A stretch of 41,939 bases of DNA from Spirochaetota bacterium (GTDB lineage Bacteria; Spirochaetota; GWE2-31-10; JAFGQB01). The notes under the pieces were generated by a model. That model had not been told where the DNA came from and did no database searches. It saw only the letters and a program-made list of their open reading frames with translations. The stretch is from assembly GCA_016935915.1 (NCBI GenBank), contig JAFGQB010000303.1, forward strand, positions 1-41,939. Reading direction: 5' to 3'. Positions 1 through 41,939 of this stretch are shown here, in pieces. Numbering within the stretch: position 1 is the first letter of the stretch; the number at the start of each line of letters is the position of its first letter. The position numbers and the translations under genes are program-made.

Positions 1-114
1 GTTCATTGCACCGCCGATATTAAATTCAAAAAATTTAAGTTTGTTGTTTTCATCTGATGATAAAAAAAATGCCGCATATAAAAATGCCAAGCATAAAATT
101 ATTTTTTTAATCAT
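1..114 (-). CDS. Partial secreted protein, N-terminus only
   Basis: The first 38 codons of a minus-strand gene run off the window edge. The ATG is at 114 and a GAGG ribosome-binding site lies at about 125-128. The residues begin MIKKIILCLAFLYAAFFLSS, a lysine start and hydrophobic core typical of a signal peptide, followed by a polar stretch and FFEFNIGGAMN. The latter resembles the first beta strand of an outer-membrane or secreted protein, but this is only suggestive. The function cannot be named from 38 residues. Confidence 0.6.
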   Translation of the reverse strand, partial: MIKKIILCLAFLYAAFFLSSDENNKLKFFEFNIGGAMN

Positions 115-194
115 TTATATAGATCCTCAATGCAACAATTATTAAATCAGCTTTTATAATATATATTTAAAATTTACATATTCATATATAACTT

Positions 195-222
195 ACTATA
201 TAATAATGGATTAAAAAATCAA
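195..222 (-). promoter_or_regulatory. Possible promoter for the partial gene at 114
   Basis: Read on the minus strand there is TTGATT (222-217), a 16-base spacer, then TATAGT (200-195), about 80 bases before the ATG at 114. The TTGATT followed by a T-run resembles the -35 region of the repeated galactan-locus promoters, but the upstream TTTAC boxes are absent. In so AT-rich a sequence this match is weak. Confidence 0.25.
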
Positions 223-313
223 TAAATATTTATAATAATAAAATTTAAAAAATTATTTAATGATATATTTTTTTATCTTAAAATAATATTGATCAGTCTT
301 ATATTGAATTTTT

Positions 314-336
314 ATAGACAAAAATTTTTTGTCTAT
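314..336. repeat. Perfect 11-bp inverted repeat
   Basis: ATAGACAAAAA at 314-324 and its exact complement at 326-336 are separated by one base. It lies about 53 bases beyond the stop of the DUF4340 gene. The stem is AT-rich and has no T-run of the right polarity, so it is a poor intrinsic terminator. It could be a protein-binding palindrome. Confidence 0.5.
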
Positions 337-388
337 TTTCCATAAATAAGAAAAAAAACAATTTTTTATTTCTCAAGCCCTTTTTATT

Positions 389-1387
389 TTAATCAATCTC
401 TAATGCAATAAGTTCTTTAACCGGCAATAAAATTTTTTTAATTTTAATATTGTCAACTATATATAGGTAATCATTAAAATCCGTATCAATTATATACCTG
501 CCATCATCGGGACCCGATTTAAAAAAATACAATCTATTTGATTTGCCGTTTTTTAAATTAATTGTGATTGACGCTGATCTTTCCCTGTCTGTAATATCCA
601 CATCTAACTTATAGTCATCAATTTTTAATTCAAATATGTTTTTAAGTAAATTTTGCAGAATATCAGGTTTAAATTTTTTACCCGGATCAGGGTCTAAAAT
701 AAAAATCCCGCCATCTTTCTGCGGATTATATTTAATCGTATAACTCTCATTAAACCAATCAAAATTTGATCTTATTTCACATGTTTGCACATCTTCAGTA
801 TTAATTGTTTCTGGAAAAACTCTTCTCTCTAACCATTGAACAGGTATGATATTTGTCTCTGCAGATATTAACGAATTCACTTCTCTGATCATTTTCTCAT
901 TTTCAAGTCTTATATAAGATGTACCTTTCTTTTTTCCTGTATTTCCTATATATAAAATAAAATCTTTTTTTTTATCTGAAACAATCTTCAATTTCCGCAT
1001 ATTTTCTTCACTTAATCCATATTTTTTGAATGTTTCGCTGCCTTCACTGCTGTCTCGGATAATTCCTGAAGATAACTCCTTTAAAATTTCTAAATAAAAA
1101 TCTATTTTACCATTATCTCCGGGAATGATTTTGTCATTTATATTAACAAACCATAAGCCGCCTTCTTTTTCAAGGGAAAAAGTATTCTTTGAATCACTAA
1201 AAATTAACGATATGACTTTATCTTTGTTAAATCCTTTTATTAAATTCTGACCGATTGATCTTGTTTTTGTACTCTGAAAGGAAAAAACCTTAAGAAGTAT
1301 AAATACACTAGTCTGAAAAACCAATAAAACACATAAATAATAAATAATAAACTTTCTGTCTTTAAATTTTAAAAAAATATTTTTCAT
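389..1387 (-). CDS. DUF4340-family protein, GldG partner
   Basis: This 332-residue protein has a single N-terminal membrane helix (about residues 13-33) and a long extracytoplasmic part. The pattern of a DUF4340 protein is visible: a short hydrophobic start, a segment near residue 80 reading like GLWFVN, the motif GIIRDSSEGSETFKKYGL around 108-125 and then GNTGKKKGTSYIRL. DUF4340 proteins commonly sit beside GldG-like subunits of an ABC exporter, and here the ATG overlaps the stop of the GldG gene by four bases, which implies translational coupling. It is the last gene of the operon 4753 to 389. Its function is not established; a role in the exporter complex is inferred. A truncated paralogue lies at 6741-7310. 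Confidence 0.8.
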   Translation of the reverse strand: MKNIFLKFKDRKFIIYYLCVLLVFQTSVFILLKVFSFQSTKTRSIGQNLIKGFNKDKVISLIFSDSKNTFSLEKEGGLWFVNINDKIIPGDNGKIDFYLEILKELSSGIIRDSSEGSETFKKYGLSEENMRKLKIVSDKKKDFILYIGNTGKKKGTSYIRLENEKMIREVNSLISAETNIIPVQWLERRVFPETINTEDVQTCEIRSNFDWFNESYTIKYNPQKDGGIFILDPDPGKKFKPDILQNLLKNIFELKIDDYKLDVDITDRERSASITINLKNGKSNRLYFFKSGPDDGRYIIDTDFNDYLYIVDNIKIKKILLPVKELIALEID

Positions 1388-3057
1388 GACTTTTCCCTTT
1401 CTTTCCGATTTATCGCTTCTTCCGATTTATCATATAAAAATCTTAATTCTCTATTTTTAATATTCCTTAAAATTTTAATCAATATTGCCATGATAAAAAA
1501 TAAAAGAGGCATAATATAAGTTGAAATGCTGATAATAATATTCTTTCTTGTATAAAATCCAGAATCAATACTTGTTTTTGATATCTTATCAAGAGGTCTT
1601 GAAAATCTTTGTTTACTTCTTATCTCGATCAATCCTTCATTTCCGGTCAGCCAATCAATTGAATTTAATAATAAATACAAGCTCTCATTATCTTCATTAA
1701 TGTAGTTATGTTCAAAAATAATATCATTGCATATTAAAACCATTTTAACATTTCCTGATTTTTTTATATTCCCGGAAAATTTAACATTAGGATTTATTAT
1801 ATTATCTGGAATATCTCTGTCCTTAAAAAAAGTGCTTATTTTCCCTTCAAATGCAACCGCCAAATCATATTTTTGCTCATTGACATTAAAAGGAATTTTA
1901 TAATGCAAAACATCAAGATTGAAATCATCTATCAATGAAAAAGCCCTTTCAGTTGTATGAAATAAAACTTCGGTTTTGTCTTTAATGTTATCATCTATAT
2001 TAACAGCAGTCGGCCAGAACAATAAAAGATGTCTTAAACCCTTTACCGCAACATGGGTTTTGTTAAAATTTTGCGGTTTAATTTCGGGCCAAACCGGATA
2101 CCTGTATATAATATTATTATTATAAATAGGATAAAATGAATCATTATCACCTATGATATATTTTTCAACAGAAAAACCATAATTTTTTAGCAATGGTATT
2201 AATTTGCTGCTATTTGGATTGCCGATGAGATCCCCCCCTGACATGCGAATAATATTTACACCATTTACAGCGATAAATGCTTTCCCTCCATTCATTAGAA
2301 ACTGATCTATTTGAAAAATATCATATTCTGACAAGTTTTCTCCACCGATCAATACAAGTATTGTAATATCATCAGGAATATTGGCTCCTGAATCAAGTAT
2401 TGAAACATTGTCAAATTCAATATCTAATGATTCTTTTAAAGATTTATAATCGTCTTCATACTTTTTATCTTTTTTTGATAAATAAACTCCTATTTTATCT
2501 TTTTCCCTGCCCAACATTTTTTCTATTTCCCTGTAAATTAAATATTCAAAACCCTTGTCAGTTGTTATTGCAGGGATAATTTTTTCTTTATCCTTATATC
2601 TAAAAACAATACCGGAAAAAGCTAAAGTCTGTCTTGATTCCCCCATTTTTCTTTCACTTAAAGGAAAAAATTGAAATCCGCTTTTTTGAAGATCATCAAT
2701 TATTTCCATGTCTTTTTGATAATTCAATTCCTCTATTATTACATTGACATATTTTTTCCCAATTCTTTCATATTCGATTAAAATGTCTTTTATAAATAGC
2801 ACAATTTGCGACATCAACGGATGAGCATTGCATTTATCGCTGTAATAGTATTCGATTACCAGATTATTATCCAGAGACTTTATAAGATCGGATGTAATAT
2901 TACTGATGGAAAATTTCCTGCCTTCTGTCATATCAATCCTGAAATAAAGTTCATTAAAAATAAAAACAGTGATTAATAAATTAATGATCATTAATAAAAA
3001 TATAATCCATGTTTGAATTCTTTTTACTTTGGTTATATCAATAATATGATTTTTCAT
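1384..3057 (-). CDS. GldG-like ABC transporter auxiliary protein
   Basis: The protein has 557 residues, with one membrane helix near residues 15-38 and another near 510-530 that bracket a large extracytoplasmic domain. This topology, with ELYFRIDMTEGRKFSIS just after the first helix and VLIGGENLSEYDIFQIDQFL in the middle, is typical of GldG-type proteins (the ABC transport auxiliary component named from gliding motility). It follows the permease gene after three bases and overlaps the DUF4340 gene by four, so it is in one transcript with both. The role inferred is an extracytoplasmic partner of the GldA/GldF exporter. Gliding itself should not be assumed, since these genes occur widely in non-gliding bacteria. 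A full-length paralogue is on the opposite strand at 5061-6719. Confidence 0.85.
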   Translation of the reverse strand: MKNHIIDITKVKRIQTWIIFLLMIINLLITVFIFNELYFRIDMTEGRKFSISNITSDLIKSLDNNLVIEYYYSDKCNAHPLMSQIVLFIKDILIEYERIGKKYVNVIIEELNYQKDMEIIDDLQKSGFQFFPLSERKMGESRQTLAFSGIVFRYKDKEKIIPAITTDKGFEYLIYREIEKMLGREKDKIGVYLSKKDKKYEDDYKSLKESLDIEFDNVSILDSGANIPDDITILVLIGGENLSEYDIFQIDQFLMNGGKAFIAVNGVNIIRMSGGDLIGNPNSSKLIPLLKNYGFSVEKYIIGDNDSFYPIYNNNIIYRYPVWPEIKPQNFNKTHVAVKGLRHLLLFWPTAVNIDDNIKDKTEVLFHTTERAFSLIDDFNLDVLHYKIPFNVNEQKYDLAVAFEGKISTFFKDRDIPDNIINPNVKFSGNIKKSGNVKMVLICNDIIFEHNYINEDNESLYLLLNSIDWLTGNEGLIEIRSKQRFSRPLDKISKTSIDSGFYTRKNIIISISTYIMPLLFFIMAILIKILRNIKNRELRFLYDKSEEAINRKEREKS

Positions 3058-3060
3058 CCA

Positions 3061-3801
3061 TCAGCCCCATTTTTTATTCTCTAATGTTTGAAGATTCATA
3101 TAAAAAAATATAACAATTATCCCTATATAATAAAAAACATCACGTGAATCAATAACACCTTTGCTGAAATTTGTAAAATGAGTTGATAAACTTATCTGTG
3201 CAAATAAAACTTTTAACCAATCCAGAAAAGCGGGAAATTTTATCGCCTGCGAAAGATATCCGATGATTGTTAAAATTACAAGCAGGGAAGAACTTAACAA
3301 AAATGAATTAATCAGTTCCATAGTTAAACTTGACAAAAAAAATGTTATGGCTATATAGCTGCCTGCCATTAATACAGCTCCAAAATATTGAGTTCTAATC
3401 TGTCCCCAGTCAAAGCTTCCAAGAAAAATATCCGTTAATGCGGGAATAGCGAGAGTGCTGGCTAGTGCGATAATAACAAGTGTTAATGCAGCAATAAACT
3501 TGCCTAAAAGAACCTCCATCTGACTGACAGGCAGGGTGAACAATAATTCTATTGTTCCTGTATTCTTTTCTTTTGCCCATGCTCCCATGGTCAATCCCGG
3601 TATAAATATGATAAACACATAGGGCAGCATGCTGAAAAAAGTTCTCATAGTTGCTGAGTTTTCTTTAAAAATCCCGCCCAATATGTAAAAAAATAAAATG
3701 TTGGGTATCAATAGAAATAATATCAAAAAAATATAAGCAATAGATGAATTAAAATAACTTTTTACTTCCTTCTTGAATATTGACCAAATACCGATAAACA
3801 C
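3061..3801 (-). CDS. ABC-2 type permease, GldF-like
   Basis: This 246-residue integral membrane protein has about six hydrophobic helices. The stretch FIPGLTMGAWAKEKNTGTIE, then LLFTLPVSQMEVLLGKF, is the hallmark of ABC-2 permeases (MRSFAEEKKxGTIELLLTxPV type). Translation probably starts at GTG (3801), because the GGAGGAGG inside the end of the ATPase gene sits at the right distance and the ATPase stop is one base away. With the ATPase (3803-4753) it should form the membrane channel of an exporter; the transported substrate is unknown. Confidence 0.87.
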   Translation of the reverse strand: MFIGIWSIFKKEVKSYFNSSIAYIFLILFLLIPNILFFYILGGIFKENSATMRTFFSMLPYVFIIFIPGLTMGAWAKEKNTGTIELLFTLPVSQMEVLLGKFIAALTLVIIALASTLAIPALTDIFLGSFDWGQIRTQYFGAVLMAGSYIAITFFLSSLTMELINSFLLSSSLLVILTIIGYLSQAIKFPAFLDWLKVLFAQISLSTHFTNFSKGVIDSRDVFYYIGIIVIFFYMNLQTLENKKWG

Positions 3802-3802
3802 T

Positions 3803-4753
3803 CTATACCTCCTCCTGCTGTCCGATTTTTAGAAATATTTCTTCTAAATTGGCATTTTTTTTCACAAAAGATTTCAATATCCATTTTTTTGATTTTAATA
3901 AGGCTTTTAATTCTGACTCAAAATCAGATTTTTTTTCAATCAAAGCCCTGAATCTGAATATATTCTTTCCCTCTTTTTTAACAAATTCAAGTTTCCATGC
4001 ATTCTTAATTTTTAAAAGGTTTTGTTCCGCTTCAATTAAATTATCAGCTTCAATTTCAAAATCCACATATTGGTCATTTGAATAAGTCTTGATTAAATTC
4101 TGTATTGTGTCGTCAGCTATTATTGATCCATTTTTTATTATAATCACTCTTTCGCAAATAGCTTCAATCTCTGATAATACATGAGTTGACAAAATAACAG
4201 TTTTCTGCTCTGCAAATCTCCTGATAATTTTTCTAAATTCAATGACCTGATTCGGGTCAAGACCAGCGGTCGGTTCATCCAGAATTAATATTTTAGGATC
4301 ATGAATCAAAACTGAGGCAAGCCCTGTTCTTTTCTGGAAACCTTTGGAAAGCTGGTTTATCTTTTTATAAACTACTTTTTCCAAAGCTGTCATTTTAATC
4401 ATTCTGTCAACCGCATCAGGAATATCCTTTTTTTTCATTCTTCTTATTTCACCTATGAAATTCAAAAATTCAAAAACCGTCATATCCGTATATTCAGGAG
4501 TATGCTCTGGAAGATAACCGATCAGTTTCTTTATGCTGATAGGATCATCCAATATGTTCATATCATCAATATATATCTCACCCGAACTTTGCGTCATATA
4601 CCCTGTGAGCATTCTCATTATTGTTGTTTTGCCTGCCCCATTCGGCCCCAAAAGTCCCACAATCTCACCTTTTTCTATTTCAAAGGAAACATTATTTGTC
4701 GCAGGATCAAGTTTCGAATCATAATATTTAACAAGATTTTTTACTTTTATCAT
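3803..4753 (-). CDS. ABC transporter ATPase, GldA-like
   Basis: The 316 residues carry the complete ATPase set: Walker A GPNGAGKT at about 36-43, signature LSKGFQKR at 135-142, Walker B ILILDEP at 155-161 with catalytic Glu160, and the switch His191 in STHVLSE. The segment GYLPEHTPEY in place of a canonical Q-loop is usual for GldA/ABC-2 partners. A C-terminal extension of about 95 residues follows. It is the first gene of the operon ATPase, permease, GldG, DUF4340. A GGAG ribosome-binding site precedes the ATG. It powers export by the adjacent permease; the substrate is not deducible. Confidence 0.9.
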   Translation of the reverse strand: MIKVKNLVKYYDSKLDPATNNVSFEIEKGEIVGLLGPNGAGKTTIMRMLTGYMTQSSGEIYIDDMNILDDPISIKKLIGYLPEHTPEYTDMTVFEFLNFIGEIRRMKKKDIPDAVDRMIKMTALEKVVYKKINQLSKGFQKRTGLASVLIHDPKILILDEPTAGLDPNQVIEFRKIIRRFAEQKTVILSTHVLSEIEAICERVIIIKNGSIIADDTIQNLIKTYSNDQYVDFEIEADNLIEAEQNLLKIKNAWKLEFVKKEGKNIFRFRALIEKKSDFESELKALLKSKKWILKSFVKKNANLEEIFLKIGQQEEV

Positions 4754-5060
4754 TATTAGCTCCGCTTGATGATTTATTGATAAATTTTATGATAAAAAAA
4801 TTCTCTGATTTAATTTTTATTAATATACAAAAAAAAAATTATTATGTCAAAAATGAACTAAATTAAAAACTTCAAAAATCATAAAAAAAACTGATTAATT
4901 AATAATTAGTTTACTTTTTAAAAAAAATTTAAACCAAACGAAGTTGCAAAATTAAAAATATTCAAGTATATTGATATAATAAATAATAAAAACAATTTTA
5001 CCATGAATTCATTTTTTTTCATTTAAAATCATTTATAAAACATGTTTCGGAGCAATAAAA
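4754..5060. other. Divergent intergenic region between two GldG-type units
   Basis: These 307 bases are extremely AT-rich and should hold both divergent promoters. For the plus-strand gene a TATAAT lies at 4975-4980 and a GGAG ribosome-binding site at 5049-5052. A lone TTTACTTTTT on the plus strand at 4910-4919 resembles the boxes of the galactan promoters, but the fixed spacing to a -35 is not kept. I see no small gene or strong hairpin here. Confidence 0.4.
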
Positions 5061-6719
5061 ATGAAATATAAGGATATTACTAAAATAAAAAAAATACAAA
5101 CATGGATTATTTTTGTTTTGATTATTTTGAACATAATTTTTTTTATAATTAATTCAAATGAAAGATATATCAGACTGGATATGACTAAAGAAAACAGATT
5201 TTCATTAAGCAAATCAACATATGAATTATTAAAAAAATTGGATAATCACCTTGTAATAGAGTATTATTACAGTGACAAATGTAAAGAAAATCCGACTTTG
5301 TTTCAAATAGTTTCTTATGTTAAGGATATTTTAATAGAATATGAATCTGCCCGTAAAAAATTTATCAATGTGATCATCGAAGAGTTGAACTATGAAAAAG
5401 ATATTGAAAAAATTGACGAACTGGAAAAAGACGGCATTAATTTTTTTCCGTTAACTGAAGTTAAGCTTGGAGAATCCAATCAGGCATTTGCATTTTCAGG
5501 AATGTACATTAAATATCAAGGCAGACAAAAAATATTCCCTATTATCTATTCAGATGTAGGTTTTGAATATATGATAAACAGAGAAATAGAAAAAATGCTT
5601 GGAATAACTTCTGGAGGAACCGGTATATATTTAGTAAAATCAGATAAAAAACTGGAAAATGATTATATAACTCTAAAAAAAATATTGAATTATGAAATGG
5701 AAAATGTTCTCTTTTTAAACAGCGGTTCCAATATTCCTGATAATATTTCCAATATAATAATAATTGGGGGAGAGGCTTTAACCAATTATGATATATTCCA
5801 AATTGACCAATTCTTGATGAAAGGAGGAAATGCATTTATAGCATTAAATGGAGTTAGTGTAGTTCCTGTTTCCGGACATGTAAAAGGTTTTCCCGTTGAC
5901 AATAAATTATTTCACTTACTGGAACATTACGGTTTTATTGTCAAAAGAAATATAATAGGAGACAATGAATCTTTCAGAACAATTTATTTTGAATCACAGG
6001 TGTTTCGTTATCCTGTATGGCCGGATATAAGGGAACAGAATTTTCATAAAGATCACTTTGTCGTAAAAGGATTTAAACATTTACAATTATACTGGCCGTC
6101 AAGCATTCTCGTAGATAAAAATATATCGGATTACACCGAAGTTTTATTCCATACATCAGAGAGGTCTTTTGAATTACACAGTATATTTGATCTGGATATA
6201 TATGAATTTAAAATCACTTATTTCAACTATCAGGTTCAGGAAGATGAACAATCATATGATCTGGCAGTCTCTTTTGAAGGAAAATTAGAGAGCTTTTTTA
6301 AAAACAAACAAATACCGACAAATGAAAATGAAACTGAAAAATATACTGGTGAAAAGATCAATTCTGGAAAATGTAAAATGATTTTAATTGGCAATGATAT
6401 AGTTTTTGAAGATAAATTTATAGATAAAGAAAAACTCAGTTTAGTTTTATTGGTAAATTCAATCGACTGGCTCTCAAAAAATAAAGATATGATTGAAATA
6501 AGAAATAAAAAAAGATTTGTAATGCCTCTGGACAAGATACCTTTGTCCGAAGAAACAATAGATAAAATTGAAGGATTCAAATCTTTTATTATATATTTTT
6601 CAACCTTTATAATTCCTGCATTATTCATTGTTCTGGCAGCTATATTATATATTTTAAGAAAAATAAAAAATTCAAAATTAAAATCAAAATATAATGAATC
6701 AAATAAACCAAATAGTTAA
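5061..6719 (+). CDS. Second GldG-like protein, paralogue of 1384-3057
   Basis: The 552 residues align along their whole length with the product of 1384-3057. Shared landmarks include KIKKIQTWIIF at the first helix, RYIRLDMTKENRFSLS, NHLVIEYYYSDKC, VIIEELNYEKD, then YDIFQIDQFLMKGGNAFIALNGV and the C-terminal helix near 510-535. It lies divergent from the first exporter operon and is followed after 21 bases by a truncated DUF4340 gene, so the tail of the operon (GldG plus DUF4340) was duplicated in inverted orientation without ATPase or permease. Sequence divergence is considerable, so the duplication is old. It may serve as an alternative auxiliary subunit for the same exporter; this is inference. 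Confidence 0.83.
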   Translation: MKYKDITKIKKIQTWIIFVLIILNIIFFIINSNERYIRLDMTKENRFSLSKSTYELLKKLDNHLVIEYYYSDKCKENPTLFQIVSYVKDILIEYESARKKFINVIIEELNYEKDIEKIDELEKDGINFFPLTEVKLGESNQAFAFSGMYIKYQGRQKIFPIIYSDVGFEYMINREIEKMLGITSGGTGIYLVKSDKKLENDYITLKKILNYEMENVLFLNSGSNIPDNISNIIIIGGEALTNYDIFQIDQFLMKGGNAFIALNGVSVVPVSGHVKGFPVDNKLFHLLEHYGFIVKRNIIGDNESFRTIYFESQVFRYPVWPDIREQNFHKDHFVVKGFKHLQLYWPSSILVDKNISDYTEVLFHTSERSFELHSIFDLDIYEFKITYFNYQVQEDEQSYDLAVSFEGKLESFFKNKQIPTNENETEKYTGEKINSGKCKMILIGNDIVFEDKFIDKEKLSLVLLVNSIDWLSKNKDMIEIRNKKRFVMPLDKIPLSEETIDKIEGFKSFIIYFSTFIIPALFIVLAAILYILRKIKNSKLKSKYNESNKPNS

Positions 6720-6740
6720 AGAAAATGAGGTGATCATACC

Positions 6741-7310
6741 ATGAAAAACATTTTACCTTTATTTAAAGAGAGAAAGTTTATTATAATAATCTTAAGCTCA
6801 TTATTATTCATTCAAATTATCTTATTTATATATTTTAATGTTTTTTCATTTCAAAGCATAAAATCAAGAGCCATCGAAAAAAAACTGTTGAGCAGATTTG
6901 ACAAAAATAATGTTATAGCATTAGAAATCAGTGATATAAAAAATTCATTAGTAATTAAAAGAGATAATGGTAATTGGTATATTATTAAAGAAAAAAAAAT
7001 ATTGACGCTCGCAGATGCAGAAAAAGTAAACTTATATTTAGATATACTGGATAATTTAAATCAGGGTATAATAAGAGACAGCGGAGAAGAGAGTGAAACA
7101 ATTAAAAAATACGGATTCTTAAAAAATAATATTAAAAAAATAATTATAAAATCATTAAATAGAACTGATTATACAATCTATATCGGAGCTTCAGATAAAA
7201 TTAAAGGCACATCATATATTCGGTTAAATAGTGAAAAAGTAATAAGAGAGTTAAAATCCGATATTGCAATTGAGTCAGATACTGAGCCTGTCAAATGGGC
7301 ACATCAATAA
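6741..7310 (+). CDS. Truncated DUF4340 paralogue
   Basis: The 189 residues match the first ~190 of the 332-residue DUF4340 protein at 389-1387: FKERKFI at the start, VFSFQSIKSRAI, GIIRDSGEESETIKKYGF, KGTSYIRLNSEKVIREL, and TEPVKW, which parallels NIIPVQW. Right after this W the similarity stops, with AHQ and a stop codon. The remaining ~140 residues of the family are missing and the next 32 bases do not encode them in any frame I checked. The membrane helix and first domain are kept. It is either a decaying gene or a working short form. The convergent U32 gene ends only 32 bases away, which suggests the 3' part was lost in a rearrangement. Confidence 0.72.
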   Translation: MKNILPLFKERKFIIIILSSLLFIQIILFIYFNVFSFQSIKSRAIEKKLLSRFDKNNVIALEISDIKNSLVIKRDNGNWYIIKEKKILTLADAEKVNLYLDILDNLNQGIIRDSGEESETIKKYGFLKNNIKKIIIKSLNRTDYTIYIGASDKIKGTSYIRLNSEKVIRELKSDIAIESDTEPVKWAHQ

Positions 7311-7342
7311 ATGTTAATACTAAAAAATATATCTAACAATTT

Positions 7343-8326
7343 TTAAATGGGAATATATGGCTGATATATAAGTCTTTTAAAATTCTGATTGAAATAATAT
7401 TCATATAATTTAATGGAATTCATCCAGACTGTATTTCCCCTAATAATTGTTTCCTGCATCTCTTTATCCGACTCTAAAATGCATTCAAAATCTTTACATG
7501 ATAAGGGGCATGGTTCATTAGTAAGCACATGATATCTTGAGTGGGCTGCAGTGTCGCGGATAAAGCAACTGCGTGAACATGTCACATAAGTCCACGGCCA
7601 ATAAATATCTATCGGAAATTTCAAATTCGGTTTGGAATTCCTATATAATTCTTTTAAATTTATTCCCTGAGGTAATGTATCGATACCTAATCTTGTTACC
7701 CCTTTTCCTTTGAGGAATTCCTGATAAACAGGATTATCAATACTGTTTAGCTGAAGAGCAGCAGTTTGATTATCGATTATATTATTAATATTTAAATTTT
7801 GAATGCTTGCTGCTGAAAATCTACACTTTGAAAATCTCGGATCCCTTTTCATTTTTATCAATAATCTTCCAATAACAGGTATTAAATTTGTAAATTGAGT
7901 TTCGATCAAATGGAGCATCCCGTAATCATTAAAAACAACTTCAATGTTTTCCTGTTTATTTAAGAATTCCAAAACAGGTATAAGCTTTTTTAAACCTTTC
8001 TGTGTGATAAAAGGCGTAACAAAGGTAAACTGATAATCTTCTTTTTGACAGATCTTCAATGCTTTTTGCACATCATCAAGTCCGGGAATCAGCCATTCGC
8101 ATGTTTCATTACCGAAATAAATTCTTTCTATCTGTGAAAAATATTCAGCATTATAATGACGGATATAATATTGTTTAAGTATCCATAATGATTCCTGGTT
8201 CACCGAATTGTTTTTATTCATGCAAACAAAAATATTGTTCTTATCTTCCGGCGCTTCAATCAACTCCATTGTTTCATTTAAATTTTCAAGATGATCCAGA
8301 TCAGCCAAAAAAACAGATAATTCCAT
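7343..8326 (-). CDS. U32-like iron-sulfur companion protein
   Basis: The 327-residue soluble protein shows U32-type features: VVFNDYGMLHLI near 130-141, then VIGRLLIKMKRDPR near 151-164, and GVTRLGIDTLPQG near 209-221. The C-terminal part is rich in cysteine, with C250 and C254 (TCSRSC) and C273, C277 and C282 (PCPLSC), a likely metal or Fe-S site. It lies 127 bases downstream of a larger U32 protein on the same strand, recalling two-gene U32 pairs such as UbiU/UbiV, which form Fe-S heterodimers. Substrate and reaction are unknown; the pair could modify RNA or a cofactor rather than act as protease. An AGGAGA ribosome-binding site supports the start. Confidence 0.65.
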   Translation of the reverse strand: MELSVFLADLDHLENLNETMELIEAPEDKNNIFVCMNKNNSVNQESLWILKQYYIRHYNAEYFSQIERIYFGNETCEWLIPGLDDVQKALKICQKEDYQFTFVTPFITQKGLKKLIPVLEFLNKQENIEVVFNDYGMLHLIETQFTNLIPVIGRLLIKMKRDPRFSKCRFSAASIQNLNINNIIDNQTAALQLNSIDNPVYQEFLKGKGVTRLGIDTLPQGINLKELYRNSKPNLKFPIDIYWPWTYVTCSRSCFIRDTAAHSRYHVLTNEPCPLSCKDFECILESDKEMQETIIRGNTVWMNSIKLYEYYFNQNFKRLIYQPYIPI

Positions 8327-8369
8327 TTTATTCTCCTATAGATAATTTATAAAAAAAAACAGAAAAGCA

Positions 8370-8430
8370 CTTAAAGAAAAATAAAAAAAATCATTTTATA
8401 TTTTTCTTTAAGATAGAGCTGACAGCTCTA
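8370..8430 (-). other. Two adjacent stem-loops between the U32 genes
   Basis: In the 127-base gap TAGAGCT (8414-8420) pairs with AGCTCTA (8424-8430) around a three-base loop, and a 14-base AT-rich arm at 8370-8383 pairs perfectly with 8399-8412 around a 15-base loop. On the minus strand the first hairpin follows the stop of the upstream gene by 23 bases, but no T-run directly follows it. It may act as a partial terminator or a processing and stability element between the two genes. Confidence 0.45.
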
Positions 8431-8453
8431 AATAAATTTTCTATAATAAATCA

Positions 8454-9551
8454 TTAAAGTTTTATTTCCTTCCCCGGCGGATAATTATAATAACAATGAT
8501 CCCCGGAACAGAAAATTGGTGAGCCTACCAGACTCTGACAAAATTCTAAAGTTGCATTATTTTTAATAATAATATTATTGACAAGCTTAATTACTTCAAG
8601 TTTATCTAGTAAAGATATATTTGTTCCCCTGAACGGTATTTTAACTGCTTCTATGCCCCACTCTTTAAATTTATTTAATGCGCATAATCCGCATCTTATA
8701 AGATTACGTCTTAACCAGAAATCTCTAACCAGTATCTCTTTATTTGTTTTATACTTTTCTATTTCTTCTTTAGAACTTTTCAATCTTATCTGTTGATCCT
8801 TAGAAAGAATATTATTGAGTTTTAACTTTTTTTGAAGATAATCAGCAAGAATATCATTTTTAATTTCCTTTTTCCAGTCTTTATCGGTTAAAATCGGATT
8901 TACATTTTTATGCTTGAAAACCTTTGATGCACAAAACGGACCTGTTTCCGCAGAATGCCATGAAAAACAGTATTCGTCATTAAATATACATGGCCCGGCT
9001 GCTCCAAAAACCTCTAATTTAATTTCATGATCATTACATTCTTTTGCGATATTTTCAATTTCTTCAATAGTGAGCCATCTCGGCAAAATCACTCTACCGA
9101 TGTTGCTTATATTCTTTTTATAAAACAAAATTGAAGATATATTATTGCATCCAGCGCCTATACTTAAATTAATCGTATTATTAAAACCGCTCTTTCTCAG
9201 TTGAAGCATAAGACTAAGATTGCTCACTATATATGCATCAAAAGGAACAGTATTTATATTTTTTAAAATTTTCATTAAAAGATTGATCTGCTTTAGGCTG
9301 TATTCATGTTCATTGAGGCATAATAAAATTTTTTTGCCTTTGCTATGAACAATTTCAACAATATCCGCAAGCTCATCGATTGATGAGTAGTTATCATTTG
9401 GAGATGAACGGCGATTGCAAATTTCCCAGCCGTATTGGCTCAACCATTCATATGGAATATACCCGACAAAAAATTCATCCGCTCCAGCCCTGATATATGA
9501 CTCAATTTCATCCTTAGTTATTGCATTAGAAAGCCCTGCTATTATTTTCAT
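8454..9551 (-). CDS. U32 family (collagenase-like) iron-sulfur protein
   Basis: The 365 residues begin like U32 proteins (AGLSNAITKDEIESYIRAGADEFFVGY), continue with KKILLCLNEHEY and SNLSLMLQLRKSGF, and carry the motif EVFGAAGPCIFNDEYCFSWH. Cysteines at 188, 195 and 207, with C287/C290 further on, have the CX6C spacing seen in Fe-S-binding U32 enzymes such as UbiU. More cysteines near 338-353 are unusual for the core family. Known U32 members work in anaerobic hydroxylation of quinone precursors, rRNA and tRNA. The genomic partner is the U32-like protein downstream (7343-8326), so the two probably form a heterodimer. The substrate is not evident from neighbours. Confidence 0.75.
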   Translation of the reverse strand: MKIIAGLSNAITKDEIESYIRAGADEFFVGYIPYEWLSQYGWEICNRRSSPNDNYSSIDELADIVEIVHSKGKKILLCLNEHEYSLKQINLLMKILKNINTVPFDAYIVSNLSLMLQLRKSGFNNTINLSIGAGCNNISSILFYKKNISNIGRVILPRWLTIEEIENIAKECNDHEIKLEVFGAAGPCIFNDEYCFSWHSAETGPFCASKVFKHKNVNPILTDKDWKKEIKNDILADYLQKKLKLNNILSKDQQIRLKSSKEEIEKYKTNKEILVRDFWLRRNLIRCGLCALNKFKEWGIEAVKIPFRGTNISLLDKLEVIKLVNNIIIKNNATLEFCQSLVGSPIFCSGDHCYYNYPPGKEIKL

Positions 9552-9567
9552 AATTATTAACCGCCTT

Positions 9568-11778
9568 TCATTTATAAATTATATTGAAATAATATTTGTA
9601 TAATTTATTGTTCTTAATAAATTCTTTTATTTCAGCTGCCAATTCATTTTCATCCGAAGAATCCGCAAAAGATAATGCTTTTTCTGCATTATCAATTGCC
9701 TGATCCTTTCTATTCATTCTTAAATTAATTACAGCAAGCATAAACAGATATTCAGCATTAGTATTGCTGCTGAGTCTGCATGCAATTTTTGCCCATTTAA
9801 TGCTTTCATCGATATCATAAGTTTGCGGATTATTTTTAAAATATAAATTTGCAAGTATATATGCGGTATCAGCATCGGGACTGATAATAAATGCTTTATA
9901 AAAATAAAAAATCGCTTTCTCAAAATTTCCAATTTCCATAAATGCATCTCCTGCTTTTTTATGGGCAATAACATTTTCAGGTTTTATCTTAAGTGCTTTT
10001 TCAAAATGAAAAATCGCTTCATTAAAATTTCTTTTTAAAAAAAATATACTGCCTATATTAATCTCTGCTTCAAAAAAGTACGGAGATAATTCAATTGTTT
10101 TTTTAAATTTTATCAATGCCTCATCATAATTTCCAAGCATATAATATAAATTACCGTAATCATAGTATGCTTCAGCATATTCATTGTCCAGTGAAATTGC
10201 TTTCTTAAAGAACTCCTCTGCCTCTCTAAAATCATCATGAATCAGATAGATTAATCCGAAAACGCGATATGCGATTTTATTTTTAGGATTTATTTTTAAT
10301 GCTTCATTTAAATATTTTATCGAATCTTTTACATTGCCCTTGCCCAGACAAGAAGTTGCCACAATTGTCAGCATTTCGGATTCATAGTTATGTTTTTCCG
10401 TAGCAAAAGGACCAGGAATAGATACAGACATAGCAAGTGTAATTATCAAAACAGTCGCAATTATGATTTTCTGCCATTTTTTATTTTGTATCTGATTTTT
10501 AATGTTTTCGTAAAAAGTGACTGTTCCGGCAGATGCAATTACAATTATAGCTGGGATTATCGGCAACCGAAGCCGCGAAGAAACAAAAACTGCTATAATT
10601 GACAAGGAATATGTTAGAAGTAAAAAGTAAAAATAAACAGGAATTTTCTTGTGATTATAAAAAATCCCGATTAGTGCCAAAGGCAATAAAAGTCCAAACG
10701 GAAAACCGAAATTACCAATGTTCCATACAAGAATTGAAAAAACAAAAGAGTACTTCCTGAATATATATAAATCAGTTGTTCTGGGAATTTCTCTTGATGA
10801 AAAAAACTGAAGAGTTTTATTAAAAATTCCTATAATAAAACCTATCGGATCACTCAGCATGTAATTAAAAAAAAATTTTAAATAGTAGCGCTGTTCTTCC
10901 TGCAATGTTTCAGCGCCATTAATTTTAGCCATGGACACCATGTTATCCCAGTCGGTACCGGGCCTTAATTGTATTGTCTTATCCGCATCAGGATTATTGC
11001 CTATAAATAAATTAATTGGCCCGGAATGCGGCAAAAAAGTAAAGTTGTCGGTCAGCGTAAAATTCTTAAGTGAAACAGGAAATAAAATTATAAAAAGCCC
11101 GGTCAATAAAACAAGCCCGTTATAAATAATTAATTTAACAGGCATTTTTCCAAGAAAAAAATCAAATATCAGCCAGCATAAGGCAACAATAATAAAAAGC
11201 AAAAAAGTCGGTCTTGCAATAATACTAAGCCCTGAAATAATACCTAATAAAAAAATTAAAAGCAGATTTTTAGATTTTCTGACTTTTAATATTAAAAAAA
11301 GCAGTAATGCTGAAAAAAATACTGCCCATCCTTCTGATAATAATAAAGTTTCAAACAAAATCATCGGAGCATATAAAGATGCTGTTATGCCTGCTATTAT
11401 TCCTGCTTTTCTGTCAAATACTTCTTTTGCCAAAAAGTAGATTAGTAAAGAGGTCAGTGAACCGACTAAAATCTGTACGACCTTTGCAACCAAAATTGAA
11501 GAATCAGTAAAAAAATAAACTATACTCAAAAAAAAAGGATAAAAAAAAGGCTGCCAAAAGAAAGATCTGTCCATTTTTTCACCTGAGGCCAATGCACGTG
11601 CTAATTCATTATAATTTGCCTCATCAATAATCGGTACATTAAAGGATGGAGATTTTGAAAAACCAATCAAAATAATAATACGAATTAAAAAAGAAAAGAC
11701 AAATAAAATTATCGGAATCCAGAAATTTTTTGAATCAGTATCTTTTATGCCAATATTTTTGAAAAATGAAATCTTCAT
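9568..11778 (-). CDS. GT39/PMT-type membrane glycosyltransferase fused to TPRs
   Basis: The 736 residues split in two. Residues ~20-440 hold about ten to twelve hydrophobic helices with the first luminal loop containing PIIDEANYNELARAL, the acidic motif of PMT/ArnT-like (GT-C) transferases, which use polyprenyl-linked sugars. Residues ~465-736 form six or seven TPR units, for example AYRVFGLIYLIHDDFREAEEFFKKA and AYYDYGNLYYMLGNYDEALIKF. The TPR tail probably faces the periplasm and binds a protein partner or target. The gene is preceded by a copy of the repeated composite promoter (11820-11914), the only copy placed before a gene with no obvious galactan role. Its sugar and acceptor are unknown. 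Confidence 0.78.
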   Translation of the reverse strand: MKISFFKNIGIKDTDSKNFWIPIILFVFSFLIRIIILIGFSKSPSFNVPIIDEANYNELARALASGEKMDRSFFWQPFFYPFFLSIVYFFTDSSILVAKVVQILVGSLTSLLIYFLAKEVFDRKAGIIAGITASLYAPMILFETLLLSEGWAVFFSALLLFLILKVRKSKNLLLIFLLGIISGLSIIARPTFLLFIIVALCWLIFDFFLGKMPVKLIIYNGLVLLTGLFIILFPVSLKNFTLTDNFTFLPHSGPINLFIGNNPDADKTIQLRPGTDWDNMVSMAKINGAETLQEEQRYYLKFFFNYMLSDPIGFIIGIFNKTLQFFSSREIPRTTDLYIFRKYSFVFSILVWNIGNFGFPFGLLLPLALIGIFYNHKKIPVYFYFLLLTYSLSIIAVFVSSRLRLPIIPAIIVIASAGTVTFYENIKNQIQNKKWQKIIIATVLIITLAMSVSIPGPFATEKHNYESEMLTIVATSCLGKGNVKDSIKYLNEALKINPKNKIAYRVFGLIYLIHDDFREAEEFFKKAISLDNEYAEAYYDYGNLYYMLGNYDEALIKFKKTIELSPYFFEAEINIGSIFFLKRNFNEAIFHFEKALKIKPENVIAHKKAGDAFMEIGNFEKAIFYFYKAFIISPDADTAYILANLYFKNNPQTYDIDESIKWAKIACRLSSNTNAEYLFMLAVINLRMNRKDQAIDNAEKALSFADSSDENELAAEIKEFIKNNKLYKYYFNIIYK

Positions 11779-11819
11779 CTGTAAATTTGCTTTTTTTTAT
11801 AAAAAAATAATCTTTTTTA

Positions 11820-11914
11820 TTAATATTCAATTGATATTGAAAAATCAATTAAATAAATTTTAAAAAAGTAAAGTTTTTATATTTTTTTAATTAAATTATT
11901 TTTTATTTTTTATA
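11820..11914 (-). promoter_or_regulatory. Composite promoter element, copy a (GT39-TPR gene)
   Basis: On the minus strand: proximal box TTTACTTTTT with its GTAAA complement at 11868-11872, running without a break into TTTAATTGATT, a -35 TTGATT at 11848-11843, 17 bases, and -10 TATTAA at 11825-11820, some 42 bases before the ATG. The 30 bases from the box to the -35 match the other five copies closely. The distal box at +42 is degenerate, though the shared AATTTAA segment between the boxes is kept. Confidence 0.7.
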
Positions 11915-11993
11915 AAGACATGTTATAAACTATTAATAAATAATTATCCTGATAATAATTTAAATAATTATTATTCTAAGGAGCATCTCTTAA

Positions 11994-13301
11994 ATGAAAA
12001 AATTTAATATTATTGTAATTATACTTTTTTGTAGCTATTTATGCTGTACCAATTACAATGAAAGTCCCATGACAAAAAGGCAGCTGTTAAAGAAAGATAC
12101 ATATCAAAAAACAGAAATAGTGGATAAGGTAACATGGAAGGACTATGACATCAAAGGAAGAGTAAAACAATTTACCAGAGCGGAATATAAAATTATAAAT
12201 GAAAGCGGTAAACTTCAAAAAAGATTTTACAGAAAACAGTTGGTAAATTTTGATGAAAACGGAAATATTCTGGATGCCGGTGATATTAATATAAACGGTG
12301 AAAAAACAGCACAAGGATTTTATGAATATGATCAAGAAGGTAAATTGCTGGAAGTGAAATCTTATAATGCTCAAGGCAGATTGATAGAAAATGTAAAATA
12401 TGCATATAATGATAAAGGCATTAAGATCAGGGAAGATAATTACAATGTTAATTTAGCTGTAAATACTGCATGGATATATGATGAAAAGGGAAATGTTATA
12501 GAAATGAAAGAATATTCAAAAGATATGCTAATTACTTATGTCAGGATGAAATATCATTATGAAACAAATGCACTTATCGAGGAAGATACAATGCGTTATA
12601 AACCCAGCGGAGAATTTAATTTCAGAGAGATCACAAAAAACAACAGATACGGAGTAATATTAAGCAGATATAAATATAAGGATAAATTCAAAACAAAACT
12701 CGAAATTAAAGAACTGCATAATTATGACAGCAGAGGTTATGAATCAAAATTATATATACAAGCTTATGGTACACGTCCTAAAACCTGCATATATAAAAAC
12801 ATATATGATGATAAAGGATTTTTGATAAAAAGCACTTCAGCTTTTTATACATGGATTTTTAAATATGACATCAGGGGCAATCAGATAAAAAAAACCTCAT
12901 ATACATCCCAGGATTATCTTGAGTTTGAAATTTACAATGAGTATGATATTGATAACAACATGATAAAAGAAACAAAAATAGAGTACGACAGAAGTCCGGG
13001 TGCAGGTATAAACAAAAAAACAATAAATTTTTATGATAAAGAAGGCAGACTAATAAAATGGGCAAGATACGGAGGTAGAGTCGGTGATGAACTCCTTTAT
13101 GAACACCAGACCCTTTATAATGATAAAGGAATAATGACTGAACAGGTTATAGACAGCCCAGGGGACTCACGCCCGAGGATTAAAATCACCTATAAAGTTG
13201 ATTCATTGGGCAATATTTTGGAAAAAAGAGAGTATGCAATTTTTAATAATAGTGAAGAGTTGTTAACAAATATTTATGAATTTTCCTATTCATTTTATTA
13301 A
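11994..13301 (+). CDS. Secreted lipoprotein with YD/RHS-like repeats
   Basis: The 435 residues start with a lipoprotein-type signal (MKKFNIIVIILFCSYLCC, lipid cysteine probably C17 or C18). The mature part repeats a Y-D-x-x-G-x-x-x-x pattern about ten times: YDQEGKLLEV, YNDKGIKIRE, YDEKGNVIEM, YDSRGYESKL, YDDKGFLIKS, YDIRGNQIKK, YDKEGRLIKW, YNDKGIMTEQ. Such repeats build a beta-rich rod as in RHS/YD proteins, and no toxin or core domain follows, so this is a small stand-alone surface repeat protein. It has an AAGGAG ribosome-binding site and stands alone, divergent from the glycosyltransferase gene. The ligand is unknown. Confidence 0.72.
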   Translation: MKKFNIIVIILFCSYLCCTNYNESPMTKRQLLKKDTYQKTEIVDKVTWKDYDIKGRVKQFTRAEYKIINESGKLQKRFYRKQLVNFDENGNILDAGDININGEKTAQGFYEYDQEGKLLEVKSYNAQGRLIENVKYAYNDKGIKIREDNYNVNLAVNTAWIYDEKGNVIEMKEYSKDMLITYVRMKYHYETNALIEEDTMRYKPSGEFNFREITKNNRYGVILSRYKYKDKFKTKLEIKELHNYDSRGYESKLYIQAYGTRPKTCIYKNIYDDKGFLIKSTSAFYTWIFKYDIRGNQIKKTSYTSQDYLEFEIYNEYDIDNNMIKETKIEYDRSPGAGINKKTINFYDKEGRLIKWARYGGRVGDELLYEHQTLYNDKGIMTEQVIDSPGDSRPRIKITYKVDSLGNILEKREYAIFNNSEELLTNIYEFSYSFY

Positions 13302-13370
13302 ACCTATAAAATACTTAAAATAATCATATTGTAAGTTAATTCTTCGTAAAAGAACAATAACAATATAAAT

Positions 13371-13407
13371 AAAAAAAGGTCAACTAATATTAACATTAAT
13401 TGACCTT
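13371..13407 (-). terminator. Intrinsic terminator of the permuted GH53 gene
   Basis: On the minus strand AAGGTCAA (13407-13400) pairs with TTGACCTT (13383-13376) and is followed by a run of T. It starts 57 bases after the stop of the gene at 13464. It may also help stop the convergent lipoprotein gene. Confidence 0.7.
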
Positions 13408-13463
13408 AACACTTTGAACTGTTGTAATCCAGTATTAAATAGCATTAGCTACAAGGGAAATAA

Positions 13464-14399
13464 TTAGTAAGACCATGTATATCCAGCTGCTTCCATTTCT
13501 AATAGCCATGATATATCTGCTCCATGCGGTCTGCCTGATGTAATAGCATCGGTGAATTTATGTGTTGCCGGATCGCATGCATCCCAGGTATAACCCTGAT
13601 ATCCTTGCGCCTCTGGCTCCCAGTAATATACAGTTCCTATACTTTTTGCTCCATTGATAAAAGAAGCTGCACCTGATGCAAATCGCTCACATCCGATTTC
13701 ACAAACTGTATAACCTCCGCCCATTCTGCTGGCAGTGCTTTGAGCTGCACTTAAGTTCCCTGTTCCGTATATTGACATACCTTTACTTACACTTACACCA
13801 TTAGAACTTAAGATTCCGAAATTCCATGAATGCAATGAATAATCCTGACCATTGGAAATATGAACCAGAGAGCCTCCTCCTGCTTTACCTGCTGCAACCA
13901 AACCTGCATATTGTGAAGGATTTGTATCTGCTTTTCCGACAGGCCATAATAAACCATTGTTTGTTTCATTTCCAATCTGTTTTACACCGGCGCTGATCGT
14001 TGACTGCATATACGAAGTTACTTTTGATCTCAAACTATTATAATCAGTTGGCCAACCTGACGGTATAGTCTGTTTGCCTGGATCTGCCCATGAATCACTG
14101 AAATGAACTGAGAGCAATGAACAGCCGCCCCATCTGTTTGCCAATTCCTGATTGTGACTGGTATCACACCATCCGCTTCTTGTCCAGTTCCTAAGTCTTA
14201 ATCTGCTGACACCGTAGCTTTTTAAGATAGCGATGCATGTATCACCATTGCTTGCTCTGATAAGATCAGTATTATCCAAAACATCTAAATCTGATGAATT
14301 GATGTTCTGTGCCCCGTCATCAAAAGGATTACAGTTGAAAAAAATTGATAATGAAACAAACGTAATAATCACCAATAAAACAATAAAAAGTTTTTTCAT
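13464..14399 (-). CDS. GH53 galactanase, apparently circularly permuted lipoprotein
   Basis: The 311 residues begin with a signal peptide whose probable lipid cysteine is C23 (FFNC, a relaxed lipobox). GH53 features follow: GDTCIAILKSYGVSRLRLRNW (about 52-72), FSDSWADPGKQ (100-110), IGNETNNGLLWPVG with acid/base Glu145 (142-155), TVCEIGCE with probable nucleophile Glu234, and YYWEPEAQGY (258-267). The normal first strand of the family (GADIS plus MEAxGYTW) is absent from the N-terminus and instead forms the last residues: GADISWLLEMEAAGYTWSY (293-311). Joining end to start restores the canonical order, which indicates circular permutation. Length is near the usual GH53 domain. It would hydrolyse beta-1,4-galactan. 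It has its own promoter (copy b) and terminator. Confidence 0.8.
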   Translation of the reverse strand: MKKLFIVLLVIITFVSLSIFFNCNPFDDGAQNINSSDLDVLDNTDLIRASNGDTCIAILKSYGVSRLRLRNWTRSGWCDTSHNQELANRWGGCSLLSVHFSDSWADPGKQTIPSGWPTDYNSLRSKVTSYMQSTISAGVKQIGNETNNGLLWPVGKADTNPSQYAGLVAAGKAGGGSLVHISNGQDYSLHSWNFGILSSNGVSVSKGMSIYGTGNLSAAQSTASRMGGGYTVCEIGCERFASGAASFINGAKSIGTVYYWEPEAQGYQGYTWDACDPATHKFTDAITSGRPHGADISWLLEMEAAGYTWSY

Positions 14400-14451
14400 T
14401 CTCCTACTCCTTTTTTCTTGATTAATTTAACATTTAAGTTATTTTAAAAAA

Positions 14452-14547
14452 ATTATAGTTAAAGGTTTTAAAGAATTCAATTAAAATAATTTAGAAAAAG
14501 TAAAGAATTTGTACATATTTATATTAAAAAATTATAAAAAAGTAAAT
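14452..14547 (-). promoter_or_regulatory. Composite promoter element, copy b (permuted GH53)
   Basis: On the minus strand: distal box (GTAAA complement 14542-14546), 42 bp, proximal box (14500-14504), then -35 TTGAAT at 14480-14475, exactly 17 bases, and a perfect -10 TATAAT at 14457-14452, about 53 bases before the ATG. This copy has the best -10 of the six. Confidence 0.75.
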
Positions 14548-14659
14548 AATTTGTTAAAATATTTAAAAACTATTTGGCTGCTTTAATATATAAAAAATAA
14601 CCATATTATATAAAATATTGACTTATTTTTTTTTATTTTAAAGATCATGCATTATTTAA

Positions 14660-16993
14660 TTATTTGGAAATTATTTCAACCATATACTCAGGTTCAATTT
14701 CGACTTTTTTTATCCTGCAGGCTATTCCATTAATAAAATGGGGCTTAATGTCAAAACATATATCATCTTCTTTTGTTAACGGAATTAATTCTACAACAAT
14801 TTCTCTTTTTTTTTCTAAGACCTCTCTGTAGCGCTTCAGTCCGACTTCCAGAACTTCTCCATTAAAAAAATAATCGATTATTAATTTTTCATCAATATAA
14901 ACTTCAGCAGTATTGCATTCCAAATGGAGTCTTAAATAAATTTCATTTGCATAATACATATTATTAAATAGATCCTTTTGGAATTTAATTGACCAGCTGT
15001 TTTTATCTTTGCCATTTTTATTTTTTTTTTGATCAAATTTTATTTTATTGATTTTATCCTTATGAATTTTTATCCTGGAATAAAACAATTTTTTCTCATG
15101 TGCCAACATTTTATTGTTATAAAAAAAATTTATATCTTTATTCGGATATATCAAAAAATTCTGTTCAGCTTTTCTATCTGTGCTTATGATTCTGTTGTTC
15201 TCAAAAACTAAATCTGAATCCGTTATAATCAACCGTTGTTCAGTTAAATCATTAAATTTCCAGACTTTTAATTCATGCTCATTTTTTAATAACAATATCT
15301 CGATTGATTTATCAGTTTTTGATTTTATTTGAATTAAATCATCCGTATCTTGATTGCATTGATAAATAATCTCACTTTTATTTATTACAAATTTACCATA
15401 TTTTGCTTCTATTGTTACAATGGAATCTTTTTTAAAGTAAAAAACCGGTAAAATATCAATGCATTTTAAAAATATATAAGTTTTAATATCATTATTATTT
15501 AAAATGCAGAGAGGCTGAGCTTTGGCAAATATTAAAACTATATCATCGAGTTCCAGATTAAAAGGCCAAAAAAAATAGCTGTCTTTTTTTAATGTAAATT
15601 TTCCGAAATTTATAGCCTTTTTATTTATATTAACAGTTAAATCGGCATTTATATCTTCCATTTTATATTCACGCTGATAATTATTAAAGAAAACAAATCC
15701 GCTGTAATCACAACTTCTCACTGCATATCTTAATGTTTTTGTATCATAAGGAGTATCAGGAAAAATATCAGGAAAAGTTGTCTGCATCGTTGCAAGTGTT
15801 TCTGAATAATCATTTATAAAATAATGAAGTATTTTTATATATCTGTATGAATCAGAAATTTGGCCGTACATTCTCACAGGTGCCTGAAAGTCATAAGATA
15901 GTTTTGGAACAGTAGTCCATTCCCCTGCTTCTTTAGATTCATTTAAATAGCCATTTTTACCTTTTGGATTGATACCTCCGCTGAACATATAATATCCAAG
16001 AAATACCGCACCGCTTCCCAGCTGAACAAAAATATTTGAAGATACATCTTTAGGTTTTAGTAACGGTCTTCTTGAATATGTCAAGCATATTCCGCCGCCC
16101 ATTTCACACATAGTAAAAGGATATTTTTCTGGATCAAAAGCTGATTTAATCAGTCTGTGAGCTGTGGGACTTGTATAATTAATTACATCTCCGGAAGCTT
16201 TTCTGAATAAAAACTCAACAAACAAGGGAAGTTTAAATGTACTTTCTGCCCAGGGATGCGTAGAATAATTTGAAAGAACAGGAAGCAATTCTTCATCAGG
16301 AATTTTGGCACCCCCCCAGCCTGTTATTGTATATAGGGGAACATCATAACCAATATCAAGAATAAGTTTTTTTAATGTCAATAAATGATCAATTGAACCT
16401 TCGGCACCGCCGCAGTGACCGTATTCATTTTCAATTTGAACTCCGATAACAGGTCCGTTATCCTTAAAAAATTGTCCTTTTATCTGTTCATATATCTCTC
16501 TGTAAAATATCGCAACATATTTTAAATATTCAGGATTATTTTCTCTTACTCTATTGCACTTTTTAATAAGCCAATAAGGAAATCCCCCGTTTCTTACTTC
16601 ACCATGTCCCCATGGACCGACTCGTAAAAAAACATATAAACCTAAATCACAACATAATCTGGTAAAAGCTTTCAGGTCATTGTCCTTTTTCCAGTTCCAT
16701 TCACCTTCATTTTCTTCATGAAAAATCCAAAAAATATTTGTCGCCACTATCGTCAATCCGCATGTTTTCATCTTTAATAAAAAATCTTTCCAGAACTTAT
16801 GATCACATCTTGAAAAATGAAATTCCCCCATTAGAGGAAACCAGGGTTTGCTGTTTTTTTCATAATAAACATTATTAAGATTAATTGTATTTCCTTCTTT
16901 ATCTTTGCCGCCGAGATATCCGAAACAGTTTTTTATTATTTTTTTATGATTCTTTGAATCTATTGTAATTGTATAATTCTTGAATACATTCAT
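14660..16993 (-). CDS. GH35 beta-galactosidase
   Basis: This 777-residue protein without signal peptide should be cytoplasmic. The GH35 barrel is clear: WFPLMGEFHFSRCDHKFW near 51-68, NIFWIFHEENEGEWNW near 86-101, LRVGPWGHGEVRNGGFPYWL near 123-142, acid/base Glu190 in VQIENEYG, and nucleophile Glu297 in FTMCEMGGG. The C-terminal ~350 residues are beta-rich, very AT-rich and less familiar. It removes terminal beta-galactose from oligosaccharides. Its ATG overlaps the stop of the upstream GH53 gene by four bases. It is the last gene of the operon that starts at 27275; I see no clear terminator after it. Confidence 0.9.
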   Translation of the reverse strand: MNVFKNYTITIDSKNHKKIIKNCFGYLGGKDKEGNTINLNNVYYEKNSKPWFPLMGEFHFSRCDHKFWKDFLLKMKTCGLTIVATNIFWIFHEENEGEWNWKKDNDLKAFTRLCCDLGLYVFLRVGPWGHGEVRNGGFPYWLIKKCNRVRENNPEYLKYVAIFYREIYEQIKGQFFKDNGPVIGVQIENEYGHCGGAEGSIDHLLTLKKLILDIGYDVPLYTITGWGGAKIPDEELLPVLSNYSTHPWAESTFKLPLFVEFLFRKASGDVINYTSPTAHRLIKSAFDPEKYPFTMCEMGGGICLTYSRRPLLKPKDVSSNIFVQLGSGAVFLGYYMFSGGINPKGKNGYLNESKEAGEWTTVPKLSYDFQAPVRMYGQISDSYRYIKILHYFINDYSETLATMQTTFPDIFPDTPYDTKTLRYAVRSCDYSGFVFFNNYQREYKMEDINADLTVNINKKAINFGKFTLKKDSYFFWPFNLELDDIVLIFAKAQPLCILNNNDIKTYIFLKCIDILPVFYFKKDSIVTIEAKYGKFVINKSEIIYQCNQDTDDLIQIKSKTDKSIEILLLKNEHELKVWKFNDLTEQRLIITDSDLVFENNRIISTDRKAEQNFLIYPNKDINFFYNNKMLAHEKKLFYSRIKIHKDKINKIKFDQKKNKNGKDKNSWSIKFQKDLFNNMYYANEIYLRLHLECNTAEVYIDEKLIIDYFFNGEVLEVGLKRYREVLEKKREIVVELIPLTKEDDICFDIKPHFINGIACRIKKVEIEPEYMVEIISK

Positions 16994-18069
16994 TCTTTTT
17001 CCCAGCCTTTAATACCTAAAGTGGCTTTTGCATTATCGTCAAAAAGAGATCTGCATGATGCATCATCGTCATTCCAGTTTGCTTTAAGCCATTTTACGCC
17101 AACAGTGCTCTGACTCCATACCGCTCCCCAATACATTATTCCTGCGCACGATGGGTAGCTTGAAGCTTTTCTCTTAATATCTTTCATAAATTTCAGCTGT
17201 CCCTCCTGGTCCTGGGGGTAATCATGAGTAAACCTCCCTGCATCACTCTCCTTCCAGTAAGCTGCTGTTTCAATAATCCATACCTTATAGCCTGTATTTT
17301 CAAAACTCTTTATCCTGTAGCCCAGAGTTTCAATGCTTCCATGCCACATTAAATAATGAGAAATGAAACAGACATCAAATTTAGCACCAGCCTTTTTCAT
17401 ATCTCTAAACCATGACCATGATCCTTCCGCAGAATGAATGCCCACAGGAATAGAAGCAGAGACTGACTTTACTGCATCATAACCTTTTACGATCAATTTT
17501 ACCTGATTAGAGCCAAATTTAGAACACATTTCATTGTCAATCTCATTTCCGATTGAAACCATATCGATATTTTCTGCACCGATTTCTTTAATTGTTTCAC
17601 ATGTGTAATTATAAAGCATCTCTTCCAGTTTTGATTGGTTCAAAGGCCAATTTGAAGGCTTAAAGTTCTTTCCCGGGTCACACCAGTCATCGGAATAAAA
17701 AAATACCAGTAAAACTTTTAAATTCCTTGATTTTGCCTCTTTGATTACACTCTTTACATATCCAGTGGTCTGATAAAGCCCTGAGTTAGATGGCGGATCA
17801 ACCAGTATTCTTATTCTGATCCAGCTGAACCCATGATCTTTTAAAATATCAAGATAATGCTTTACTTTTCCGTCCAAATCCTTGTATTTAACACCTTTGT
17901 CCTGTGCATATTTTCCCTCGGATATGTCAGCTCCAAAAGGGAGTTCTATATAATTTTCAGTATGACTCTTATTTAATCTGTTATCATTTTTTTGAATATC
18001 AGCATAAAAAAAATTAATTATCAAAAAGAAAAATAAAAAAAATGAAAACATTAAAATTCTTTTTTTCAT
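16990..18069 (-). CDS. GH53 endo-beta-1,4-galactanase, exported
   Basis: The 359 residues carry a signal peptide (MKKRILMFSFFLFFFLIINF, cleavage probably after FYA). GH53 motifs in normal order: PFGADISEGKY near 44-54, YLDILKDHGFSWIRIRI near 72-88, FFYSDDWCDPGKNFKP near 123-138, SIGNEIDNE with acid/base Glu176, VWIIETAAYW with nucleophile Glu267, and GIMYWGAVW near the end. MYWGAVW replaces the usual FYWEP, so this is a divergent subgroup, perhaps with a different preference at the subsites. It is translationally coupled to GH35. It should act in the periplasm or outside the cell, unlike its operon neighbours GH35, GH42 and GH112. Confidence 0.87.
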   Translation of the reverse strand: MKKRILMFSFFLFFFLIINFFYADIQKNDNRLNKSHTENYIELPFGADISEGKYAQDKGVKYKDLDGKVKHYLDILKDHGFSWIRIRILVDPPSNSGLYQTTGYVKSVIKEAKSRNLKVLLVFFYSDDWCDPGKNFKPSNWPLNQSKLEEMLYNYTCETIKEIGAENIDMVSIGNEIDNEMCSKFGSNQVKLIVKGYDAVKSVSASIPVGIHSAEGSWSWFRDMKKAGAKFDVCFISHYLMWHGSIETLGYRIKSFENTGYKVWIIETAAYWKESDAGRFTHDYPQDQEGQLKFMKDIKRKASSYPSCAGIMYWGAVWSQSTVGVKWLKANWNDDDASCRSLFDDNAKATLGIKGWEKE

Positions 18070-18127
18070 GTTGATTCCTCTCTTTTTTATTTGGAATGAA
18101 AAATATCGAAGCTTGCAGTGAATAGTT

Positions 18128-20203
18128 TTAATTTTTTACTAAAACTAAAACATCTTTTTTATCAATTTTGATTTTTCCGCTAAACAATTTACCGGATAAT
18201 AAATCAATGAAATTTTCCTTAAAAAATTCAAACTCTAAGCTCATATCATTAAAATTAAGTATAAAATAATATTCCTTGCCTCTCTTTATTCTTAAGAATA
18301 CTTCCACTTTATCTGGAGTTGAAAACGGCTGAAGCAAACATGCTTCATTGCATAAACTCTTAAAAAAGTCATTCATGAATGATTCATCAGGTCTTGTTGA
18401 AATATAGTATGCTTTCCCTTTACCAAATTTGTTTTCAGTAATGCACGGTAAATCTGCATAAAAATCATTTTTATATACCGCTATTTCCTTTGCAGTTACT
18501 GCATGAACCACTTCTGCCCATAATGTACAGGAATACTCCTGTCTTAGCTTCAAATCTTTTTTTTCCTTAATAACAATATAATTTTTATCATCAGGCATCA
18601 ACGGGTCAAATTCTTCGATCTTTATACCCATCAAATCCTTTAATGGTCCCGGATACCCCCCCAAAAACACTGTTGAATCCTCATTAAGGACTCCGGAAAA
18701 ATATGTTAAAATTAATATCCCGCCATTATTGACATAGTTTTCCAATTTTTCTTTATAATTCGGTTTAATAACATGAAGCATGGGAGCAATTATTATTTTA
18801 TAATCAGTTAAATCAGAATTAAAAAAAACAATATCGCATGCCACATTTAAATTGTACAATGAGTTAAAATAATATTCGATTTCAGCAAAATAACCGATGC
18901 ATATGCTGGGAAAAGGCTGAGTGAAGTTTGCCCAAAAAACTGAATTGTCAAATGATCGAACACCGGATCCGTACGGTGTTTCAATTGCCCACCAGCTGTC
19001 ATTATCCATTAAAATTGCTGCTTTTGCATTGTTATCAGAGCCGATGATTTCCTTGATCTTTTCAAGTTCTTTTCCAAGTTCCATAATTTCTTTGAATACT
19101 CTTGACTCATCTCCGTAATGAGGCACCATTCCGCTGTGATATTTCTCAACTCCTTTTTTTTGCGCTCTCCATTGGAAAAACATTACAGAATCAGAACCAT
19201 GTGCAATTGCATGATAGCTGAACAATCTCATAACACCGGGTCTTTTTGCTACATTAACAGGATACCAGTCCACCTGTGAAGGCGCCTGTTCCATCAGCAT
19301 AAAAGGTTTCTTTTTTAATCCCCGCATCATGGCATGTCTTAAAGCAACCCGCCATTGAGCATAAGGGTCACTGGGGTTAGGGTAGCAGTTCCATGAGACA
19401 ACATCAAGATAATCCTTAAAACTCGAATGATCGAAATTCTTAAAATCGCCCTCAAAGTTTGTTGTTACCGGAATATCCGGGGTTATTTTTTTAATAACAT
19501 CATATTCGTTTAAATAACATCTTAAGAAACTTTCACTTATAAATCTTTTATAATCCATTAATTTAGATGAATTTCTGGGACCGCTTGAGGTTTTCGGAGC
19601 ATTGATATCTTCCCAGTCAAAATAATATTCTCCCCAGAGCTCTGTCCCCCAGGCTTTATTTAAATTTTCAATTGTCTGATATTTTTCTCTGCACCATTTA
19701 ATAAATTTAGTTTCACATGTTGAGCAAAAACACGCCTTTGTCTTCTGAGCATATTCATTATTTATATGCCATAAGGCAAGAGCCTTATGATCTTTATATC
19801 TTAATGCAAATTTTTCTGTCAAAAGTCTGCTGAACTTTAAGTAACTGGGACTGTTGGGACAATATGTCTGGCGTGAACCGATATTCAATTTTAATCCGGA
19901 TTCCAATACAGGTAGTATATCATCATATTTTTTTGTCATCCAGACAGGCTGAGCTGCCGAACTCGTTGCAAGGCACACATATATATCATTTTCAGCCAGA
20001 AGATCCATGATTTTATCAAGCCATTCAAATGTATAAGTATTTTCATCCCTTTGCAAAAGAGCCCAAGAAAAAATAGCAATACTTACTAAATTTACATTTG
20101 CTTTTTTCATCAGTCTGATATCATCCTGCCATACTTCCTCTGTCCATTGTTCAGGAAAATAGTCCGCACCAAATAAAATTTTTGGAATCTTTTTAGTTAT
20201 CAT
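18128..20203 (-). CDS. GH42 beta-galactosidase
   Basis: About 691 residues, no signal peptide. GH42 features: GADYFPEQW near 12-20, acid/base Glu in HINNEYAQK (about 150), zinc-site cysteines C115 and the CFCSTC cluster (about 158-163), and nucleophile Glu305 in FMLMEQAPSQVDW. A trimerisation domain and small C-terminal beta domain follow. I chose the second ATG of the frame (20203), because an AGGA lies eight bases upstream and the first codon of the frame is TTG. It cleaves terminal beta-galactose from galacto-oligosaccharides produced by GH53; GH42 plus GH53 is a common partnership. It sits six to nine bases after the GH112 gene. Confidence 0.93.
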   Translation of the reverse strand: MITKKIPKILFGADYFPEQWTEEVWQDDIRLMKKANVNLVSIAIFSWALLQRDENTYTFEWLDKIMDLLAENDIYVCLATSSAAQPVWMTKKYDDILPVLESGLKLNIGSRQTYCPNSPSYLKFSRLLTEKFALRYKDHKALALWHINNEYAQKTKACFCSTCETKFIKWCREKYQTIENLNKAWGTELWGEYYFDWEDINAPKTSSGPRNSSKLMDYKRFISESFLRCYLNEYDVIKKITPDIPVTTNFEGDFKNFDHSSFKDYLDVVSWNCYPNPSDPYAQWRVALRHAMMRGLKKKPFMLMEQAPSQVDWYPVNVAKRPGVMRLFSYHAIAHGSDSVMFFQWRAQKKGVEKYHSGMVPHYGDESRVFKEIMELGKELEKIKEIIGSDNNAKAAILMDNDSWWAIETPYGSGVRSFDNSVFWANFTQPFPSICIGYFAEIEYYFNSLYNLNVACDIVFFNSDLTDYKIIIAPMLHVIKPNYKEKLENYVNNGGILILTYFSGVLNEDSTVFLGGYPGPLKDLMGIKIEEFDPLMPDDKNYIVIKEKKDLKLRQEYSCTLWAEVVHAVTAKEIAVYKNDFYADLPCITENKFGKGKAYYISTRPDESFMNDFFKSLCNEACLLQPFSTPDKVEVFLRIKRGKEYYFILNFNDMSLEFEFFKENFIDLLSGKLFSGKIKIDKKDVLVLVKN

Positions 20204-20212
20204 CAAATCATC

Positions 20213-22396
20213 CTACTTGCATAAATTATTAATTTCATCAAGATCAAACCATTTGATCTCAAGAGAATCCAGCTCTATTTTTGTCTGTTTTCCCGACTCA
20301 TTATAGATCACCGTATCCTCTGCATCATAATCATTATTCATTACAGCAATTCTTTTTGTTTCAGGATAATAAGCGCAATCGGTTTTTTCGTTCGAGGAAA
20401 ACCATTTTTTCATACTGCTTTCCTGACCTGCTGCCCAATATACAGCTCTCAGCATCATTCTGATATTGTCATAATCAAAATTATATCCGGCAAAATATAC
20501 GCTTCTCCCTTTTCCGAAACTATTTGCCGAAAGAAGAACATTATCAAAAGTTCCACTCAAAAGCTCTGCCGATTGTTTTGAAAAATATATTGAAGGAGTT
20601 ATGAATTTAAAGCTGAAATCATTCTTTATATCTTCAAGTATAAAATGTTTATTATTTATTTGGGGTTTTATATTTTTACTCCATGCCAATGTTAAACCTG
20701 TTTCTTTTTGAACGCCCAATACATCAAACAACTGAAAAAATCTACCCTGATATTCAAAGGCAGTAGGCTCGTTTATACCGATAAATCCTCCGCCGTTTGC
20801 TACAAATTCCCTTATGTTTTCAACCACTTTAGTATCTGTCCAATGATCTCCTCCGCTCCATGAAGTATAAGCATTGCCCCAGTTTAAAATGACTTTAATA
20901 TCCATGGAAATTCCTTTTCTTATATCATCAAAATTAATGAATTCAAGTTCAACAGGGAGTCCCGCCAGAATCTCAGCAACACAGCCGTAAGGCCAGTTTT
21001 CCTGCTGTATCCATGTCCTCGATCTGCCCCATGCATTTAAAATTGCAAGTTTGCCTTTAAAGCTTGAATATGGTATACTTTTTTTTGTATTATGCAATAC
21101 TTCCCTGAATTCATCAGCCAGTTTTTCAACATAATCAATAAATTTTGGATATTTAACAGCAAGCTCAAGATATCCGCCAAAACCTATTCTGTCAACGCAT
21201 CTTCTTAAAAGTCCTCTCCTGATTTTTTTCCACCATTTTTTACACTCTGCCACTGGATCCCCGTTATCTTTAAAAACAGGCTCATCCTGAAGGTTCACTT
21301 CAAAAAAATATGGATATAGCCTCACTTCTTTTATCGAATCACCCGGTACTTCAGCTATCCTTCTTAATTCAATGGCGCTTAAACAAGGTCCAACAATCCC
21401 GTCAAATTTCATATCTTCAAATCCCTCTCTGTATGGCTCTGTCCCTATCCAGTGATCGCAGAAGAATAAAAAAGCCTTCTTACCATTTTTATGTGTAATA
21501 TCAACAAGTTCTTTTGAAAAACCTCTTATAAACTTCATTGTAAAATCGATCCAGTCCAGATATTCTTTCTTTGGAACTGTATAAGTAGCATTCATATAGC
21601 CTGCATCAACAAGATGTTCGGGCAGCAGTCTGTAGCCGTATTCTTTTTCAAATTCATCAAGTGCAAAAGCACTTGTACAATCATGGAAGCCGCTCCAGTC
21701 TAGAAAAACATTTTTTCTCTCTTCATTTTTAATCAATGGAAACTGATAGGCGATTGAAGTAAAACGGACATAATCGGAATCAAGATGTTCCATAAGCCAT
21801 TTTTTATAATACTCGATTATATGCTTATAAGCTTCAGGCTGCCTCGGGTCAATGCCTGCTTGATGTTCGCCTGTCCATTTATTTGTTATGTAATTGTACA
21901 TAGATGTGGATTCCCATATCTGATGAACCAGAAAAGATACAGTATAAACATGCCATTTATTGGCTTTTTTTATGACTAATTCACAACTTTTTTCATTAAA
22001 TTCCCAGTCTCTAGCAGATACAGTTTTTCCGCTTGTACGATCATTTACCTCCCAGTATTTTTTAGGAGAATGTTTGATGTCAATTTTAAACTGTTCATGG
22101 CTGTACCCTTTTAAAATTTTTATTTTTAATTCAGAAGATTCGGCTGTTATCGGAAATGATATCAAATATTTCTGCTGACACATGTCCATGTGATCTTTTA
22201 TCCATTGTTGATCTGATCTTATTAAACATAGAGTTGAATAAACAGTAAGTCCAAGTGAGAGAATATCCTGAGACAATGTTGTTCCGTCGCTGTCTCTGAT
22301 TGTGTCAACTCCCCATCTTTTTGCAAGCATTTTAACCTCTTCTTCCAAGTTAGCCTGTGCAGGAAGAGTAAAATGGCCTTTTGTAATTTTTTCCAT
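20213..22396 (-). CDS. GH112 beta-galactoside phosphorylase
   Basis: The 727-residue cytoplasmic enzyme shows GH112 motifs: KGHFTLPAQ at the start, RWGVDTIRDSDGTTL near 27-41, FLDWSGFHDC near 231-240, and FFCDHWIGTEPY (311-322), whose Asp314 falls where the catalytic acid of lacto-N-biose phosphorylase lies. A glutamine-amidotransferase-like domain and beta domain follow. GH112 enzymes split a beta-galactoside with phosphate, giving galactose 1-phosphate. Known specificities are galacto-/lacto-N-biose (beta-1,3) and D-galactosyl-beta-1,4-L-rhamnose. Among galactanases the rhamnose form is attractive, because galactan side chains of rhamnogalacturonan I are joined to rhamnose O-4. That choice is inference. 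No galactose-1-phosphate enzymes are in the window. Confidence 0.9.
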   Translation of the reverse strand: MEKITKGHFTLPAQANLEEEVKMLAKRWGVDTIRDSDGTTLSQDILSLGLTVYSTLCLIRSDQQWIKDHMDMCQQKYLISFPITAESSELKIKILKGYSHEQFKIDIKHSPKKYWEVNDRTSGKTVSARDWEFNEKSCELVIKKANKWHVYTVSFLVHQIWESTSMYNYITNKWTGEHQAGIDPRQPEAYKHIIEYYKKWLMEHLDSDYVRFTSIAYQFPLIKNEERKNVFLDWSGFHDCTSAFALDEFEKEYGYRLLPEHLVDAGYMNATYTVPKKEYLDWIDFTMKFIRGFSKELVDITHKNGKKAFLFFCDHWIGTEPYREGFEDMKFDGIVGPCLSAIELRRIAEVPGDSIKEVRLYPYFFEVNLQDEPVFKDNGDPVAECKKWWKKIRRGLLRRCVDRIGFGGYLELAVKYPKFIDYVEKLADEFREVLHNTKKSIPYSSFKGKLAILNAWGRSRTWIQQENWPYGCVAEILAGLPVELEFINFDDIRKGISMDIKVILNWGNAYTSWSGGDHWTDTKVVENIREFVANGGGFIGINEPTAFEYQGRFFQLFDVLGVQKETGLTLAWSKNIKPQINNKHFILEDIKNDFSFKFITPSIYFSKQSAELLSGTFDNVLLSANSFGKGRSVYFAGYNFDYDNIRMMLRAVYWAAGQESSMKKWFSSNEKTDCAYYPETKRIAVMNNDYDAEDTVIYNESGKQTKIELDSLEIKWFDLDEINNLCK

Positions 22397-22498
22397 ATTT
22401 ATTCTCTCTTTTTATAAATTATTTTTGATTTAAATTAATCAAACTTAAGAAGCATTTAAAATTCCAATTTATTGTTTTTCAATAATCATGTTTATTAT

Positions 22499-23563
22499 TT
22501 AAAATTCAGAAAATACCTCTAATGAATCAAGTGCATTGCCTTTAAAATCAAACAACAGCATATTGCACCATTCATTACCCTCACCGTATTTCCAGCCAAC
22601 TCCGTCAACCTGTATAAAACCCGGTTCCCAGTAAAATATTCCTTTTCCTCTTCCATCCGGTATTTTTTTAACAATATTTACAAGTCGTCTTAAAAAGTCC
22701 TTCTGTCCTTCAACCGAAAATGGGATATTGATGTGTTTGGCATCATCAGCCTTTATTAAATATATATCCTTATTTTCCTCTGTCCAGCCAAAAGCAGTTT
22801 CAGCTATAATAATATCTTTTTTATATCTTAAAGCCATATCATTCAAATTATTTTGCAGATCATTAAATCCTGTTGACCATTTCGGATAAAATGAAAAGCC
22901 GATAATATCAAAATCAACGTTTTTGAATAATAAATTATCAAAAAAATCTCTTGACGACTTATTATTACAACTGTCGCCTCTATGAATCATTACTTTTATT
23001 TTGTTTTTTTTTGAAACACTGTCATGAACAGCAGTTATACCGCTTTTTATCAACTGACAAAACCTGTCCCATTGCTTAACCGTACCATCAATTTTACCGT
23101 CATCCCACAACAAACCATTATCAATTTCATTTCCGATCTGAACTATATCGGGAAGCAGATTTTTTTTATCAAGGGCTGTAATTACATCTTTTGTATACTC
23201 ATAAACCTTTTCTTTCAATTGATCAAATCTAAGATCAAGCCAGTCATTTGGTTTATACTGTTTCTGCGGATCAGCCCAGAAGTCACTGTAATGAAAATCC
23301 AGAAGGAATTTCATGTTCATTTTTTTTATCCGCTCTGCCATTTTAATAACATGATTTTCATTGTTATAACCTTCAGGATATGAAAGAGGAGGACCAGGAT
23401 TATTCCAAATCTTAAGTCTGAAAGTATTGAAACCGTAATTTTTCAGGATTTCCATTAAGTCAATCTCTGTTCCGTTGTGATAAAATTTACCTCCGAAATC
23501 CTCAATTTGGTCCAGAGTCGAAATATCGGCCCCGATTAATTCCAGTTTACATTTTTCTATCAT
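22499..23563 (-). CDS. GH53 galactanase, cytoplasmic form
   Basis: The 354 residues lack a signal peptide, which is unusual for GH53. Motifs: LIGADISTLDQIEDFGGKF near the N-terminus, LLDFHYSDFWADPQKQY near 87-103, QIGNEIDNGLLW with acid/base Glu146, IIIAETAFGW with nucleophile Glu255, and GKGIFYWEPGFI near 305-320. It lies 19 bases after the solute-binding protein gene and 102 bases before GH112. Cytosolic location implies it trims imported longer galacto-oligosaccharides down to galactobiose and galactotriose for GH42 and GH35. Confidence 0.92.
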   Translation of the reverse strand: MIEKCKLELIGADISTLDQIEDFGGKFYHNGTEIDLMEILKNYGFNTFRLKIWNNPGPPLSYPEGYNNENHVIKMAERIKKMNMKFLLDFHYSDFWADPQKQYKPNDWLDLRFDQLKEKVYEYTKDVITALDKKNLLPDIVQIGNEIDNGLLWDDGKIDGTVKQWDRFCQLIKSGITAVHDSVSKKNKIKVMIHRGDSCNNKSSRDFFDNLLFKNVDFDIIGFSFYPKWSTGFNDLQNNLNDMALRYKKDIIIAETAFGWTEENKDIYLIKADDAKHINIPFSVEGQKDFLRRLVNIVKKIPDGRGKGIFYWEPGFIQVDGVGWKYGEGNEWCNMLLFDFKGNALDSLEVFSEF

Positions 23564-23582
23564 AAAGAATTTTTTCCATTAT

Positions 23583-25142
23583 TTATTTCTTTTTATTTTT
23601 TAAATATTGTTTCCACTGCTCGTTGAATTCCGATTTAACCTTTTGAAGCCCCGCCTGATTCATTTTATTCATCATTTCTAAATAACCTTTCTCAGGATCA
23701 GCTATCATGCCCCACAACAAAGGATCAACATATTGTGTTTTTACGCTGTCAATGGCAGCAAGTTCAGCTTCTACAGCAGTTTTATCAAATTTAAAATCAC
23801 CGAACTGCTTTTCGCTGCCGTTTTTATAAACATATAAAATCCAGTCTCTTATAACCTGCCAGGTTGACTTTAATTTTGTCGGTTCCACCCTGTAAAGCTC
23901 TTTTTCTCTCCAGCCCCATGGACAGGGTCTGTCCCATGGAAAACCTGTTGTGTCTGCAGATACTCCTTCAGGCAATATGATATCTTGATTACTGTCAAGA
24001 TCCCAATGCTTACCTCGGATCCCGTATGTAGTCAAATCATGGTACCTTTGATCTTGATGGAGTTTTTCTAGAAGCATTAAGGCCCTTTCCGGATTCTTTG
24101 AAGAAACAGGTATTGACATACCGTTATTATTTGCAGGGCTTTTTGGCGGGTGAGTGAGTTTTTGGTACGGAGAAAACCAGTCTAGTTTCCAAAGAGGGTT
24201 TTTTGCCATGATGCGCTTATATTCTTCATTTGCATTTATGGGATTCAAGTTTGTAATTGCACTTGTACCGTTCAAAATTGCTTCTCTTGAGTCTTTTTTA
24301 TTTGCTAAAACATTTTCCGGCCAGTAGCCTGCCAAATAAAATCTTCTTGCATATTTAAGTGCTTCCTTGAATGCCTTATGTTCAAATATTACAAACGGTT
24401 TTTCAGGATCATTCTGAAAAACTTTAAAATAGCTCATTTGACCCTGAACAAGTATCTCATCCGGTGAATCAGGCCAAAAATTCATCCATATTGCAAATGA
24501 TTCACTCATTACCTGATTGTCAAATCCCCCCGCATTATAGGGGATTATGCCTTCTTTATCTTTTACAACTTTCATGTATCTTTCAAGATCATCTATTCCT
24601 TTTATTTTTCCGATCCCGTATTTTTCGGCAAGGTCCAAACGGTATAGAAAACCGTTGCCTTCAGGATCAACGTATCTGAAGGGGAGCATAAAAACATGAC
24701 CATTCACTTTTGCGGAATTTAGAACATTTTCCGAATAACTTTCCCATGTTTTTGGCGCATAAACTGGCGCTATTCCCTCAAGCGGCATAAATGCTCCGAG
24801 CTTTGCCTGTTCATCATAAATGCTCCATGGCGCCATGTGTATCAGATCAATTTTTTCACCTGAAGATAAAGCCAGTCTTAACTTTGACCTCCAATCGATC
24901 CATGTTGTAAAGTTCACTTTAATGGTTGCATTTATATCCTCCAGCATTATCTTATTCAATTCTTCAAGCATAAGATCATAATCCGGAACTGTATCCCCGA
25001 CAAGCCACATATTAAGTTCTACTTTCTCTTCATTTTTATTTAAAATTTTTACCTCTTTTTTACATACAGATAGAAAGATACAGAATAAAAAAACTAAAAA
25101 TATAAATTTGATAAAAACTGATCTCTTTTTTGTTCTGATCAT
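23583..25142 (-). CDS. Sugar ABC transporter solute-binding lipoprotein
   Basis: About 519 residues with a lipoprotein signal whose lipid cysteine is in LSVCKKE. The mature part resembles LplA-type solute-binding proteins of the family with a C-terminal DUF3502-like region: WLVGDTVPDYDLMLEELNKIMLEDINATIKV at the start and INAVD-like closing segments QWKQYLKNKK. I moved the start to the ATG at 25142 because GGAG lies six bases before it; the upstream ATG at 25154 lacks such a site. It should capture galacto-oligosaccharides in the periplasm. No permease gene is in its operon, so it probably shares the LplB/YtcP pair at 38189-40030 or uses one elsewhere. Confidence 0.87.
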   Translation of the reverse strand: MIRTKKRSVFIKFIFLVFLFCIFLSVCKKEVKILNKNEEKVELNMWLVGDTVPDYDLMLEELNKIMLEDINATIKVNFTTWIDWRSKLRLALSSGEKIDLIHMAPWSIYDEQAKLGAFMPLEGIAPVYAPKTWESYSENVLNSAKVNGHVFMLPFRYVDPEGNGFLYRLDLAEKYGIGKIKGIDDLERYMKVVKDKEGIIPYNAGGFDNQVMSESFAIWMNFWPDSPDEILVQGQMSYFKVFQNDPEKPFVIFEHKAFKEALKYARRFYLAGYWPENVLANKKDSREAILNGTSAITNLNPINANEEYKRIMAKNPLWKLDWFSPYQKLTHPPKSPANNNGMSIPVSSKNPERALMLLEKLHQDQRYHDLTTYGIRGKHWDLDSNQDIILPEGVSADTTGFPWDRPCPWGWREKELYRVEPTKLKSTWQVIRDWILYVYKNGSEKQFGDFKFDKTAVEAELAAIDSVKTQYVDPLLWGMIADPEKGYLEMMNKMNQAGLQKVKSEFNEQWKQYLKNKKK

Positions 25143-25251
25143 ATATAACTCCATATTTAGATAAATCCAATTTAATGATAAAATTTATAAAGATTCAATA
25201 TTATCCAACAATAATATAATTATATAATAAAAAAATTTTAATATCCATTAA

Positions 25252-25464
25252 TCAATTGAAAATATTTAATCTTTTAAATCCTGATTTATATCTGAATTTA
25301 TTCTTCTCGTTCAATTCTAAAATCTCTTTTTCTTTGCCGATATACGGACATCGAATACAGTAATATTCATCCTTTTCTTTATCATAGAGCATATCCATAT
25401 CTATCTCTCTTATAAAACAGATAGGACACCTGTAATTCAGTCTGCCTTTTCTACCTTGAGACAT
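25252..25464 (-). CDS. Small zinc-ribbon protein
   Basis: The 70 residues contain CPIC (C13, C16) and CIRC (C36, C39), the four-cysteine pattern of a zinc ribbon, with charged flanks and no membrane segment. Its ATG lies 28 bases inside the end of the upstream 612-residue gene, so the two are translationally linked. Its role is unknown; zinc ribbons of this size often serve as regulators or assembly factors. A 97-base gap with no gene follows before the solute-binding protein gene. Confidence 0.65.
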   Translation of the reverse strand: MSQGRKGRLNYRCPICFIREIDMDMLYDKEKDEYYCIRCPYIGKEKEILELNEKNKFRYKSGFKRLNIFN

Positions 25465-27275
25465 GTTTGAAACTCCTCATTTAATTTAATATTTTTCTTT
25501 AAACCTAAAGTGAACATAGGAGAAAAAACATACCCTTCCTTTATGTACCCTTTTGTTTCATCATTAATTGAATTTAATGAAATTTTTGTCTTAATCTGAG
25601 GAATTACTGCCTGTATCGAACAGGCATTTTGTATTTCTTCCTCTCTGCATTTATACTGGTAATTTATCTGTTTTTCAGTATCATTGTTCTTATTTATGCA
25701 TTTTAAAACCATACCTGTCAGATCTTCCGGATACTCAGTTGTCCCGTAACATCCTGTAAAATATTCATTTATCAGAACATCTGCATCAGGTTTTGACATT
25801 TCTGTTATTTTTCGTTTAATTAATATGATTCCTTCACCCTCATTAAAGACAAAGGTTGAAATAACTTTGACTTTTAAGTCATTAAATTCTATTTCAACAG
25901 GATCAAGTTGTAAGATCCTTTTGTTCCCGTCATCATAAAAATGTGCTTTTGTTCTGCAGGCACAAAGATCAATCTCTTCCTCAAAATAGCTGACCTTACA
26001 ACTCTTTATTGAACCTTCGCCTGCATAATGTGTAAAATACCCCGCTCTATAAAATGATTGAATAATAAATGGATATGAAGCATCCTCTAAGTATTTTGTA
26101 CCTGCTCCTACAGGTCTGACAAGTTTGGATGCATATGGGCGTAAATCAATGATCGCTCCTCCCTGATTCATATCGATAGCGGTCCTGATATAAGGATCCA
26201 CATACCAGAAAACCTGTTTTTCAGATCCGTACAATATATCCTGCCAAAGAGCGCAGCATGGTTCAGTGTAACTTTTATTTGCCCTGAACCATCTGGAAAA
26301 CTCTGACATTGTCTGATCTTCTATCTCACTGTTTTTTTTAAGCTTTGAATAATATGACATACAATCCTGATAACTTTTTACTAAAAGTTCATATCTTGCT
26401 TCCCAGCGTCCGGTCTTGCTCATCCATCCAGGTCCGACAAAAACCATATTATATGAATATCCTCTGTTATATTTTTTTAAAGATTTATACTGGTCTATCA
26501 TGTTGTACAAATAGGGCAGTTCATCATTTTTATATATAAGCCCCCTGAGTATATTTTGAGGATGAGTACCGAAAAAAGAACCAGGCCCGTCAAATACAGC
26601 AATCAAATCCCGTGACAAATGAGGGATTGCAACTATGCCTATGTCATCTTTTTTATCCGTTGCGGGACAATGTATATTAAATTTGGACGGTATCCACGGA
26701 TTGAAAGGTCCTCCGTCTAAAAATGTGTACCATGAATTATTTGCATTTCTGTATGCCTTGGGGCCCTCTTCCCAGCATGTAGCCACTGCACATAACACAT
26801 CCGGATATTTCTTTTTAATATATGACACAAGTTCGGCATCCATATAATAAGCGCCGATTGACAGAGGATAAAAACCGAATGCTTTCTTAAACCTTTCAAA
26901 CATAAAGTCAACAATCTTTTTTTTATCCTCCATGGAAAACAGCCAGATAGCAAGCTCTTTTGTTTTAAATCGTTCCCTGAAATCCCTGCATGTAAGCCCT
27001 ACAAAAGTCAAACCGATCTCATCACCGAATTTTCTGCTGTCATTTTTTGCAAGTTCTATTGCCTCTTCATTTAACAGACTCGAATAAGTCATCTGTATTG
27101 TAGTCTTAAAACCATAATCATGAGCTGTCTTCTGTTGTAATTTAAAAATATCAAGGGATTCTGTTATTACATTTTCCCTGCTCACATCCTCAACCCTGCC
27201 TCTTGCTGCAGTCTTTTCAAGGTATTCCGGCACTAACTCCGGTCTGTGAATTATGTTTAAAATAAATTTGTCCAA
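25437..27275 (-). CDS. Uncharacterised 612-residue protein, putative carbohydrate enzyme
   Basis: I do not recognise a named enzyme. The N-terminal ~290 residues look like a distorted (beta/alpha) barrel of the polysaccharide-deacetylase/GH57-like kind: LNIIHRPE near 6-13, GFKTTIQMTYSS near 55-66, GDEIGLTFVGLTCRDF (84-99), and FGFYPLSIGAYYMDAELVSY (133-152). The C-terminal ~200 residues are beta-rich, as accessory domains of glycoside hydrolases are. No signal peptide is present. Translation starts at TTG (27275) with AAGGAG eight bases upstream. It is the first gene of the operon running to GH35, preceded by promoter copy c and a 28-bp palindrome. The context suggests a step in galactan or pectin side-chain breakdown; a Pfam DUF3863/DUF3864-type relationship is possible but unverified. 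Confidence 0.7.
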   Translation of the reverse strand: MDKFILNIIHRPELVPEYLEKTAARGRVEDVSRENVITESLDIFKLQQKTAHDYGFKTTIQMTYSSLLNEEAIELAKNDSRKFGDEIGLTFVGLTCRDFRERFKTKELAIWLFSMEDKKKIVDFMFERFKKAFGFYPLSIGAYYMDAELVSYIKKKYPDVLCAVATCWEEGPKAYRNANNSWYTFLDGGPFNPWIPSKFNIHCPATDKKDDIGIVAIPHLSRDLIAVFDGPGSFFGTHPQNILRGLIYKNDELPYLYNMIDQYKSLKKYNRGYSYNMVFVGPGWMSKTGRWEARYELLVKSYQDCMSYYSKLKKNSEIEDQTMSEFSRWFRANKSYTEPCCALWQDILYGSEKQVFWYVDPYIRTAIDMNQGGAIIDLRPYASKLVRPVGAGTKYLEDASYPFIIQSFYRAGYFTHYAGEGSIKSCKVSYFEEEIDLCACRTKAHFYDDGNKRILQLDPVEIEFNDLKVKVISTFVFNEGEGIILIKRKITEMSKPDADVLINEYFTGCYGTTEYPEDLTGMVLKCINKNNDTEKQINYQYKCREEEIQNACSIQAVIPQIKTKISLNSINDETKGYIKEGYVFSPMFTLGLKKNIKLNEEFQTCLKVEKAD

Positions 27276-27298
27276 TTTTTAACTCCTTGGAAATCAAA

Positions 27299-27326
27299 TT
27301 AACAAGGGGCTTAAGCCCCTTGTTAA
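27299..27326. repeat. Perfect 28-bp palindrome in the 5' leader
   Basis: Fourteen bases (TTAACAAGGGGCTT) are followed directly by their exact complement, with no spacer. It lies 24-51 bases upstream of the TTG start of the 612-residue gene and downstream of its promoter, so it should fold into a strong hairpin in the leader RNA. No T-run follows on the minus strand, so a simple terminator is unlikely. It may be an operator, an RNA stability or processing element, or a leftover insertion scar. Confidence 0.7.
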
Positions 27327-27421
27327 TGAGACCATCATTTTCCCGACATACCTCACATATCAGGCAACGCCTATTTTTAAAACATAAAATATAAAATATT
27401 TAATAATATTAATATGCTACA
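27327..27421 (-). other. Leader segment with unusual base composition
   Basis: Between promoter copy c and the palindrome, bases 27327-27372 are clearly richer in G and C than the surrounding intergenic DNA and include the small hairpin AGGC-AAC-GCCT (27362-27372). I compared it by memory with common riboswitch cores and found no match. It holds no convincing open reading frame. Together with the palindrome it makes a leader of about 140 bases that may be structured. Confidence 0.35.
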
Positions 27422-27516
27422 AATATTCCATTGATGGATTTAAAAATCAATTAAATAAATTTGAAAAAAGTAAAATTTTTATACTATTTAAGTTAAATTA
27501 ATTTTAATTAATTAAA
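27422..27516 (-). promoter_or_regulatory. Composite promoter element, copy c (main GH operon)
   Basis: On the minus strand the proximal box (GTAAA complement 27470-27474) runs through TTTAATTGATT into -35 TTGATT at 27450-27445. The -10 is weak (AATATT at 27427-27422 with a 17-base spacer, or TATTTG two bases on). The segment ATCAATGGAATATT is shared with copies a and f. The distal box is degenerate (TTTAA at 27516-27512). It drives the operon 27275 to 14660. Confidence 0.65.
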
Positions 27517-27592
27517 AAAATTATAAAAGTATGTCTAATTATTTTCATTGAAATAAAATTAAGATGATATTTAATAAATATACATTAAAATA

Positions 27593-29884
27593 TCAATTAT
27601 TTATATTATGCCTGTATTCATTAGGTGTAACAGTATTATACTTTTTGAACATATTATAAAAATGTGTTTTATTGGTAAAACCTACCATTTTCATTATCTC
27701 AAAAATAGAAAACTTATTATTTTCAAGAAATTCTTTTGCCTTGTTTATTCTTACTTTATTAATATACTCCGACATGGAAATCCCGTTAAATTTATAAAAA
27801 AGCCTGCCGAGATATGCTGCCGATAAATTATATTTATCAGCAAATGATGAAATTGATAAATTGATGTCCATATAATCCTTATCTATTGTCTCCAAAATTT
27901 CCGAAATTAGAGAATGTTTTTTTGTTTTGTTCCTTTTCTTTACTGCCGTCATTAATTCATCAAAAAATAAATTAAAAAAAGTATTAATTTCAGTTAATGT
28001 TTCTGATTCATTGATCTTCGAGAAAAAATCATTGAGCTTAAAAGAATCATTAAAGTAATTATAACTTTTAATTATATTAACTGTTTTTGCAATTCGGTTT
28101 GCAATATCGTTTATTGTCAACTTTAACCTGATTAAACCATAATCGGTTGCATAAGAAATGATTTCATTGTAAGCTGAGGAGAGACTGTCTATATTGCCCT
28201 GATTAATAGAATCTATAAATTTATCAATCTTTTTGACCGGATAAGTATAATTTTTATTTAGATCAAAATTTATATTTTTTTCAAGAATGACTGATTTATA
28301 TCCAAGTAAAAACTTATATTTAGACATATCTATGACTTTTTTATAAATTTCAGAAATATTTTTAACATCGTTTATCTTGGGGCTTATTACAATAGTTAAG
28401 GAAATATTTAAAGCTTTTTCGATTTGATTTTGTATTTCATCTGAAAGCTGTTTCATTTTATCTTCAAATAAATTTTTCTCATCTTCCTTGATATTTATTA
28501 ATAATACTTCCTGATTTTTTTCAAGATTAATACCCTCACAGCAGTACTTCTTATTTATAATTTTTGACGCTTCATTTAGAATACCGAGTTTTAACAAATT
28601 CTGTTCAGAGCTTGAATAGTTATTGATGAATTCCTTGTACTTATCAATTTCAATCAGCAATAAAAATATGAAATCATTTTCCTCATAATCAATGGATAAA
28701 TCTTTGATGATCCCGTTTAATTCATACTCATTTAACATATTTGACTGCTCTAATATCTGTTTGAGATTATATTTTTTAAATATATAAGAATCGCTTTTTC
28801 TTTTATCCTCTAAAATTTTCAATTCCTTCAATAAATTATCAATAGGCAGATATAATCTTTTTGATAATAAATAAGAAGTGAGTATCCCTATTACAAGCAG
28901 AATAATAGAAATTATAATTAAATTGATCCTTAAATTTGTAACAAAACCCATTAACTCTTTATAAGGTATCTGTTTTATCAGCATCCAGCCAAATGACTCT
29001 ATATCATGAAAAACAATAAAATATTTTTCCCTGCCTAACTTAAGAGTGAGATAATTTTTCTTGGTACCATTATCTACAACCGATTTTAAATGATCATAGA
29101 TTGATGCTTTGGATAAAATCCTTTTGTCGGAATAACTAATTAACAGCCTGTCATCCCTATCTATGATAAATGCTTTATTGTCAGATTTTACATCCAATGA
29201 ATCAATAATATTACGTAGCCAGTTTTCCGATATATTAATAACAACTGCTCCAGACTTTTTATAGTCATTAGGACCCAATAGATTAAAAATGAAGGTATAA
29301 ACTCCTTTTTCCTTAAATCTTTTATCAATAACTTCCGGTTCCCTGATAATCCTCGGCAAAGGTATCAACGAATTGATATATTTAGAATTTTTGAGATATT
29401 CAAAAATTCCATAATCAAAAAAAGTATCTGCATTCTGTATCATATCTGTATTTGCCGGAGAAGTAATATAAAAATTATTATTTTTATAATTATAAATATA
29501 TATCGAATGTATATATGAGATAAGATTATGATATTTCTTAAAACTTGTCAAAGCATGATATAAATTAACAGGATCCTCCTCAGGCACATACAGTAAACCT
29601 GACAAAGTATAGTCATTATATATTTGTATTGCCAGATTTTTTGACAGATCCTGCATAAACTTTATGCTTACACTCGCCTGATAGAGATTGTTTTTTTCAC
29701 TCTCAAATATCCTGCTTAAAATTACTTTTTCAAAATAAGCGTAGAGAACTATAGATAATATGATTATTGATATTGAGATTGATAAAATTATTGTATTGAA
29801 TATTTTTATATGAATTTTTCTTTTTTTAATTTCATTAAAATCAGTTGAATTGTTTTTGATAATTTTATTTACTATTCTTTTCAT
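27593..29884 (-). CDS. Membrane-anchored AraC-family transcription regulator
   Basis: The 763 residues have a membrane helix near 29-50, an extracytoplasmic Cache-like sensor (about 52-310, ending ESFGWMLIKQIPYKELMGF), a second helix near 315-340, a long cytoplasmic middle part, and two AraC-type helix-turn-helix motifs in the last ~105 residues (NLSISSFADKYNLSAAYLGRLF and SIFEIMKMVGFTNKTHFYNMFKKYNTVTPNEYR). This is the one-component plan used to control LplAB-type sugar transporters and polysaccharide operons. It lies between the porin gene and the main GH operon on the same strand, and is the likely reader of the six composite promoter elements. The ligand may be a galacto-oligosaccharide or a loaded binding protein. 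No clear ribosome-binding site is seen before the ATG. Confidence 0.87.
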   Translation of the reverse strand: MKRIVNKIIKNNSTDFNEIKKRKIHIKIFNTIILSISISIIILSIVLYAYFEKVILSRIFESEKNNLYQASVSIKFMQDLSKNLAIQIYNDYTLSGLLYVPEEDPVNLYHALTSFKKYHNLISYIHSIYIYNYKNNNFYITSPANTDMIQNADTFFDYGIFEYLKNSKYINSLIPLPRIIREPEVIDKRFKEKGVYTFIFNLLGPNDYKKSGAVVINISENWLRNIIDSLDVKSDNKAFIIDRDDRLLISYSDKRILSKASIYDHLKSVVDNGTKKNYLTLKLGREKYFIVFHDIESFGWMLIKQIPYKELMGFVTNLRINLIIISIILLVIGILTSYLLSKRLYLPIDNLLKELKILEDKRKSDSYIFKKYNLKQILEQSNMLNEYELNGIIKDLSIDYEENDFIFLLLIEIDKYKEFINNYSSSEQNLLKLGILNEASKIINKKYCCEGINLEKNQEVLLINIKEDEKNLFEDKMKQLSDEIQNQIEKALNISLTIVISPKINDVKNISEIYKKVIDMSKYKFLLGYKSVILEKNINFDLNKNYTYPVKKIDKFIDSINQGNIDSLSSAYNEIISYATDYGLIRLKLTINDIANRIAKTVNIIKSYNYFNDSFKLNDFFSKINESETLTEINTFFNLFFDELMTAVKKRNKTKKHSLISEILETIDKDYMDINLSISSFADKYNLSAAYLGRLFYKFNGISMSEYINKVRINKAKEFLENNKFSIFEIMKMVGFTNKTHFYNMFKKYNTVTPNEYRHNINN

Positions 29885-30034
29885 AAAAGCTGATAAAACA
29901 TTTTTTTGAAATATATTAATAATTTTAGTTTATTAATACAAATTTGTCAAAATTTATATCAAATATTCATTTATAATTAATCTGATTTTTAGATATTCCT
30001 AAAAATATTCAATTAATAATTAAATAGTATTATT

Positions 30035-30071
30035 ATTAAAAAAGCTGCTCCGACTAAAAAAGAGCAGCTTT
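30035..30071 (-). terminator. Intrinsic terminator of the porin-like gene
   Basis: On the minus strand AAAGCTGCTC (30071-30062) pairs with GAGCAGCTTT (30050-30041) around an 11-base loop, followed by TTTTTT and AT-rich sequence. It starts about 29 bases after the stop at 30100. Confidence 0.85.
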
Positions 30072-30099
30072 ATGAAAAAATTATCAGTAAAAGATCAAC

Positions 30100-31473
30100 T
30101 TAGAAACCGCTGAATCCCAAACCGAGTTTAATATAATTAGTCCATTTTTCATCTCTGATAGATTCATAATCGCCTGACTTTGTATTCCAAACAGCATCAG
30201 ATTTTCTAATTTCAGCATAACCTATATACTGACCGAATACAGTAAAATGCCCTGCGGTAAACTGCAATTTTGTAGCAAAACCCAGCATTGCTGCAGGATT
30301 CTGCCAATCAGCTCTTTTTGCACTAGCATACCAAGAACCGGGGGCATCAGGTTGATCTTTCTGTAATGGTCTGCTTTTATCCCAGGTATCTCTTGTACAA
30401 AAAGTAGCCATTAAGTCCCAGCTTAATCCATTCCATCCTAATTGTATTCCATAATAACCTAATGTATTAATACTTTTAGTCATTTCTGTTCCAGTTGCAT
30501 AGGGCATTTCCATATCAACAGCCTGTTCGGCTTTTACTATGATATCAAATCCTTTTATACCTGCGATTTTAGATAAGTTCTGTATTAGTCCTAAATACAT
30601 TTTTACATGTATTTTTTGTAATACACTATATTGTTCAGGATAGAATTCTCCATTTTCTCCGGTATTCCAATCTCTTGCATATCTATAATCGAGATCCATC
30701 TGTACAATACTGTTGAACATCCAGCCGAAACCCCATGAATACATAGGCCAAACACCGCAGTTGTTCTTAAATCCCATCTGCCATGCACCTGTAGGATCCC
30801 ATATATGATAAGCTCTGAATACATCCCCAGTCCAGATACCGGGACTTCCAACAGCGGTTAAAATTGCTATATTGCCAGTTACCCTATTATTATAAGTATT
30901 CGGCCAATCTTCGATTCTAGAAGTTTTTTCCCTACCCATTTTATATCGATAATAAGCTTTAACATTAAAATCCATAATTTTAGGAATTTTAATAATATTT
31001 TCCAATGAAGTATCGAAATAACCATGTTGAAATTCAAAAGCTGAACTAGCCGCAGGTGAAAAAAGTCTTACTTTTCCAACTGGTCTGAAACCTAATGTAA
31101 AAGTATAAAACTCTCCAAATTTAAAGTTTAAAGAATTATTAAATTCAGTTTCAATATCAAGACTTAAATTCTTTGTAGGATCATCCTTTTCATTAGGATT
31201 TAGATTATACCATGTATCCCATCCATTCCAGAAACTGAAATTAATATATAATTTGTCACCTTTATAAATATCAGCTTCAGAATCCCACTGAAAATAGTTG
31301 TCAATGCCGCCCCAGTCAAGTACTTGTTCATCATCTTTGTTATCTCTGTTAGCAGGTGTTGTATCATCTTTCCATTCAATTGAAAAGTTGTCTTTAACTT
31401 TAAATTTTCCTGCTGCACCGACAAGCGTCAATGCAACAAATAATACTAAAAATATAATTATATATTTTTTCAT
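30100..31473 (-). CDS. Porin-like outer-membrane protein
   Basis: About 457 residues from the preferred ATG at 31473, which has AAGGAG six bases upstream; the longer frame from 31497 would put that site inside the gene. A signal peptide (MKKYIIIFLVLFVALTLVGA, cut after GAA) is followed by a tryptophan- and tyrosine-rich chain with alternating polar and aromatic residues, many short beta strands and a final aromatic residue (LGLGFSGF). This is the pattern of a beta-barrel outer-membrane protein with C-terminal Phe. It has its own composite promoter (copy d) and terminator. Uptake of galacto-oligosaccharides across the outer membrane is inferred from context. The specific family is not recognised. 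Confidence 0.72.
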   Translation of the reverse strand: MKKYIIIFLVLFVALTLVGAAGKFKVKDNFSIEWKDDTTPANRDNKDDEQVLDWGGIDNYFQWDSEADIYKGDKLYINFSFWNGWDTWYNLNPNEKDDPTKNLSLDIETEFNNSLNFKFGEFYTFTLGFRPVGKVRLFSPAASSAFEFQHGYFDTSLENIIKIPKIMDFNVKAYYRYKMGREKTSRIEDWPNTYNNRVTGNIAILTAVGSPGIWTGDVFRAYHIWDPTGAWQMGFKNNCGVWPMYSWGFGWMFNSIVQMDLDYRYARDWNTGENGEFYPEQYSVLQKIHVKMYLGLIQNLSKIAGIKGFDIIVKAEQAVDMEMPYATGTEMTKSINTLGYYGIQLGWNGLSWDLMATFCTRDTWDKSRPLQKDQPDAPGSWYASAKRADWQNPAAMLGFATKLQFTAGHFTVFGQYIGYAEIRKSDAVWNTKSGDYESIRDEKWTNYIKLGLGFSGF

Positions 31474-31585
31474 TTTAATCTCCTTTTTTTTTATCATTTT
31501 CCTAAATATTTTTTCTTAAATTTGCTTTCTTTAAACCCTTATACCTCCTTTCCCTGATAAATTTAACAATGCGTTTTGTAAAAAA

Positions 31586-31681
31586 AAAGTAAAGGATATG
31601 TTAATAAATATCAATTAAAATAATTTTGAAAAGGTAAAGAATTTATAAAAATTCGGCTAAAATATTTTTGAAAAAGTAAAT
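31586..31681 (-). promoter_or_regulatory. Composite promoter element, copy d (porin-like gene)
   Basis: On the minus strand: distal box (GTAAA complement 31676-31680), exactly 42 bp, proximal box (31634-31638), then -35 TTGATA at 31614-31609 and, 17 bases later, TACTTT at 31591-31586. A third TTTAC box (31589-31593) lies 45 bp beyond the proximal one and overlaps that -10, so this copy may have an extra site able to repress. The leader to the ATG would be about 105 bases. Confidence 0.72.
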
Positions 31682-31723
31682 AATTTATAGAAATATAAAA
31701 AAACTACAAGACAAGTATAAAAA

Positions 31724-32695
31724 TTATAGTCTATGATTTTTATTATCAACCTTCTGATTATTTAAATAATCAAAATAAATATCAAAGATTAAAAGCAGAT
31801 ATAAAAAACCTTCTTTAATATCTGTTTTTATCATATATTCGCCTTTATTTGACTTTTTACCTGTAAAAATATTATCATCAATTTTAATATCATAAAAATA
31901 TTGATTTTTTTCATAATATCTAATTCCGGACAATTTATTTTCTGCTTTGTCCAAATTATAAAGATACAATACATTATCATCATATACTTTCTCAATTATT
32001 TCACCTTCAAAATTAACACCTGAAATATTCGTACTTACAGTAAATTTTCTATTGCAATTGATGTTGCTATTGCAATCTTCAATTTTAAATTTACTCTGTA
32101 AATTATGATTATTAATTATAAATCTTAACTCGTTTTTATCAAGTTTAATACCTTTTACTACCAATTCACCTGAAAATTTAATCTGATCAACCGTAACTGT
32201 AAAATCTGTTCTTTCAACTGCAAATATAAATTTGGTCAAAAACTTTATATTTATTTTTTTGCCATTATATTTCAAATCAAATACACCAAGGTTATCAATT
32301 CCGGTAAAATCAAACTCATTTAAAGAACTGATTTTCGATTTGGCATTATTTATATTAATTCTATCCTTAATCATATCTATGACCGAATCATTTTTTTTAT
32401 CAACGGCTGTATCCATTGCAGTTTTACCGTTTTTATTTTTTATATCAAGACCAGCATTGTTATTTATTAAATAACCGGCTAATATAATGTATCCTTTTTC
32501 AATTGCATTTATCAGCAGGGTGTTTCCATTGTTATCCTGAATATTAATATTTGCACCTTTTTTTAAAAGCAGTTTAACTTTCAGCAGTTTATTTTTATTT
32601 AAAGCATCTATTACTGAAGAATCAAGATCAGTTGAAAATAAAAATAATACTGGTATAAATAATATTGAAATTGAAATAAATAATTTATTTGGCAT
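31724..32695 (-). CDS. Secreted ankyrin-repeat protein
   Basis: The 323 residues begin with a signal peptide (MPNKLFISISILFIPVLFLF). About three ankyrin repeats follow (residues ~27-115), for example LKVKLLLKKGANINIQDNNGNTLLINAIEKG and INNNAGLDIKNKNGKTAMDTAV. The C-terminal ~190 residues are beta-rich and rich in lysine and asparagine, with no family I recognise. A ribosome-binding site AGGAGC precedes the ATG. It lies alone between the terminator of the GH53 gene (32847) and the promoter of the porin gene, with no composite promoter of its own. A role in the galactan system is not shown. Confidence 0.68.
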   Translation of the reverse strand: MPNKLFISISILFIPVLFLFSTDLDSSVIDALNKNKLLKVKLLLKKGANINIQDNNGNTLLINAIEKGYIILAGYLINNNAGLDIKNKNGKTAMDTAVDKKNDSVIDMIKDRININNAKSKISSLNEFDFTGIDNLGVFDLKYNGKKINIKFLTKFIFAVERTDFTVTVDQIKFSGELVVKGIKLDKNELRFIINNHNLQSKFKIEDCNSNINCNRKFTVSTNISGVNFEGEIIEKVYDDNVLYLYNLDKAENKLSGIRYYEKNQYFYDIKIDDNIFTGKKSNKGEYMIKTDIKEGFLYLLLIFDIYFDYLNNQKVDNKNHRL

Positions 32696-32784
32696 AAATC
32701 TTTAAGCTCCTGATTTTATTATTTGATATTTTATACTATTTTCTTAAAAAAAACAATAAATCGATAATCATTGCTAATGGTGAA

Positions 32785-32818
32785 AAAATAATTAGGCTCC
32801 TGATTTTTATCAGGAGCC
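32785..32818 (-). terminator. Intrinsic terminator of the GH53-Big4-CBM gene
   Basis: On the minus strand GGCTCCTGAT (32818-32809) pairs perfectly with ATCAGGAGCC (32804-32795) around a four-base loop, followed by TAATTATTTTTT. It begins 28 bases after the stop at 32847. Confidence 0.9.
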
Positions 32819-32846
32819 GTAAGAGTTAAGAATGTTATAATTTTAT

Positions 32847-34742
32847 TTATTTAATAGGCACCAGTTCAAAATCATCGATAGTACCCCAGTTTCCTCCAGC
32901 TGCATTGCAGTACAAACCTATAGTCAAAGTCTGGCTCGCATCTACATCGATCTCAATCACATATTGATGCCATTCGGGCCATACAGTATCTTTTATATCT
33001 TTCTTTTTTGTCACTGCACCGCTTGTTGCATAGAAATAATATTCAAATTCACCTCCGCCTCCTTCTGTCCAAACTGAAACTCTGTATTTACCCGGCTTTA
33101 AACCTGCAATGGTCTGAAAAGCTTTGAATTTAAATCCTGCAGGTGCCCAGAAGCCCAAAGCATACTTGCCTGTTCTGACATTGCCTGCTTTTGTTTCCAT
33201 CTCATCCTTAATACCGTCCGCAGGATCAAATTTCCAGCCTGATTTATCACCAAGTTCAAAACCCGGGTTCTGAAGCAGTGAAACCGAAACATTGGCTTTA
33301 ACTTTAACACTTGAATCTTTTACACTGCCCTGAACAACGAATTCAGCACCACCTTTATCATATTCCTTTGGATCGATTTTATCCCATACAATCTGTACCG
33401 GTTTTAAACTGTCGCTTGTATGCCATGCATTTACCGTATCTGGAAGTACAGGTGCGACCTTTGCATTTGTCGTAACGCTTATATCCGGAACAGAGACAAG
33501 ATCATATTTATATTTTTTATTCTTTTCATTAACCAACAGATATGTCCAGATTGATTCAAGAGGCTTGCCGTTTTTATCCCACCATGCCATATTGTCCCAT
33601 GCATTACCCTCACCAGTAATCCAGCCGCATCCGTCAACAGGTATCCAGTCCGGTTCCCAGTAGAAAACTCCCAGACCTCTATCCCTTGGAACCTGTGCAA
33701 CTGCAGCCATAATATCTCTCATACATAAAGCCTGCCCCTGAACAGTAGCTTTATAACCGCCTCTATTCTGTCCATCTTCAGAAAACATATTATCATGCTT
33801 ATCTCCATTTTCAAGGGTGTAAGCATAAGCAGTTTCAACTACTATAACCGGTTTTTTGGTTTTTGCTGTTATATCATTTAAATTTTGAATTAAAGAATCT
33901 ATAGGCTTGTCCCAGAACGGATAATATGATAATCCGATAATATCATAACTAATAAAAACATAATCAAAAAAATATCTCGAATCCAGATTGTTTCCGCCGT
34001 CAGGTATATGTATCATAACTTTTGTTTCAGGAAGAACATCTTTAACCGCTTTTGACGCATTCTTTAATAAATTAAAAAAAGCAACCTTCTGTGAGGGGAA
34101 ATGCCCTACCGGCCAGCAGATTCCATTCTTCACTTCATTGCCAAGTTGAACTATTTCAGGTGCGATATTTTCATTTTTTAACTCAATTAAAACTGATTTT
34201 GTATAATCATAAATTGCCACTGCCATTTTTTTTGCGTTTAATTTTTTCCATGCATCAGGAATCATCTGGTTTCCCGGATCAGCCCAGAAATCACTGTAAT
34301 GAAAATCAAGTAGAACCTTCATCCCCAATGCTTTTGCTCTTTTACTTATCTTTTTTACCATGGCAAGATCGCAATTCCCTCCGCCAACCGGATCTCCCGG
34401 TTTAACATTGGTTAATTTTCGATTTTCTATCATTTCCTTTGAAAATACTGGATTGTTCCAGAGCCTTAGTCTGATATAATTTACCCCTTTATTCTTTAAG
34501 ATTTCCAAACAATCCTTTTCTTTACCGTCGGTATCGTAAAATTTTCCACTATTTTTTTCAATTTGATTCAACATTGAAACATCAACGCCTTTGATAAAAT
34601 CAGGACTGATATTGTCAATCGAATCGATTTTAATGCTCAAGTTAACAGGCGGAGTATCCGCTGCATATAAATTAATTATCTGCATACTGAAAAATAATAT
34701 TAAAATCAAAACAAATGCATTTTTAAAAAAAGATTTTTTCAT
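32847..34742 (-). CDS. Secreted multidomain GH53 galactanase with Big4 and CBM
   Basis: The 631 residues comprise a signal peptide (cut near LYA-AD, residue 27), a full GH53 domain (about 45-405), a bacterial Ig-like group-4 domain (about 418-488, VWDKIDPKEYDKGGAEFVVQG) and a jelly-roll carbohydrate-binding module (about 491-631, QNPGFELGDKSGW to GTIDDFELVPI). GH53 landmarks: KGVDVSMLNQIEKNSGKFYD, LLDFHYSDFWADPGNQ, LGNEVKNG with acid/base Glu203, VVETAYAYT with nucleophile Glu303, and GVFYWEPDW. The CBM fits a CBM61-like galactan binder by context, which is inference. It should be the main extracellular endo-galactanase. It is a single-gene unit with promoter copy e and a terminator. Confidence 0.94.
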   Translation of the reverse strand: MKKSFFKNAFVLILILFFSMQIINLYAADTPPVNLSIKIDSIDNISPDFIKGVDVSMLNQIEKNSGKFYDTDGKEKDCLEILKNKGVNYIRLRLWNNPVFSKEMIENRKLTNVKPGDPVGGGNCDLAMVKKISKRAKALGMKVLLDFHYSDFWADPGNQMIPDAWKKLNAKKMAVAIYDYTKSVLIELKNENIAPEIVQLGNEVKNGICWPVGHFPSQKVAFFNLLKNASKAVKDVLPETKVMIHIPDGGNNLDSRYFFDYVFISYDIIGLSYYPFWDKPIDSLIQNLNDITAKTKKPVIVVETAYAYTLENGDKHDNMFSEDGQNRGGYKATVQGQALCMRDIMAAVAQVPRDRGLGVFYWEPDWIPVDGCGWITGEGNAWDNMAWWDKNGKPLESIWTYLLVNEKNKKYKYDLVSVPDISVTTNAKVAPVLPDTVNAWHTSDSLKPVQIVWDKIDPKEYDKGGAEFVVQGSVKDSSVKVKANVSVSLLQNPGFELGDKSGWKFDPADGIKDEMETKAGNVRTGKYALGFWAPAGFKFKAFQTIAGLKPGKYRVSVWTEGGGGEFEYYFYATSGAVTKKKDIKDTVWPEWHQYVIEIDVDASQTLTIGLYCNAAGGNWGTIDDFELVPIK

Positions 34743-34801
34743 AAATTTAACTCCTGTTTTTAATAATAAATAAATTAATAGAATGTCTATAATTTGTAAA
34801 A

Positions 34802-34897
34802 AAAATAAAAAATAATCAGACTAATATCAATTAAATAAATTTTGAAAAAGTAAACAATTTATAATAATTTGACTAAAATAATTATAAAAAAGTAAAG
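34802..34897 (-). promoter_or_regulatory. Composite promoter element, copy e (secreted GH53)
   Basis: On the minus strand: distal box (GTAAA complement 34892-34896), exactly 42 bp, proximal box (34850-34854), -35 TTGATA at 34830-34825, 17 bases, -10 TATTTT at 34807-34802, about 60 bases before the ATG. Each box carries a second TTTA 19 bases on (TTTAGTC in the distal box, TTTAATTGA in the proximal), giving four half-sites in direct repeat. Confidence 0.75.
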
Positions 34898-34913
34898 AAT
34901 TTAAAGAAAATTT

Positions 34914-34948
34914 AAAAAAAAGCAGCCTGTGTAAAAACAAACTGCTCA
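34914..34948 (-). terminator. Intrinsic terminator after the second binding protein
   Basis: On the minus strand AGCAG (34947-34943) pairs with CTGCT (34925-34921), with a long loop, followed by a run of T. It starts about 24 bases after the stop at 34972. The stem is short, so efficiency may be modest. Confidence 0.6.
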
Positions 34949-34971
34949 AATTTGATTAATATATTATTTAA

Positions 34972-36498
34972 TTATTTATGATATTTAAGATAAGCATCAA
35001 CCTGCTTTTGTATTTCTGCCTTGATTTTCATAACACCCGCAGCCTTAAGTTTTTGGTCCAAAAGCTTGTACTGTTCTTCAACATCCTTTACAGCACCGAT
35101 ACCTATGGGATTTCCATATTGAACCATAACCTGATTAACTGTGGCAAGTTCAGTTTTGATTTTTGTTGTATCAAATGCAATGACTTGAAATATAGAGGGC
35201 ACTAGATATCTCTTCATATCATTTTTTAATTTTCCATATTCTTTTGTCCACGAAGCCAGTGGCAAAAAATGATCTTTGTTTGTAAACCAGAATCCTGAAG
35301 CATCAGGCGGGTAAGGATTTTTATCTGCTGTAAGTCCCGGAGGAAGATCTATTTTTCCATCTTTAATTACATAGTGTTTACCTTCAATACCGAAATAAAC
35401 CAGATAATCATAAGATTTATCCTGCATTATCCTGTCAAGGAACATCAATGTTCTTTCAGGATTTTTACAGGTTGCGGGTAGTGCAACACCATTATTTATA
35501 TAAGGATCTGCAATATAATGACCGTTTATATTTAACAGAGGTATGATCTCCACTTCCCATCCTTTGGCAATTGCTTCGGCAATATTTGACTGAATGTTCT
35601 GTGAATTACCAAAACCTATTGCGGATTTTCCGAGGTTAAATGATGTCTTGCTTTGAACAGAATTTGAAAAGGCATCCTTGTTTACATAACCTTTTTCATA
35701 CCATGATTTCATGATCTTTGCAGCTTTCAGCTGGTTGGCAAAATCCTCCCCTTCAAGAGTATATATAACCTTATTTGATTTATCATCAAGGCCGAAATCG
35801 CAGCCGCTTCCGCCCCCTGTAGAATAGAGAACATCGAAATAATAATCACCGAACTCGGCTCTTAATGCACCCATTGGCTGTCCTATATCATAAGATTTAT
35901 CAAGTAACATGGGAACCATTTCTTTTTCATTCCTTTTGATCACATCAAAATATTTTTCCAGATCAGAAAATTTTTTAATCTCTGGAACATTGTATTTTTT
36001 TCTTAAATCGGCACGGATAATCGCAACCGGCATTTTTTTGTCCGGTGTTGAGGTCGGTATCATATACATCTTACCCTTAACCTTTGTTTCAGCATATGCT
36101 TCTCTGGGAAGTGCTTTAAAATGCAAAGGCATATAGTTTTTAAGCATATCTTCCGTTATCTCTAAAAAAGCCCCCCTTGCAGCCTGCTGGAAATAGAAAG
36201 CCCAGTTTGCCGTATATATAAAGTCAAAGTCCTGTCCCGAAATAAGTAGCAAAGGATATTTTGACTGTAGATCGCCCCAGTCAATGTGATTGATTTCAAC
36301 TTCTGCATTAATATCCTGTTTCAGTCTTTTATTCAACTCATCCACTACATCTTCCATGCCGGGAGGCGGACCTCCCAGAAGATAACCGTTTAGCTTAACA
36401 TACTTTTTGGTATCAATTTTAGTCTGTGCAATAATTGTTGAAGATAAAAAAACTAAAATCAATACCATTGCCAGTGATTTCATAATTATTTTTTTCAT
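34972..36498 (-). CDS. Sugar-binding protein B, non-lipoprotein paralogue
   Basis: The 508 residues have a signal peptide cut by signal peptidase I (LSSTIIAQ, then TKIDTK) and no lipobox cysteine. The mature part aligns throughout with the product of the next gene upstream: KLNGYLLGGPPPGMEDV, INHIDWGDLQSKYPLLL, TANWAFYFQQAARGAFLEIT and TGGGSGCDFGLDD are near identical in both. It is an LplA-type solute-binding protein with a DUF3502-like C-terminal region. An AGGAGG site precedes the ATG. A terminator-like hairpin lies between the two paralogues, so this copy may be made at a lower level. Presumed ligands are galacto-oligosaccharides taken up with LplB/YtcP. Confidence 0.88.
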   Translation of the reverse strand: MKKIIMKSLAMVLILVFLSSTIIAQTKIDTKKYVKLNGYLLGGPPPGMEDVVDELNKRLKQDINAEVEINHIDWGDLQSKYPLLLISGQDFDFIYTANWAFYFQQAARGAFLEITEDMLKNYMPLHFKALPREAYAETKVKGKMYMIPTSTPDKKMPVAIIRADLRKKYNVPEIKKFSDLEKYFDVIKRNEKEMVPMLLDKSYDIGQPMGALRAEFGDYYFDVLYSTGGGSGCDFGLDDKSNKVIYTLEGEDFANQLKAAKIMKSWYEKGYVNKDAFSNSVQSKTSFNLGKSAIGFGNSQNIQSNIAEAIAKGWEVEIIPLLNINGHYIADPYINNGVALPATCKNPERTLMFLDRIMQDKSYDYLVYFGIEGKHYVIKDGKIDLPPGLTADKNPYPPDASGFWFTNKDHFLPLASWTKEYGKLKNDMKRYLVPSIFQVIAFDTTKIKTELATVNQVMVQYGNPIGIGAVKDVEEQYKLLDQKLKAAGVMKIKAEIQKQVDAYLKYHK

Positions 36499-36518
36499 AA
36501 ATCCTCCTAAATATTTTT

Positions 36519-36556
36519 AAAAAAAAGAGCAGTCTGCACTGATATCGAGACTGCTC
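36519..36556 (-). terminator. Intraoperonic terminator or attenuator between two SBP genes
   Basis: On the minus strand GAGCAGTCT (36556-36548) pairs perfectly with AGACTGCTC (36535-36527), followed by a run of eight T. It lies 43 bases after the stop of the first binding protein and directly before the ribosome-binding site of the second. It could set the ratio of the two proteins or stabilise the upstream mRNA end. Confidence 0.8.
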
Positions 36557-36598
36557 AAGAAAATCAAATATTACTTTTTGCTTCTTTTATTTTAAATA

Positions 36599-38137
36599 TC
36601 ATTTCATTGAACTCAAGTAAGCATCAACTTGTTTTTGTAACTCTTCCTTAACTTTCATGACACCGCCTGCTTTTAATTTTTCGTCAAAAATTTTATATTG
36701 TGCATCAATATCCTTAACTGCTCCGATCTGTACAGGCTGCCAGTACTGAACAATGACCTGATTTATTGTAGCAAGTTCTGTTTTTATTGATTCTGTATTC
36801 CATGCTATCACCTGAAAAATTGTCGGAACCAGATAATTTTTTTCTTTGATGTCTTTCTTTAATTGAGCATACTGCTGTGGCCATGTAGCCAGAGGCAGGA
36901 ATATATCTTTGTTTGTAAACCAGAAACCAGCTGCATCCGGCGGATATGTATTTTTATCTGCAGTAACACCCTCAGGAAGATCGATTTTACCGTCTTTAAT
37001 TATATAATTTTTACCTTCAATTCCAAAATAGACAAGATAATCATAAGATTTTTCTTCCATTATAAGATCAAGGAACATCAATGTCCTTTCGGGATTTTTA
37101 CATGCAGCAGGAAGAGCAACACCATTATTGATAAACGGATCAGCATAATAATGACCGTTTGCATTTAATTCAGGTATGATCTCGATTTCCCAGCCTTTGC
37201 TTGCGGCATCTGCCAGATTTGCCTGAATATCCTGTGAATTTCCAAGACCTACAGCAGATTTACCGAGATTAAATGAATCTTTGCTTCGGACAGTGTTAGC
37301 AAATACATCCTTATTTATATAACCTTTTTCGTACCATGATTTAATTATTTCAGCGGCTTTTTTAGTATTTGTAAGATTATCTCCTTCAAGATAATAGGTG
37401 ACTTTATTGCTAGGGTCATCAAGACCGAAATTGCATCCGCTGCCGCCGCCTGTGGAAAAGAGGACATCAAAATAATAGTCGCCAAGTTCAGCTGCCAAAG
37501 CGGCAAAAGGTCTTCCTATATCATAGGATTTATCAAGAAGCATCGGGATCATCTCTTTTTCATTTGCTTTTATTGCTTCAAAGTACTTTTCCAGATCAGA
37601 ATATTTTTTTATCTCTGGAACATTATACTTCTTTCTTAAATCGCCGCGGATCATAGTTACCGGGATCTTTCTGTCCGGAGTAGATGTAGGAATCATATAC
37701 ATCTTACCGTTGACTTTTGTTTCGTTGTAAGCATGTTTCGGGAGTGCTTTATAATGTCTCGGCATATATGTTTTAAGCATATCTTCGGTTATTTCAAGAA
37801 ATGCCCCTTTGGCAGCCTGTTGAAAATAAAAAGCCCAGTTTGCTGTATAGATCCAGTCAAAATCCTGACCTGAAGTAAGCATCAGAGGATACTTTGATTG
37901 AAAGTCTCCCCAACCTATATAATTTATTTCCATGGCTGCATTTATATCTTTATTTAGTTTTTCATTAAGCGCTGCCATTACATTAGGCATTCCTGCAGGA
38001 GGTGCACCCAAAAGATATCCAGTAAGTTTAACGGCTTTTTTAGTGCTGACTCCTTTAGTGCAGCCTGCAATAAAGATTAAAATTAAAACTGACAAAATTA
38101 ATACTATTACTAATGACCTAGTAATGATTTTTTTCAT
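36599..38137 (-). CDS. Sugar-binding lipoprotein A (LplA-type)
   Basis: About 512 residues. I place the start at the ATG at 38137, seven bases after AGGAGG; a longer frame begins at 38164 but has no such site. The signal ends with the lipobox FIAGC, so the protein is anchored. The mature part (KLTGYLLGAPPAGMPNV, INYIGWGDFQSKYPLML, TANWAFYFQQAAKGAFLEIT) belongs to the LplA/DUF3502 group. It follows the YtcP permease by about 50 bases and is followed by an attenuator and then a close paralogue. It is the likely main receptor of the LplB/YtcP importer. Confidence 0.9.
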   Translation of the reverse strand: MKKIITRSLVIVLILSVLILIFIAGCTKGVSTKKAVKLTGYLLGAPPAGMPNVMAALNEKLNKDINAAMEINYIGWGDFQSKYPLMLTSGQDFDWIYTANWAFYFQQAAKGAFLEITEDMLKTYMPRHYKALPKHAYNETKVNGKMYMIPTSTPDRKIPVTMIRGDLRKKYNVPEIKKYSDLEKYFEAIKANEKEMIPMLLDKSYDIGRPFAALAAELGDYYFDVLFSTGGGSGCNFGLDDPSNKVTYYLEGDNLTNTKKAAEIIKSWYEKGYINKDVFANTVRSKDSFNLGKSAVGLGNSQDIQANLADAASKGWEIEIIPELNANGHYYADPFINNGVALPAACKNPERTLMFLDLIMEEKSYDYLVYFGIEGKNYIIKDGKIDLPEGVTADKNTYPPDAAGFWFTNKDIFLPLATWPQQYAQLKKDIKEKNYLVPTIFQVIAWNTESIKTELATINQVIVQYWQPVQIGAVKDIDAQYKIFDEKLKAGGVMKVKEELQKQVDAYLSSMK

Positions 38138-38188
38138 AAATCCTCCTTTTAATTTAAAAATCAAAATATAAAATAAAAAGAATAATAG

Positions 38189-39082
38189 TTATTCTTTAAG
38201 TGATCCAAGGGTAACACCCTTAATAAAATATTTTTGTAAAAACGGATACAAGAGTATAATTGGTCCTGTTGATACTACTGTCATCGCAAGTTTTAAAGTT
38301 TCCTTGGGCATATTAAAAGATGCAATATTGTTAACCATGTAAGCTGCAACATTAACGCTGGAGAGTATCTGATAAAGAACATACTGTAGCGGATAAAGAG
38401 ATTGTTTGTCTATGAACATCATGGCTGTCCACCAGTCATTCCAGTAATATAATGCTATAAACAATCCTATGGATGCCAAGGCAGGCTTGCTCAAAGGCAG
38501 TATAATCCTTGTAAAAATATAAAAATCTCCCGCCCCGTCGATTTCCGCGGCTTCAGTCAGCGACTGCGGTATAGATCTGATGAAATTCTTTAGGATCAAC
38601 ACATATAGAATATTGGTTGGAACAAACATCGGTAATAGCAATAATACCCAGATCGTATTTCTCAAATGCAAAATATTGGATACTACGATATAAAAGGGAG
38701 CAAGACCACCGCTGAAAAGTGTAGTAAAATAGATATAAAATGTCATGATATTTCTGTACTTTAGGGTCCTTCGTGATAAAACATAAGCGGTCATTGCCGA
38801 AATAAAAAGAGCCGAACAGGTTCCTAAAGATGTTATGAATATGGTTACATAATAAGCCCGTAAAATTTTTTGCGGATTATTGAAAATCAGACTGTAAGAT
38901 TCCAGAGAAATGGTTTTTGGAATTATTGTATAGCCATAGGTTAGGATATCTCTCTCTTTTGCAAAAGAACTCCCGATCAGAACAACAAAGGGATAAATAG
39001 TTACAAATCCGATAACAGTTAATATCAAATAGCCTATTATGTTAAATGCTATCTCGTCAGCCGTTTTTCTTATTTTTTTCAT
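38189..39082 (-). CDS. Sugar ABC permease, YtcP/LplC type
   Basis: The 297 residues form about six membrane helices. The cytoplasmic EAA loop reads EAAEIDGAGDFYIFTRIILP (177-196), and the C-terminus YFIKGVTLGSLKE is typical of the LplC/YtcP group. It starts 18 bases after the LplB gene ends and pairs with it to form the channel of an oligosaccharide importer. No ATPase gene is present, as is common for carbohydrate uptake (CUT1) systems that share a single MsmK/MsiK-type ATPase encoded elsewhere. Confidence 0.93.
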   Translation of the reverse strand: MKKIRKTADEIAFNIIGYLILTVIGFVTIYPFVVLIGSSFAKERDILTYGYTIIPKTISLESYSLIFNNPQKILRAYYVTIFITSLGTCSALFISAMTAYVLSRRTLKYRNIMTFYIYFTTLFSGGLAPFYIVVSNILHLRNTIWVLLLLPMFVPTNILYVLILKNFIRSIPQSLTEAAEIDGAGDFYIFTRIILPLSKPALASIGLFIALYYWNDWWTAMMFIDKQSLYPLQYVLYQILSSVNVAAYMVNNIASFNMPKETLKLAMTVVSTGPIILLYPFLQKYFIKGVTLGSLKE

Positions 39083-39100
39083 TAAAAAATTTTCCTTTTC

Positions 39101-40030
39101 TTAAAATAATGCATAGTCTTTTTCTATCTTTCTTACTATTCCGTTAACGGTAACTATGATCACAAAACATAGAACGGACTGATATAGCCCGGCAGCGGAA
39201 GCCATTCCGAAATCCTGAGTCCCTACTATTGAGCGGAATACAAGTGTATCTATGATGTCGGTCTTATCAATCAAAATTCCATTATTCCCGATAAGGTTAT
39301 AAAACATATCAAATTCTCCACGGAGGATCCTGCCTATGCCAAGTAAAATAAGGATTATCATTGTTGGTTTTAAAGACGGCAGTGTAATATGTCTTATCCT
39401 TTGAAACACTGTTGCACCGTCAATTATTGCTGCTTCATATATCTGCGGATCTATTCCCATTATGGCGGCAAGATATAAAACACTGTTGAATCCCACCCAT
39501 TTCCACACATACATAAACGGAAGAATAAAGAGCCAGTACTCCGGGGTCGCATAAACATTGATGGGTTCAAGCTTCAAAGCGGCAAGAATTTTATTCATGG
39601 TTCCAAAATCATAATTGAAAAAGTTGTATACCATAGCGGCGACAACAACCCATGATATAAAATAGGGTAGAAACATACTCGACTGACAGACCTTTTTGTA
39701 AATCCTGCCGTTAAGATCAGCAACAAAAACAGCGATAAGTACAGAAAAAAAAGTTGTGCATGTTAAAAATATCAGATTATATAAAATCGTATTTATCGTG
39801 ACCTGAAATGCTTTACCCGATTTGAAAAAAAATTCAAAGTTTTTGAACCATATCCACGGGCTGGTCCATAATCCATCCCTGTAGTTGAATTCCTCAAATG
39901 CCATAACAATCCCGGTCATCGGTATATAGGCAAAAAGAATCAGATAAATAAAGATCGGTGCAAACATTAAATAAAGAATCCTGTTTCTTACAAATTCAAG
40001 AAAGAAACCGTTCTTTTTTGATAAATCCAT
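39101..40030 (-). CDS. Sugar ABC permease, LplB type
   Basis: The 309 residues have six predicted helices and the EAA loop EAAIIDGATVFQRIRHITLP beginning at residue 199. N-terminal YLMFAPIFIYLILFAYIPMTG and the later YLAAIMGIDPQIYEA are typical of LplB. It is the first gene of the transport operon LplB, YtcP, binding protein A (then B), driven by composite promoter copy f. It forms a heterodimer with YtcP in the inner membrane. Confidence 0.94.
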   Translation of the reverse strand: MDLSKKNGFFLEFVRNRILYLMFAPIFIYLILFAYIPMTGIVMAFEEFNYRDGLWTSPWIWFKNFEFFFKSGKAFQVTINTILYNLIFLTCTTFFSVLIAVFVADLNGRIYKKVCQSSMFLPYFISWVVVAAMVYNFFNYDFGTMNKILAALKLEPINVYATPEYWLFILPFMYVWKWVGFNSVLYLAAIMGIDPQIYEAAIIDGATVFQRIRHITLPSLKPTMIILILLGIGRILRGEFDMFYNLIGNNGILIDKTDIIDTLVFRSIVGTQDFGMASAAGLYQSVLCFVIIVTVNGIVRKIEKDYALF

Positions 40031-40137
40031 TGTATAATCCTTTATTATTTAAAAAAACCTTGCTGCCTTATAAATATATTAATTGCTTAAATTTATAGTG
40101 CAAATAATATAAATTACCTGAACATTGTTTTTTATTA

Positions 40138-40233
40138 AATATTTCATTGATAATAGTAAAAATCAATTAAATAAATTTTGAAAAGGTAAAATTTTTATAC
40201 AATTTTGGTTAAATTATTTTTAATTTAGTAAAT
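40138..40233 (-). promoter_or_regulatory. Composite promoter element, copy f (transport operon)
   Basis: On the minus strand: distal box (GTAAA complement 40228-40232), exactly 42 bp, proximal box (40186-40190), and -35 TTGATT at 40166-40161. The -10 is weak (AATATT at 40143-40138, or TATTTA just beyond), in the same sequence ATCAATGAAATATT as copy c. It lies 108-203 bases upstream of the LplB start. The rest of the gap 40031-40318 is AT-rich and shows nothing else I can name. Confidence 0.7.
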
Positions 40234-40318
40234 AATTTTGAAAGAGAAGAAAAAAAATGATTTCTTGAATATCAAAAATGATATTTTGCTTTTTAAAATT
40301 CTTTAAAAATATTTATTA

Positions 40319-40954
40319 TTAAAACCTGATCGAAAATCCATTTGTAAAAGCAAACCTCTCTGTATCCAGATATGATATTGCAGATGCTCTTTTTTTCAAG
40401 TTTGAAAAAATAATGCCTGTGATCATCATTGGCAGAGCGCAAATAAAAAAGACTAAGGGAACGATGAAACTTAAAAATAGCACACCCATTGTTGCAGGAA
40501 GCAATAAATTAGCACCCAGAAGATTATAATAAAAAATATAGTACAAAATCCCAACTGCAATACCACATAAAGTTAAAGATCCGAAAATCGACGTTAATAT
40601 AATTCCTGCTTTTTTCAAATCATCAATCGAATCAATAAATCTACCTTTATTTAAATATCTTCTTGAATTTGCATTAATCAATATGCCAAGTACAAGCATA
40701 AATCCGAAAAAAGGCAATAATGATGTGGGTATCAATGCATAATAATAGAAATATCCAGCAATTGCTACAGCAGAGGCTAATGATAAAGCAGATCCTACAG
40801 CACCTATAATTAAGGAAGATACACCAAAATTTCTCAAATTTAAAATATCATTTTTTATTTTATCCAGTTCATTGTTTGGTTTATCATTGAAATTAAATTT
40901 TATTAAAGACATGTCAGCAGGTTCATTTTTAACAACTTCATTTGCACGGATCAA
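40319..40954 (-). CDS. Unknown four-helix membrane protein, 5' end frameshifted
   Basis: The open frame begins at TTG (40954), 211 residues, with about four hydrophobic helices (near 43-70, 73-92, 110-135 and 138-185) and short polar loops. I recognise no family. The real start is probably the ATG at 41007: with one more A in a seven-A run (40992-40998) that ATG would read MKIKKTIIIFLILITAFSLI and continue directly into RANEVVKNEP, giving a normal signal peptide and a protein of 230 residues. As written the ATG frame stops after ten codons. Either the sequence has an error or the run is a slippery or phase-variable tract. Confidence 0.6.
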   Translation of the reverse strand: MIRANEVVKNEPADMSLIKFNFNDKPNNELDKIKNDILNLRNFGVSSLIIGAVGSALSLASAVAIAGYFYYYALIPTSLLPFFGFMLVLGILINANSRRYLNKGRFIDSIDDLKKAGIILTSIFGSLTLCGIAVGILYYIFYYNLLGANLLLPATMGVLFLSFIVPLVFFICALPMMITGIIFSNLKKRASAISYLDTERFAFTNGFSIRF

Positions 40955-41007
40955 ACTAAATGCAGTTATTAAAATTAAAAATATAATAATTGTTTTTTTA
41001 TTTTCAT
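40955..41007 (-). pseudogene. Out-of-frame signal-peptide start of the 40319 gene
   Basis: This is the fragment from ATG (41007), preceded by a GAGGG ribosome-binding site at 41016-41020, to the open frame at 40954. A one-base change in the A7 run restores the frame. See the gene at 40319-40954. Confidence 0.6.
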
Positions 41008-41038
41008 ATTAATATCCCTCTTTTAAAATCAAACAAAT

Positions 41039-41389
41039 TTAAAATATTTTTTTTAAATCAAACCACGGATTTTTATCACGATCTGATATTTCTAATAATA
41101 TCCCATTTTTCCAAAAATAATAAATATATGTTTTCCATTTTTTCCCTTTAGAAGGATTGAAATAAAAATAGTTGTCTTTACAGCTTAAAACACTATGTTC
41201 CTTAATATGAACATTAGTTTCATCTATTGTCTCACAATAAAACGGTGCATATTCCTGTGTAAAGCCTGAAGGTTTTTTAAATTTCATGTCAATATAGTAT
41301 GTGTCATCTGAATTGATAATCAATTGTCCTGACGGATAAGATTCAGTCATTAAAGCACCATCCTCATTTTCAAGCCATAAATCATCCAA
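41039..41389 (-). CDS. Small lipocalin-like protein, 5' end frameshifted
   Basis: The open frame of 116 residues (TTG start) reads on from FSIQLVGKWELDDLWLENED in the same frame before the start codon. LVGKWELDD recalls the GKW start of lipocalin-like and META-like small lipoproteins. It continues with NSDDTYYIDMKF and ends DKNPWFDLKKIF. An upstream lipoprotein signal in another frame (41501-41415) seems to belong to it, so the intact protein would be a lipoprotein of ~150 residues. Function unknown. Confidence 0.55.
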   Translation of the reverse strand: MDDLWLENEDGALMTESYPSGQLIINSDDTYYIDMKFKKPSGFTQEYAPFYCETIDETNVHIKEHSVLSCKDNYFYFNPSKGKKWKTYIYYFWKNGILLEISDRDKNPWFDLKKIF

Positions 41390-41501
41390 TTCCCATTTGC
41401 CTACAAGCTGTATACTAAACTCCGTTTAAAGTGCATGAAGTAGCCAAAGTAATACAGATTAAAATTATACATATAATAAAAATCAAAGAATTAAATTTCA
41501 T
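41390..41501 (-). pseudogene. Out-of-frame lipoprotein signal of the 41039 gene
   Basis: From ATG (41501) the frame reads MKFNSLIFIICIILICITLA then TSCTLNGV and stops at 41415. LATSC is a good lipobox. Removing one base near 41415-41427 joins it to FSIQLVGKWELDD of the downstream frame. This is either a sequencing error or a recent inactivation. Confidence 0.55.
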
Positions 41502-41510
41502 ATTTATACT

Positions 41511-41798
41511 CTATTTATTCGTAAATTTAATAATTTTATTTGCTGTATCAATATCGCCATCAACCAAATTTGACGGAGAATAATCAAATTGAATTTCAGT
41601 AAATGTTTTGATAATCACTGATTTTGATTTTCCGGGTGATATATTAAATGATGTATCATTAGCATCTTTCAAATCCGAAACACTGACAGTATAAGAAGAT
41701 TTATTCTTGAATTCCCATGCAAAAAACTCATCAGGGCATGACGTTATTAAAAAGAGAAAAACAATCAAAACAAATAAATAAATAATTTTTTTTAGCAT
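41511..41798 (-). CDS. Small lipoprotein, unknown function
   Basis: The 95 residues have a signal peptide with lipobox ITSC (MLKKIIYLFVLIVFLFLITS, Cys21) and a short beta-rich mature part (FAWEFKNKSSYTVSVSDLKD, SFNISPGKSKSVIIKTF). Its start is supported by AAAGGAGG ten bases upstream. The gene is intact, unlike its two neighbours downstream. No family is recognised; it resembles many small surface lipoproteins in this kind of genome. Confidence 0.65.
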   Translation of the reverse strand: MLKKIIYLFVLIVFLFLITSCPDEFFAWEFKNKSSYTVSVSDLKDANDTSFNISPGKSKSVIIKTFTEIQFDYSPSNLVDGDIDTANKIIKFTNK

Positions 41799-41856
41799 AA
41801 ATTATGCCTCCTTTATAATATAAATATATATTTTTTTTTAATTTTTTCAATAGACA

Positions 41857-41880
41857 TTTTTTTCGGATAACCGAAAAAAA
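41857..41880. repeat. 24-bp inverted repeat upstream of the small lipoprotein
   Basis: Ten-base arms TTTTTTTCGG and CCGAAAAAAA surround the four bases ATAA. The T-run is 5' and the A-run 3' on both strands, so it is not an intrinsic terminator. It lies about 60 bases before the start codon at 41798 and may be an operator, or lie within the end of an unseen gene reading in from the window edge. Confidence 0.45.
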
Positions 41881-41939
41881 CAGCAGTGAGGACTGGTATT
41901 GATATTGCTATAAATTATGTTGATATTTTCCATAAAAAC

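Follow-up and report, generated by a model that had tools for sequence, protein, structure and literature searches.

In a window of 41,939 nucleotides (positions 1–41,939 of contig JAFGQB010000303.1 from a draft spirochaete genome), we found six promoter-proximal sites that probably act as operators of a single galactan regulon. Galactan is a sugar chain of plant pectin, in which β-1,4-galactan forms the side chains. On the sequence comparisons reported here, we put at roughly 80% the probability that the six sites are operators of the dCache–AraC regulator encoded among them (27593–29884, minus strand) and that this protein activates the use of β-1,4-galactan. The regulon is of an ordinary kind, but its doubled operator is unusual.

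Results

All six sites, named a to f, lie on the minus strand and have in common an invariant TTTACYTTTT...TTTAATTGA block with a TTGAWW hexamer at its end. The initial annotation had listed six such blocks, and direct inspection and pattern matching confirmed each at its coordinates: the pattern TTTACYTTTTNNAAANTTNTTTAATTGA, allowing at most three mismatches, matched exactly these six places in the window, with a chance expectation of 0.01. Counted from the C of TTTAC, the TTGA begins at +20 in every site. Sites b, d, e, and f carry a distal TTTAC at exactly 42 bp upstream, while in the other two copies, where the annotation had called it degenerate, it has decayed to TATAA (a) and TTTAA (c). 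Self-identity of the sites is 65% at a shift of 42, against roughly 30–53% at other shifts, and the 20-bp and 42-bp phases are exact across sites although the bases between them vary. The proposed rigid 96-bp architecture is thereby complete in four of the six sites and incomplete in a and c. A further proposal, that each array holds four half-sites, fared less well: a TTTA is indeed present at +19 in each of the six proximal units, yet the surrounding sequence repeats little (52% identity over 14 bp, 55% at +18, with no peak at 21), and the half-site model is weak.

Each site is oriented like its gene and lies 90–195 bp ahead of the gene start. Site a (proximal unit ATATAAAAACTTTACTTTTTTAAAATTTATTTAATTGATTTT, 11841–11882; degenerate distal unit 11883–11924, matching the proximal one at 19 of 42 positions) precedes a gene for a membrane protein with PMT_2 (GT39-like) and TPR domains (9568–11778, minus; Pfam) and is divergent from 11994–13301 on the plus strand. 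Site b (14473–14514; distal unit 42 bp upstream at 14515–14556, 29/42) precedes a gene for a GH53-like lipoprotein with a partial domain (13464–14399, minus; assigned from Pfam PF07745 and the N-terminus). Site c (27443–27484; distal unit with the degenerate first box at 27485–27526) stands before the main glycoside hydrolase (GH) operon (27275–14660, minus; Pfam and NCBIfam), which encodes a 612-aa protein, an SBP, a GH53, a GH112-type phosphorylase, a GH42, another GH53, and a GH35-like protein; the first of these, the 612-aa protein, is of no known family, and we inferred the extent of the operon from the common strand and mostly short gaps, one gap being 282 bp. The best-scoring unit in the window belongs to site d (31607–31648; distal unit 31649–31690, 33/42), ahead of 30100–31497 (minus). 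Its product had been labeled a porin; the hydrophobic N-terminus is compatible with a putative outer-membrane protein, but database searches gave no family match, and we keep only the broader label. Site e (34823–34864; distal unit 34865–34906, 29/42) precedes a gene for a secreted GH53 with a Big_4 domain (32847–34742, minus; Pfam 1.3e-115), and site f (40159–40200; distal unit 40201–40242, 24/42, with TTTAC at the exact 42-bp offset) precedes the transport operon (40030–34972, minus) of two permeases and two SBPs of the DUF3502 type (Pfam).

The –10 elements are less uniform. Good ones had been claimed for copies b and a; that of b is perfect (TTGAAT-17-TATAAT) and the only such case, while that of a is moderate and that of d poor, and most of the target promoters have poor –10s. 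Consensus-like promoter matches occur by chance at many places within the window.

We then asked how far the motif is confined to this locus. In a profile search of the 3.7-Mb draft genome, with the profile trained on these same six sites, the sites scored 45.6–56.9 bits (E-values 6e-15 to 2e-11), and the next best place scored 16 bits (0.036). Scored as held-out cases, the sites reached 48–87 bits; the rest of the window did not exceed 0.9, and the best score in random intergenic-like DNA (2 × 265 kb) was 11–18 bits. A genome-wide pattern scan outside the six sites found no place with zero or one mismatch, one with two mismatches, and three with three mismatches. The two-mismatch place (contig C290) lies outside the galactan cluster, beside genes that from their sequence resemble those of fatty-acid synthesis, and was treated as a chance match. 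The initial annotation had named many genomic copies before unrelated genes as the observation that would speak against a regulon; a genome-wide search found none comparable, and the reading survives. The draft is 78% complete, and further sites or regulators could be missing from it.

Family searches identified one transcription factor in the window, the product of 27593–29884. It combines a dCache-like sensor (residues 87–303; dCache_1, 2.2e-9, 37.7 bits, which is under the curated cut-off of 45) with a C-terminal AraC-type DNA-binding domain (682–759; HTH_18, 8.8e-17) that matches solved YesN- and AraC-type domains. Hydropathy predicts two membrane segments, 24–59 and 311–346, with the sensor region between them. 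The only domains found were dCache_1, HTH_18, and HTH_AraC, and domain searches gave no match to a histidine kinase or receiver domain. The likely promoter of the regulator gene (29922–29950, minus; TTGACA-17-TAAAAT) has 11 of 12 consensus bases and carries no operator copy; upstream of the gene, the best unit score was no better than in shuffled sequences (p 0.37), and with no operator there above background, autoregulation was rejected. A near-consensus regulator promoter lacking an operator, together with targets whose –10s are poor, is what one would expect of activator-dependent promoters.

Relatives of the regulator and of the motif core occur in other spirochaete lineages. The genome G009 encodes a regulator 48% identical to ours with near-identical recognition helices, and it contains a 29-bp element in exactly two copies in 6.8 Mb. 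One copy lies ahead of the only GH53 gene in that genome, 60% identical to 16990–18069 of the window, and the other ahead of the galactan-transporter operon closest to the window's (SBP 76% identical to 23583–25154; permease 53% identical to 39101–40030). The sequence TNTACTTTTTTAWAA is in register between G009 and the window, with promoter p-values of 0.0065 and 0.008; as the two copies represent one element, we counted them once as evidence. The core of this element is palindromic, and the copy at the transport operon stands in the reverse orientation; a direct-repeat model does not predict such a layout, and it counts against our reading. An earlier match in G009 (contig C230) was set aside as unrelated; it precedes a gene that we did not connect with galactan use.

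In G014 and G053, a more distant regulator (26%) lies inside a run of permease, permease, SBP (57%), regulator, and GH42 genes, and in G014 genes for a GH53, a GalE-like protein, an alpha-galactosidase, and GalT are found near this run. Of the two G014 stretches, one has its best core match in the permease promoter (TTTACTTTGTTGAAAA, p 0.0005) and the other in the GH53 promoter (p 0.06, weak alone); the genome has 61% GC, and scores of this level turn up seven times in 435 kb. The core common to the lineages is TACTTTKTTNAA. At the matching genes of genomes with a related regulator, the core is conserved (G009, G014), but the downstream part and the tandem are not: conservation of the TTTAATTGA part was no better than chance, no 42-bp tandem was seen in these relatives, and the full window-motif profile gave nothing significant in G009. 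The same was true of the full motif in eight genomes of the same order, in which the regulator was absent at the cut-offs used, and searches in the genus, family, and class found no closer relative. The regulator of G328 (23%) is more distant and lies beside other transport genes, with no further evidence.

Discussion

Because regulator relatives and the motif core sit together with galactan genes in two lineages, the regulon reading gains support independent of the window, and the proposed link between a galactan regulon and the local AraC-type regulator is strengthened also by the lack of other copies in the genome. The sites could alternatively be operators of the galactan cluster that serve a transcription factor encoded elsewhere, the local AraC gene controlling something else. 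A first-look search of the incomplete genome listed 24–31 candidate stretches, unscored, with some resemblance to the regulator, and binding of the local protein to the sites is itself a proposal. We nevertheless regard this as unlikely, as the motif is confined to a cluster whose only recognized regulator gene is the local one, and in two other lineages the core and a related regulator are again found alongside galactan genes.

Readings that dispense with a regulator fit the data less well. With more than 80% A/T in the 30-bp block and a run into a –35-like hexamer, in a window rich in chance promoter matches, the sites resemble a general strong promoter or an AT-rich UP-element consensus; the genome-wide scan largely refutes this, as nothing comparable exists elsewhere in 3.7 Mb and the held-out scores exceed those of random AT-rich DNA by 30–70 bits, and we consider it hardly tenable. 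That the sites are copies of a locally spread repeat or mobile element with no regulatory role is very improbable as well. The 30-bp block is near-identical among sites, and two subgroups (a, c, f and b, d, e) each have further bases in common. Likeness beyond about –60 to +27, however, is little above the level of AT-rich DNA, and the sites therefore do not look like duplicated blocks; moreover, all six are placed and oriented with respect to their genes, they keep exact phases across variable bases, and their core recurs at matching promoters of other lineages.

Under the regulon reading, the protein would be a membrane-bound one-component regulator whose Cache-type domain senses a ligand outside the cytoplasm; a galacto-oligosaccharide or a loaded binding protein is the probable signal. 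On the cytoplasmic side, the AraC-type domain would then bind DNA at the TTTACYTTTTNNAAA...TTTAATTGA units. As in class II activation, the proximal unit leads into the TTGAWW –35 hexamer; a second dimer may occupy the other unit, which lies 42 bp farther upstream on the same helix face. RNA polymerase would be drawn to the mostly poor –10 elements, so that six units would rise together: the secreted and internal GH53s, the GH112/GH42/GH35 operon, the ABC transporter, the outer-membrane protein, and the PMT_2–TPR protein. It is conceivable, if quite unlikely, that the operator is doubled at exactly 42 bp because the membrane-tethered regulator has to act as a complex of four subunits, which would gather six promoters over 28 kb in a co-regulated hub at the membrane.

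The system is a new example of an already known type of switch. It resembles activators of the AraC, MelR, and RhaS type in its C-terminal double helix-turn-helix, its direct-repeat sites, and a proximal site that abuts or overlaps the –35. Those proteins carry a cytoplasmic cupin, whereas the regulator here spans the membrane and has a Cache-type sensor, and the period of its sites is 42 bp, not the 21 bp classic for AraC. AraC-type regulators of polysaccharide use commonly have tandem or direct repeats, located upstream of promoters where the regulators are inferred activators (PMC8579813, PMC3878776). The Bacteroides HTCS share outside sensing, AraC-type output, and direct-repeat operators in polysaccharide loci, and one such operator is assigned to pectic galactan; they differ in joining histidine kinase and receiver domains in one protein, neither of which was matched here, and in having 12–16 bp sites at 20–21 bp periods, compared with ~34-bp units at 42 bp (PMC3878776, available portion). 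In Caldicellulosiruptor, single-component AraC-family regulators are likewise encoded beside ABC transporter and GH genes, with tandem repeats upstream of promoters and inferred roles as activators; these are Firmicutes using other substrates, and the accessible part of that account does not describe a 42-bp doubled unit (PMC8579813).

A limited literature search returned no description of this regulon and no operator for this type of regulator in spirochaetes. For a membrane-bound Cache–AraC regulator from a sparsely sampled spirochaete class, the analysis offers a testable regulon and a DNA motif, both specific to the locus, with a presumed substrate and a core, TACTTTKTTNAA, that spans lineages. 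The motif would also assign to galactan use three poorly annotated products: the 612-aa protein, the putative outer-membrane protein, and the PMT_2–TPR protein.

Six Putative Control Sites with a Fixed Layout

We analyzed the six minus-strand blocks at 11868, 14500, 27470, 31634, 34850 and 40186 (sites a to f) and found their sequence to be exactly as described in the initial annotation, including the constant spacing, with TTGA starting 20 bases past the C of TTTAC in all six copies. In b, d, e and f, a second TTTAC precedes the first by exactly 42 bases; in a and c, this box has decayed. In a gapless alignment over 90 bases, the mean column identity was 80%, and the TTTAC-to-TTGA block contained many of the invariant columns. 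The proximal unit was 65% identical to its own upstream sequence at a shift of 42, compared with about 30–53% at other shifts. Outside the site region, identity among the copies dropped to near background, and the sites thus do not resemble blocks that were recently duplicated.

Confinement to the Galactan Cluster

For a held-out test, we trained a matrix on five copies and scored the sixth, with the window and random DNA scored for comparison. The six sites reached 48–87 bits; with the same matrices, nothing else in the window came to as much as 1 bit, and random DNA of AT-rich intergenic composition (2 × 265 kb) gave a best score of 11–18 bits. In the draft genome (3.7 Mb in 310 contigs, 78% complete), a pattern scan allowing up to three mismatches recovered the six sites at zero to one mismatch and four other places at two to three. 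A profile search gave E values of 6e-15 to 2e-11 for the sites and 0.036 for the next place, although the profile was built from the same six sites and the held-out scoring is the fairer test. The genome-wide scan called for initially thus found the element to be private to the galactan cluster within the draft genome.

GH53 enzymes are endo-beta-1,4-galactanases, and galactan is a side chain of pectin. The minus-strand genes at 16990–18069, 22499–23563 and 32847–34742 and, partially, 13464–14399 matched this family, making galactan the natural substrate of the cluster. The window also encodes GH35-like, GH42, GH112-type galactosyl phosphorylase and PMT_2-TPR proteins, three DUF3502-type solute-binding proteins (SBPs) and two permeases.

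Regulator and Motif Core in Related Genomes

At the cut-offs used, the regulator was absent from the eight other genomes of the window's order and class; the organism's genus and family offered no second genome to compare. A Spirochaetales metagenome assembly (G009) carries a regulator of 48% identity with near-identical recognition helices (SAAYLGRLF and NKTHFYNMFKK). The G009 genes best matching the window galactan genes are the sole GH53 gene (60% identical to 16990–18069) and the closest transporter operon (SBP 76% identical to 23583–25154, permease 53% to 39101–40030). Shortly upstream of both lies a 29-bp element, TAGTGTACTTTTTTAWAAAAGTTTTAATA, found at up to three mismatches in those two places only in the whole G009 genome. 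The element and the window units have TNTACTTTTTTAWAA in common, with promoter-level p values of 0.0065 and 0.008 that count as a single piece of evidence, since the two copies are one element; a longer 42-bp matrix gave p = 0.048 for the GH53 promoter. The element core is palindromic, and the copy at the transport operon is in reverse orientation.

Two stretches of G009 (L012, 7070–7230; L020, 840–1015) also share a longer, repeat-like sequence that includes CCCATAGTAACACAGA. Its L020 copy ends immediately before the 29-bp element, but we take it for an unrelated dispersed repeat.

In a third lineage (genomes G014 and G053), a related regulator (26%) sits within a run of permease, permease, SBP, regulator and GH42, near which G014 has genes for GH53, a GalE-like epimerase, an alpha-galactosidase and GalT. 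In the 20 kb around the G014 regulator, the permease promoter contains the best window-core match, TTTACTTTGTTGAAAA (p = 0.0005); in the neighboring 15 kb, the GH53 promoter does, with GCTACTTTTTTCAATT (p = 0.06). These two are among seven equally good matches in 435 kb sampled, and the genome has a GC content of 61%. The downstream part of the motif was conserved no better than chance in the relatives, and the cross-lineage claim is therefore limited to the core.

Confinement to the cluster and the presence of both regulator and motif core in relatives support the original interpretation of the sites as operators of the local AraC-type regulator, controlling a galactan regulon, to which we assign a probability of about 0.8.

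Proposed Mode of Activation

The regulator (27593–29884, minus strand) has predicted membrane segments at residues 24–59 and 311–346 on either side of a Cache-like domain, whose Pfam match is under the curated cut-off, and an AraC-type C terminus. Its own probable promoter, TTGACA-17-TAAAAT, is without an operator, so a steady regulator level is likely. In the target promoters, the -10s are mostly poor and the putative operator runs straight into the -35 hexamer, pointing to class II activator geometry. We infer operator binding, ligand and activation: bound at the proximal unit, beside the -35, the regulator would serve as a class II activator, and a second protein pair at the distal unit, four helical turns farther upstream, would lie on the same helix face.

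For AraC-type regulators of carbohydrate loci in Caldicellulosiruptor, sites in tandem repeat are reported to precede the promoters, a position that suggests activation (PMC8579813), and for Bacteroides hybrid two-component systems, direct repeats with periods of about 21 bp are reported (PMC3878776). The doubled operator has no match in the published accounts compared here. The regulon would be of an ordinary kind, with the doubled operator as its distinctive feature.

Additional Features of the Cluster

The 14-bp string ATCAATNRAATATT is common to sites a, c and f (11822–11835, 27422–27435 and 40138–40151, minus strand), between the -35 and the gene, and absent from b, d and e. Together with TTGAT it forms an inverted repeat, and its position relative to TTGA is shifted by 2 bp in site a. 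The leader that separates site c from the main operon contains a perfect hairpin of 13 pairs, ATTAACAAGGGGC TTAA GCCCCTTGTTAAT (27298–27327, minus strand), possibly an attenuator or an mRNA stabilizer.

The first gene of the main operon (25437–27275, minus strand) encodes a 612-aa protein, possibly a new galactan-related enzyme, with no match in Pfam or NCBIfam and none convincing among PDB sequences. In unit b, the GH53-like lipoprotein (13464–14399) covers only positions 27–205 of the 340 in the GH53 profile; it could be an enzyme that has decayed or, alternatively, a binding protein. A plus-strand gene (11994–13301) runs divergently from site a, and its YD/RHS-repeat-like product begins like a lipoprotein. 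A G009 protein of 28% identity (L020, 2578–3933) directly adjoins the GH53 gene there, which suggests that the YD/RHS-repeat-like protein is a conserved partner in galactan loci.

Follow-up and report, generated by a model that had tools for sequence, protein, structure and literature searches.

Few natural circular permutations are known among TIM-barrel glycosidases, and GH70 against GH13 is the textbook case. The GH70 glucansucrases are permuted relative to GH13 and to non-permuted GH70 enzymes, and represent a natural circular permutation of a glycoside-hydrolase (β/α)8 barrel (PMC9732880). Transaldolase and class I aldolase are likewise TIM barrels related by circular permutation (PMC2213659). 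In the GH53 barrel the acid/base lies on β4 and the nucleophile on β7 (PMC8447715). In the open-access literature that we searched, no permuted member of GH53 or of clan GH-A was found described, which agrees with the first-pass annotation of this DNA, where a permuted GH53 had been called an undescribed form. Here, we report that P0001, a GH53 gene within the window (the whole stretch of 41,939 nucleotides that was analysed), almost certainly encodes a genuine circular permutant of the family. Its features, and those of its surroundings, are collected in Table 1.

Table 1. Positions of features in the window and of the second permuted gene.
Feature	Position	Strand	Basis
Terminator-like hairpin with T tail, 3′ of the P0001 stop	13376..13407	(-)	14-pair stem, then TTTTTATTTA
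Circularly permuted GH53 gene (P0001), probable galactanase, 311 aa	13464..14399	(-)	open frame; PF07745 78.9 bits, profile 27-205
P0001 residues 293-311 (GADISWLLEMEAAGYTWSY), transposed strand β1 and start of β1-α1 loop, C-terminal	13467..13523	(-)	sequence blocks, rotation test, AF2
P0001 residues 289-292 (GRPH), short linker from old C-terminus to old N-terminus	13524..13535	(-)	alignment A2
P0001 residues 50-288, barrel α1-β2-α2 ... β8-α8 (normally the second to last elements)	13536..14252	(-)	phmmer/hmm blocks, AF2 secondary structure
Glu234 codon, nucleophile by homology (CEIG, β7)	13698..13700	(-)	alignment; mechanism PMC8447715
Glu145 codon, acid/base catalyst by homology (QIGNE, end of β4)	13965..13967	(-)	alignment; mechanism PMC8447715
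P0001 residues 1-49, putative export leader (hydrophobic stretch, FFNCNPF, then LDxTDxIRAS)	14253..14399	(-)	common to at least 18 other genes of the same genome
Promoter-like TTGAAT-17-TATAAT upstream of the P0001 ATG, not above chance	14452..14480	(-)	shuffle comparison
GH35 beta-galactosidase	14660..16993	(-)	galactan locus context
GH53, normal order	16990..18069	(-)	profile 3-334, one piece
GH42 beta-galactosidase	18128..20206	(-)	context
Lacto-N-biose phosphorylase family protein	20213..22396	(-)	context
GH53, normal order	22499..23563	(-)	profile match
GH53 with C-terminal Ig-like domain, normal order	32847..34742	(-)	profile match
P0002, permuted GH53	L095:401-1570, genome G268		swapped profile blocks

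The P0001 frame opens with an ATG and has no internal stops, and its PF07745 score passes the curated threshold (cut-off 24). This score comes from one partial Pfam match, in which residues 53-203 correspond to profile positions 27-205. Because coverage starts at position 27, the first 26 positions, that is strand β1 and its loop, are absent from the N-terminus. The first-pass annotation had noticed this absence and had placed the missing strand in the last 19 residues instead, and the segment does lie exactly at 293-311. Comparison by phmmer with the GH53 protein of contig C57 of the same genome gave three ordered blocks that amount to a circular shift, with residues 288-310 of P0001 matching 53-75, 54-207 matching 83-276 and 254-286 matching 348-379. 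Against the Bacteroides thetaiotaomicron galactanase (BtGal; 6gpa/6gp5) two matching blocks were found in swapped order, and the majority of residues in the P0001 tail are identical to those of 6gpa strand 1 with which they align. For a rotation test, the C-terminal 22 residues of P0001 were placed first, with 1000 shuffles of the moved piece as a control. With a clade profile built on six relatives of normal order, P0001 scored 89.1 bits as it stands and 118.2 bits after rotation (+29); with a general profile, drawn from 73 sequences of normal order, the two scores were 72.7 and 90.7 bits. With either profile, 0/1000 shuffled segments reached the rotated score. Moving the segment to the front thus restores the family order, as had been proposed. 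Moreover, a profile in the rotated order gives a single, stop-free match on P0001 (2-313 of 315), and on normal-order BtGal-like members finds strand 1 separately, upstream of the core. P0001 is therefore one whole domain in rotated order, with no second β1 N-terminally and no remnant of a second GH53 copy 3′ of its stop. The other three GH53 genes of the window were also taken to be of normal order, and profile comparison bears this out (L004 matched 3-334).

The annotation had suggested a search for homologues with the same order, and this yielded a second case, P0002. Its genome, G268, is of the same phylum as the source but of another family and is 99% complete; the gene lies inside a contig of 332,872 bases, two genes downstream of a normal GH53. 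The profile match of P0002 is swapped (hmm 25-325, then 2-25), rotation gains 35 bits, and the rotated-order profile matches at 2-314. Its match to 6gp5 is also swapped, the moved piece alone giving an i-E of 0.0043. In both proteins the break falls in the β1-α1 loop (P0001 ...YTWSY / NGDTC...; P0002 ...MFYESE / TQADC...), and their leaders and linkers differ, with P0002 having the longer linker.

AlphaFold2 modelled P0001 (residues 44-311) as a full TIM barrel (pLDDT 84.1, pTM 0.86), in which the elements run α1, β2, α2, β3 and onwards to β8, α8, β1, with a short helix at the end. The GAD segment at the C-terminus is modelled as a strand (model residues 250-252, local pLDDT about 77-86), a placement toward which the model was guided by an input alignment carrying the strand-1 fragments of relatives at its C-terminus. 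A fold with this segment outside the barrel, which the first-pass annotation had named as counting against permutation, was not predicted. In the folded protein the moved β1 would probably pack between β8 and β2. The P0002 model (pLDDT 83.8, pTM 0.88) has the same order of elements and a C-terminal strand. Using Foldseek and VIA-align, GH53 structures rank first for both models. The P0001 model aligns with 6gpa_B at Z 26.2 (rmsd 1.9, 240 aligned), and GH53 structures fill its ten best VIA-align rows with Z of 20-26, the next families following at Z 14 (a predicted model). For P0002 the best solved match is again a GH53 (Z 33.6, rmsd 2.0, 278 aligned). Model residues 1..248 (P0001) or 3..329 (P0002) align with chain residues 68..351; outside the alignment lie just strand 1 and its surroundings, which stand at opposite ends of model and solved chain. 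Every solved GH53 that we found has β1 N-terminal in the domain, an order that neither P0001 nor P0002 shows.

We searched with the rotated profile or for GH53 in overlapping sets of genomes, namely 393 of the phylum, 274 of the G268 family, 395 of Bacteroidota and 314 from a single order of the Bacteroidota. These searches listed approximately 500 matches to GH53, from Bacteroidota and from the phylum of the source genome, and for 166 ORFs of the family the complete sequence was read from its locus. Permuted order was seen among them in P0001 and P0002 only. Several other candidates were rejected: G010 and G371, with late-starting PF07745 matches, are divergent normal-order or truncated proteins; G315 and G246 are of normal order, as are G401, G445 and G416 with their long matches to P0002; and in G1057 the match at 1-308 comes from two GH53 domains encoded in a single frame. 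Probable GH53 pseudogenes, with stops or split over two frames, were observed at G352:C1:2414180-2415209, G391:C7:43542-44047 and G258:C2:23356-23861. A contig scan with back-translated P0001 peptides returned no relatives, and no match spanning 80% of the query was found in phages and plasmids. The junction DNA pattern WEP[E/Q]...GADxSW gave three chance matches in genome contigs and none in viral contigs; this pattern is blind to P0002, owing to the longer linker, and is therefore uninformative on rarity.

Both permuted proteins fall in the BtGal-like clade, alongside Bacteroidota enzymes. It may be that they were permuted independently at the same loop rather than through one inherited event, and to this reading we give an even chance. 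In the unconstrained tree they stand apart among normal-order relatives, and forcing them together costs 8.2 log-likelihood units; the differing leaders and linkers point the same way. However, with a p-AU of 0.153 a single origin is not rejected, the fork containing both is unresolved and P0001 sits on a long branch, and the two break points agree to within a few residues. We tentatively suggest, while leaning somewhat against it, that the β1-α1 loop is a permutation hot spot that has been permuted more than once in the BtGal-like GH53 enzymes of this phylum, bringing the leader or anchor to the catalytic face. If so, with the leader or anchor no longer at the base of the barrel, a tethered enzyme could approach its substrate differently.

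The standard route to a permuted protein is in-frame tandem duplication followed by a new start and stop (PMC2213659). For P0001, a GH53 domain would first have been duplicated in tandem and in frame; the first β1 would then have been lost, with the leader taking its place, together with everything after the second β1. A natural in-frame tandem duplicate was observed at L232:1214-3442 (G1057:C90), where two GH53 domains share one frame of 743 aa. A duplication intermediate can thus exist, though L232 is of another GH53 clade, and no tandem GH53 precursor was seen within the BtGal-like clade. The resulting P0001 chain would run from the leader into helix α1, through β2-α2 to β8-α8, and across the GRPH linker to β1. 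At the bottom of the barrel this linker would connect the former chain ends, β1 would take its slot between β8 and β2, and the new ends would lie in the β1-α1 loop at the catalytic face. Taken together, the sequence makes it very probable that P0001 is an exported endo-beta-1,4-galactanase of the BtGal clade of GH53, with a permuted (β/α)8 barrel, a kept active site and, probably, an origin in tandem duplication.

As the annotation had it, Glu145 (GNE) and Glu234 (CEIG) are kept at these positions, aligning with the invariant Glu pair. The first-shell motifs RLR, HFSDSWADP, GNE and YYWEP are all retained, and with this active site P0001 should cleave pectic galactan, presumably by the ordinary retaining mechanism. 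P0001 is probably, then, a working galactanase. It could instead be a decaying or repurposed copy, too helix-poor for a galactanase and surviving as a binding protein or relic, which we consider unlikely. P0001 falls some 40-50 residues below the length of its relatives, with α3, α4, α6, α7 and nearby loops trimmed (alignment A2). Its branch is very long (2.0 changes per site) and its residue make-up unusual, while 7/38 core positions invariant among 16 relatives are changed or deleted. The short helices and long branch mean that reduced activity or loss of function is possible. Against decay, P0001 keeps the other 31/38 invariant core positions, far above the 58/189 variable core positions at which it has the majority residue, and all 5/5 invariant alignable positions of strand 1. 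In addition, the frame is open with a leader and terminator in place, the catalytic pair and first-shell motifs are intact, the barrel prediction is confident, and P0002 lacks the helix shortening of P0001. A real, secreted and working galactanase that arose by tandem duplication and loss of ends is the most likely reading of the sequence. We note that this unusually small barrel has Gly-rich turns (WGGCS, AGGGS and MGGGY) before β3, β5 and β7 (window 13536-14252).

A misassembled tandem array of two GH53 genes had been raised in the first-pass annotation. More broadly, an assembly or binning artefact might have merged two GH53 genes, or a tandem array, into one in a metagenome-type draft contig. 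The source assembly, in which no 16S was found, has 310 contigs and is 78% complete, yet we regard this reading as highly improbable. The leader runs in frame directly into helix α1, the usual C-terminus is linked to β1, and a stop and terminator follow immediately. Third-position GC is alike across the three parts of P0001 (0.26-0.31). The same architecture and break in P0002, in the long contig of a second and separately assembled genome, is a strong argument against misassembly, and the lack of any second-copy remnant also counts against it. Of the expression signals claimed earlier, the terminator stands as a terminator-like hairpin, whilst promoter-like sites are no commoner than in shuffles, and a promoter is therefore unproven. 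Finally, the single partial Pfam match might suggest a GH53 truncated at its N-terminus and carrying a C-terminal tail, fortuitous or unrelated, that resembles strand 1, but this is scarcely credible given the identities of that tail with 6gpa, the shuffle control, the similar tail of P0002, its prediction as a barrel strand and the in-frame joining to α1 of a leader typical of the genome, which shows that the N-terminus is not a truncation.

This 49-residue leader follows a pattern in the source genome (G000) of MKK, a hydrophobic stretch, WF[SN]CNPF and then ...LNVLDxTDxIKA[ST]. It was observed on at least 18 other G000 genes on different contigs (window 14253-14399; loci L007, L011-L031), many of which were judged by eye to be pectate-lyase-like or other wall-degrading enzymes. 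In L007 (G000:C256:5347-5679) it stands on a different enzyme that is interrupted by the contig end. The Cys site does not conform to the usual lipobox, and the leader is a putative genome-wide export or anchoring tag. Around P0001, the window carries GH35, GH42, three more GH53 genes, sugar ABC-transport genes and a lacto-N-biose phosphorylase family protein, which we take to be of family GH112. These neighbours suggest a galactan-use locus. An RHS-repeat-like lipoprotein gene (window 11994-13301) is convergent with the P0001 gene.

Four points go beyond the earlier annotation: a second permuted gene, the assignment to the BtGal-like clade, the trimming of the helices and the occurrence of the leader across the genome. 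Because profile tools return P0001 as a fragment, enzymes of this kind are easily thrown out as incomplete genes. P0001 may also indicate how far a GH53 barrel can shrink. The two permuted genes, their close normal-order relatives and the double GH53 form a compact system in which to ask by what route permutations come about and whether the products function. The closest solved relative of both, by sequence and structure, is BtGal, which shares their motifs and catalytic Glu pair; however, its strand 1 is N-terminal whereas theirs is C-terminal, and P0001 is without parts of four helices that BtGal has. The C57 GH53 (L003) is the nearest normal-order GH53 within the same genome and of the same BtGal-like clade, but differs from P0001 in its order and in its N-terminal leader. 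Transaldolase and aldolase differ by a shift of two units, and theirs is not a glycosidase permutation. The GH70 enzymes act on alpha-glucans, belong to clan GH-H and have a different break point, whereas GH53 belongs to clan GH-A.
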